From an uncultured Kordia sp. (lineage in GTDB: Bacteria; Bacteroidota; Bacteroidia; Flavobacteriales; Flavobacteriaceae): 42,233 bases of DNA. The stretch spans positions 1 through 42,233 of the forward strand of contig NZ_CANLEA010000035.1 of NCBI RefSeq assembly GCF_947489565.1, in the 5' to 3' direction. Under the pieces are notes generated by a model. That model was given only the letters and a program-made list of their open reading frames with translations. It searched no databases and was not told the DNA's origin. This document shows, in pieces, positions 1-42,233 of the stretch. Position 1 is the stretch's first letter. Every line of letters starts with the position of its first letter. A program made the position numbers and the translations under genes.

Positions 1-2
1 GA

Positions 3-292
3 ATGTTTACTCTTGTGTCATTCCGCATTTATTGCGGAATCCACTTTGAAGTACTCACAGAATTTTCTATTTGAAACTACATTATTCTATTTGAAACTTC
101 TCAATACTCACATCTAAATACTCAATACTTTTCAAGCTTTATCGGCACGAGTTCGGAAACTCGCACTAACGTTTTTATTTGAAACGTCTTTGCATGGAAG
201 TATGACGAAATTTTGTGTATTACCAAACCGTCAGATCGAGTGATTTTTCGTAATAAAATGAAGAAAAATTGTATCGAGATCTACTTTGAGAG
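3..292 (+). repeat. Dispersed intergenic cassette, left copy (inverted partner at 30629-30919)
   Basis: No gene is visible in positions 1-355. The stretch is a mosaic of three repeat modules. Module A (3-77) contains a perfect hairpin with arms ATTCCGCA (20-27) and TGCGGAAT (33-40). Module B (about 110-175) contains a short GAGTT/AACTC hairpin. Module C (198-292) has a 54-bp core at 230-283. All three recur in the same order on the opposite strand at 30629-30919; the module C core matches there at 52 of 54 positions. A module A relative also lies at 17899-17934. There is no open frame or transposase, so this is a non-autonomous dispersed element of unknown origin. Confidence 0.8.
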
Positions 293-355
293 TAAAAGCT
301 TTCTAAGAAAACATCTTGACTCTTGACTCTAAAAGTCTTGGCTCTTTCCCAACAA

Positions 356-1591
356 CTACTCTACAATTTCTTCAAACATAATTGTCTTTGTTTTGTTGGT
401 AACAACAATTTCGTATTTCCCTTTTTTCAAACCTAATTCACAAACAGATGTTTTACTTTTTGCTTCCGCAATATCCACAGGAACTGCAGTCTGGATGTCT
501 TCTCCTTTTTTATAGGCTAAAACCATCACAGGGAAATCTAACTCAACTGTTTGTAGATCAATCGTTATTTGTTGATTTCCATTCGTAAAAAGCCAATTTG
601 GTCGGTTGTTTTTGTAATTTGTTTTTGGATGAAAAACGGCAATATCTGACCAACTTTCTCTACGTGTATATTTAAAAGGCTGCTTATTTTTATCGATCAA
701 AACGGAAGAAGTTGCCACATTAAACGCTTTTAACATCGGATGATTGTATGTTGAATTTCCTTTTTCACTATACAACACTTGATGAATCGTCAACGGATCA
801 ATTCCTGTGTATTCTTTTAAACGTGCTGCCATTGCTTTTTCCCAAGAACGATGTGTTCCTTCCAACACATGATCAAATCCGCAGTGAATTACAAACTTTC
901 CTTTTGGATCATTTTCTATAAGTTCTTGAAGATTTTTGGCTTGCGCAATTTCACGCTCTTTACCATTTACATTTTCTGTTGCTTCATAAGAAACAACTTG
1001 AAAACCAAGTGATAAAGCTGTTCGAATCATATTCCCAAATTGTGGATCTTTGGTATAATACCCAGTTTTTTGAATTGGATATTTCCGAGTGTTTAAATCT
1101 GCATCCAAATCGGCTCCATTTGCCAATGCTTCCAATGCCAAATAACGATATCCTTGATCGTATAAATCTTTTAAGAGCGATTTTGTAAACATACGATGCA
1201 TGGAATTGTGATGTGCTTCGTTGATAATGACAACTTGATGTTTTGCAGCTTCTGCAATAATAAATTCTTTTGCATTGACAACCGTATATAATTTTTGCAA
1301 TGAATCTATTTGAGAAGTCGAATAGTTTCTATCACGTCCGCGCATTGCCAAATCCCATTGTTGTAACGCATTTTTATAGTCACCTTTAGTTGCATAATCG
1401 GCTGCAGATATTTGATATTTCCAAGCAACAGTGTCCTTTTCTACTTTTTCCTGAATTTGTGTATTGAATTTATAATCTGTTGAAAATTCTATGGTTTTTA
1501 TAGTTTTTGGAGCTTTTGAACAACTCCACAAACTTCCTATTAAAACACATACAAGAAATAATTTACTGATCGCTTTTGAATACATATTCAA
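356..1591 (-). CDS. Lipoprotein with EreA/ChaN-like domain
   Basis: This is a 411-residue protein with a lipoprotein signal peptide; the likely lipidated cysteine is Cys24 (motif LWSC). It is therefore predicted to be anchored in the outer or inner membrane facing the periplasm. From about residue 110 the sequence reads like the erythromycin esterase/ChaN-like fold: a strand with a glutamate and two histidines (INEAHH), then a helix and YRYLALEAL, and later a FVIHCGFDHV strand. These are places where that superfamily puts metal- or haem-binding and catalytic residues. The substrate cannot be told; resistance to erythromycin should not be assumed. The gene stands alone: 334 bp separate it from the operon upstream, and its promoter region carries palindromes at 1621-1657. 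The start at 1591 has an alternative two codons later (M3). Confidence 0.72.
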   Translation of the reverse strand: MNMYSKAISKLFLVCVLIGSLWSCSKAPKTIKTIEFSTDYKFNTQIQEKVEKDTVAWKYQISAADYATKGDYKNALQQWDLAMRGRDRNYSTSQIDSLQKLYTVVNAKEFIIAEAAKHQVVIINEAHHNSMHRMFTKSLLKDLYDQGYRYLALEALANGADLDADLNTRKYPIQKTGYYTKDPQFGNMIRTALSLGFQVVSYEATENVNGKEREIAQAKNLQELIENDPKGKFVIHCGFDHVLEGTHRSWEKAMAARLKEYTGIDPLTIHQVLYSEKGNSTYNHPMLKAFNVATSSVLIDKNKQPFKYTRRESWSDIAVFHPKTNYKNNRPNWLFTNGNQQITIDLQTVELDFPVMVLAYKKGEDIQTAVPVDIAEAKSKTSVCELGLKKGKYEIVVTNKTKTIMFEEIVE

Positions 1592-1620
1592 TTTATATTT
1601 TTGATTGCATTCAAATATAA

Positions 1621-1657
1621 CTAAATATTTAGTTTAAACTAATTTCTTAGTTTAAAA
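1621..1657. promoter_or_regulatory. Palindromic operator cluster upstream of the EreA/ChaN-like lipoprotein gene
   Basis: Two overlapping perfect palindromes, CTAAATATTTAG (1621-1632) and TTAGTTTAAACTAA (1629-1642), are followed by a further half site TTAGTTTAAA (1647-1656). They lie 30-65 bp upstream of the start of the minus-strand lipoprotein gene, where a dimeric repressor of the MarR or TetR type would be expected to bind. On the minus strand TATATTTG, a match to the -7 consensus TAnnTTTG, lies just downstream of the palindromes. The regulator is not in this window. Confidence 0.5.
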
Positions 1658-1671
1658 TGTTTTATTATTAG

Positions 1672-1800
1672 ATTCGCTTTGCTGTTAGACCGCTTACGCT
1701 GTTAGATATTAGATCGCTTCGCTTTTAGATTTTTTCTCGCTCTTATGCGATGCTGAATCAAGTTCAACATGACGTTACTCTTGTGTCATTCCGCACGAAT
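1672..1800 (+). repeat. TTAG-rich dispersed repeat units
   Basis: This part of the 334-bp gap 1592-1925 contains three consecutive short units, each a CGCTTNGC or CGCTTACGC core followed by TTAGA, then a CTCTTATGCGATGC segment and a half copy of the ATTCCGCA hairpin module. The same units appear at 9700-9790, 25430-25592, 30477-30560, 31015-31077 and 42005-42233. The remainder of the gap (1800-1925) has fragments like those at 60-125 and no gene. Confidence 0.7.
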
Positions 1801-1925
1801 ATTGAGCGAAATCGAAATATGATGTATTATGGATTCTTGTCTACACAGGAGCTTCTGTTTGAAACTTCTCAATACTCACATCTGAATACTTAATACTTTT
1901 GAAGAATGACATCCAAAAACTAACA

Positions 1926-3440
1926 TCATTCCACAACAAACTCAAAAGCAGCCTTCTTCTTCCCATCTGTATCAATAATTCCAAACTTTTTCTGCGGATT
2001 GGTACGCCAAGGACGACTTCCAACAACTGAACTTGGAATGTCTTCAAAATCATACAACGTCCAGGCTAAATACGAAATGTTTTCCGCTTTTAAAATGCTT
2101 TTCATTTCCTGATAATAGGTAGCTTGCTTTTTCTCCGAACCAGCAAAAGGTCTCCAAAATCCACCGTACGACGATTGCCCAAATTCTCCAAGAAGAATTG
2201 GTTTATCGTTGATTTTCGATTTTAAGTTTGTGTAACTCTGAGCAAAATCTGCAGCAGCGTTATAATAGTGAAAAGACACAAAATCAAGCTTGTTTTGTAA
2301 TAAATGAGCACTTTCCGTATTGGACCAACCAATCGTGACGAAGTGTTGTTTGTCAATCGATTTTACCAAAGAAATCATCTTATCTAACCAAGCCAATACA
2401 TTTTCTTTTCCACGCGATTCAAAGTCTAAGTTTGGTTCATTTTTTAGGTCCCAAGCCAAGATTGCCTGATGATTTTTAAACTCGGAAACAATCGTTTCAG
2501 CATGTCGCTGCGTCAATGTCCAATCTAATACTTCATAGTTTCCATAAAAGTCAAAAAGTGTCAGCACAACTTGGAGTTTTTTGGTTTCGGCAGCATCTAA
2601 CACTTGTGCTACTTTTTGAAGCTTTTCCTCTTTTACATTGGATTTTCCAAAATCTTCATATGGTACAAAAATTCGAATGGTATTGAAACCAGCATCTTTC
2701 ATAAGATCAAAGTCTTTTTGAATGATTCCGATATCAAATTGATCGCCAAACATGTCCCAAGGTGTCGCCTGCGGATAGTAATTGATTCCCTTCATATTCA
2801 AGTTGGAGACTGCTTTTGTTTCCGAAGATTCCACAATTGATTTTACACTTTCTTTCACCAAATGACGCACACGCCAAAAACCATCTTCCAAAAGCAAAAC
2901 TGCTTTGTAATTGGCAACTTCCGTAGTTTCCATGATGAATTTTCCATCTTTGTACAACTGCTTGTATTCCACTACATTTTCGTCTTTCAACACAATGAGT
3001 TGTCCATCTGCACTAAAGAATTCAATATTTGGTTGGTGCGAAAGAGTTGTAGCATCCACAACAATATTTTGCTGCTGATTTTCCCTTATAAAGTCTACAA
3101 TATTCTTACGCGCACTTTCAGTATAATAATCGTCAATTCCTGTGGTTTGATTGGTTTTATACGCCACTTGTTTTACATACCAAGCATCTAAATAATCGTT
3201 TTCAATTTTTAGTAAGGTTTGCGCGTCCAATTTTCGACCTTCATTACCATCGTTTGTCCAACTCATTTTGGGCAAATAAACTTCCGCCTTTTTAACTTCT
3301 GTATGCAGCATTTTGCTTCTGTCGGCACCTGTGTTTAAATAAGTAAACGCGCTGCTAATTAAGAAAATTAGCATGGAAATGATGACAATATACGTCAACA
3401 CCAAAAAGCTACGGATGATATTTTTGTCTGCTTTTACCAT
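1926..3440 (-). CDS. Membrane-anchored GH5-like glycoside hydrolase with NTF2-like domain
   Basis: This is a 504-residue protein. A single transmembrane helix (about 10-33) with a short basic cytoplasmic tail predicts an inner-membrane anchor with the rest in the periplasm. Residues 75-200 look like an NTF2-like module. Residues 215-500 read as a clan A (beta/alpha)8 glycosidase of the GH5 type: Glu335 in KNEP is the expected acid/base, Glu419 in LGEFG the expected nucleophile, with HYY at 391-393 and AWTLYDF at 459-465 lining the active site. It is the last gene of a three-gene operon; its start overlaps the end of the preceding gene by 7 bp. Periplasmic glycosidases of this kind often trim a nascent exopolysaccharide, and that role is inferred here. 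The exact substrate is unknown. Confidence 0.8.
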   Translation of the reverse strand: MVKADKNIIRSFLVLTYIVIISMLIFLISSAFTYLNTGADRSKMLHTEVKKAEVYLPKMSWTNDGNEGRKLDAQTLLKIENDYLDAWYVKQVAYKTNQTTGIDDYYTESARKNIVDFIRENQQQNIVVDATTLSHQPNIEFFSADGQLIVLKDENVVEYKQLYKDGKFIMETTEVANYKAVLLLEDGFWRVRHLVKESVKSIVESSETKAVSNLNMKGINYYPQATPWDMFGDQFDIGIIQKDFDLMKDAGFNTIRIFVPYEDFGKSNVKEEKLQKVAQVLDAAETKKLQVVLTLFDFYGNYEVLDWTLTQRHAETIVSEFKNHQAILAWDLKNEPNLDFESRGKENVLAWLDKMISLVKSIDKQHFVTIGWSNTESAHLLQNKLDFVSFHYYNAAADFAQSYTNLKSKINDKPILLGEFGQSSYGGFWRPFAGSEKKQATYYQEMKSILKAENISYLAWTLYDFEDIPSSVVGSRPWRTNPQKKFGIIDTDGKKKAAFEFVVE

Positions 3441-4642
3441 AGTTTTCTTGCTTTAAATGTTTTTGTAATGCCAGCCGTTGTGATGTCAATATCATAGTTT
3501 CCATTACTAAAAATGTTCGAATTCAATTCAAAATTCACAAAGCCATCACGCGATTCTTTGATATCGGTTTCGATTGTTTTGCCGTTTTGACTTATTTTCA
3601 GTTTGACTTGCAAACCATCTGGAATTAGTTGTTTCATAAAGCTTTGCAAAGGACCAATAGTTATGTTTCTATTGTTTTCAGAAAACTTCACAGTAAAATC
3701 TTCTATCACTTGTGCATAGGTCAATGAAATGGTATTGCTTTCCGAAATTCCAGCAACATATGCTTTTACCGTCCAAGTTTCTGCATGATCCGGATGAATC
3801 ATTTTTGCAGTTGCCACGCCATCAATGGTCATTCCTGCAGTTTTTAAAAGATTTCCATCGGTATTTGTGATGAGAAATTCTACATAACTTCCATCACTCA
3901 CAATATTATTGTTTTCGTCTCTCAACACAGAAGTCGTCAACGTTGTAATTTGGTTTCCATCAGCGTATTTGTGTGGACTTTTGGCAAAAATTTCAAAATC
4001 GCTAGCAATTGCAGGCATGACATTTACCGTATATTCTTTTGAGTTGAGTTCCATACATTCGGTTGCTAACAACATTCTGCCACTTTTTGAAGGCGCATAG
4101 ATTCGTTGATACGCAATTAGGTTTTTTGTCTGAATCGTTTCTTGTTGCTCATTGGTTAAAAATTGACGTTTTACGGCAACTTCTGTATGTTCTTTTACAG
4201 GATTGTCCAAAGCATCAGTTGGAATCACCACTAACATCGTATAATCTCTTTCACCAGCTTCAATACTTGGCGGACCAACATAGGTTTCCATAGAAACTGG
4301 AGTTGTTTGTGAGCGAATATTGAATGTTCCTGAAAGTGTGTTTGCTTTGTCTAGTAATTTCCAATTGACAACGCCAGTTTTAGCACATATTTGTGTTGGA
4401 ATTCTGTAGTGTAATTGCTCATTTTTTATGGTTGGACTGATCAATGTCGTTCCATAACTGTTGGCGCAATACAATTGAATAGAAGCATCTTGCGTTCCTG
4501 AAAATATCAAGACAACCGTTTCGCCTGCCGTGAACTCTTGTTGTGTTGTTTCTAGTTGAATTACGTCGGAAGTGGCTGCCGAGAGTTCATTCGCGCTTGA
4601 CGCAAAAACTAAAAAGTATAGTATGTATGTTAATTTTTTCAT
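3434..4642 (-). CDS. Secreted Ig-like/invasin-like beta-sandwich protein
   Basis: This is a 402-residue protein with a signal peptide (about 1-22, ending ELSAA). The rest is almost all beta-strand pattern. The region around residues 215-310 resembles invasin/intimin Ig-like domains: NNNIVSDGSYVEFLITNTDG, then GVATAKMIHPDHAETWTVKAYVAG. Earlier strands (25-110) look like a further Ig or FN3-type sandwich. There is no catalytic motif, transmembrane helix or T9SS sorting domain, so it is probably periplasmic. It lies between the large membrane protein (4-bp ATGA-type overlap) and the glycosidase (7-bp overlap), so translation is probably coupled and the three products probably form one complex. 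A scaffold role in periplasmic glycan assembly is an inference. Confidence 0.65.
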   Translation of the reverse strand: MKKLTYILYFLVFASSANELSAATSDVIQLETTQQEFTAGETVVLIFSGTQDASIQLYCANSYGTTLISPTIKNEQLHYRIPTQICAKTGVVNWKLLDKANTLSGTFNIRSQTTPVSMETYVGPPSIEAGERDYTMLVVIPTDALDNPVKEHTEVAVKRQFLTNEQQETIQTKNLIAYQRIYAPSKSGRMLLATECMELNSKEYTVNVMPAIASDFEIFAKSPHKYADGNQITTLTTSVLRDENNNIVSDGSYVEFLITNTDGNLLKTAGMTIDGVATAKMIHPDHAETWTVKAYVAGISESNTISLTYAQVIEDFTVKFSENNRNITIGPLQSFMKQLIPDGLQVKLKISQNGKTIETDIKESRDGFVNFELNSNIFSNGNYDIDITTAGITKTFKARKLW

Positions 4643-7600
4643 TTTGGATTTCCGATATACGCATTCAACTCAATTTTCACCTGACTGTACAGCGGATGCG
4701 AAATGTTTTGTAATACGTTGTTGTTTTTTCTATTTGGGATGATTTTGTTTGATATATCTTCGTTTGGCAAACCGTTTACATAACAGTTTTCCATATTTGT
4801 ACTGATGATTTCCACTTGTTCATTTTGCAAGATTTGATACTGAAATGGCTGCTTGCGTTGTTGACGAATGGCTTTGTCTAAAAACAAATGATCTACCCAC
4901 AAAAGTTGTTGATTTTCATCATAATACGAAACCAATACTTGCGGAACCGTAATTTCTTGCAATCCACTATTGAACAGGTTTCCACGGATGGTTTTTTGGT
5001 TAATATCTAGTTCGCTTAGTACAATATTTTTATATAGATCTGAACCGGAAACATTTCCCGCAGCTTGTAAGTTAAATTTGGTTGGTGCATCTGCTAAATC
5101 TACCGGCGTAAACTCATCAGGATTGAAGGTTTCTGGAATGGAATCTTGGGTTTTTGACCACGCAATACCTTCAAAGTTGATACGAAACGAAGTCACTTCT
5201 TTCGGCATGAGTTTGTGCTTCATATGGTATTTTGCATTGTACGTTGCTAATGCTGCATTTTTGTCGTTATAAAGTGTTCCTTTGAGCACCACATCGGCTG
5301 GCACATTGTCTATATTTTGCACTTCACCAACAATGGCGTAATGTCCATTATGCTTGACCAATTTTGCTGTGATAATCTCTAAAACAGGTTGTTTTAAGAC
5401 ATCTTCATGATAGGTTTGTTCGGTCGTAATACGTCTTCTTCCGTGATTGTAATAGGCGGTTTTATTGTTTGAATATAATTGATCTGGCGGCAAATCGGCT
5501 TCGATAGTTTCAGCTTCTAAATACCATTTCCCATTGCGTTTTACAACCGTTTTATAATCTGATTTTTCAATTCTTTCTAAAGGTGTAATCCACTTTGTAG
5601 TTACTTTTAAGGTTGCCAAACTATCGGTTTTCGTTGTTAGTTTCGTTTCTATTGCATCTAACTTTGCATATGAACTTAACAAACCATCTGTGGAAGAGAT
5701 TTCTAGCATATACTGTGCAATAGTGATCTTATTTTCTGGATTGATTAAACTGTGTGCTTTTTCAAATTCTTTGAAATCGAGTGCGTCGTAATAGGCTTTT
5801 ACTACATTTTCTGGCGAACGTTGCGAATCGTTTTTGATGTAGAATTGATAGCTTCCAAATGCTAAAATTCCGATTAAGATGATTGCCCAAATATGATTGA
5901 TTTTCACAAGTCTACTAGAAAATTTAGTGTAGCTTTTATGGTATTGTAAATACTCTTCAGCATCGGTTCGCTTTCGCTGAATATATCTTAGAAAGATTGG
6001 TTGAATGTTCAACAAAAAAGCCAATATCAAAGTCATAAATGGAATAATTCCCCAAGCTAGTTTTTGCCAAGTTGCTACCTCATCTTTTGGTAAAATGGAA
6101 GATAATGGCGGAACGTTTAACTTTTCCCAAACCATGACCCCATTTTCCAATTGTGGTAAGCGTTGCCAGCCACAGAAATAGAGAATAGGATCATAGAATT
6201 TGTCATTCGAGAAAATGTATTTTAGGTTATATTTTTCAGGTGTTGTTAAGAATTGTTGCAACGAACCAATGCCGGCTACTCCTTTAAATTTTGAGTTTTC
6301 TAAACGTTCTATCGGTCTTGTTGTGAGTTCAGGCAAACGACGTGCTGAATGATAGTTTCCATCTACCGATAATGCATTGGTTTGTGCTGCCAACCATGCC
6401 ATTTGATCTCCAAAACCAAGCGTTAAGTATCGCCATTGATCGTGCTGATCTTGATTGAGAAAATTGACAATGGGTAACATGTTTATTTTTTCTGGTTGCG
6501 ATGGTCTAAAATATCCCAAACTCATGGTAAAAATGGTCATGAATACAAACAACGCTGCCAAAGCACCACCAATGATTCTGTGATACATAGCGCCAAATTT
6601 TTCTTGAAAAAACGTTTTTAAATCTGCTTCTGCGAAACGATAGATAAATTCGCCAAAGATTGGCAACGACATGATGGAAGCCCATAATGTAAATCTGTCT
6701 AAGGTTAAGATATTGAAAGCCGTTTCACCCAAAATCATACGTGGAATCGGAGTTGTGCCACCTGTTCCTAATATAAATAATAAGGTGATGGACAAACCGA
6801 AAAACAAATACCGTTTGCTGTAGTATCTATAGAAAATGTATGGTAATAGGAACAGTAAAATTCCCCACGGAATTAGAAAGAATACCAATCCAGATGACGT
6901 AATTTCCAAGAAATGATCGCGCGAACCGTGTGGAATGGGCACTTGCGTAATCGGATTGTTTTTGGAGTTGATCCAATACGGTAAAATACATCCGACAATG
7001 ATCGCCAAAGAAGACATTCCAAATAAAACGATGCGTTTAAAAAGCTTTTTAAAGTTTCTCCAAAAGACTAAAAGTGTGATTTCTTTTATCGAATTGACTT
7101 GTGCACGTGCAGCATCCATAATTGCCATTCCGATCAACGGAAAGATAAAGAATACCATTCCGAAGATTGGCGTTACATGATGTGAAGTTACTGTAACAGC
7201 AATCAGCGAAAGCGACGTGAGTAAGTATTTGTATTTACCTGTTTTTAACCAAAGGTAAATCTCTGGCAAGGCATGCATTAATATAGAAATTCCAACGATG
7301 CTTGGCAATTGCCCAAATATGTGCAAGGTTTCTACAAAAGAAGACGAGAAAACCGCTAAAATAGCTGCATAACCTGCCACTTTTTTGTTTCCTGTCATTA
7401 ATAAGGAGAAACGATAAACTCCTGTAATAAAGAGTATGACGGCAATAATGGCAACCGCAAATAATCCAAACTTTAGCCCACCAATAAACGATAATGCTCC
7501 GATAGATTGATGTACCAATGGCGGATAACTCATTACGGTAAATCCTGTGTACCATTTGTAATTCCATGGTTCAAACCAACTGTTGGCATAATGATCGGCA

Positions 7601-7719
7601 AAGAACAAATGAATTAAGGCGTCATAAGTGGTTTCTAAGGTGAAAAAGATCGTCGTACCATGAAACACTACTCCGAGAAGTAGCGCTAGTAGTAATAGTT
7701 TGTTTGTCGTCTTTTTCAT
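4639..7719 (-). CDS. Polytopic membrane protein, GT-C/PTPS-related type, with periplasmic C-terminal domains
   Basis: This is a 1026-residue protein. Residues 1-620 hold about a dozen hydrophobic helices. The first loop has TYDALIHLFFADHY and then WYTGF and YPPLVH, a pattern seen in the membrane family named 6-pyruvoyl-tetrahydropterin synthase-related and in GT-C glycosyltransferases; Asp33 sits where GT-C enzymes put a catalytic acid. After the last helix (about 610-630) comes an NTF2/DUF4878-like module (about 635-745, starting ENVVKAYYDAL) and a FxLYD-like beta domain (about 770-860). It is the first gene of the operon reaching 1926 and is transcribed divergently from the REC-GT2 gene. 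It is probably a lipid-linked sugar transferase or part of a polysaccharide polymerase; the donor and acceptor are unknown. Confidence 0.72.
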   Translation of the reverse strand: MKKTTNKLLLLALLLGVVFHGTTIFFTLETTYDALIHLFFADHYANSWFEPWNYKWYTGFTVMSYPPLVHQSIGALSFIGGLKFGLFAVAIIAVILFITGVYRFSLLMTGNKKVAGYAAILAVFSSSFVETLHIFGQLPSIVGISILMHALPEIYLWLKTGKYKYLLTSLSLIAVTVTSHHVTPIFGMVFFIFPLIGMAIMDAARAQVNSIKEITLLVFWRNFKKLFKRIVLFGMSSLAIIVGCILPYWINSKNNPITQVPIPHGSRDHFLEITSSGLVFFLIPWGILLFLLPYIFYRYYSKRYLFFGLSITLLFILGTGGTTPIPRMILGETAFNILTLDRFTLWASIMSLPIFGEFIYRFAEADLKTFFQEKFGAMYHRIIGGALAALFVFMTIFTMSLGYFRPSQPEKINMLPIVNFLNQDQHDQWRYLTLGFGDQMAWLAAQTNALSVDGNYHSARRLPELTTRPIERLENSKFKGVAGIGSLQQFLTTPEKYNLKYIFSNDKFYDPILYFCGWQRLPQLENGVMVWEKLNVPPLSSILPKDEVATWQKLAWGIIPFMTLILAFLLNIQPIFLRYIQRKRTDAEEYLQYHKSYTKFSSRLVKINHIWAIILIGILAFGSYQFYIKNDSQRSPENVVKAYYDALDFKEFEKAHSLINPENKITIAQYMLEISSTDGLLSSYAKLDAIETKLTTKTDSLATLKVTTKWITPLERIEKSDYKTVVKRNGKWYLEAETIEADLPPDQLYSNNKTAYYNHGRRRITTEQTYHEDVLKQPVLEIITAKLVKHNGHYAIVGEVQNIDNVPADVVLKGTLYNDKNAALATYNAKYHMKHKLMPKEVTSFRINFEGIAWSKTQDSIPETFNPDEFTPVDLADAPTKFNLQAAGNVSGSDLYKNIVLSELDINQKTIRGNLFNSGLQEITVPQVLVSYYDENQQLLWVDHLFLDKAIRQQRKQPFQYQILQNEQVEIISTNMENCYVNGLPNEDISNKIIPNRKNNNVLQNISHPLYSQVKIELNAYIGNPK

Positions 7720-7826
7720 GAAAAGTATTTTATTCTTTTATTGAATATAGCTATTTACTTACAATTTTAACTACTGACTGTAAAAGCTTTTTTCGATGAA
7801 ATAAAGATAAACGGTCTACTTTTTAA

Positions 7827-7914
7827 TTGGACTAAAGGAAACTGCATTTCGTCTAAAGATAGATTCGTTTAAGGTGTTTTGGGCAAAATCGTCTGCGATT
7901 CCCAACTACTTTTG
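7827..7914 (+). promoter_or_regulatory. LytTR-like operator and -7 box (site A)
   Basis: Two 9-bp direct repeats, TTGGACTAA (7827-7835) and TTCGTCTAA (7848-7856), start exactly 21 bp apart; 51 bp after the second begins TACTTTTG (7907-7914), a match to the Bacteroidota -7 consensus TAnnTTTG. The space between the repeats includes GGAAACTGCAT, shared with sites B and C. A 9-bp site, 12-bp spacer, 9-bp site is the layout known for LytTR-family activators. The predicted transcript has a leader of about 70 bases before the REC-GT2 gene. The site lies in the 273-bp divergent gap and could also control the operon starting at 7719. Confidence 0.65.
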
Positions 7915-7992
7915 ACCTGTAAGTCATTCAGAAAACAACACAAATACAACTGAATATTACACAAGAATATGAATCATTAAAAACACAGTACG

Positions 7993-9177
7993 ATGAAAAT
8001 ATTAGCCATAGACGATCAGAAATTAGTTTTAATTCCATTAGAAAGTAGATTACAGGAATTAGGATACCAAGTACTCACAGAAACAAACGCATTGAAAGGC
8101 GCTGAGTTATACGATATGTTTCAGCCAGATTTAGTAATTGTAGATATGAATATGCCAACTGTTTCCGGAATGGAAATCGTACAACATATTAGAAGAGATA
8201 GACAAGATAATACACCAATTATGATATTATCTGGAAATACCGATGATGAAATGATTACGAAAGGTTTTGATTTAGGTGTGAATGATTATATGAAGAAACC
8301 ATTGAGCTTGAATGAAGTTTGTGCTCGTGTGAAACGATTGATTGGTGTTCCAAAACATACAGCAGTCACACATACAGATACAGTTATGATTCAGCAAAGA
8401 TGTGTTGGTGTTGTGATTCCATGTTATAACGAAGCAGAACGTTTGTTAAGCACTGAATTTACCAATTTTATTGACAAGAATTCTGGATATCATTTGTGTT
8501 TTGTGAATGACGGAAGTAAAGATGCTACGTTAGAAGTTTTGCACGATTTACAGAAAGGAAGAGAAGATTTTATTACCGTATACGATTGTGAAAAGAATGG
8601 TGGAAAAGCAGAAGCTGTTCGTTTGGGAATGTTGCATATGGCACAGAGAGCTGATTTGGATTATATTGGATTTTTAGATGCAGATTTATCGACTGATTTA
8701 GCAGATTTTGACGAATTGGTTTCTACGATAGAGAATTCTGATTTTAAGATTGTAAGTGGTTCTAGAATTAGCAGAATGGGCGCAAATATTACCAAAGAAT
8801 CTGCCCGTAAAGTTATTAGTATGACGATTAATTTGATTATTAGAAATATTCTGTCCATGAACTTTAAAGACACGCAATGTGGCGCGAAGATTTTTCATAA
8901 AGATGTAATCAATCTAGCGTTTGACAAGAAGTTCATTACGAAGTGGTTGTTTGATGTAGAGATTTTTATGCGTATGCGTAGACATTTTGGATTGGACAAA
9001 GCAAAAGCAATGATGTGCGAGAAGCCTTTGAAACGTTGGATTCATGCTGATGGTTCTAAGCTGTCTATGAAAGATTCAATCAAAATCATTGGTCAGTTAG
9101 GACAAATTGCTTGGTCGTACAGAAGCAAAAAAAAAGCCTCAACTAAAGAGGTAAATACAAATTTTGAAATTGCATAA
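7993..9177 (+). CDS. Response regulator receiver domain fused to a family 2 glycosyltransferase
   Basis: This is a 394-residue two-domain protein. Residues 1-120 form a CheY-like receiver with all key residues: Asp7 and Asp8 of the acidic pocket, phospho-acceptor Asp51 (VDMNMP), Ser80 (LSG) and Lys102 (KKP). A linker of about 17 residues leads to a GT2 domain (138-375) with VVIPCYNEAERL, VNDGSKD, the metal-binding DAD at 229-231, and KDTQCGAKIF, as in dolichyl-phosphate glucosyltransferase (ALG5)-like enzymes. No transmembrane helix is seen. It probably makes a lipid-phosphate sugar or adds a sugar to a lipid carrier, with activity or location set by phosphorylation. It faces the GT-C/glycosidase operon across a shared intergenic region holding site A. 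The domain order is clear; the control mechanism is inferred. Confidence 0.88.
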   Translation: MKILAIDDQKLVLIPLESRLQELGYQVLTETNALKGAELYDMFQPDLVIVDMNMPTVSGMEIVQHIRRDRQDNTPIMILSGNTDDEMITKGFDLGVNDYMKKPLSLNEVCARVKRLIGVPKHTAVTHTDTVMIQQRCVGVVIPCYNEAERLLSTEFTNFIDKNSGYHLCFVNDGSKDATLEVLHDLQKGREDFITVYDCEKNGGKAEAVRLGMLHMAQRADLDYIGFLDADLSTDLADFDELVSTIENSDFKIVSGSRISRMGANITKESARKVISMTINLIIRNILSMNFKDTQCGAKIFHKDVINLAFDKKFITKWLFDVEIFMRMRRHFGLDKAKAMMCEKPLKRWIHADGSKLSMKDSIKIIGQLGQIAWSYRSKKKASTKEVNTNFEIA

Positions 9178-9264
9178 TATTTCGACGGTATTGAATATAA
9201 AACTTAAAAAAAGAAAACACGTTTCCCCCTAATTTCACCTGATTCCCCTAAACCTACTATACTT

Positions 9265-9699
9265 ATGAAGATTGGAATTTTAATTATATTCCGTAATGAC
9301 GAAAGAGCTATTGAAGTACAGAAGTTAATTACACTTTTTACAGAAAAGAAGAAATTGAATGTTTGTTTTGTAAACAATGGAAGTACTGACAATACTTTTG
9401 AGCTTTTGAAAGAAATTCAAGAAGAAGCTAGTATTCCGATTTCAATTATTGATGTCAAAAAAAACCGTGGTCATCAAGCAGCCATCAAAGCTGGTGTTCG
9501 GTATTTGACAAGCCAAAACGATTTGCCTTATATATTATGCATGAAGCAGTTTACTTCAAAGGATTATGACTGCTTAGAGAAAGTTTTTAACATCATACAG
9601 CAAGAAAAAGATATTGTGATGGATGTATTTTCAAAAACCAAGCGTTTGACACATAAGAATGTATTTTCATTGGATGTTGTTTTGGAGAAAGCTTGTTAG
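9265..9699 (+). CDS. Truncated glycosyltransferase 2-like protein
   Basis: This is a 144-residue protein, less than half a normal GT2 domain. It keeps the N-terminal nucleotide-sugar half (IGILIIFRNDERA, then VNNGSTDNTFELL and KKNRGHQAAIKAG). Where the metal-binding DxD should be, it reads ILCMKQF. The acceptor-binding half is absent. The stop codon lies in GCTTGTTAGGTGTT, which closely resembles the dispersed repeat unit CGCTGTTAGGTGTT found at 42148-42161, so the 3' end may have been replaced by a repeat. It lies 87 bp downstream of the REC-GT2 gene on the same strand. It could be a decaying pseudogene, or a non-catalytic partner of the fusion enzyme. Catalysis is unlikely. Confidence 0.65.
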   Translation: MKIGILIIFRNDERAIEVQKLITLFTEKKKLNVCFVNNGSTDNTFELLKEIQEEASIPISIIDVKKNRGHQAAIKAGVRYLTSQNDLPYILCMKQFTSKDYDCLEKVFNIIQQEKDIVMDVFSKTKRLTHKNVFSLDVVLEKAC

Positions 9700-9940
9700 G
9701 TGTTTGGTCTTGGGTATTAGATGTTAGATCGCTACGCTTTTAGATCGTTTCACTCTTAGATTTTTAGACTTTTGGCTTTGTTGTTTTGAATGTTAAATGT
9801 GGAATTTTAAATTGTTGCTTACTCTTGTGGGCATTACTTTTTTTCATGAATTTATGAATGTTTTTTAAAATGCCTATCTCAAATTAATTTAAATACTAAC
9901 ACGTCTAAAAATCTAGCAATCTAAAATGTCTAAAAAAACA
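9700..9940 (+). repeat. TTAG-rich dispersed repeat and AT-rich spacer
   Basis: Between the truncated GT gene and the terminator at 9941 lie TTAGA units with GCTACGC and GTTTCACTC cores (9715-9765), followed by a segment resembling the unit at 42005-42107 (GTTAAATGT, GTGGAATTTTAAATTG, TTACTCTTGTG). No gene is seen. Confidence 0.6.
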
Positions 9941-9972
9941 AAAAGTGAGCTACAAAACTGCAACTCACTTTT
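9941..9972 (-). terminator. Rho-independent terminator of the spondin-domain gene
   Basis: The arms AAAAGTGAG (9941-9949) and CTCACTTTT (9964-9972) form a hairpin. On the minus strand it is followed by a T-rich tract (TTTGTTTTTTTAG). It lies 80 bp past the stop of the lipoprotein gene that starts at 11423. Confidence 0.7.
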
Positions 9973-10052
9973 CTGGCTATAACTTACCAATCAATTGTTA
10001 AAAATTATGTAGGTTATGCCATACTTACAACATCGATGTTGATCGTTATTAT

Positions 10053-11423
10053 TTAATTAATGGCTTCTACTGTAACTTCGATTAAGTTGTATCCGCCTCT
10101 GTCGTCATTGTTTTGAGTAACTCCTGCTGGAGAACTGATGGTTCCTTTTCCAAATTGAACATCTGTTAATTCTGTAACACGTCTTACAGTAGTGTCTGCA
10201 TCAGCTGCTACGGAAACATTTCCGTTCATTGGTTGTCCATCTCCTAAACCAACTGCTTGATCAAACTCAGTTCCTGAATCGTATAAGTAGTTTTTATAGA
10301 TAACGATGTCTGATTTTACCGTTCCGTCTGCATTGAAAACTTCTATTCCTTGTTGATTGTTTGAGATAAACCAATCGTTTGTAGAAACTAACATGGTTGC
10401 AAAGTTTAATCTTTTACCTTCTTCTACATCAATTTCAAATATAATAGATTCTCCTGGCGCAGCGCCAACTGCACTTTTTACAGCAGTTACACCTTCTAAA
10501 CCATTTAAGTATTCGTATGCGATATCAGCATTTCCATCTTCTGCTAGTTCTTCTAATCCTGAACCTGCAATAGCAACTTCTCCTCTTGTAAAGAATGGCG
10601 ATTGCTCTCCTTGTGTGTAGGCAATTCCAGGAGAAAGTACCGAATATGAAGAGGAAAGACGTAATGGAGCTCCTGTTGAGCCTGTTTCTGAAAACCAGTC
10701 ATAAATTGCTTGCGGCGAACCGTCTTCAGCCAAACTTTCTAAACCATTTGCTCTTACGGGTGCTCCTTCTTCAAATAAGGCATTTGGTTGTGTGTGTACT
10801 ACCAAAATTCCTGGTGTTACATATCCTGGATTGTGTAAAGCTTCTCTGTTTGCTTTTGTGATTGTCAATGTAAATTCTCTCGCAGTAGTATCATACGCTA
10901 GATAGGCTGTTAAATAATTTCGGATATTTCTTCCTGTATTTCTAAAAGCAGGGTTGCTATCTGGTGTTCCTGAGTTAGGTCCGGTTTGATTTGGGGCAGT
11001 AAATTCAGTTGATGGGAAATTGTTTAAGAAGTCTTCATCTGCTTCTGTTCCTGCATCCCACACATTGATATTGTCTGAAATATCACCTGTTAATGGCGTG
11101 TCGCCATCCCATAATTTAATTCCTTGCGGTTGTGTTGCAAAAACCCAGTCGTTACTTTGAGCAAACATATTGGCAAAGCTTACATACGTTCCTTTTGTTG
11201 CTTTAAACGATACTTGATGCGTTGCGTCTGTTGTTGTTAATGGACCTGAACCAATTGTTTTTACATTTAAATAATTGATTGCATTTTTGAGTGTTACTCT
11301 AAATGTTGTTGTAGGAACAACATTGTTTGTGTTGTTGTTAACAATTGTAGCATCGTCGTCGCTGCTACAAGAAGTGAAACCTAAAAGTCCCACAAGTGCC
11401 ATAGATAAAATTGTCTTTTTCAT
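10053..11423 (-). CDS. Surface lipoprotein with two spondin domains
   Basis: This is a 456-residue protein. The start at 11423 was chosen over an upstream ATG (11465) because it directly gives a clean lipoprotein signal, MKKTILSMALVGLLGFTSC, with lipid Cys19. The residues after it (SSDDD) fit the acidic export signal that sends Bacteroidota lipoproteins to the cell surface. Two spondin_N-like domains follow (about 35-230 and 235-456); each carries the family pattern of a VSFA/NFAT strand, a SNDWxF motif, a VxDAGTE motif and a GLExLAEDG segment. Spondin domains are beta-sandwiches found in extracellular proteins, often as metal-stabilised adhesion modules. The gene is monocistronic, with a terminator at 9941-9972. 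The ligand is unknown. Confidence 0.85.
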   Translation of the reverse strand: MKKTILSMALVGLLGFTSCSSDDDATIVNNNTNNVVPTTTFRVTLKNAINYLNVKTIGSGPLTTTDATHQVSFKATKGTYVSFANMFAQSNDWVFATQPQGIKLWDGDTPLTGDISDNINVWDAGTEADEDFLNNFPSTEFTAPNQTGPNSGTPDSNPAFRNTGRNIRNYLTAYLAYDTTAREFTLTITKANREALHNPGYVTPGILVVHTQPNALFEEGAPVRANGLESLAEDGSPQAIYDWFSETGSTGAPLRLSSSYSVLSPGIAYTQGEQSPFFTRGEVAIAGSGLEELAEDGNADIAYEYLNGLEGVTAVKSAVGAAPGESIIFEIDVEEGKRLNFATMLVSTNDWFISNNQQGIEVFNADGTVKSDIVIYKNYLYDSGTEFDQAVGLGDGQPMNGNVSVAADADTTVRRVTELTDVQFGKGTISSPAGVTQNNDDRGGYNLIEVTVEAIN

Positions 11424-11783
11424 AATAATTTTTTTATTGAAGTATGGATACTTGGACGACTGCATGAAAAAAACTTACCGAAATCATCATCACTAAAATC
11501 AATTAATAATAGCTAAAACTTATAGTTTCAATTTTAACTATTGGTTTTAACAATTTTCAATTGACCTGTAAAATATTATTTATCAACCACTTACAACTAT
11601 TTCTCTATAGTTGCTTTTGACATAATTTAACATTTCACTTTTTGTGTTATTTATAACAAAAAGTTTTGAAAATATTTTTAGAGAATGAGTTGAGAAAGCC
11701 TATTTCAATGGACTTTTAATTGTATTTAAGGCGATTTATATTCATAAAAAGATAATTCTTGGAGAGAATAAATAGTCCATAAA
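11424..11783. other. AT-rich intergenic region without a gene
   Basis: This stretch separates two minus-strand genes. It is very AT-rich and contains near-repeated TTTTAACTATTGG/TTTTAACAATTT segments (11531-11560) and an imperfect inverted repeat ACTTTTTG/CAAAAAGT (about 11637-11666). It must hold the promoter of the spondin-domain lipoprotein gene. I see no convincing small gene or RNA. Confidence 0.5.
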
Positions 11784-11816
11784 AAAACTCCAACACTAAA
11801 ATAGTATTGGAGTTTT
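11784..11816 (-). terminator. Rho-independent terminator of the T9SS FG-GAP protein gene
   Basis: The arms AAAACTCCAA (11784-11793) and TTGGAGTTTT (11807-11816) form a strong hairpin. On the minus strand it ends in a run of seven T residues. It lies 26 bp past the stop at 11842. Confidence 0.85.
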
Positions 11817-11841
11817 GTATGATTGTTGTATGTTTTAATTC

Positions 11842-14800
11842 TTATTGCTTGATGAATTTTTGTGTAAATACTTTTCCATCAGATTCCAAACGAAGGATAT
11901 AGTTTCCTGTTTGTAATTTAGAAACATCTATTGAATGTTCTTTTAGTTTTAAGTTCAGTACACGCTTTCCTTCAATATTAAAGATCGTTGCAATTTTACC
12001 AACTAAATTCACTGGACTGTTGATGTTCATGATTTTTCCAACTGGATTTGGATGAATAGCAACACTTTCCAACGTTTCATCAGGAATGCTTAAAGTTTGT
12101 CCTTCTGTAATTACATGATGTGTATTGATTGCTGGATTTACTACATTATCAACTGTACCAGATGGCCAGTAAATAATGATATTAGTAATTGTATCTTCCG
12201 TTCCAATACCAAAGTGTGCATTTAATGTACTCATATAACGGAAACCTTCTCCACTACGTACATCGCGAATTTGTGTTCCTGAAGCAGTGTGTACTTCAAT
12301 TCTAGCACCAATTCCGTTGATATTACTTGCAACTCCTGTCGTGGTAATTTTTACCCAGTTGTTACTGTTTCCAGTATTGGTATATAAAGTCGTTCCTGAG
12401 ATTGCATCAATGAATCCATCGTTATTTAAATCTCCAAAAGAACCATTACTTCCTGAAATTACATTGTCATATACTGTAAATGTCATATTACCATTTCCAA
12501 ATAAAATACTTCCGTTAGAAGCGATGTCTAAGTTTCCGTCATTGTCAAAGTCATATGTAGCATTTTCAATTCCTAAATTGGTTAATGCTGGTAATATTCC
12601 TGAAGAAGCGGTAACATTTGTAAAAGTACCATTTCCATTGTTTCGCATTAGTTTGTGTGTTCCGTCTGCTGTAGAACTAGCTCCCACAAAAACATCCATA
12701 TCTCCATCGTTATCATAATCTCCCCAAGCAGAAGACCATGTTTGTAACGGATCTGCTAAACCAGCAGCAGACGCTACTTCTGTAAAGCTTCCAGTTCCAT
12801 CATTTTCGTGTAATTCATTAATGTTGATGGTAGTTGAACCTCCACGACATTTTGCAATAAACATATCCATGTCTCTATCATTATCGTAGTCAATCCAGAT
12901 AGAACCGTAGTTTCCTCCACCTGCAATATCTCCAAGTCCACCTTGGTTAAAAGTTAAGTTTCCACTTCCATCATTCATATAATATACATTCGGATCAACA
13001 TCATGACATACAAAAGCATCTAAGTTTCCATCTTGATCTAAATCGACAAAGTTTGAACGTTGCGAGAATACATATTCTGATCCTGAAATTTCTGTAAATC
13101 CTGTTCCTGTATCGTTGGCTTTCATGAATGTAACTCCACTTCCTCCACCGTATAATAAATCGGTAAATCCGTTGCGATCAAAATCAGCTGCAGCTAAACT
13201 CCAAGAAGGTGTATTGTCTGCATTTGTGGTGGTAATATTTGTTGCTGTTGAGCTTAATCCTCCAGAAGCTTGCTGATAAAAGATATTTACGTTGGTTGAA
13301 GTAATAGAAACTACATCGTCTAAAAAGTCACCATTCATATCAACAGCAGCTCTTTGGCTACCATTTGTATTTACCGTTGATGTTGTAAAGTCTGCTGGCG
13401 GTGGTGGCGCTAATGTTGAGAAGTTTAATGGTCCGCCCCAAATACTTGCGTCTATTCCACAAATAGCTCGTACATATACTTCATAAGGTGTTCCTGCATT
13501 CAATGAATTCACATTAACACTTGTTGCACTTGAAGCAGTTCCTGCTCCTGTTGGCGCTCCTGTTCCTGCAAGTTGTACTACATATTCCCAAGCTGTTTCT
13601 CCACTGTTAGGCGACCAAGAAATGGTTGCTGAATCTTGTGTAATAGCTGATGCTGTTATACTAGAAGGTGCAATACAGAACGATCCGCAAGTTTCAATAC
13701 GAACTAAATCAATAGACATATCTCCTGAAAAACCAGTTCCTGTACCTGTATGACTAAATTCTACATAAATTACTTGACCTAAATATGAATCTAAATTTAC
13801 ACCAACTGGAACCCAAGCTTCAGATCCGCTTGTTTGTAGTTCTCCTGAAAGTGTAAATTCTGTTGTAAAAGGTCCAGAAGCAGAAGTTCCTATTCCTACA
13901 TTTAAAGTTCCCATATCTGCTCCGTACGCATGTAAGTAGAATGATAATTCTGCGCCATCTGTTGCCGTTGTTAAATCGATTGCTGGACTCACGGCTGAAG
14001 CGGTTGCTGAAGTATTTCCAGAAGCTTCATAGTTCATGAAGTTAGCACCACTAAAAGCGGCATCTGGTCCTGTTCCTCCAGAAGTATTTCCATCAGGGAT
14101 TTCCCAAGAACCATTTCCACTATTCAAATCTCCTGTCCATCCAGATGGTGAGTCAAATTCTTCTGTGAATAGAAATGTAGAAGATCCTGAAGCACAAGTA
14201 ACACCAACTGGTCCTGGTGGCGGACAGTTACTTTGCGTGATAGAATTACTATTGACAACACAGTTTACATCTTGATCATTTTCAATGGTAATAACAATAC
14301 CTGTTGCATTGGCAAATGGTCCAAACAGAACCGTTCCTGCATTGGATAAATTTTGATTGGAACTTCCTTGATTGTCTGAAATCGTTACAGATGTTGCCGA
14401 TCCTAAGTCCGTAACATTAACATCTACTAAAAATCCACCGCTTGTTGCACAATCATCCACCACTGTATAGGTTACTGTAGGATTGGTACAAGTTGCACAG
14501 TTTACGTCAAAATCCCAATGCACGTATCCGTTAGTATCACAGCTAATGGTTCCGTCTGAATTTGCCATGACTGTAATGGTATCTCCACTTGATTGAAATG
14601 TCAATCCTGTTAAGTCACCATTATTTCCATAACCGTTATAAAGTTCGGTTCCGTCAGTATCTAAAACGATCAATTCATCCCAATCGTTTTCTGTTTGTCC
14701 AGCGTTAAATGTTACTTGCAAATCTGATCCATCAGAACTTACAAAAACAAAACTGGTTGTATCATTTGTTGTATAACAATACGTTGTATTTACAGCGCCA

Positions 14801-14880
14801 GCCGAACAATCGACCGTAGTTTGCGCAGCTGCAAAAAAACAGGATGCAAAAAAGCATATTAGTAAAGTAATTTTCTTCAT
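11842..14880 (-). CDS. T9SS-secreted multidomain protein: CUB-like, FN3, FG-GAP/VCBS repeats, ASPIC/UnbV, type A sorting domain
   Basis: This is a 1012-residue protein with a signal peptide (1-19, ending AAAQ). In order: a CUB-like beta domain (20-130); an HYR-like segment (135-220); a jelly-roll MAM/carbohydrate-binding-like domain (235-400); an FN3 domain (405-490); FG-GAP/VCBS repeats (505-835) with calcium-binding loops such as DYDNDGDMDVF and DFDNDGNLDI; an ASPIC/UnbV domain (845-925); and a type A T9SS sorting domain (940-1012) that ends in KVFTQKFIKQ. The product should be exported through the outer membrane and attached to the surface or released. It lies 69 bp downstream of the diheme cytochrome gene on the same strand, so the two may be cotranscribed. 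The binding target is unknown. Confidence 0.88.
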   Translation of the reverse strand: MKKITLLICFFASCFFAAAQTTVDCSAGAVNTTYCYTTNDTTSFVFVSSDGSDLQVTFNAGQTENDWDELIVLDTDGTELYNGYGNNGDLTGLTFQSSGDTITVMANSDGTISCDTNGYVHWDFDVNCATCTNPTVTYTVVDDCATSGGFLVDVNVTDLGSATSVTISDNQGSSNQNLSNAGTVLFGPFANATGIVITIENDQDVNCVVNSNSITQSNCPPPGPVGVTCASGSSTFLFTEEFDSPSGWTGDLNSGNGSWEIPDGNTSGGTGPDAAFSGANFMNYEASGNTSATASAVSPAIDLTTATDGAELSFYLHAYGADMGTLNVGIGTSASGPFTTEFTLSGELQTSGSEAWVPVGVNLDSYLGQVIYVEFSHTGTGTGFSGDMSIDLVRIETCGSFCIAPSSITASAITQDSATISWSPNSGETAWEYVVQLAGTGAPTGAGTASSATSVNVNSLNAGTPYEVYVRAICGIDASIWGGPLNFSTLAPPPPADFTTSTVNTNGSQRAAVDMNGDFLDDVVSITSTNVNIFYQQASGGLSSTATNITTTNADNTPSWSLAAADFDRNGFTDLLYGGGSGVTFMKANDTGTGFTEISGSEYVFSQRSNFVDLDQDGNLDAFVCHDVDPNVYYMNDGSGNLTFNQGGLGDIAGGGNYGSIWIDYDNDRDMDMFIAKCRGGSTTININELHENDGTGSFTEVASAAGLADPLQTWSSAWGDYDNDGDMDVFVGASSTADGTHKLMRNNGNGTFTNVTASSGILPALTNLGIENATYDFDNDGNLDIASNGSILFGNGNMTFTVYDNVISGSNGSFGDLNNDGFIDAISGTTLYTNTGNSNNWVKITTTGVASNINGIGARIEVHTASGTQIRDVRSGEGFRYMSTLNAHFGIGTEDTITNIIIYWPSGTVDNVVNPAINTHHVITEGQTLSIPDETLESVAIHPNPVGKIMNINSPVNLVGKIATIFNIEGKRVLNLKLKEHSIDVSKLQTGNYILRLESDGKVFTQKFIKQ

Positions 14881-14900
14881 AGGTTGGTTGGTTTTATTGT

Positions 14901-14928
14901 GTTACGAATTTTTAAATACGTTCGTAAC
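14901..14928. repeat. Perfect 8-bp inverted repeat between two genes
   Basis: GTTACGAA (14901-14908) and TTCGTAAC (14921-14928) are perfectly complementary across a 12-bp AT-rich loop. They lie 21-48 bp before the start of the FG-GAP protein gene and after the stop of the cytochrome gene. There is no T tract on either strand, so a protein-binding operator or an mRNA processing hairpin fits better than a terminator. Confidence 0.45.
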
Positions 14929-14949
14929 CTTAGTTTAGTTGATAGTCTT

Positions 14950-16071
14950 TTATTCACATTCGGTGGTAATTCCATCTATCCATTGTCCAATCATTTGAAC
15001 AGCTTCTTTGTGGATAATGCTTCTACCAAGTAATGGCATTCTAAATTCTTCCGCTTCTGTATTCAATCTGTAATACATTACCGCACGTTCTTTGAGTCCA
15101 GGTGTTACAATATTGATCATTCCAGTAATTTCTTCATCAGGATCAATACAAATTCCTAAGTTATTAGGATCTCCAGATTCGTGAAATGCAAAACGCACAG
15201 GTCTGTAATCACAATGCGATCCTTCTTGATGACAGTGCGCACAGTTAATATCAATATAAGAGCGTACACGTAAATCGATAGGTTGTGTTTCGTCGCTCCA
15301 TTTTACTACGGTATTGATGGTTGCAGGTAAGTTGTCTTCTAAATATCCTTCGTTGATGAACTTTTGTAGCTGATTTTCAGTTCCATCAGCATAATCGTAC
15401 ATGCTATTTAAGTTTTGTGGTTTCATCCCAATAGGAACAGAAGCCGTACCACTTTTATGACAGGTAAAGCATTCTACTTCTGAAGGAATTCTATAATTTG
15501 TCGTTTTCATTTCGCCAGCTTCCATAAACTCTACATTGGTAAATGAACCATCGAGACTAAATGTAGCTTCTGTTTGCGCATCATTCCAAACATAATCAGC
15601 AAAATACCAATCGTCTGCTTTCTTTAGCATTAAACGTGTTTCTATGATGCGTGTGGTATTGCCCGGTTGTACGTTATCATAATAGAATGTTTTTATTAAA
15701 AACGTTCCTACAGGCATGTCTATCAGTTCCATATCATCAACGTATGTTGCTTGCACATCATTTGGCATCCAAACAAAACGTTTCTTTTTGGCGTAGTCTG
15801 TAAATAAAGTTGAAATAGGTTCATATGGAATGACACCTAATGCTGGTGTTTGGTCTTTTATATCACCTTCAAAAAAGCTGTATTCTGAAAGTGTAGCAAA
15901 TGGAAAAGCGTCCATATCTAATACTACAGGCGAAGTTGGAATCGGCACATAGTCGTCATCCATTGAAGTTGGTGGCTCCGGTGTTGTGGGATCATTATCA
16001 TCGTTTCCACAAGAAAAAAGAGTAGCAGAAAGCACTGCTAAAATAGCAATTTTACGTAGTTTTTTGATCAT
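14950..16071 (-). CDS. Diheme c-type cytochrome lipoprotein (SO2930/TIGR03806-like)
   Basis: This is a 373-residue lipoprotein. The lipid cysteine is Cys21, followed by GNDDND, an acidic stretch compatible with export to the cell surface. Two CxxCH haem c motifs are present, CFTCH (201-205) and CAHCH (277-281). The first is followed by GMKPQNLN and the last residues read FRMPLLGRSIIHKEAVQMIGQWI. This layout matches the family annotated as SO2930-like diheme cytochromes (TIGR03806); that assignment is from memory of the motif pattern. It probably transfers electrons at the outer membrane or surface, with an unknown donor. It lies just upstream of the FG-GAP/UnbV protein on the same strand. Confidence 0.82.
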   Translation of the reverse strand: MIKKLRKIAILAVLSATLFSCGNDDNDPTTPEPPTSMDDDYVPIPTSPVVLDMDAFPFATLSEYSFFEGDIKDQTPALGVIPYEPISTLFTDYAKKKRFVWMPNDVQATYVDDMELIDMPVGTFLIKTFYYDNVQPGNTTRIIETRLMLKKADDWYFADYVWNDAQTEATFSLDGSFTNVEFMEAGEMKTTNYRIPSEVECFTCHKSGTASVPIGMKPQNLNSMYDYADGTENQLQKFINEGYLEDNLPATINTVVKWSDETQPIDLRVRSYIDINCAHCHQEGSHCDYRPVRFAFHESGDPNNLGICIDPDEEITGMINIVTPGLKERAVMYYRLNTEAEEFRMPLLGRSIIHKEAVQMIGQWIDGITTECE

Positions 16072-16241
16072 GTTTTAGTTTAGTTAGTGCACTAATATAA
16101 CAAAATATTAGATGTAATCTTTGATTATTAGAGAGTTACTCTTTATATAAGACAACTGAACGTCTATTAATCCTACCTTTTAAGTGGAATTATTTTCAAA
16201 ATGCTATTTTTCTCAGCTTTATTTTTGTGTTAAAAATTAAT

Positions 16242-17186
16242 TTAACCAAGTTCTAAAGCTACCTCAACACCTTTTTCTAACACTTCCAAACTATCAAAAA
16301 ATACAATCATTTTTTCATATTTCGCTAAGACTAAATAATGACTTCCTTTAAAATAACTTTGTCTCACGGTGACTTTAAAATCAGAAGTTTCAGAAACTTT
16401 CAGTTGATGAGGATACACTAACATTGTTTCTGTTGAAGTTTCTTCTGAAAATAAACTTGCAGGCAATTCATTGACTTCTCCAAAAAGAGAAGCTACATAT
16501 TTGTTTGGAGGATTGTTATACAAGCCTTTAGAATCACTTTTTGCAATGATTTCTCCTTGTTTCAGCACAATCGTAGTGTCTGCAAAGGAAAGTGCATCTG
16601 TGCGATCGTGTGTAGCTACAATGCAGGTAATATTTTCTTTTTTGAGATAACTGAACAGGTTTCTACGCAAGGCGTTTTTTCGGAAGTTGTCTATATGACT
16701 AAACGGTTCATCTAACAATAATACTTCGGGTTCACGCGCTAAGGCTTTTGCCAAAGCAACGCGCTGTTGTTGTCCGCCACTGAGTAGTTTTACTTTTACA
16801 TCTGCAAACGCAGACATTTCAACCATTTGTAATAATTCGTGAATGCGCTGTTGTTTTGCTTCCGGATAAAAATTGGATAAATAGGTTCCAATGTTTTCTG
16901 CAACCGTTGTGTATGGCATTAAGTCAAAATCTTGCGCTACATATTTCATGCGTTCAAAGCCAGGTACTAAATGATAGGCTGGGCCTAAAATTTGTTCGTC
17001 TTTCCAGAAGATTTCTCCAGCATCCAAATCGTGTAAACCATAAATAAGTTTGAGTAAGGTACTTTTTCCACAGCCACTTTCGCCAATAATTGACACATGT
17101 GTTCCTTGCGGAATTTCAAAAGAGATGTCTTTTAAAATCGGTATGTTTTCCAAATAAGAAAAGGAAATTTGTTGAACTTGAAGCAT
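16242..17186 (-). CDS. ABC transporter ATP-binding protein with C-terminal TOBE-like extension
   Basis: This is a 314-residue protein and a complete ABC ATPase: Walker A GESGCGKST (35-43), Q-loop Gln85, signature LSGGQQQR (135-142), Walker B VLLLDE (155-160), D-loop SHID (163-166) and switch His193. Residues 245-314 form a small beta-rich extension like the regulatory TOBE domains of PotA/CysA-type importers. No permease or binding protein gene is adjacent, so the partner must be encoded elsewhere. The gene lies between the cytochrome gene and the toxin-antitoxin pair, all on the minus strand but with gaps of 170 bp and 77 bp. The substrate cannot be deduced. Confidence 0.88.
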   Translation of the reverse strand: MLQVQQISFSYLENIPILKDISFEIPQGTHVSIIGESGCGKSTLLKLIYGLHDLDAGEIFWKDEQILGPAYHLVPGFERMKYVAQDFDLMPYTTVAENIGTYLSNFYPEAKQQRIHELLQMVEMSAFADVKVKLLSGGQQQRVALAKALAREPEVLLLDEPFSHIDNFRKNALRRNLFSYLKKENITCIVATHDRTDALSFADTTIVLKQGEIIAKSDSKGLYNNPPNKYVASLFGEVNELPASLFSEETSTETMLVYPHQLKVSETSDFKVTVRQSYFKGSHYLVLAKYEKMIVFFDSLEVLEKGVEVALELG

Positions 17187-17263
17187 GGCAATTTTTTAGC
17201 ACTGCAAAAATACGGAGATAATTGTGAAAATCTACATATCCGAGAAACAGTTTACCGCAAGTT

Positions 17264-17572
17264 TTAGGTATTGAGTAATCTTTTTAATACCTCTGGACTC
17301 ATTCTATTATTAAAGAAAGTAATTAGGTAGATTTTATTAGCAACTGTATCTTTTTTGTAGAATAAAGAAACGTTTTTATGAATAATACTTTTTTGTATTC
17401 CAAGATCATTGTGAACAAACGGATGCATAATTTTATTCTCTTGAATATTCTTAAGTAGTTCGTTTGTTAAATTAGTAAAACTTCTAATTTCTTTTTTTGT
17501 CCACCTGTTATTTAAATTTTCAAGAATTTCAATATATGTGATTTTTGCTAATTTCGTCCAAATAATCTCCAT
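17264..17572 (-). CDS. ParE/RelE-family toxin
   Basis: This is a 102-residue protein with the RelE/ParE superfamily pattern: N-terminal EIIWTKLAKITYIEILENL, a long helix with TKKEIRSFTNLTNELLKNI, then HPFVHNDLGIQKSIIHKNVSLFYKK and the final strand KIYLITFFNNRMSP. The family members either block gyrase (ParE) or cleave mRNA (RelE); the sequence alone does not decide between them. It follows the antitoxin gene with a 3-bp gap, the usual order for such modules. Residue content and size are normal and no disruption is seen, so the module is probably functional. Confidence 0.82.
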   Translation of the reverse strand: MEIIWTKLAKITYIEILENLNNRWTKKEIRSFTNLTNELLKNIQENKIMHPFVHNDLGIQKSIIHKNVSLFYKKDTVANKIYLITFFNNRMSPEVLKRLLNT

Positions 17573-17575
17573 GTA

Positions 17576-17812
17576 TCAAAGTCCATACGTTTTATTTATT
17601 TCCTCCATAACCTGTTGATGCGTAAACGTATTTTCATTTTCAATATCTTTTAATCCAGCTTCAATGAATAGTTGTTCAGCTTCAGATACTGTACTCCAAT
17701 CAGAAGAATTAGAGAGATTATTTTTTAGTTCTTTCAGTTTAAGAATGATAGCTTCATCTTTTAGATTTACTAACCACTCCATTAATTTATATTTCTCTAA
17801 TTGCACATCCAT
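17576..17812 (-). CDS. Antitoxin of a ParE/RelE-type module
   Basis: This is a 78-residue acidic protein directly upstream of the toxin gene. It begins with a helical segment (VQLEKYKLMEWLVNLKDEAIILKLKEL) and ends in FTHQQVMEEINKTYGL, a tail type found in small Bacteroidota antitoxins paired with ParE-like toxins. It should bind and neutralise the toxin and repress its own promoter. No obvious DNA-binding domain can be named from the sequence. Confidence 0.72.
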   Translation of the reverse strand: MDVQLEKYKLMEWLVNLKDEAIILKLKELKNNLSNSSDWSTVSEAEQLFIEAGLKDIENENTFTHQQVMEEINKTYGL

Positions 17813-17898
17813 GATAAAGACTTTATACTCAAAGATACTAATTTTATACAGATCTATTAAAAGATGTGAAATGCTTATTAAACAGGCAATTTATTAAG

Positions 17899-17934
17899 TT
17901 TCAAAGTAGATTCTGCAATAAATGCGGAATGACA
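17899..17934 (-). repeat. Copy of the ATTCCGCA hairpin repeat (module A)
   Basis: The segment repeats the core of module A, in the orientation of the copy at 30846-30919. Its hairpin arms are ATTCTGCA (17910-17917) and TGCGGAAT (17923-17930), with one arm substitution that is G-T compatible in RNA. Confidence 0.65.
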
Positions 17935-17950
17935 ATTTTTTCTAATAAAA

Positions 17951-17983
17951 AAACCGCCAAATTGAAAATCAGTTTGGCGGTTT
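17951..17983 (-). terminator. Terminator of the prolyl oligopeptidase gene
   Basis: The arms AAACCGCCAAA (17951-17961) and TTTGGCGGTTT (17973-17983) are perfectly complementary and followed on the minus strand by TTTT. The hairpin lies 21 bp past the stop of the gene at 18005. Confidence 0.85.
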
Positions 17984-18004
17984 GTATATGTTATTTTAAA
18001 AAGC

Positions 18005-20134
18005 TTAATTCTTAAACTCTTCTAAGACCGATTTGTTTGGCAATTCTTTAAAGCCCATACTATACAACGTGAAGCCATAAATATCAGCGTATTGTTCTAT
18101 TGTTTTTGAAATTGGTGTTCCTGCGCCATGTCCTGCATCTGTTTCTATACGAATAAGCGTAGGATTGGTTCCTGATTGTTTTGATTGCAATTCCGCTGCA
18201 AATTTGAAACTGTGTGCTGGCACTACACGATCATCATGATCGCCCGTAGTGATTAGTGTTGCAGGATACTGAACTCCCTTTTTCACATTATGCAATGGCG
18301 AATATCCTTTTAAGTATTCAAACATTTCTTTGCTGTCTTCCGAAGTTCCGTAATCATACGCCCAACCTGCACCAGCAGTGAATTTATGATAACGTAGCAT
18401 GTCTAATACACCAACTGCTGGCAACGCAACTTTCATCAAATCTGGACGTTGGGTCATGGTTGCACCTACTAACAATCCGCCGTTTGAACCACCTCGAATG
18501 GCTAAGAAGTCACTAGATGTATATTTATTTTCGATTAAAAATTCCGCCGCAGCGATAAAATCGTCAAATACATTTTGCTTTTTCATTTTAATTCCCGCAT
18601 TGTGCCATTCTTTTCCATATTCGCCGCCACCTCTAAGGTTTGCTACGGCATAAATTCCACCTTGTTCCATCCAAACGACATTGGCAACACTAAAACTAGG
18701 TGTCAATGAAATATTAAATCCTCCGTAACCATATAGAATCGTTGGATTTTTACCATTCATTTCAATTCCTTTTTTGTGTGTAATAATCATAGGAACTTTG
18801 GTTCCATCTTTAGATGTGTAGAATATTTGCTTGCTTTCATATTCGTCTGGATCAAAGTCAATTCCGGGTTTTCTGTACACTGTTGATACTCCATCTTTTG
18901 GATTGTATGTATAGGTTGTACTTGGTGTTTTGTAATTTGAAAATGAAAAGTATAACGTTTCATAATCTTTTTCTCCATTAAATCCGCTAGCAGTCCCAAC
19001 ACCTGGTAAGGTAACTTCGCGAACTAGTTTTCCATCATAATCATATTGCAATACTTTTGAAACGGCATCTACCATATATCTTGCAAAGAAATAACCTGAT
19101 CCTTTTGAGATACTTAATACATTTTTGGTTTCTGGAATAAAATCTACCCAGTTTTCTGGAGCAGGATTTGATGCGTCAACCGTCACTACTTTTTGGTTTG
19201 GCGCATTCATATTTGTCATAATGTATAATTTAGAACCTACATTTTCAATAACTCTTGAATCAGTATTGGTATGATCTAAAATAGTTACGATTTTACTATC
19301 AGGTTTTGTTAAATCTTTCATGAATAATTTATTTCCTGAAGTCGATACTGATGCTGTAATAAATAAATAGTTTCCATCTTTTGTAACACTACCACCAACA
19401 TAACGATGCTTTTCTTCTGGCGCTCCTCCAAAAACTACTTTATCATCTTTTTGAGGCGTTCCAAGCTTGTGGTAATATAATTTATGTTGATCTGTTTTGG
19501 CAGATAATTCACTTCCTTTAGGTTTGTCGTAGCTTGAATAGTAAAAGCCGTCATTGTCTTTCCAAGAAATTCCTGAGAATTTAATATCTACCAAAGTATC
19601 TTCTACCACTTCTTTGGAAGCTACATCCATAATGACAACCTTTCTCCAGTCGCTTCCGCCTTCTGAGATAGGATATGCAACAATTTTTTTATTGTCTGAA
19701 AAACTCATTCCGCCTCCCATAGAAATTGTTCCATCTTCAGAGAATTTGTTCGGATCTAAAAATACTTCTGCTTTTTCGTCTCCTTTTTGTCGATAGATTA
19801 CATACTGGTTTTGCAATCCGTCATTTTTATAAAAATAAGTATAGTCACCTCTTTTAAAAGGAGCACTTATTTTTTCATAGTTTATAAGTTTCGTGTATCT
19901 TTTTTTGATGGCTTCTCGAAATGGAATTTTATCTAAATAGCCATAAGTTGATTTGTTCTGTTCTTTTACCCAAGCTCCTGTTTCTGCTGAGCGATCATCT
20001 TCTAGCCAACGATACGGATCTTTTACTTCGGTGTTAAAATAAATGTCTACCACTTCTTTCGTTTGTTTTTCAGGTTCTTTCTCGCAAGAGAAGAAAAATA
20101 CTGCGAGAGAGCTAATTATTAACAATTTTTTCAT
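18005..20134 (-). CDS. Prolyl oligopeptidase family serine peptidase (S9A), lipoprotein
   Basis: This is a 709-residue protein, the normal length of the family. A lipoprotein signal ([17 protein letters not shown], Cys17) puts it in the periplasm, anchored to a membrane. The N-terminal part (30-80) has the family pattern [14 protein letters not shown]; a beta-propeller spans about 85-430. The alpha/beta hydrolase domain follows, with the catalytic triad Ser550 (RGGSNGG), Asp635 ([12 protein letters not shown]) and His669 (DAGHGAG). It cleaves short peptides after proline and probably helps use peptides taken up by this organism. It is monocistronic with a strong terminator. The start at 20134 gives the signal peptide directly. 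Confidence 0.95.
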
Positions 20135-20238
20135 TGAGTACTATTTTAATTGGATGTGCTAGATCGAATTTGCAGGGTTTTTATTTAGAGCAAATTATGT
20201 CTAGTACAAGGATTGGTTTCCCTCAAATTTACTTTAAA

Positions 20239-20271
20239 AAAAACCACTTCCGTTAATTAGAAGTGGTTTTT
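20239..20271 (-). terminator. Terminator of the DoxX-like gene
   Basis: The arms AAAAACCACTTC (20239-20250) and GAAGTGGTTTTT (20260-20271) are perfectly complementary and run into further T residues on the minus strand. The hairpin lies 23 bp past the stop at 20294. Confidence 0.85.
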
Positions 20272-20293
20272 AACAAAATGCTAAGACTTTTTA

Positions 20294-20689
20294 TTAGTAA
20301 AATAACGGTTTAAATTGTGACCAATGTTTGTATATGAGTATCGTATTTAATGTTGCTACAACGAGCGCGCCAATCATTCCGCCCGATAAATCTAAGAAGA
20401 AATGAAATAGTAAAATATTTACAGAGATTGGTGCTAGTAAGATTAAGGCAAAAGGCACCCATTTTTTTAGGATTAGTAAAACTCCAACATAGACTTCCAA
20501 TGCGCCAACAATAGGAAGAATGTATCCTGTATTACCCAGTGAAGTCATAAATTTACCTGCATCTTCGGGTAACTTTGGTTGTGGTATAAAGCCAGCATCC
20601 ATAAAAATCATAACAAGTTTATTAGCACCAAATACAATGAGAATTAGCCCTAATACGAAACGGATAATTTTGGTAAATTTGGAATTCAT
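20294..20689 (-). CDS. DoxX-like small membrane protein
   Basis: This is a 131-residue protein with four hydrophobic helices and the DoxX-family opening, FVLGLILIVFGANKLVMIF, then GYILPIVGALEVYVGVLLILKKW. The start at 20689 (MNSKFTKI) was chosen over an upstream in-frame ATG at 20749 because the extra 20 residues are hydrophilic and unlike the family. Members are poorly understood; some are linked to redox or oxidative stress complexes in the inner membrane. It lies between the asd and prolyl oligopeptidase genes, each with its own terminator, so it is probably expressed alone. Confidence 0.75.
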   Translation of the reverse strand: MNSKFTKIIRFVLGLILIVFGANKLVMIFMDAGFIPQPKLPEDAGKFMTSLGNTGYILPIVGALEVYVGVLLILKKWVPFALILLAPISVNILLFHFFLDLSGGMIGALVVATLNTILIYKHWSQFKPLFY

Positions 20690-20817
20690 AGGTGAAGAGT
20701 TTTGTGTTAGTATACTCTTAAGATATGAAAAAGATACCGTATGCACCAACTATTTTCGACGATCAGAACTATATCACAGATTTAATAACTCACTAATTTA
20801 TAGTTCATTGTATAAAA

Positions 20818-20846
20818 AAAGACACTCCTGTTTGGGAAGTGTCTTT
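20818..20846 (-). terminator. Terminator of asd
   Basis: The arms AAAGACACT (20818-20826) and AGTGTCTTT (20838-20846) are perfectly complementary, with a run of T on the minus strand. The hairpin lies 20 bp past the asd stop. Confidence 0.85.
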
Positions 20847-20865
20847 AATTTTTATGATTCAGTTT

Positions 20866-21855
20866 TTAAACCAATTTATGATCTACTAAGTGTTGTGCAA
20901 TTTGTACTGCATTGGTAGCTGCACCTTTTCGTAAATTATCAGATACAATCCACATATTTAATGAATTTGGTTGCGATCCGTCGCGGCGAATTCTCCCCAC
21001 AAAAACATCGTCTTTTCCTTCCGCATAAATTGGCATCGGATATACATTGGTATCAGGATTGTCTTGTACTACAATTCCAGGTGATTCCTGTAATATTTTG
21101 CGAACTTCATCGAGCTGAAAATCATTTTCAAATTCAATATTTACACTTTCAGAATGTCCGCCAACTACCGGAATACGAATGGCGGTTGCCGTAATAGCAA
21201 TGGTATTATCGTCTAAGATTTTTTTAGTTTCATTGACCAATTTTACTTCTTCTTTGGTGTATCCGTTTTCTACAAATACATCGCAGTGTGGCAATGCATT
21301 TCTATGAATTGGATACGGATATGCCATTTCTCCTTTTTCACCAGCATATTCACTTTCTAACTGACGAACCGCTTTTACGCCTGTTCCTGTGATAGATTGA
21401 TATGTAGAAACTACAATACGCTTTATTTTGTATTCTTTATGTAATGGTGCCAATGCCACAACCATTTGAATGGTAGAACAATTTGGATTGGCAATAATTT
21501 TATCTTTAGAAGTTAATTGATTCGCATTAATTTCTGGCACCACCAATTTCTTTGTTTGATCCATTCGCCATGCAGAAGAATTGTCAATTACCGTAGTTCC
21601 AACGGCTTCAAATTTTGGTGCCCATTCTAAAGAAGTGCCTCCGCCCGCAGAAAATAGTGCAATATCTGGTTTGGCGTTAATAGCATCTTGCATACTTACA
21701 ATAGGATATGCGTTTCCTTGATAGGTGATTTCTTTTCCAATAGACCTTTCTGAAGCTACTGGAATTAAAGTGGTTACAGGAAATTTTTGCTCTGCTAATA
21801 CTTTTAACATTACAGTTCCTACCATTCCTGTTGCGCCCACGACTGCTACTTTCAT
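20866..21855 (-). CDS. asd: Aspartate-semialdehyde dehydrogenase
   Basis: This is a 329-residue enzyme, full length. It reduces aspartyl phosphate to aspartate semialdehyde with NADPH, the branch point for lysine/diaminopimelate, threonine and methionine. Visible motifs are the nucleotide-binding GATGMVG (8-14), the SAGG turn at 69-72, the catalytic Cys126 in NPNCSTIQMV and the general base His234 in GGHSESV. It heads no operon but lies in the same orientation as mscL, alr and tdk; alr and asd both feed cell-wall precursors. A TATTTTTG -7-like element lies on the minus strand at 21888-21895, about 33 bp before the start. Confidence 0.97.
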   Translation of the reverse strand: MKVAVVGATGMVGTVMLKVLAEQKFPVTTLIPVASERSIGKEITYQGNAYPIVSMQDAINAKPDIALFSAGGGTSLEWAPKFEAVGTTVIDNSSAWRMDQTKKLVVPEINANQLTSKDKIIANPNCSTIQMVVALAPLHKEYKIKRIVVSTYQSITGTGVKAVRQLESEYAGEKGEMAYPYPIHRNALPHCDVFVENGYTKEEVKLVNETKKILDDNTIAITATAIRIPVVGGHSESVNIEFENDFQLDEVRKILQESPGIVVQDNPDTNVYPMPIYAEGKDDVFVGRIRRDGSQPNSLNMWIVSDNLRKGAATNAVQIAQHLVDHKLV

Positions 21856-22020
21856 TACTTTTATTTTTATAGTCTTAATGTATCATACAAAAATATCTAT
21901 CTAATTTCGATAAGAATCTATTTTAGCATGTTATTTTTTGTAAAATTAGGAATAAAAACTGCGCAAATCTTATAAAATTTTCCAAATATCAAAAATTTCA
22001 CAAAAAGTTACATATAACAC

Positions 22021-22048
22021 AAAAGCCACTCTGTACAGAGTGGCTTTT
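22021..22048 (-). terminator. Terminator of mscL (28-bp perfect palindrome)
   Basis: AAAAGCCACTCTG and its complement face each other with a GTAC tip, giving a 28-bp perfect palindrome that ends in T runs on both strands. It lies 23 bp past the mscL stop. Both flanking genes are on the minus strand, so it serves mscL. Confidence 0.9.
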
Positions 22049-22070
22049 TTATATAATATGTTTGAAAAAA

Positions 22071-22478
22071 TTACTTTTTCAATAAGTCTCTAATTTGTGT
22101 TAATAACTCTTCTTGAGTTGGTCCTGCTGGTGCTTCTGGAGCTGGCTCTTCTTTCTTCTTTGTTTTGTTGTATGCTTTTACAATTAAAAACATCACCAAA
22201 CCTACAATTAGTAAATTTACAATAGCATTCACCCAATTTCCCCACATAATTGCATTTTCAGGAGTCGTTACCTTTCCTGTTGCATCTACAACGGCTTCTG
22301 TTAAGATTATTTTCTTCTGAGAAAAATCTGTTCCGCCTGTAAAATACCCTACAAAAGGCATTACAATGTTGTCAACAAATCCTTTTACAACTCCGCCAAT
22401 AGCGCCTGCCATAATTACGGCTACTGCAAATTCGATCACATTTCCACCAGTGATAAATTCTTTAAATTCTTTAATCAT
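22071..22478 (-). CDS. mscL: Large-conductance mechanosensitive channel
   Basis: This is a 135-residue protein, the usual MscL length. The N-terminal amphipathic helix (MIKEFKEFITGGNVIEFAVAV) leads into the pore helix TM1 with glycine/alanine packing (AGAIGGVVKGFVDNIVMP). A periplasmic loop follows, then TM2 (NAIVNLLIVGLVMFLIVKA) and a charged cytoplasmic tail ending in the helical TQEELLTQIRDLLKK. The pentameric channel opens under membrane tension to release solutes on osmotic downshock, useful to a marine bacterium. It lies between alr and asd with its own terminator. Confidence 0.97.
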   Translation of the reverse strand: MIKEFKEFITGGNVIEFAVAVIMAGAIGGVVKGFVDNIVMPFVGYFTGGTDFSQKKIILTEAVVDATGKVTTPENAIMWGNWVNAIVNLLIVGLVMFLIVKAYNKTKKKEEPAPEAPAGPTQEELLTQIRDLLKK

Positions 22479-22563
22479 AATGTTGATTGTTAGTTATTAT
22501 TGAATCTAAAAGTAGTAAAAAATATGATAGTTTTCAATTTGTTAGAATGAACTAAAGACCTAA

Positions 22564-23673
22564 TTAACGAAGAAATACACGTTTTACTCGTTGAGAAACC
22601 GCAGTTAAAATTTCATACGAGATGGTATTTATCTTTTCTCCAAATTCATCGGCGCTTTGTCCTTCTCCAAAAATAATGACCTCATCACCTTCATTGCAGC
22701 GAATTCCTGTAATATTGACCATCATCATATCCATACAAACATTACCAATAATAGGTGCTGGTTTTCCATTGATGATAACACTGCCTACTCCATTTCCAAA
22801 TTGTCTGCTAATTCCATCTGCATGTCCAAGCGGAATGGTGGCAATCGTCGCATAATCATCTGCAATAAAAGCGCGATTATACCCTACACTTTCTCCTTTT
22901 TCTATGCGATGAATTTGTGAAATAACCGATTTTAAGGATGCTACAGGTTGTAAATGTTTGTCATATTTTGGATCGTTTCCAAAACCATACAATCCAATTC
23001 CTGTTCGAACCATATCGAAGTGCGCTTCTGGATAGTTTAATATTCCAGAAGTATTGGTCATGTGTAAAATTGGTTTGTAATTGAGTCCTTTTTGAAACTC
23101 TTCATTAATTTCTTTGAAAAGTTGTATTTGATTTTCCGTAAAGTCTTTTTCTTTTAGATCTTCTGATGCTGCTAAGTGAGAAAATATAGAAGCCACTTTT
23201 ATTTGCGAAAGCGTTTTTAGCTTTTTAATAATATGCTCTGTATCAGTATGAAAAAAGCCCAGACGGTTCAATCCTGTATTGAACTTTATATGTACAGGAT
23301 ATTCTTTTTTTCCTTGCTTGGCTGCTTCTTTTGCAAAGGCTGTAAAAATACGGTCGTTATAAAGACTTGGCTCTAAATTGTAAGCAATAGCATGCTTTAG
23401 GTTTACAATTTGCGGATGCAGTACTAAAATTGGTGCCGTAATTCCTGCTGCTCGTAAATAAGCACCTTCTCGAATATAGGCAACTGCAAAATAGTCCACT
23501 TTGAGTTCATCTTGCAAAAACTTAGCAATTTCTATGGCATCACTTCCATAGCCATAGGCTTTGACTACTGCTAAAATTTTAGTTCCAGTTTTGGTTTTTG
23601 ATTTTAAGAATTCAAAGTTTTGTTGTAGTGCTTTAAAATTAATTTCTAAAACAGATTCTTGTATGTGTAACAT
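22564..23673 (-). CDS. alr: Alanine racemase
   Basis: This is a 369-residue, full-length, PLP-dependent enzyme that makes D-alanine for peptidoglycan. Lys38 in VVKAYGYG should carry the cofactor, and Tyr265 in ESVGYNRAF is the second catalytic base. Other family signatures present are KFNTGLNRLGF, MVRTGIGLYG and MDMMMVNIT. The gene starts 8 bp after the tdk stop, so both are probably cotranscribed. The start at 23673 gives MLHIQESVLEINFKAL, the normal beginning. Confidence 0.97.
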   Translation of the reverse strand: MLHIQESVLEINFKALQQNFEFLKSKTKTGTKILAVVKAYGYGSDAIEIAKFLQDELKVDYFAVAYIREGAYLRAAGITAPILVLHPQIVNLKHAIAYNLEPSLYNDRIFTAFAKEAAKQGKKEYPVHIKFNTGLNRLGFFHTDTEHIIKKLKTLSQIKVASIFSHLAASEDLKEKDFTENQIQLFKEINEEFQKGLNYKPILHMTNTSGILNYPEAHFDMVRTGIGLYGFGNDPKYDKHLQPVASLKSVISQIHRIEKGESVGYNRAFIADDYATIATIPLGHADGISRQFGNGVGSVIINGKPAPIIGNVCMDMMMVNITGIRCNEGDEVIIFGEGQSADEFGEKINTISYEILTAVSQRVKRVFLR

Positions 23674-23681
23674 TATGGTAG

Positions 23682-24326
23682 TTAATTGTCAGATTGTTGT
23701 TTTGGAATGATTTCTTCCGCATCATCAACTTCAATATCTTTCACTGATTCTTTTAGCATTGCTTTATAATAAGCGCCGCGACTTAATGGTTCGTATTCAT
23801 CAGTTTCTCCTAGCAAGACCAGATCGTCGCTTTTGGATTTTCTAAAACTGTATTGTGCTAGGTTTCCCGTTCGGGTACAAACGGCATGTACTTTGGTGAC
23901 GTATTCGGCTGTGGCCATAAGTGAAGGCATCGGTCCAAATGGATTTCCTTTAAAATCCATATCCAAACCGGCAACTATCACTCTGATACCTCGATTGGCT
24001 AAATCATTGCATACAGCAATAATTCCATCATCAAAAAATTGTGCTTCGTCAATTCCTACAACATCGCAATTGTGGGCTAATAATCGTATGTTGGCGGCGG
24101 CGGGAACAGGTGTAGAGCGAATTTCGTTTGCATCGTGAGAAACTACCATTTCCTCGTCATAACGAACATCAACGGCAGGTTTAAATATCTCTACTTTTTG
24201 CTTTGCAAACTGTGCTCTTTTGAGTCTTCGGATCAATTCTTCTGTTTTTCCAGAGAACATTGAACCACAAATAACTTCAATCCAACCAAATTGTTCTTTA
24301 TGATTTACTGTATTTTCGAGAAACAT
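23682..24326 (-). CDS. tdk: Thymidine kinase
   Basis: This is a 214-residue type II thymidine kinase that phosphorylates thymidine with ATP in pyrimidine salvage. Walker A is GSMFSGKTE (21-29), and the catalytic acidic motif is GIDEAQFF (91-98, Glu94). The lasso region reads [24 protein letters not shown]. Of the four zinc cysteines of many TK2 enzymes only Cys150 is kept; the second position is Thr153 and the C-terminal pair is missing. To my knowledge this is common in Bacteroidota TKs. It is transcribed together with alr (8-bp gap). Confidence 0.95.
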
Positions 24327-24429
24327 TTTGTAATTTTCAAGTCGAAAACGAATTTATACTCGTTTTTGTAAAGGTGGAACAAATTTATTAAAAAACCAAA
24401 GGTTATACAACGACATTAGTTTAAAAATT

Positions 24430-25242
24430 ATGAAGAAAAAATTAGAAGGAGATTTAGTAAGTATCGCGCATCGAATCCTAAAACTAAAAGGCAAAGAAGA
24501 TGTAGTTGCATTACATAAAGAGGCGAAAGAAGTTTTTGAAAAATTGTCGGTAATGCTATTTTTTGAAGAACAATTCAAAGATTCCGTACCTGATTATGCC
24601 GATTCTTCTTTCTTCCAAACTTTAGAGAATGTATATAACCACGATAAGGTAGAACAGAATGCAGAAGATGATTCTTTCGCACGACACCATTTGGTAAGTG
24701 AAGATCCAGAACAAGATGAATTGGTAGAGCCATTGATGGAAACTATTAAAGATATGGTTGCCGAAATGCCAGAAGAAACCGAAGAAGAAATTTTGTTAAC
24801 TGCTATTCCTGAAGAACCTAAGCGTGAAACTTTAGAAGATATTTTAGCAGATGTATTGCCACAACCTACATTTGAAAAAATTGACGAAGTTGTAGAAGTA
24901 GAAAAGCCAAAACCAGCACCAAAGGTTGCAGAAACTATTACCAAAGAAGTAAAAGCTCCTGTAGAAGTAAAAACCAAAGTAGCACAACCAAAGTCTTTGA
25001 ATGACCGTTTAAATACAGGAATCTCTCTTGGATTGAACGATCGTATTGCGTTTACGAAACATTTATTTGATGGCAATCAGGAAGATTATAATCGTGTGAT
25101 TTCTCAATTAAATACGATTGAAAATGAAACGGAAGCGAAAAACTTTATTTATAATATGATTAAGCCTGACTATAATAATTGGGCAGGAAAAGAGGAATAC
25201 GAAACACGCTTTATGGAAATTATTGAACGTAAGTTTGCGTAA
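24430..25242 (+). CDS. Conserved acidic protein of unknown function
   Basis: This is a 270-residue, soluble-looking protein without signal peptide or membrane helix. Its N-terminal part (1-75) is helical and basic to neutral. The middle (75-185) is very rich in Glu, Pro and Lys and probably disordered. The C-terminal part (190-270), SLNDRLNTGISLGLNDRIAFTKHLFDGNQEDYNRVISQLN, is compact, helical and appears to be the conserved core. From memory such proteins occur beside tdk or rsmI in Flavobacteriaceae; no function is known to me. It is divergent from tdk across about 100 bp, so the promoters may interact. Confidence 0.7.
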   Translation: MKKKLEGDLVSIAHRILKLKGKEDVVALHKEAKEVFEKLSVMLFFEEQFKDSVPDYADSSFFQTLENVYNHDKVEQNAEDDSFARHHLVSEDPEQDELVEPLMETIKDMVAEMPEETEEEILLTAIPEEPKRETLEDILADVLPQPTFEKIDEVVEVEKPKPAPKVAETITKEVKAPVEVKTKVAQPKSLNDRLNTGISLGLNDRIAFTKHLFDGNQEDYNRVISQLNTIENETEAKNFIYNMIKPDYNNWAGKEEYETRFMEIIERKFA

Positions 25243-25599
25243 TTTTTGATTTGACAGGGAGAACTAAGATTTTTGGAATCAGGAGTCATGTTGTTTTCAT
25301 AGCAATATTCAGATTTTCAAATGGATTCCTACCTACACAGGAATGACAAATTGTAAAAAATACAACAGTAACGTCATGTTTAACTTTTACGTTCGGTGTA
25401 TCGAAGTGTAATTTAATATCACACAAGAGTGACAAAAATCTAAAAGCGATAGCGAGTCCAAAAGATCACGTAAAAGTGAGAACAATTTAAAATTCAACAT
25501 TTACAATAAAAAAATCACATAAGAGAGTGAGAAAAAAATCTAAAAGCGTAGCGATCTAATAGCGTCAGCGGTCTAAGAGCAAAGCGATCTTTTTAAAGC
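25243..25599 (-). repeat. Dispersed repeat region downstream of the conserved acidic protein gene
   Basis: No gene is seen in this 357-bp gap. It holds a GGATTCC/GGAATGAC half-hairpin relative of module A (about 25322-25350) and a series of TTAG-type units in inverted orientation (CTAAAAGCG, GATCTAATAGCG, GGTCTAAGAGC) from about 25430 to 25592. The last unit ends a few bases from the stop of the giant adhesin gene. Confidence 0.65.
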
Positions 25600-28500
25600 C
25601 TAATAATTCAAATATATCCAACCTGTTTTTTCAATAGTATTTCCTTGTAATTTGAGCACATAGAAATAAGTTCCAACAGGCAAGCGCTCATTTTTATTGA
25701 ACAATACTACATTTTGATTGGCTTCTCCATTCCAATTGTTGGTATAATTCCTTGTTTTGTAAACGATGGTTCCCCAACGATTAAATATAACCACTTCATT
25801 GTCGGTATAATTGTCTAAACAAGCTATTTCCCATACATCATTTACGCCATCATCGTTTGGAGAAAAACCACTCGGAATTTCTAAACAATCTGGAAATGTA
25901 ACTGCGGTTGCACTATTATTAGCGAGGTTTATGTCAGTTGCTGCTTGATCTATGATTTGAACAATATTGGAATAATCATCACCATCTACAACTATCACTG
26001 TTAAGGTTAATGTGGCTGAACTTCCAGCTGTTAATGCGGTAATGCTCCACAACTGTGTATTAGGATCATACATTCCATTACTTGCTACGTGTGATACATA
26101 CTGATATCCGTTTGGAAGCAATTCTTCTATAATGACATTTGTTGCATCTTCACTACTATTGTTGGTAATAGTAATGGTGAACTGAATCGTTTCTCCAATA
26201 GAAGGCATATCAATATCTACAACTTTTTCAATTCCTAAATCGACACAAGAAACCGCGGTTACCTCAACAATTTCACGTGCTATTCCAGGGCAGTTATTCT
26301 CATTGATGATTTCAATTTCATAGGTTGTATCTGTCGTAACAGCTCCTGTTTCAAACGTAGTTCCTGTAAATACAATTTGAGTAGGATTCGAAGCTTCATA
26401 CCAATTATAAGTATAAGTCATTATTGGATTGTTAATCACCAGCATGGTAGTATCTCCAATACAAACTTCGGTATTTTCTATTGCCAAATCAACATCATTA
26501 TGAATTTCAAAAACAGCTATTTGGAGTTGTATTTCGTCATCATCTGCCAGCGAATCGCCTAAATCATCTACATCAAAACTCGTATTTACATCACTATCTA
26601 AGTCGATAATATTGGTTGCCGTAATTTCTGCAGTTGTTTCATATTGATTGGCAGAGTTATCTACATTTAAAATGGTCGTTGTAATTTCTGCAGTAAACGT
26701 ATTGCTGCCTGCTGCACTTGCAATAGAAATTCCTGAAAGTTCCCACATTCCTGTAGCAGCTGTATAGGTTCCGCCTGCATTATCTGAAACATACGTAAAA
26801 CCTGGCGTATTTAAATAGTGTTCAACAGCTACATTTTCTACATCATCCGGACCGTTGTTTGTGATGGTTAGCGTAAAAATAGCATCATCTCCTTCACAGT
26901 ATTCTGTTTGATTTGGTGTTAGTGAAATTTCCAAATCGGCACTTGGCGGAAGTGGTAATACATTTAAGGTGGCAAGCACACTAGATGCATCAACATTATT
27001 CAGATTGGAAAAGTTTGCAAATTCATTCGTATATAAATCGCTCACGGCGGAAGTAACTAAAACGGCAAAAGTACAGTTGGCAACACCATCTGGAATTACC
27101 AAATTGGCAATTCCGACAAAATCATCATTTGTCAATCCAACAAAATCTGCTGTAGCGCCGTTACTTTGCACCCAATACGGATCGCCCGCTAAGACAATTC
27201 CCGCAGGTAAATTATCTGTAAAAGAAATTCCTGATTGCGCTAAATTTCCAGGAACATTCTCAATGGTAAACGTTAATAGCGAAGTTTCAGTCGCAATAAT
27301 TTCATCTGGTGTAAATGTTTTGGTTACGCTTGGCGATAGTACCTGCACACTAGAAATAGAAATATTGGTACTTGGATCTGATTCTGCATTGTTGGCAGGA
27401 TCAGGCTGTACTTCGGCAACATTGGTAAACGAACCACCAAAATTAGGTGCCGTCACAGGAATTATGATTTGTATAGTAGCATCTGGATCTAATAAAGGAA
27501 TAATTCCAGAAACTTCATTGGTTGTAGTATCTACATTAAATGTGGTAATACAAGTAGCGTTTCCACTCGTTACTGTACAGGTTGGTGTTCCCGTAATTGT
27601 AAAAGCATTGTTTACTGTCGTTGTAAATATGGCATCGGTTGCCGTAGAACTTGTAATACTATTGGTAATATCAACAATCCAGTCAAAATTTGAATTTATA
27701 GGTGTTGTTGCCTGCGACGGATACGTTTGAATGATTAAATCGACACAAGAAGTCAAGTAACTTGTTTCCGTAACTGTTTGCGCAGCACCTACGCCCACAA
27801 TATTTAACGTAGCTGCATTTGTTACTGGTACGACCAAACTTGAACATTGTGGATTCCAATTGACAACTACTTCAAATGTAATTGAACTTTGAGCAGGAAG
27901 TATCCAGTTTTCAGCTTCGGTAATTTCCCAGAATACCTCATCAATTGCAGTGAGTTCAACACCTATATTGGCATTTGGTATTGGAATACAAGCTGCAGTT
28001 CCTGTGGTTTCTATACAAGTTACCGATTGTAATGTTCCTGTAGCAACACTATTGCCTCCATAATAATCACTCAATATTAATGGAACATCGTTTGGATTGT
28101 TATTATTAATCGTAATATGATACGTAATATCTCCCCAAGGAATAGGATTGTCTTCCGAACTTCCTAACGGCAATGCAGGACTCACTTGTGTTTTTGAAAT
28201 AGATACACTGTCTGGACTTACACAATCATCAGTTCCCATAGATTGTGGTAAGGTTATGGTATTGAATTCGTTATTATCGCCAGGAGCACAATCGACATGT
28301 TCTAACATATTAACGGTACTTCTAAAAGGAGAATCAATGACTGTATCTGTTGGACAATCGGGTTCCATATATTGCACTACGGTTTCTATAATAATCGTTG
28401 CTCCTGCTGGAATCGGAAAATCTTCCACTACCCAAAATTGATTACCAATATCAAAGTTAATATCTGCACAATCTACGCCTCCAGTAGCACTGACACAGGT

Positions 28501-29658
28501 AATAGAGATAAAATCGAAAGAAATTCCTAAGTTTTGTAAAAAGAACTGAATGGTCGTATCTAATGGACCACTATTGGTCAATGTCGTTTGATAGGTTACT
28601 TGTTGATTCCAATCAGATAATACACCAGCTGGTAGCGGATCTATTTGTTCTGTAGCAATGGAAACATCTGTACATGGACATACTGTTGAATCTACCAAAT
28701 CTGTGATTTCTATATTCGATTGATTGGAAGCGGTATTGGCTTCTGCCAGATTAATTTCCGCAAAACTCTGTGCTACTATTAATTCAGATTCAAGACCACA
28801 ATCGCCTTCATTATACTCAAAAACAGCGCTAAATGTTAAGCTTGATTGTGCCGGAAAAATAATTTCCTGACCATACGTATATACAGTTGTTAAAGGTGTA
28901 ATGATAAATGGAGGTCCTGGAAGTGGTCCAAAATCTCCTGGACAGTTAGCACCATTGGTACTTCCAATACATTGTAACGATAGTAATCGCAGTATGGTAT
29001 TCCCGTTCACAGAATTAGAAGCCAAACCTTGCAACAAATTAAAATCATCAATTGGATATTGAATAGTACTGTTATTTGTAATGGTAAATTCAAAGGTAAC
29101 TTGATCGCCCCATGCAGAAATTCCTGTACCCGAAGTTGGGTTTACTTGTAAATATGAAACTGTAAAATCTAATGGAACATAAGTTACATCCATAGAAATG
29201 ATAGACGTATTTCCATCTAGCGAAGTATCAGTAGTTCCATCTGGCGGTGTTATGGTTGCTGTTGTAGAAATTCCTCCAGAAGTCTTTGGCGCTCTTACCA
29301 AAATTCGAATTTGCACACTAGAAGCTGTAGGTAAATTTGGAAGCAACGCTGTAGCAACACCTGTATTTCCATCATACACAAAATTAGTAGCATCTACGGC
29401 ACCACCAACTGCATTCAAACTTTCAAAAGTCAATGCCTCTACATTGGGTGCAAATTGTTGTGAAAATGTAGCATTACTTACATCATTTCCTGAGTTACTT
29501 ATCGTGGTAACATAGTAAAATTCTTGAAAAAGTACAATGTTAGAAATTGGTGTTCCACTAAGGTCAGTAGCTTCAATACTTGCAGATAAATCTGTGGTTT
29601 GAGTCCATCCAACATAAAAACTGAACAAGCAAAAAACGGTTACGTAAAGTTGTTTCAT
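25600..29658 (-). CDS. Giant DUF11-repeat adhesin with gliding-motility type (type B) T9SS C-terminal domain
   Basis: This is a 1352-residue secreted protein. The start at 29658 (MKQLYVTVFCLFSFYVGWTQ) was chosen over an upstream ATG (29685) because it gives the signal peptide directly. Most of the length (30-1265) is a series of Ig-like beta-sandwich repeats of the DUF11 type, with recurring patterns such as ITNNGPDDVENV and ITNNSSEDATNVIIEELLPNGY. An Ig/PKD-like segment (about 1110-1165) precedes the last DUF11 repeat. The C-terminus (about 1265-1352: PSGFSPNDDGVNDVWEI, then VVIFNRWGTIVYKT and PVGTYFYVLKL) is the gliding motility-associated domain (TIGR04131-like) used for T9SS export. It is probably a long surface filament or adhesin; the target is unknown. 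Confidence 0.9.
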   Translation of the reverse strand: MKQLYVTVFCLFSFYVGWTQTTDLSASIEATDLSGTPISNIVLFQEFYYVTTISNSGNDVSNATFSQQFAPNVEALTFESLNAVGGAVDATNFVYDGNTGVATALLPNLPTASSVQIRILVRAPKTSGGISTTATITPPDGTTDTSLDGNTSIISMDVTYVPLDFTVSYLQVNPTSGTGISAWGDQVTFEFTITNNSTIQYPIDDFNLLQGLASNSVNGNTILRLLSLQCIGSTNGANCPGDFGPLPGPPFIITPLTTVYTYGQEIIFPAQSSLTFSAVFEYNEGDCGLESELIVAQSFAEINLAEANTASNQSNIEITDLVDSTVCPCTDVSIATEQIDPLPAGVLSDWNQQVTYQTTLTNSGPLDTTIQFFLQNLGISFDFISITCVSATGGVDCADINFDIGNQFWVVEDFPIPAGATIIIETVVQYMEPDCPTDTVIDSPFRSTVNMLEHVDCAPGDNNEFNTITLPQSMGTDDCVSPDSVSISKTQVSPALPLGSSEDNPIPWGDITYHITINNNNPNDVPLILSDYYGGNSVATGTLQSVTCIETTGTAACIPIPNANIGVELTAIDEVFWEITEAENWILPAQSSITFEVVVNWNPQCSSLVVPVTNAATLNIVGVGAAQTVTETSYLTSCVDLIIQTYPSQATTPINSNFDWIVDITNSITSSTATDAIFTTTVNNAFTITGTPTCTVTSGNATCITTFNVDTTTNEVSGIIPLLDPDATIQIIIPVTAPNFGGSFTNVAEVQPDPANNAESDPSTNISISSVQVLSPSVTKTFTPDEIIATETSLLTFTIENVPGNLAQSGISFTDNLPAGIVLAGDPYWVQSNGATADFVGLTNDDFVGIANLVIPDGVANCTFAVLVTSAVSDLYTNEFANFSNLNNVDASSVLATLNVLPLPPSADLEISLTPNQTEYCEGDDAIFTLTITNNGPDDVENVAVEHYLNTPGFTYVSDNAGGTYTAATGMWELSGISIASAAGSNTFTAEITTTILNVDNSANQYETTAEITATNIIDLDSDVNTSFDVDDLGDSLADDDEIQLQIAVFEIHNDVDLAIENTEVCIGDTTMLVINNPIMTYTYNWYEASNPTQIVFTGTTFETGAVTTDTTYEIEIINENNCPGIAREIVEVTAVSCVDLGIEKVVDIDMPSIGETIQFTITITNNSSEDATNVIIEELLPNGYQYVSHVASNGMYDPNTQLWSITALTAGSSATLTLTVIVVDGDDYSNIVQIIDQAATDINLANNSATAVTFPDCLEIPSGFSPNDDGVNDVWEIACLDNYTDNEVVIFNRWGTIVYKTRNYTNNWNGEANQNVVLFNKNERLPVGTYFYVLKLQGNTIEKTGWIYLNY

Positions 29659-29798
29659 ATTATTATAATGATGGGGGAAATCCAAAAAGGTTGCGTATAC
29701 ATAACAATTAAAGTATAGGAATTACGACATTTTATGTTGTAATAGTTATTTTTGAACCGAAAATGTAACGGAAATTTCAACCGCTTAAATTCATATTG

Positions 29799-30470
29799 AT
29801 GAAACTTTATATTGTGCCAACACCTATCGGAAACCTTCAAGATATGACTTTTAGAGCTATTGAAGTGTTAAAAAGTGTAGATTTTATTTTGGCAGAAGAT
29901 ACACGTACCAGCGGAAAACTCCTGAAGCATTTCGACATTAATACACCTATGTATAGTCACCATATGCACAACGAGCATAAAACGACTGAAGCTTTAGTAC
30001 AACGAATGAAAGCAGGCGAAACTTTTGCCTTAATCAGTGATGCTGGAACGCCCGCAATTTCCGATCCTGGATTTTTATTGACACGTGAATGTATTTCAAA
30101 TAATATTCCAGTAGAGTGTTTGCCTGGTGCAACTGCTTTTGTGCCTGCCTTGGTAAATAGCGGATTGCCCAATGATAAATTTGTCTTTGAAGGTTTTTTG
30201 CCTGTTAAAAAAGGAAGGCAGACACGTTTTAAAATTTTGGCAGAAGAAACGCGTACCATGATTTTTTATGAATCACCACATAAACTCGTCAAAACATTAG
30301 GACATTTTTGTGAATACTTTGGCGAAGACCGACAGGTTTCTGTGTCTCGCGAATTGACCAAACTCTACGAAGAAAATATTCGTGGTACCGCGAAAGAAGT
30401 CTTAGCTCATTATCAAAACAAAGCTCCTAAAGGTGAAATTGTAGTTATTGTGGAAGGAAAAGGGAAATAG
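29799..30470 (+). CDS. rsmI: 16S rRNA (cytidine(1402)-2'-O)-methyltransferase
   Basis: This is a 223-residue SAM-dependent methyltransferase of the tetrapyrrole methylase fold that 2'-O-methylates C1402 of 16S rRNA. Visible signatures are LYIVPTPIGNLQDMTFRAIEVL at the start, ILAEDTRTSGKLL, ALISDAGTPAISDPG (SAM loop) and IFYESPHKL. It lacks the C-terminal extension of the E. coli protein, as is usual in Bacteroidota. The ATG at 29799 is preferred over a TTG one codon upstream. The stop is followed within 10 bp by dispersed repeat units. Confidence 0.95.
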   Translation: MKLYIVPTPIGNLQDMTFRAIEVLKSVDFILAEDTRTSGKLLKHFDINTPMYSHHMHNEHKTTEALVQRMKAGETFALISDAGTPAISDPGFLLTRECISNNIPVECLPGATAFVPALVNSGLPNDKFVFEGFLPVKKGRQTRFKILAEETRTMIFYESPHKLVKTLGHFCEYFGEDRQVSVSRELTKLYEENIRGTAKEVLAHYQNKAPKGEIVVIVEGKGK

Positions 30471-30476
30471 TTTTTT

Positions 30477-30560
30477 TAGACTCGCTTTCGCTTTTAGACT
30501 ACTGTCGTTGTTAGAATTTTAGACTCACTTCACTTTTAGACACGTTATCACTTTAGATTT
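30477..30560 (+). repeat. TTAG-rich dispersed repeat units after rsmI
   Basis: Four units of the family, each with TTTTAGAC or TTAGA and a CGCTTTCGC-like, CTGTCGTTG or CACTTCAC core, start 6 bp after the rsmI stop codon. They open a 604-bp gene-free stretch (30471-31074). Confidence 0.65.
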
Positions 30561-30628
30561 TAGAATTCTTTGGAAAAGAAACAAGACCTTTAGAGTCAAA
30601 ATTCTAGACATTTTCACAGTAAAACCTT

Positions 30629-30919
30629 GATTTTAAAATAGATATCGATACAATTTTTCTTCATTTTATTACGAAAAATCACTCGATCAGACGATTTAGA
30701 AAAAGACAGAATTTCGTCATACTTAACTTGATTCAGTATCGCATAAGAGTGAGAAATAATTTAAAATTTAGCATTCAACATAACAACAAACGTTAGCGAG
30801 AGTTTTACAACTGATGCCGCCAAACAAGCTTGAAACGTATTGAGTATTTTCAAAAGAAAACTCTGTGTATACTTCAAAGTGGATTCCGCAATAAATGCGG
30901 AATGACACAAGAGTAAACA
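30629..30919 (-). repeat. Dispersed intergenic cassette, right copy (inverted relative to 3-292)
   Basis: Read on the minus strand this segment repeats the modules of 3-292 in the same order: module A (30919-30846) with hairpin arms ATTCCGCA and TGCGGAAT around 30883-30903, module B (about 30855-30785) and module C (30724-30629). The module C core at 30639-30692 matches 230-283 at 52 of 54 positions. The two copies bracket about 30.3 kb in opposite orientation. Confidence 0.8.
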
Positions 30920-31014
30920 TCGGTGAATTCGTGATTAAAAAAGAATAAGAGAAAAATACAAGAGTGAGAACAATCTAAAATTCAACACTTAGCATTCAAC
31001 ATAACAAAAGAACA

Positions 31015-31077
31015 AGTCTAAAAGCAAAGCGATCTAATATCTAATAGCGATAGCGGTCTAACAGCAAAGCAAATCTA
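31015..31077 (-). repeat. TTAG-rich dispersed repeat supplying the methyltransferase stop codon
   Basis: Inverted units (GTCTAAAAGC, GATCTAATATCTAATAGCG, GGTCTAACAGC, AAATCTAAAA) run to 31080. The TAG stop of the methyltransferase gene (31075-31077 on the minus strand) is the first TTAGA of the array. Confidence 0.65.
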
Positions 31078-31749
31078 AAAAACAGTATACAAAGTCGTCA
31101 CAATCACACCTTTTCCGTTCTTTGGAACTATTGATAGCAATTGTTTTTCTTCTTTTACTTTAAAATGAAATGGAGCTGCTAACAAATCTATGCCACTTTG
31201 TTTTTTGAGTCGAATGCCTTGTCCTGAAATAATATCTTTATTTGGAATAAAACTTCCATTCGGTAGATGTTCTGTGAGAATTACATACGGATACTTTTCT
31301 AACTTTCGCACCACTTTTTCCACCTCAGCGTTTGATAAATGTTGCAATACTTGTCGTACCAGAGCACAATCAGCAATTGGTAAGGCATCAACAGCAATAT
31401 CCAAACAGTGAAACGTTACACTTTCAGCAGAAAACTTTTTTGTATTGCGTACAATTAAATCAGGAACAATATCTACAGCAATGTATGTTGAAGCATATGT
31501 AATCAATTCTTTTCCAACATTAAAATCGCCACAACCCAAATCGCAAACGATCAGCGGTTTTTCAACAGAAGTCAAAAACGAGCGTACAACTTCTACATAC
31601 GGATTCACTAGCTCAGGATCGTGAGAACCTTCACCAGAATAAAAATCTGCATTTCCTTTTCCCCAAAGATGTAACTCATAAACCTGTTCCATAGCAGCTT
31701 TGGTTGGCCAAGGTTTCTTTCTTTTTTTGCTTGCGTTTTCATCATTCAT
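31075..31749 (-). CDS. Class I SAM-dependent methyltransferase
   Basis: This is a 224-residue soluble protein. The SAM-binding glycine motif is VCDLGCGDFNVGKEL (about 93-107), followed by the acidic residue of motif II in YIAVDIVPDLI. DIAVDALPIADCALVRQVLQHLSNAEV forms motif III and the helix after it, typical of methyltransferases that act on small molecules. The N-terminus is basic (NASKKRKKPWPTK). The acceptor cannot be predicted. The gene is isolated, ends inside dispersed repeat DNA and has a divergent T9SS gene 157 bp upstream, whose operator (site B) lies about 50 bp before this gene's start. Confidence 0.82.
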   Translation of the reverse strand: MNDENASKKRKKPWPTKAAMEQVYELHLWGKGNADFYSGEGSHDPELVNPYVEVVRSFLTSVEKPLIVCDLGCGDFNVGKELITYASTYIAVDIVPDLIVRNTKKFSAESVTFHCLDIAVDALPIADCALVRQVLQHLSNAEVEKVVRKLEKYPYVILTEHLPNGSFIPNKDIISGQGIRLKKQSGIDLLAAPFHFKVKEEKQLLSIVPKNGKGVIVTTLYTVF

Positions 31750-31799
31750 ACAAACAAATATAACGATAAGACCGCATTTTCACCTTTTCGAAAATTTGG

Positions 31800-31886
31800 T
31801 TAGTCAACAGAAAATTGCATTTCGTCTACAGTTAAACTGATAGCACCGACGATCGCGTTTTTCCCTTTTTTGAGTTTCTAGATTTG
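31800..31886 (+). promoter_or_regulatory. LytTR-like operator and -7 box (site B)
   Basis: Direct repeats TTAGTCAAC (31800-31808) and TTCGTCTAC (31821-31829) are 21 bp apart, separated by a segment with GAAAATTGCA. Fifty bp after the second site begins TAGATTTG (31879-31886), an exact TAnnTTTG -7 element. No TTG -33 element is visible, as expected for an activator-dependent promoter. The gene starts 78 bp after the operator. Confidence 0.68.
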
Positions 31887-31906
31887 TGATGTAAATAACA
31901 AACGTC

Positions 31907-34483
31907 ATGAAGAATATACTACTATTTTTAAGTATCCTTACTACAGCAATTACAAACGCTCAAAACGAACCATTTAACTGCGTTTATAATGCATATTTGT
32001 TTCAATATAATGATGTCTATTCAATTGATTTAGCTTCTGGAAGTTCATTTCTAGTAGCGGAGAATGTAACCTCAGGAAATATCAATGCAGCAGCCTACAA
32101 TCCTACAGATGGATATATTTGGGGCTCGTTAACATCTCCCGCAAAAACCATTGTACGAATTGGTGAAGACTTTCAAACAACCACTTATTATGTAGACGAA
32201 TTGCCTTCTTCAAACAGATACGTTGGCGATGTAAGTGCTACAGGAGTTTATCACTTAAAAGGAGGCGGAACAACCTATTATAAAATTGACGTAGATCCTA
32301 ATTCAGAAACCTACACACAACATTTAAGTACAGAAACTTTATCGCAAAACATAAATATTCATGATTGGGCATTTAATGCAGTTGATAATATGTTATATAC
32401 GGTTGAAAAAGGATCTAATAAACTATACAGAATTAACCCAAATACAAATACAGTACAATCATTAGGTACAGTTCCTATTTTATCAGGTTTAAATTATACC
32501 TATGGCGCTGTATATTTTGATGCTTCTGGACGTTTTTATGTATCTGCCAATCAAACAGGAACTATATATGTAATTCAAGCCGTACAAGATTTAAACGGTA
32601 GTAACGGAATGGTTTCTAATTTGTTTGCTTTTGGACCATCAAGTGCTAGTAATGATGGTGCACGTTGTCCAACAGCGCCAGTAGCTCAGGAAATTTGTGA
32701 TAATGGTATTGATGATGACGGCGATGGTTTGATTGATTGTCAAGATCCTTCTTGCTCAGGTTATGGCGAATGCGAAGTGATCAATCCAGAATCTTCTGGT
32801 GGAAATGAAGGTGGATTGGAAAGCAATGGAAGATTGTCTGATGCTATCAACAAACGTAATTACAATCGTGCAAAAACCAGCTTTAAGTTTGATAGAAGAA
32901 ATGCACCAAAAGTATTAAGATCACAGTTTTATGCAGAATCGAATCCAAATGGTTTTGAATTGCAAGACTTTATTCCATTAGATATTATCAATGAAGATGA
33001 CGCCATCGAGTCTACTCCAGCAGATTTGGTAAACATTACCAATGCTACAGAAATTTATTCGGTAGATTATATCAAAGGAGACAACTCCGTAGCTTCAATC
33101 TTAGCTTTAAAAACAGAAAATGGTGTATATGAACACACAAAGTATATTTGCGATCGTTTGCTCGGCGCAGAATTGATTTCAGTATCAACTATTGATATCA
33201 ACGGACAACAGTTTATAAAATCGCTTATAAAAAACACAGACAATACTGTTGAATTCGTACTAAGTCTTTCGGCAAAAGTAGTGAATAACGATCTGAATTT
33301 TGCTGTAGAAAGTCACTGGAATCTAGACAAATATGAAAGCGATGTAACGTTTTACAACTTTCAAATCTGGTCAAATTCTTTGGATGATTTATACCTTTTG
33401 GGAGAAGAAGTATTGAACTTATTAAGTGTTCAAAAACCAATTTCAGACTATAACAATTCTACGCCACCAACAGTTTTTGTGCGCAAAGGAACCTACGAAA
33501 ATGGTGCGCTCGATTTACAAATCATCAACACAAACGCTACATCAACCGTTGCTTTTGATGCAGGATATAGAACTACGGAAACGAATGAGTTTGACACTAT
33601 GAGTTCATCATTAGACTTGAACGGAAATTACATTACCAACTTGCAAGTGCCAACAGGAAACTTATTTGATATAGGATTTAGAATTGGCGATGGCGTTGCT
33701 ACTCCAGACGATTTATTTATGTCTGATGGTCCTTGGGGAATTGATGATTCGCAAGAAAGCACTACCGTATTGAATTATGAGATTTCACCAAATGATTTCG
33801 AATTTGATGCAGATGTATTTCCAATCGAAAGAAACATAGCATTACATGCAACTACAAGCACTTATTTTGCAGCATACAGAGCCTTGACACCAAGATTCAA
33901 AGCAGTCGATTTAACCGATTATAATACGTTCAACTTTACAGCGAGCGGAACAGGAAAACTCGAAATTGCATTTGTAAAGGCAAGTATTAGCAATTGGGAA
34001 GCACAACCTAAAACACTCATTACACTTACAGATACTGATCAAGAATATAACATTCCAATTTCAAATTTATCATCCACAACAAATGACAATATAGCTTTAA
34101 ACGATGTGAAAACTATCGTATTCACCATCGCTTCCGAAAACGGACAACTTATTACACGTACAATAGACGTATCACATTTATATTTCTCAAGTGAAAGCAC
34201 TTTAAGTGTTTTAGATATTGAAAACGAAACAAAAGCGATCTCAGCGGTTCCAAATCCGATGACATCGAAAACAAACATCCTATTTACTGCAAAGCAATCC
34301 GAGGACGTACAATTAGTTGTTTATGACCAAGTAGGCAAGGTAGTTTATACAATAAAGGTTAGCACCGAAGTTGGTCAAAACACAATCCCCCTAAACCGAA
34401 ATAATTGGCGTCCTGGATTGTATTTCTGTAAAATAGCAGGAAACAAACAAACCTACAAAACCCTAAAACTCATAGTTAAATAA
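31907..34483 (+). CDS. T9SS-secreted protein: propeller-like N-terminal module on a scaffold shared with the next gene
   Basis: This is an 858-residue protein with a signal peptide (1-18, ending TNAQ). Residues 25-255 look like a DUF6923-type beta-propeller (repeated NPTDGYIWG, NAVDNMLYTV and YFDASGRFYV turns). A MopE-like calcium loop, EICDNGIDDDGDGLIDC, follows at about 262-278. From GGLESNGRLSDAINKRNYNRA (about 300) to the end it is clearly homologous to the neighbour at 34757, including YxFxIWxxS and DGPWGID motifs. The last 80 residues are a type A T9SS sorting domain (AVPNPMTSKTNILFTA to LKLIVK). It should be exported and surface-attached or released. Its promoter has the same operator as the neighbour and the REC-GT2 gene, which suggests a matrix or surface role. 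Confidence 0.88.
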   Translation: MKNILLFLSILTTAITNAQNEPFNCVYNAYLFQYNDVYSIDLASGSSFLVAENVTSGNINAAAYNPTDGYIWGSLTSPAKTIVRIGEDFQTTTYYVDELPSSNRYVGDVSATGVYHLKGGGTTYYKIDVDPNSETYTQHLSTETLSQNINIHDWAFNAVDNMLYTVEKGSNKLYRINPNTNTVQSLGTVPILSGLNYTYGAVYFDASGRFYVSANQTGTIYVIQAVQDLNGSNGMVSNLFAFGPSSASNDGARCPTAPVAQEICDNGIDDDGDGLIDCQDPSCSGYGECEVINPESSGGNEGGLESNGRLSDAINKRNYNRAKTSFKFDRRNAPKVLRSQFYAESNPNGFELQDFIPLDIINEDDAIESTPADLVNITNATEIYSVDYIKGDNSVASILALKTENGVYEHTKYICDRLLGAELISVSTIDINGQQFIKSLIKNTDNTVEFVLSLSAKVVNNDLNFAVESHWNLDKYESDVTFYNFQIWSNSLDDLYLLGEEVLNLLSVQKPISDYNNSTPPTVFVRKGTYENGALDLQIINTNATSTVAFDAGYRTTETNEFDTMSSSLDLNGNYITNLQVPTGNLFDIGFRIGDGVATPDDLFMSDGPWGIDDSQESTTVLNYEISPNDFEFDADVFPIERNIALHATTSTYFAAYRALTPRFKAVDLTDYNTFNFTASGTGKLEIAFVKASISNWEAQPKTLITLTDTDQEYNIPISNLSSTTNDNIALNDVKTIVFTIASENGQLITRTIDVSHLYFSSESTLSVLDIENETKAISAVPNPMTSKTNILFTAKQSEDVQLVVYDQVGKVVYTIKVSTEVGQNTIPLNRNNWRPGLYFCKIAGNKQTYKTLKLIVK

Positions 34484-34531
34484 TGGTATAAGATTTTTTT
34501 TCATGGTGATAATTTTTATTGGTTAATTAAG

Positions 34532-34563
34532 AAAAGGCAAAAGAAGTGATTCTTTTGCCTTTT
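34532..34563 (+). terminator. Terminator of the first T9SS paralogue
   Basis: The arms AAAAGGCAAAAGAA (34532-34545) and TTCTTTTGCCTTTT (34550-34563) are perfectly complementary around a 4-nt loop and end in T residues. A near copy follows the second paralogue at 37253-37285. Confidence 0.88.
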
Positions 34564-34649
34564 TTATGCTATTAAAACATTGTTTATACGATTTAAAAAA
34601 CGCTTGAAACACCTTTATTTATTGGCTTTGTAGAGTTTTACAAAAATGG

Positions 34650-34736
34650 TTAGTCTGAAGAAAATTGCATTTCATCTACACTTAAAATGATCGTGCCGTG
34701 AATCGGGTTTTTCGAAGTTTTCAGTCCCTAGCTTTG
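34650..34736 (+). promoter_or_regulatory. LytTR-like operator and -7 box (site C)
   Basis: Direct repeats TTAGTCTGA (34650-34658) and TTCATCTAC (34671-34679) are 21 bp apart, with GAAAATTGCA between them as in site B. TAGCTTTG (34729-34736) begins 50 bp after the second site, and the gene starts 78 bp after the operator. The geometry is identical to site B, although the sequence between operator and -7 box has diverged. Confidence 0.68.
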
Positions 34737-34756
34737 TAATATAAATACAGAATATT

Positions 34757-37210
34757 ATGAAAAAACTACTACTACTTTTAAGCATATTTGCTACGGCAAC
34801 CACCATCGCACAGAACTATCAATATTTAGGTGATTTTACTTCTAACGGAACACCCCTATATTTAGAAACTCCAGGAGATAATGTTTCGGTAGAGACACAA
34901 GAAATGATTAGCAATTCTCTCCCAGAAAGCTATCCTGTTCCAGATTACAATCCGCATTATATTTCGTCTGGTTATGATACTGATTTAAGTATCAATCAAA
35001 CTGCCGATGTTTGGGTAACCTTTATCAGTGAAGGTGCTGGTTACAGAAATGTATTAGGGTTTTACACATATGATCTTAACAATCCTCCAACAACAGCTCC
35101 AAGTAACGAAGACATCACCATTATTTTTCCAAATGCTTCTGCTTTAGGAAGCGGCGGCGGATTGCAAGTTGGTGACAAGGTAAAAATCGGAACTTTTGAA
35201 GCAGGAACAGGAATTGGTTGGGTTTTATTAGCAAACGCATGGAGTTCAAGCGCAAGTACGGTTGGAACAGGTTTGTGGAAATTATATTCTAACCCAGATT
35301 ATAACCCAGAAGCTGATCCAAATTTACGTTACCATAATGTATTATTAAACGATCCAGATAATGAACGTATTATTCTTGGTTTTGAAGACATTCGTCGCGA
35401 CTATGGTTCTTGTGATAATGATTTTAACGATGCTATTTTTTATGTAACTGCAAATCCTTATAGCGCATTAAAAACGACCAATTACGCCGATGTAGAAAGT
35501 TCTTCAAATGTGACTTCAGCTTATGATGGCGGATTGGAAAGTAATGGAAATCTAGCAGGTTTAATAGCACAACGCAACCTAAGAAGAACACAAACTGGAG
35601 ATTCGCAAAATCAAAAACAGTTACAAGCATTTTTTGATAAGCAAACCTATGTTTCCGAAAATCCAGAAAGTGACACAAATTTAGATTCTTATTTACCAGA
35701 TACAGGCATGTTCGGCACCGAAACTGCACACATATCAAGTCCAACAGATTTACTAGAAATAACAAATGCTTCAGAAATATTTGCTTTGGATATGTATCAA
35801 GAAAACACACGTGTTTCTGCGGTATTGGCAACGGCTACGGAAGGTGCTATTTACGATCATTCTAAAGTTATTTGTGACCGATTGAATAATTCATCGCTAG
35901 AAGATGTGCGAACAGTAATTGTAAGAGGTCATCAACTCATCAGTGCTAAAATAAAAAGACCTACAGGCGAAACGGAATATACATTGAGTTTCTCTGTAAA
36001 ATTAGGCGAAGCCGCTAATGAATTGTATAGTTTCTGGAATATTGCGCAATATCCTGAAGGTGATTATTTCAATTTTCAAATTTGGGGAAGCTCATTCTCG
36101 CAAGTATTTACGATAGGAAACCATATTATTGATACACTTACGCTAGAAAAGCCATTGAACAGTCAAATTGTAAATGATGTCATTCCACCAGTATTTGTAA
36201 GTTCTGGTTATTATACGAACGGAAACATTCATTTAAACCTCATCAATAAAGTAAATGCAACTTCTTTTTTATTTGATGCAAACATGGCAGCTAACGAAGT
36301 TTCCGAACGCACTAGCATTTCACAAAATGTTTCTTTAACTGGAGACTGGAATGATACTGTAACCATTGCGACAGGACAGTTGTTTGATATTGGACTCTCC
36401 TTAAGTACAGACGTTTCTGCTCAGCAAGATGCTTTGTATTTAGCTGATGGACCTTGGGGGATTGATTACCAAGAAGACAATGTAATCGTCAATAATTTTT
36501 CGGTAGATAATACAACAGTAGAAGATCTCGAAAACACCTATGAAGTGGAAAGACAAGCAACAGTTTCTGGACAAGTACAAGGAACTATCAATTTGTTCAG
36601 ACATGTATTACCAGGCGATCAAACCTTAGATGTAAGTATGTATGATGCTTTTCAATTTAACATTACCAACTCGCAACCTGTGGAAATTATCTTATTACAA
36701 GAAGGTTTAACCGATTGGAACAACCGTTACAGAGTAACCATTTCACAAAATAATACCGAAACCATGTATCGCATTCCGTTCAATGAATTTGAAGATGGTA
36801 ATGGAAATCCGGCAGATATAAGCAATGTAAAAACCATCATATTTTCAACACAAGGCGATTATCACAGTTACACACCATTTAACATACAAGTACATACTGC
36901 GCGTTTTGGGATGGAAAACACACTTGATATCGCTGAATATGAAATAGAAGCTGCAACAAACAAAATATTGGCTGTGCCTAATCCAATGACAACACAAACT
37001 CAAATACAATTCACAGCCAAACAATCCGAGGACGTACAATTGCTGATGTATGACCAAGTAGGCAAGGTAGTTTATACAACAAAGGTTAAAAGCCAAATTG
37101 GTCAAAACACGGTTTCCCTAAGCCGAAATAACCTGCGTCCCGGATTGTATTTCTGCAACCTAAGCAGTCGTACTCAAACCTACAAAACCCTAAAACTCAT
37201 AGTTAAATAA
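34757..37210 (+). CDS. T9SS-secreted protein: DUF4114 module on the shared scaffold
   Basis: This is an 817-residue protein with a signal peptide (1-18, TTIAQ). Residues 60-235 hold a DUF4114 domain, with VWVTFISEGAGYRNVLGFYTY, GDKVKIGTFEAGTGIGWVL and ILGFEDIRRDYGSCDNDFNDAIF; the aspartate-rich end suggests calcium binding. From GGLESNGNLAGLIAQRNLRR (about 255) to the end it matches the preceding paralogue, with ADGPWGID and the type A T9SS sorting domain. The last 200 bp and the 3' flank are nearly identical at DNA level to those of the paralogue. A tandem duplication in which only the N-terminal ligand or calcium module was exchanged is the simplest reading. Confidence 0.88.
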   Translation: MKKLLLLLSIFATATTIAQNYQYLGDFTSNGTPLYLETPGDNVSVETQEMISNSLPESYPVPDYNPHYISSGYDTDLSINQTADVWVTFISEGAGYRNVLGFYTYDLNNPPTTAPSNEDITIIFPNASALGSGGGLQVGDKVKIGTFEAGTGIGWVLLANAWSSSASTVGTGLWKLYSNPDYNPEADPNLRYHNVLLNDPDNERIILGFEDIRRDYGSCDNDFNDAIFYVTANPYSALKTTNYADVESSSNVTSAYDGGLESNGNLAGLIAQRNLRRTQTGDSQNQKQLQAFFDKQTYVSENPESDTNLDSYLPDTGMFGTETAHISSPTDLLEITNASEIFALDMYQENTRVSAVLATATEGAIYDHSKVICDRLNNSSLEDVRTVIVRGHQLISAKIKRPTGETEYTLSFSVKLGEAANELYSFWNIAQYPEGDYFNFQIWGSSFSQVFTIGNHIIDTLTLEKPLNSQIVNDVIPPVFVSSGYYTNGNIHLNLINKVNATSFLFDANMAANEVSERTSISQNVSLTGDWNDTVTIATGQLFDIGLSLSTDVSAQQDALYLADGPWGIDYQEDNVIVNNFSVDNTTVEDLENTYEVERQATVSGQVQGTINLFRHVLPGDQTLDVSMYDAFQFNITNSQPVEIILLQEGLTDWNNRYRVTISQNNTETMYRIPFNEFEDGNGNPADISNVKTIIFSTQGDYHSYTPFNIQVHTARFGMENTLDIAEYEIEAATNKILAVPNPMTTQTQIQFTAKQSEDVQLLMYDQVGKVVYTTKVKSQIGQNTVSLSRNNLRPGLYFCNLSSRTQTYKTLKLIVK

Positions 37211-37252
37211 TGGTAGTGATTTTTTCATGGTGATTAAATTTGGTTAATTAAG

Positions 37253-37285
37253 AAAAGGCAAAAAGATTGGATTCTTTTGCCTTTT
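37253..37285 (+). terminator. Terminator of the second T9SS paralogue
   Basis: The arms AAAAGGCAAAA (37253-37263) and TTTTGCCTTTT (37275-37285) form a hairpin followed by T residues. It is the duplicated counterpart of the terminator at 34532-34563. Confidence 0.85.
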
Positions 37286-37343
37286 TTGTTGTTTGTAAAA
37301 AGTTTAATTTCGAATCTATTTTAAGCATTAAAAAATTAACATC

Positions 37344-38201
37344 CTGAAAGAACAACTTTATCATATAAAAACAAAGGATAACGAAAACATTGCTCTTTGG
37401 AAATTAAATTCTGAAAAGGTTGATAACAAACATATCTTTTTGACGCATGGGACATTTTCAAATAGAAAAATATGCAGCGGAATTGCATCATATTTAACCG
37501 AAAAAGGGTTTACATGTTGGATAATGGAATGGAGAAATCATGGAAAAAGCTCAAAGAGTAAGCATCCATTTAATTTTGAAACTATCGCAAAATACGACCT
37601 CGAATCAACCTTCGAGTTTTTATTTGATATTCAGAATCTAAATAGTATAGATTGTTTAACTCATAGTGGTGGCGGAATTATTTTGACAATGTTTTTAATT
37701 AACAATCCAAACTATAATTCGAAAATTAATAGCATTACCTTATTTGGAGTGCAAGCTTTTGGTGCAGGAAATAAACTCAATAATAGACTAAAAATATTAT
37801 TTAGTAAATATGTTACTTTTTTAATAGGCAAAGTTCCTTCAAAAGCAGTTGGATCCACTGAACACAGTGAAAGTTATTACACTATGAAACAATGGTTTAA
37901 CTGGAATTTAAAGAATAACTTTATAGGAGAAAATAATTTTGACTATTTAAAAGAAATGAAAAATGTTACTATTCCAATATTATCCATTTGTGCAAAAGGA
38001 GATCGTTTTATTGCACCAAAAGAAGGTTGTGAAGAGTTTTTAAAAGCATTCAAAAATGAAAAAAATAGGCTGCTTTTTTATTCAAAAGAAAATGGAAATT
38101 TAGAAGATTACAATCATAGTCGAATTTTAAAATCTAAAAATTCTAAAAGAGAGATTTGGCCAATAGTAGAAAATTGGATTGCTCACAAAACGCTAAATTG
38201 A
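37344..38201 (+). CDS. Alpha/beta hydrolase, start codon non-standard or lost
   Basis: This is a 285-residue protein if it starts at the CTG at 37344. It has the alpha/beta hydrolase order: oxyanion loop LTHGTFSNRK, then GFTCWIMEWRNHGKS, the nucleophile elbow THSGGG with the Ser, and a late acid strand ILSICAKGDRFIAPKEG. No ATG or GTG precedes the hydrolase core. The first TTG (37440) lies inside the strand before the oxyanion loop, so it cannot be the true start. The frame is open back to 37332 and reads naturally from CTG as KEQLYHIKTKDNENIALW. One substitution may have changed ATG to CTG, or CTG may be used. It converges with the TPR-porin gene (8 bp apart). Substrate unknown. Confidence 0.68.
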   Translation: MKEQLYHIKTKDNENIALWKLNSEKVDNKHIFLTHGTFSNRKICSGIASYLTEKGFTCWIMEWRNHGKSSKSKHPFNFETIAKYDLESTFEFLFDIQNLNSIDCLTHSGGGIILTMFLINNPNYNSKINSITLFGVQAFGAGNKLNNRLKILFSKYVTFLIGKVPSKAVGSTEHSESYYTMKQWFNWNLKNNFIGENNFDYLKEMKNVTIPILSICAKGDRFIAPKEGCEEFLKAFKNEKNRLLFYSKENGNLEDYNHSRILKSKNSKREIWPIVENWIAHKTLN

Positions 38202-38209
38202 GAACTTCC

Positions 38210-40270
38210 TTAAAAACGTTTCCCATCAAAAACCCACTTCAATCGAATTCCAATCTCCGTAAACGTAAATCCTGCTGCCGTTGCGGAAGCAATATTACTT
38301 CGTGTACCAAATATATTGGCCAAACAACGATCGGAGAATTTATATCCCAATTTCCCTTGAAAACGATACGTACTTTGTGAATCTTGATCTTCAATATATT
38401 GCAAACCTGTCGCAGCCGTAAGTTCATAAAACCATTCGTCAACTTTGGTGATGTTTTCATCTTTGATTAAGTTTAAGAAAACTTCGCCAGCGTTGAATGT
38501 TGAAGGACTGAAATAAATAGTTGGCACCTGATTTTCAAAGGTAATGTACTGATAGTTCAGACCGACTTTCAAAGAGGGTTTGCTCAAAAGATTATAGTAC
38601 AACGAAGTAAATAACAAATGTCTGGAATTGTCATCGTTCTGCGCTGTATAATAGTATTGTGTAAACCAACCGAGATTAAAATTGGTGCTTACATTATAAT
38701 TGGCGTATAAATGATTCTGTACAATCTCACGATCTAATAAATCAGCATTGAAACTCTGCAATTCACGTTTATACCCAATAGCTAAGGTTTGTAGTTTAAA
38801 TGGTTTAATGTCCAAGGAAATATCTGCTAATAACTGCGTATAATCGGTAGTTTCGGCAGTTGCAGTAGTAATTCCCAAAGTTCCTTTGAAAGTTATATTG
38901 GGAACTATCTGATAGGCCAAACCAGCCGAAGCCGCGTGCGAAGTCGCTTTGTTATTGGTCACCGTATTGTTTGTCGTTCGATAGGTGTAATTCCCGAGAA
39001 GTTTCAAACGTGTTGAAAACGGAACTTCAACCGTATTTTGCACCGAAAACGCTTCATTATCACCGTTATCAAATGTATACGAGGCTTTTCCATCATAAAA
39101 CGCCGAAAACTTCATATCCAATTCCTTTATAAAGTTCGTCGCATCTTTCTGATTGTCGTAAAATGTCAGTGTTTTTTTTGCGGCAGCATAGGCTTCGTCA
39201 TAACGACCTAAAGCTTTTAAGACATTGGCTTTTCCTAAGTTTCCATCAAAAGACGTGGAATCGTTTACCAAAATCTGATTGTAATCAGCCAAGCTCTTTT
39301 TAAAGTTACTTTTATAGACATTTAAGGTTGCACGCAATGCCAAAATCCAGTTTTCGTTTGGTTGTGTTGAAGTGATTTCATTGATTAAATTTTCAGCTTT
39401 TGCATACTTTTTATTCCAAATTAATGCTTGAATATAACGTTCTTTCGTTTGTTGCGTTACAACGCCATCAACAGTATCTGTCAAACTATCGTATGCCAAT
39501 TGACTTGATTTCAACGCTTGTTTTTCTTTTCCTTTTAAATGTTCAATCAAAGCCCAACCATTCAATACTGTTATTTTATCGGAAACATTTTTAGAGCCTT
39601 CAAGTAATGTATCATATGTTGCTTTTGCTTTGTCTAATTCGTCCATAATCAAGTACAAGTTCGCCAAATTCAACAATGCGTCTTTATCATTCGCAAAAAG
39701 TGACAGACATTCTTTTAATACGTTTTCTGCTTCAGAATACTGTTGCGCTTGCTGTTTTTGGTAGGCATTTCCTAAATAGATGTACTTTTTTGACGTCATC
39801 GCATTCGGATTTCCTGGAGAAACTTCCAATGCTTTATTGACATACTTTAAGGCTGCAGGATATTCTTTCAGGTTTGATAAAGTATTTGCAAAACCTAATA
39901 ACGCAGGAAAACTAGTCGCATTTTCTGTAACTAATTTTTGGTAATACGCTTTCGCGAGATTGAACTCTTGGTTCCATAATAAAGATTCGCCGTAATTCAA
40001 CTTCACTTCAAAATCGCTAGGAAAATCCTTCAATAAGTCTGTAAAGATCGTTTTTGCTTTTGCAGCATTACCATTAAGTCCAACAGCACGACCATAACAC
40101 AAGCGCGCTGTTTTATTCTTTGGATAGTCTTGCAAAACCCTTTTAAAGAATGTTTCTGCTGCTGGATACTTTCCGTTTTCTAAATATGAAAAACCTTCTT
40201 TCATGTTTTGGGCAACACCCAAAAAAGACATTAATAGAAACAAAAAAAGTAGGATATATCGTGTGTTCAT
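38210..40270 (-). CDS. TPR-repeat outer-membrane beta-barrel protein (exopolysaccharide-export porin-like)
   Basis: This is a 686-residue protein. The start at 40270 (MNTRYILLFLFLLMSFLGVAQ) gives a signal peptide; upstream in-frame ATGs only add a hydrophilic stretch that overlaps the promoter. Residues 22-400 contain about ten TPR helix pairs (EGFSYLENGKYPAAETFFKRVL, FPALLGFANTLSNLKEYPAAL and more). Residues 405-686 show alternating amphipathic strands with turn-rich loops and end in DGKRF, a C-terminal aromatic typical of outer-membrane barrels. A periplasmic TPR plus barrel is the layout of BcsC, PgaA and PelB, which carry polysaccharide through the outer membrane; that role is inferred. 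It is divergent from the STAS and flippase genes and shares the intergenic operator. Confidence 0.78.
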   Translation of the reverse strand: MNTRYILLFLFLLMSFLGVAQNMKEGFSYLENGKYPAAETFFKRVLQDYPKNKTARLCYGRAVGLNGNAAKAKTIFTDLLKDFPSDFEVKLNYGESLLWNQEFNLAKAYYQKLVTENATSFPALLGFANTLSNLKEYPAALKYVNKALEVSPGNPNAMTSKKYIYLGNAYQKQQAQQYSEAENVLKECLSLFANDKDALLNLANLYLIMDELDKAKATYDTLLEGSKNVSDKITVLNGWALIEHLKGKEKQALKSSQLAYDSLTDTVDGVVTQQTKERYIQALIWNKKYAKAENLINEITSTQPNENWILALRATLNVYKSNFKKSLADYNQILVNDSTSFDGNLGKANVLKALGRYDEAYAAAKKTLTFYDNQKDATNFIKELDMKFSAFYDGKASYTFDNGDNEAFSVQNTVEVPFSTRLKLLGNYTYRTTNNTVTNNKATSHAASAGLAYQIVPNITFKGTLGITTATAETTDYTQLLADISLDIKPFKLQTLAIGYKRELQSFNADLLDREIVQNHLYANYNVSTNFNLGWFTQYYYTAQNDDNSRHLLFTSLYYNLLSKPSLKVGLNYQYITFENQVPTIYFSPSTFNAGEVFLNLIKDENITKVDEWFYELTAATGLQYIEDQDSQSTYRFQGKLGYKFSDRCLANIFGTRSNIASATAAGFTFTEIGIRLKWVFDGKRF

Positions 40271-40316
40271 ATACTTGATTTTTGACAATTGTAAGTTAAG
40301 CATAAGCTTCCAAACA

Positions 40317-40382
40317 TTCGTCGCAAGAAAACTGAATCTCACCGACGATGAGCCTATTTTCAAAGGATTTCGAAGATATTTG
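40317..40382 (+). promoter_or_regulatory. Weak LytTR-like operator (site D) between divergent genes
   Basis: TTCGTCGCA (40317-40325) and CTCACCGAC (40338-40346) are 21 bp apart and enclose GAAAACTGAAT, which aligns with GAAAATTGCAT of sites B and C at the same offset. The second repeat is degenerate. GATATTTG (40375-40382) matches the -7 consensus except for the first base and lies 58 bp after the start of the first repeat, the distance seen from the second repeat in sites B and C. The register is therefore ambiguous. It lies between the TPR-porin (47 bp from its start) and the STAS gene (67 bp). Confidence 0.42.
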
Positions 40383-40412
40383 TGTCAGTATTAATCACAA
40401 AAACTCAACAAA

Positions 40413-40691
40413 ATGGCTTTACAAATCACACAACAAAACGGAACATTTTTATTAAATGGAAAATTAAATGCAACAACTTCTAGAGCGTTCATTATTCACT
40501 TCGAATACATCATAGAACAATACCAAAATGTAGTGGTAAATATTGATGGAGTATCTGAAATTGATTACGATGGTTTGGAAGGAATTAAAACGGTAACGGC
40601 AATCGCATTAAGAAATCACAAAATGTTCTCCGTAATCGGAAATGGTTGCAAAGATGTATATCAAGATTTTAACTGTTCGCAAGTAGCATAG
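40413..40691 (+). CDS. STAS-domain protein with Asp at the phospho-serine position
   Basis: This is a 92-residue single-domain protein with the STAS pattern of anti-sigma-factor antagonists (SpoIIAA type): ITQQNGTFLLNGKLNATTSRAF, then NVVVNIDGVSEIDYDGLEGI and a final KMFSVIGNGCKDVYQDF. In SpoIIAA the DSSG loop carries the serine that is phosphorylated; here it reads DYDG, so Asp53 lies in its place. The protein may thus be locked in one state or serve only as a scaffold. It lies upstream of the flippase gene (67-bp gap) and divergent from the TPR-porin gene, so a role in controlling polysaccharide export is possible. No partner kinase or sigma factor is encoded in the window. Confidence 0.78.
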   Translation: MALQITQQNGTFLLNGKLNATTSRAFIIHFEYIIEQYQNVVVNIDGVSEIDYDGLEGIKTVTAIALRNHKMFSVIGNGCKDVYQDFNCSQVA

Positions 40692-40758
40692 TTAGTATTG
40701 AGTATATAGAAATGAGAAGTGAGATATCTTCTAATTACCTTTTTTTTAAAATAATAAC

Positions 40759-42012
40759 ATGATCGCAATCGCAAAAAAATTAAAAAGTAGCCTTACCACA
40801 GCACATTTATTTATGGTAAGTGTGTTGTTGGTAAATGGCGGAAACTACGCATACAATTTATTGTTAGGTAGATTTTTAGGTCCAGAAAAGTTTGCAGATG
40901 CTGCTGTATTAGTTACTTTTTTATTGGTACTATCTTTTGTGGCAATGACATTTCAACTGGTAACCGCAAAGTTTTCAGTACTGTTTGAAGCTACTGTTTT
41001 TAAAGCGTTTGCCGCAAGTATGTATAAGAAATCTGTGCTAACCGGAATTTTTTTAGGATTTTTAATTGTTCTTTTTGCATCAGAATTGCAAACATTTTTT
41101 AAAACCTCATCTTCGTTAATGTTTGTCGTTTTCGGATTGGGAATTCCATTGTACTTTATCATGAGTGTCAATCGCGGAATTTTTCAAGGAAAACAACAAT
41201 TGGTGTCACTTTCGGTAACCTATCAAGCCGAAATGATCAGTCGTTTAGTCATCACGTTAGCACTTTTATATTTTTTACAAATTGATGCTGCTTTGATTAT
41301 TTCTTTGGGAATTATTGCTTCTTTTTGCTGCGGATTGATTCCTTTTGACTTCAAAAATATTTCTTGGAAAAGTGCAACCGTACTCAACAGAAAACAAGGG
41401 AAATTGGTGCGTAACTTTTTTATTATTACTGCTTTTTATGAACTGACACAAATTATTATCAACAACAGTGATATTCTGTTGGTAAAGCATTATTTTGAAT
41501 CTTATGATGCAGGATTGTATGCTTCCTTAGCCTTAATTGGACGTGTGGTATATTTCATTGCATGGATGTTTGTGATGTTGCTATTGCCTACGGTGGTAAA
41601 ACTGCAAAAAGAAGGAAAATCTACGGTTCCTATCTTATTAAAATATGTCACATATATTGCTGGAATTGCAGCTGTTATTATTATTGGTTGTGTTTTGTTT
41701 CCAACACAAATCGTCACTATTTTATTTGGTGAAAGCTATTTGGCAATTACACCATTGTTATGGAAATATGCATTGGCAACAGGCATTTTTGCGCTGTCAA
41801 ACATATTTGCATATTATTATTTATCCTTAGACAAATACATTCCGGTAGTACTTTCTGGATTGTTTGGAATGCTTCAAGTTCTTTTAGTGGTTTTCTTCCA
41901 TGAAAATCTAGCACAAGTCGTACATGTACAAATCGTTGCCATGGTTTTATTGTTGATGGTGCAATTGTCTTTTTTCTTCTTTGAAAATAGAAATAGAGCG
42001 CTTCGCTTTTAG
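40759..42012 (+). CDS. Polysaccharide flippase-like membrane protein (MOP superfamily)
   Basis: This is a 417-residue protein with about 12 hydrophobic helices. The N-terminus has the Wzx/PelG-like opening (VNGGNYAYNLLLGRFLGPEKFADAAVLVTFLLVLSF). A later NNSDILLVKHYFESYDAGLYASLALIGRVVYF motif is typical of MOP-superfamily flippases. Such proteins move lipid-linked sugars across the inner membrane; PelG does so within the Pel system. Its last residues, FFFENRNRALRF, and the stop codon are encoded by repeat DNA (GCTTCGCTTTTAG), so the original C-terminus may have been different. It is downstream of the STAS gene and probably in one operon with it. Confidence 0.85.
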   Translation: MIAIAKKLKSSLTTAHLFMVSVLLVNGGNYAYNLLLGRFLGPEKFADAAVLVTFLLVLSFVAMTFQLVTAKFSVLFEATVFKAFAASMYKKSVLTGIFLGFLIVLFASELQTFFKTSSSLMFVVFGLGIPLYFIMSVNRGIFQGKQQLVSLSVTYQAEMISRLVITLALLYFLQIDAALIISLGIIASFCCGLIPFDFKNISWKSATVLNRKQGKLVRNFFIITAFYELTQIIINNSDILLVKHYFESYDAGLYASLALIGRVVYFIAWMFVMLLLPTVVKLQKEGKSTVPILLKYVTYIAGIAAVIIIGCVLFPTQIVTILFGESYLAITPLLWKYALATGIFALSNIFAYYYLSLDKYIPVVLSGLFGMLQVLLVVFFHENLAQVVHVQIVAMVLLLMVQLSFFFFENRNRALRF

Positions 42013-42233
42013 ACCGCTTACGCTTTTAGATGTTAGATCGCTTTGCTCTTAGATTTTTCTTACTCTTATGTGATTTTTTTATTGTAAATGTTATATGTTG
42101 AAGTTTAAATTAATTCTTACTCTTAGGTGAGCTTTTAGACCGCTTACGCTGTTAGGTGTTAGATCGCTTTGCTCTTAGATTTTTCTTACTCTTATGTGAT
42201 TTTTTTATTGTAAATGTTATATGTTGAAGTTTA
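42005..42233 (+). repeat. Tandem copies of the TTAG-rich repeat at the window end
   Basis: Copy 1 is 42005-42107 and copy 2 is 42131-42233, a 126-bp period with two mismatches over 103 bp; copy 2 is cut by the end of the window. Each copy contains GACCGCTTACGCT, TTAGATCGCTTTGCTCTTAGA and an AT-rich tail. In copy 1, TAG codons begin at 42010, 42027, 42034 and 42050, closing all three forward frames. No gene lies in 42013-42233. Confidence 0.85.

Follow-up and report, generated by a model that had tools for sequence, protein, structure and literature searches.

Three promoters of an uncultured Kordia sp. carry the same pair of short direct repeats at nearly the same distance from a TAnnTTTG -7 box, which raises the question of which regulator reads these sites and which genes it joins. 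The window is the whole stretch of DNA analysed, 42,233 nucleotides, and comprises the entire contig C35; the genome scanned amounts to 6,423,034 bases (6.42 Mb) in 100 contigs.

Half-site arrays at the window promoters

Site A (7827..7856, + strand) consists of half-sites TTGGACTAA (7827-7835) and TTCGTCTAA (7848-7856), 21 bp apart, and the first base of its -7 box, TACTTTTG (7907..7914, +), lies 51 bp past the end of the site. Site B (31800..31829, +; TTAGTCAAC at 31800-31808 and TTCGTCTAC at 31821-31829) and site C (34650..34679, +; TTAGTCTGA at 34650-34658 and TTCATCTAC at 34671-34679) are followed after 50 bp by the boxes TAGATTTG (31879..31886, +) and TAGCTTTG (34729..34736, +), respectively. 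A pattern search of the window showed that all three sites fit exactly the two-site pattern proposed in the first-pass annotation, with exact boxes at the distance of 50-51 bp given there. The pattern was absent from all 100 dinucleotide shuffles of the window. Genome-wide, A, B and C are the sole matches at up to three mismatches, and the reversed-pattern control gave none. The 9-bp, 12-bp, 9-bp layout, exact in A-C, had been ascribed to LytTR-family regulators; it matches the direct repeats reported in PMC6193735, lies within the spacer range of 11-13 bp taken for LytTR operators, and is also seen in arrays at the own promoters of two paralogous LytTR operons of the genus.

Promoter A precedes a fusion of a receiver and a family-2 glycosyltransferase (REC-GT2; 7993..9177, +; PF00072, E 7.1e-24; PF00535, E 4.7e-21) that 9 of 11 Kordia genomes encode at full length. 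On the opposite strand a divergent operon starts with the gene for a 1026-aa protein without a Pfam or NCBIfam match (4639..7719, -). The conserved -7-like box of this operon, TATCTTTA (7802..7809, -; TAAAGATA on the + strand), has seven of eight positions invariant in nine genomes and the remaining one in eight, and site A may act in both directions. Promoters B and C each serve a T9SS cargo protein with a T9SS sorting domain, joined to a DUF6923 domain in T9SS-B (31907..34483, +) and to a DUF4114 domain in T9SS-C (34757..37210, +). Across its last two thirds, T9SS-C is ~35% identical to T9SS-B orthologs.

The DNA around the motifs was said to differ between A and B/C, and this is so: over the 60 bases downstream of the site, A is identical to B and C at 16 and 18 positions, respectively. 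B and C resemble each other, however, at 42 of the 60 positions, and are thus probably duplicated promoters. Across nine Kordia genomes 29 of the 30 positions of site A are invariant, compared with 19 of the next 50, as are all eight positions of its -7 box. In B and C the first half-site contains TTAGTC; TTCRTCTAM is the second half-site in A, in B, in C and in site E (described below), and the spacer core TGCATTT is conserved in these four sites. A third phased position of site B, AGCACCGAC, lies at 31842-31850.

Site D (40296..40346, +), previously noted as a degenerate fourth version, is real but comprises three half-sites in 21-bp phase, TTAAGCATA (40296-40304), TTCGTCGCA (40317-40325) and CTCACCGAC (40338-40346), rather than a pair. 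Its -7-like box, GATATTTG (40375..40382, +), lies 50 bp past the second half-site; the boxes of D and E depart from TAnnTTTG. Taken alone the site scored weakly, and it is convincing because it is conserved: all nine module-bearing Kordia genomes keep it, with identical box letters downstream. The operator unit is a phased array of 9-bp half-sites with a 21-bp phase; the pair is not universal, and several promoters carry three.

Promoter D precedes a gene for a 92-aa protein (40413..40691, +) with no Pfam match. Its AlphaFold2 model (pLDDT 83.7) has 28 PDB matches at E <=0.001, the best to TM1442, MlaB and SpoIIAA (TM ~0.7), and on this model the product is a STAS-fold protein. The STAS gene is present in seven of the nine genomes; in G002 and G006 site D directly precedes, without it, the gene for the polysaccharide flippase-like protein that here lies further downstream (40759..42012, +; PF13440, E 2.6e-9). 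Site D is assigned to the STAS-flippase side; the comparison with other genera given below lends no support to the divergent TPR gene.

Matches of equal quality scattered inside genes had been named as evidence against a regulon. The loose two-half-site pattern had 27 exact matches in the genome and 40 in the reversed control, so the half-sites alone are not enriched, and 20 of the 27 lie inside open reading frames. None of these 20 carries TAnnTTTG at 50-51 bp. Among the seven intergenic matches, A, B, C and a new element, S, have this box at 50-51 bp, and TAAAATTG stands at 50 bp in the regulator operon; one of the remaining two has TAnnTTTG at 30 bp and the other none within 100 bp. Across the genus the full-promoter pattern matched 133 times at up to two mismatches, somewhat more than its control (94), and by our count 27 of the 33 hits at zero or one mismatch are site kinds reported here. 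The box follows at 50-51 bp in all nine A-type and 11 of 12 B/C-type sites of the genus, one B/C-type site being without TAnnTTTG. Rfam returned no match at the gathering threshold in the window, L105 or L322.

In a family-wide search 86 of 397 genomes matched the Kordia core pattern at up to one mismatch. Inspection of 30 loci by eye and gene maps of 12 stretches, including G001, showed this pattern to be of little use outside Kordia; several hits were intragenic, the match in G033 lay in coding DNA, and others belonged to a different motif.

An H-NOX operon that ends in a LytTR regulator

On another contig of the genome (G000:C2), site E (TTCATCTACACTTTTTTGCATTTCGTCTAC, box TAAAATTG at +50) heads an operon encoding a receiver protein (REC), H-NOX, a PAS-kinase, a NosP-like FIST protein, a further kinase, Hpt and, last, a LytTR regulator, termed N-LytTR here. 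The products match HNOB, FIST, HisKA, Hpt and LytTR in Pfam, the Hpt match falling slightly under its cut-off. N-LytTR combines a receiver (PF00072, E 5.3e-20) with a LytTR DNA-binding domain (PF04397, E 4e-22), the domain content of a LytTR response regulator.

The H-NOX protein has an HNOB domain (PF07700, E 1.6e-38), and H102, Y133, S135 and R137 are invariant in nine aligned Kordia sequences of ten. We take H102 to be the proximal histidine and the other three residues to be the YxSxR motif of H-NOX. Close solved relatives are PDB entries 6bdd and 6bde (355.7 bits over 180 residues), the Kordia algicida H-NOX. The FIST protein (PF08495, E 1.1e-39; PF10442, E 1.2e-34) has the domains of NosP and an adjoining kinase gene; the search for solved relatives of this NosP-like protein gave none at E 0.01. 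Judged by their sequences, the two proteins are putative haem sensors, most likely responsive to nitric oxide (NO).

Distribution in Kordia and other genera

A-C-type sites with their genes occur in 9 of 11 Kordia genomes, and N-LytTR orthologs (88-94% identity to the copy in this genome) in the same nine, which also hold REC-GT2 and sites A-D. In six of the nine the N-LytTR gene lies ~0.1-1.1 kb from a B/C-type site; since relatives have the module and the regulator in physical linkage, their co-occurrence is not independent evidence. The other two genomes, G001 and G003, both have the paralogous regulator P-LytTR, and neither REC-GT2 nor A-C-type sites were found in them, except for a decayed site-B relic in G001 that suggests recent loss. 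In G001 site E remains, as does the H-NOX operon with Hpt and LytTR missing, and site E there possibly has another reader. All 11 genomes have element S, another 9-12-9 site; G003, without N-LytTR, is among them.

The best 80 H-NOX loci were kept for comparison; 76 have a LytTR gene, in 75 directly after Hpt. With the half-sites as defined in the window (up to one mismatch), 29 of 75 non-Kordia operon promoters contain a 21-bp pair, and every other spacing from 10 to 32 occurs in at most one promoter (shuffles, 0). A broader half-site raised the count to 56 of 75 (shuffle mean, 0.02), leaving 19 without a pair at up to one mismatch per half-site; 33 of the 56 have a third half-site at +42. Outside Kordia TTCGTCGAC is a frequent half-site. 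The genes that follow site E and its counterparts in other genera differ, and in many cases the distance to a -7 box is fixed.

A common ortholog test scored a pair with up to two mismatches in total in the upstream region. In other genera it was positive for 72 of 75 H-NOX operons, 23 of 47 T9SS-B genes (24 being without such a pair) and 13 of 16 STAS genes; the background was 20 of 900 for other genes and 3.3% for random stretches. The earlier proposal of a single LytTR-type regulon is well supported, in part by these arrays before T9SS-B and STAS orthologs. REC-GT2, T9SS-B, T9SS-C and the STAS-flippase side are its predicted members in the window; the divergent TPR gene is unsupported outside Kordia, none of 15 orthologs in other genera having a site. 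T9SS-C queries gave a pair in 5 of 41 regions, at least four of which are apparently the T9SS-B regions once more, at 30-32% identity. Orthologs of the flippase (0/6), GH5 (0/1) and F-type glycosyltransferase (0/3) genes were too few for the test, and REC-GT2 is absent from the 75 non-Kordia loci. T9SS-B orthologs are found in 48 of these loci, all on the same strand and 112-3785 bp after LytTR.

Proposed regulon, alternatives and known systems

The reading we favour, and consider likely on this sequence evidence, is that A-D are operators of N-LytTR, through which an NO-responsive phosphorelay would govern a surface-polysaccharide and T9SS regulon. The genes at the window sites are probably switched together by the regulator at the end of the NO-sensing cluster, and the comparisons above support members outside the window. 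The haem sensors would respond to NO and modulate the two kinases, and phosphate would pass via Hpt to N-LytTR. The regulator would then bind half-sites close to TTCRTCTAM, spaced by 21 bp and located some 60-90 bp upstream of the start of transcription, and activate a weak promoter whose -7 box resembles TAnnTTTG. It is predicted to control its own operon (E), the synthase REC-GT2 (A), the two T9SS surface proteins (B, C), the STAS-flippase genes (D) and a group-1 glycosyltransferase (F). The analysis shows the sequences, geometry and conservation of the sites, their linkage and co-occurrence with the genes, and their recurrence in other genera; from these we infer the binding by N-LytTR, the NO signal, activation rather than repression, and the making of surface polysaccharide by the products. 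Through the receiver of REC-GT2 the relay may have a further output, at the post-translational level.

The sites could instead be LytTR operators read mainly by P-LytTR, encoded in a REC-kinase-Hpt-LytTR operon of all 11 Kordia genomes, or shared by both regulators, which would make the NO link partial. P-LytTR is 66% identical to N-LytTR, with a near-identical recognition segment (FLK[IV]HRS...IPVSR), and its promoter, TTAATCTAT-12-TTAACCTAC-12-TTAATCGAA, resembles the TTAGTC first half-sites of B and C. The persistence of site E in G001 and of element S in G003 without N-LytTR also fits this alternative, as does the tree, which places the LytTR of 4 of 71 non-Kordia H-NOX operons with the P type. 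Yet TTCRTCTAM, the second half-site in A, in B, in C and in E, is unlike its counterparts in the P promoter, and G001 and G003 lack A-C-type sites and REC-GT2 despite having P-LytTR, the relic aside. The N-LytTR gene adjoins a B/C-type site in six Kordia genomes, and the 48 non-Kordia loci with T9SS-B after LytTR include none of the four with a P-type LytTR. P-LytTR might recognise the sites too, but we rate this alternative as a whole as unlikely.

It is very improbable that the sites belong to a regulator of another family and that the 9-12-9 layout is coincidental. Binding by LytTR is a prediction, the half-sites differ from the repeats found in other phyla, for example ACCACTTAC (PMC6193735), and conservation extends to the spacer core. 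Against this, the same spacing recurs at two paralogous Kordia LytTR operons and at 56 of 75 H-NOX operons elsewhere, no other spacing stands out, and by eye the half-sites fit NYCRNYTAN in the register of published LytTR repeats. Least probable of all is copied DNA, by duplication or as a repeat element, with no regulatory role. The likeness of promoters B and C speaks for copying, but this explanation is already largely contradicted by the divergence of A from them outside the sites, the conservation of site A relative to its flank in nine genomes of one genus, and the recurrence of sites in front of various genes, in many cases with a constant spacing to a -7 box.

A wider generalisation can be advanced only tentatively, and we lean slightly against it. 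Marine Flavobacteriaceae would have in common a phosphorelay with dual haem sensors, H-NOX being joined in many by a NosP-like protein, that has LytTR and not c-di-GMP as its transcriptional output. The relay would govern surface build-up by way of phased operators of two or three half-sites, placed before its own genes, before a gene for a T9SS surface protein and before a STAS switch. A receiver-fused glycosyltransferase would be added in Kordia, so that NO would act on polysaccharide synthesis through transcription and also directly, after translation. The genus includes an algae-killing species, and NO is reported to act in algal-bacterial exchange (PMC10356946). The favoured reading offers a concrete model of NO control of surface polysaccharide in marine Flavobacteriaceae. 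It supplies an operator, a candidate regulator and a directly testable target list, and candidate LytTR operators for a family on whose LytTR target sites little literature was found.

The literature searched (titles and abstract starts, with subscription journals mostly absent) gave no prior description of an H-NOX-LytTR-operator system. The H-NOX of Kordia algicida, the ortholog of the sensor in this operon, has solved structures and a molecular dynamics study (PMC7356049, available in part), and the texts found describe neither its signalling pathway nor what it controls. According to the accessible portions of PMC6193735 and PMC4227749, LytTR operators are 9-bp direct repeats, mostly with a 12-bp spacer, upstream of the promoter, centred near -60 for AgrA. 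AgrA, HdrR/BrsR and Bacteroides LRS-like operons share the 9-12-9 layout and the repeats at the own operon. The systems differ in that three phased half-sites are frequent here and the proposed regulator, a response regulator, belongs to a phosphorelay and is encoded next to putative haem sensors. The half-sites here read TTCRTCTAM or TTCGTCGAC, unlike ACCACTTAC; TTCRTCTAM fits NYCRNYTAN by eye against the table of PMC6193735, with letter identity only partial. In addition, 49-50 bp separate the end of the second half-site from the -7 box here, against 34 bp (11 + 4 + 19, summed) in two Bacteroides examples.

Stand-alone H-NOX or FIST proteins near histidine kinases, with phosphotransfer onward, also occur in Shewanella HnoC, Vibrio HqsK-LuxU and V. 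cholerae NosP-VpsS, and NO is linked to biofilm in such systems (PMC8738867 and PMC6769237, parts available). There the output is c-di-GMP enzymes, LuxU or HnoC, and the neighbourhood families listed in section 10 of PMC8738867 do not include LytTR; here it is a LytTR protein with a predicted operator, and H-NOX and FIST share one operon. Synthase-dependent polysaccharide systems of the PgaA/PgaC type likewise pair a family-2 glycosyltransferase with a TPR protein, and the hits here to the PgaC and PgaA NCBIfam models are weak, well under the curated cut-offs (52.8 vs 422.3 and 57.3 vs 366.65 bits). The Kordia locus differs from them in the fusion of a receiver domain to the glycosyltransferase.

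Candidate operators in the window and their conservation in Kordia

The first-pass annotation described three operators, each a pair of 9-bp half-sites in 21-bp phase, upstream of the REC-GT2 gene (REC, receiver domain; site A) and of the T9SS-B and T9SS-C genes (sites B and C), and assigned them with a weaker fourth, site D, to one regulon. A sequence check of the window, which is one entire contig of its genome, bore out this description of A, B and C; each is followed 50-51 bp downstream by an exact TAnnTTTG box (the -7 box). A, B and C are the sole matches in the 6.42-Mb own genome at up to three mismatches. Loose patterns match genome-wide at or near control level. At up to three mismatches, the operator pattern was matched in 11 of 99 genomes. 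Nine of these, the own genome among them, belong to Kordia (11 genomes in all); the other two, G033 and G052, come from other genera. The G033 match lies inside coding DNA.

The sequence of site A is identical in all eight relatives, with a single base changed in the own genome. In 9/9 genomes it stands upstream of the REC-GT2 gene, with TACTTTTG 51 bp downstream of the site. Across these nine, 29 of its 30 positions are invariant, versus 19 of the 50 that follow and 19 of the 45 that precede, the preceding block including the -7-like box of the divergent operon. Among the 12 B/C-type sites found in the nine genomes, 11 have TAnnTTTG at 50 bp. REC-GT2 is present in the same nine Kordia genomes as site A; G001 and G003 gave only weak partial matches.

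Site D, found by a matrix built from the sites, lies in the interval that separates the TPR gene from the STAS-flippase genes. Weak by score, it is nevertheless positionally conserved in 9/9 genomes and phased, with half-sites TTAAGCATA, TTCGTCGCA and CTCACCGAC, one per 21 bp, and the box GATATTTG 50 bp past the second half-site, the register of B and C. The STAS gene was found in seven of the nine genomes with site D; in G002 and G006 it was not found, and site D precedes the flippase. The STAS gene product has no Pfam match and, as modelled, a STAS fold.

The genes around sites A-D (the module) are grouped together in several relatives. In G006, for instance, the site-B gene, TPR gene, flippase, GH5, a 1026-aa protein and the REC-GT2 start are confined to a 20-kb stretch from which the household genes seen in the window are missing. 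In the window the module is interrupted at 10053-30470 by household genes, among them argC, alr, mscL, thymidine kinase and an rsmI-like gene; its two halves are closer to each other in several relatives. A hairpin followed by a T run (GGCAAAAGAAGTGATTCTTTTGCCTTTTTT, 34536-34565), read by eye downstream of the site-B gene and ahead of site C, agrees with the two T9SS genes being transcribed separately. G001 has neither the module nor the LytTR regulator discussed below (N-LytTR); a decayed site-B-like promoter adjoining a methyltransferase gene (L159, G001 contig C6, 241092-241178) is a sign of recent deletion there.

The H-NOX operon and two LytTR paralogs

A further site type, site E (TTCATCTAC, 12 bp, TTCGTCTAC), came out of the same matrix scan; it lies near the module in relatives, and the own genome has a single copy, on contig C2. 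It heads an operon of REC, H-NOX, PAS-kinase, FIST (a NosP-like protein), kinase, Hpt and the regulator N-LytTR, and its box at 50 bp is TAnnATTG instead of TAnnTTTG. Along its whole length, the operon's H-NOX matches PDB entries 6bdd and 6bde, structures of the K. algicida protein that are filed under the molecule name of an aldolase. Among the 11 Kordia genomes searched, H-NOX is present in ten and was not found in G003; site E occurs in all ten, in G006 from sequence only, the operon being split across contigs.

With 64 LytTR matches in the own genome, nearness of one to a site would mean little alone. N-LytTR orthologs (88-94%) occur in exactly the nine Kordia genomes with REC-GT2, and in six of them the gene lies ~0.1-1.1 kb from a B/C-type site; this linkage makes the co-occurrence weak as an independent argument. 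A paralog 66-68% identical, P-LytTR, serves as a natural control; it is encoded in all 11 Kordia genomes, in an operon of REC, kinase, Hpt and LytTR (read in three genomes). Its promoter in the own genome reads TTAATCTAT, 12 bp, TTAACCTAC, 12 bp, TTAATCGAA, and the last half-site (TTAATCGAA, or TTAGTCGAA in one genome) was seen by eye in 11/11. Phased arrays at the own promoters of two paralogous LytTR operons argue for LytTR binding. The operator is predicted to be LytTR-type, as first proposed.

The same arrays raise the main rival explanation, that P-LytTR cross-reads the sites. G001 keeps the H-NOX operon and site E though Hpt and LytTR are gone, and a separate site, element S, is common to all 11 Kordia genomes, G003 included. 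Furthermore, in four of 71 non-Kordia H-NOX operons (L202, L205, L213 and L234; Tenacibaculum, Flavicella) the LytTR at the operon end groups with the paralog type; the haem sensor may thus have become coupled to one LytTR or the other. T9SS-B is found in 48 of 75 non-Kordia loci, following LytTR on the same strand in 48/48, and none of the 48 is among the four with a paralog-type LytTR. The most likely regulator of the sites is N-LytTR, the output of a probable nitric-oxide-sensing phosphorelay.

Element S (L322; contig C2 of the own genome, 209636-209860, outside the window) is a LytTR-type site of 9-12-9 layout, and TATATTTG follows at +50. It precedes a conserved non-coding stretch of ~135 nt that ends in a terminator, is 87-97% identical in relatives, has a folding z of -3.18 and shows, by eye, a paired change in the terminator stem. 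No Rfam match was found for this stretch, a small RNA candidate. Site F (TTCRTCTAA, 12 bp, TTCGGCACA) lies upstream of a group-1 glycosyltransferase gene in G006, G007, G008 and G010; in the own genome a copy with three mismatches lies close to the beginning of contig C11, and the matrix scan gave no scoring match in G002, G004, G005 and G009.

Promoters and candidate targets outside Kordia

Searching named genomes for H-NOX confirmed at least 562 relatives; the best 80 loci were kept, five of them Kordia and all, by record title, Flavobacteriaceae or Flavobacteriales. Among these best 80, a LytTR gene (62-94% identity) is present in 76, directly after Hpt in 75, and FIST lies within the operon in 48, six at low identity. 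For the four without LytTR, the contig ends inside the operon in L254 and L258; in L265 and L268 the sequence continues past Hpt and no LytTR was found there.

Promoters were readable in 79 of the 80 loci, 75 of them non-Kordia. With half-sites learned from the window alone, at up to one mismatch each, the 21-bp pair occurs in 29/75 (other spacings of 10-32 bp, 0 or 1; shuffles, 0), and at up to two in 56/75 (other spacings, at most 7; shuffles, mean 0.95, maximum 5); no spacing other than 21 bp stands out. A broader half-site, picked after viewing these promoters, gave 56/75 at up to one mismatch each. A third half-site, TTAANCGAA (up to two mismatches), lies at +42 in 33 of the 56, with at most 7 at other offsets. 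Over the 56 promoters, 22 instances of TAnnTTT[GA] start 50 or 51 bp past the second half-site; these are by far the commonest offsets, yet they cover a minority of promoters.

In 1.43 Mb around non-Kordia H-NOX operons the pair was matched 103 times, against 21 for the reversed control: 65 near the operon promoter, 32 elsewhere intergenic and 6 in other ORFs. By eye, 20 of the 32 precede orthologs of the site-B or site-D genes, three precede apparent nucleotide-sugar dehydrogenases and two a separate FIST gene. In two Tenacibaculum loci (L221, ~5173; L248, ~5184) a stand-alone FIST unit has its own operator copy, followed at 51 bp by a -7-like box.

A common test of upstream regions, with the pair at up to two mismatches in all, gave 72/75 for the H-NOX operon, a figure that is not independent since the half-site was chosen after viewing operon promoters and widened later. 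The counts for STAS (13/16) and T9SS-B (23/47) derive from promoters other than the operon's; background was 20/900 (2.2%) for other genes and 3.3% for random stretches. The T9SS-C query gave 5/41, at least four of these apparently T9SS-B regions again. No pair was found upstream of the few flippase genes (0/6) or of TPR genes (0/15), which leaves the TPR side of site D without support from other genera. Together with the T9SS-B linkage, these counts suggest a wider regulon core made up of the regulator operon, T9SS-B and STAS, to which Kordia seems to have added REC-GT2, T9SS-C and the glycosyltransferase.

A related promoter motif, ~TTATCSRATTTTTTTTGCRTTTCATCTAA, precedes large secreted genes in several Flavobacteriaceae (L160-L167, L169), whose products resemble choice-of-anchor-L proteins. 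It possibly marks another LytTR-type regulon.

Proposed mechanism and relation to known systems

The grouping of sites A-D in one regulon is well supported, and with sites E and F outside the window the regulon is larger than first thought. With the start placed by the -7 boxes, the half-sites fall near -86 (first) and -65 (second), close to -60, where the AgrA repeats are reported to be centred (PMC4227749); by this analogy, the positions suggest that the N-LytTR operators act by activation. A dimer may bind the phased array in two registers. Reported H-NOX and NosP systems work through histidine kinases, of which some are inhibited and one is stimulated in the NO-bound state (PMC8738867, PMC6769237). 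If inhibition applies, nitric oxide would lower N-LytTR phosphorylation and turn the surface genes down, though this sign is a guess. The receiver domain of REC-GT2 could itself accept phosphate from the same relay. No earlier account of this regulon or phosphorelay was found in the literature searched; the closest known kinds of system are LytTR regulation and H-NOX/NosP signalling.
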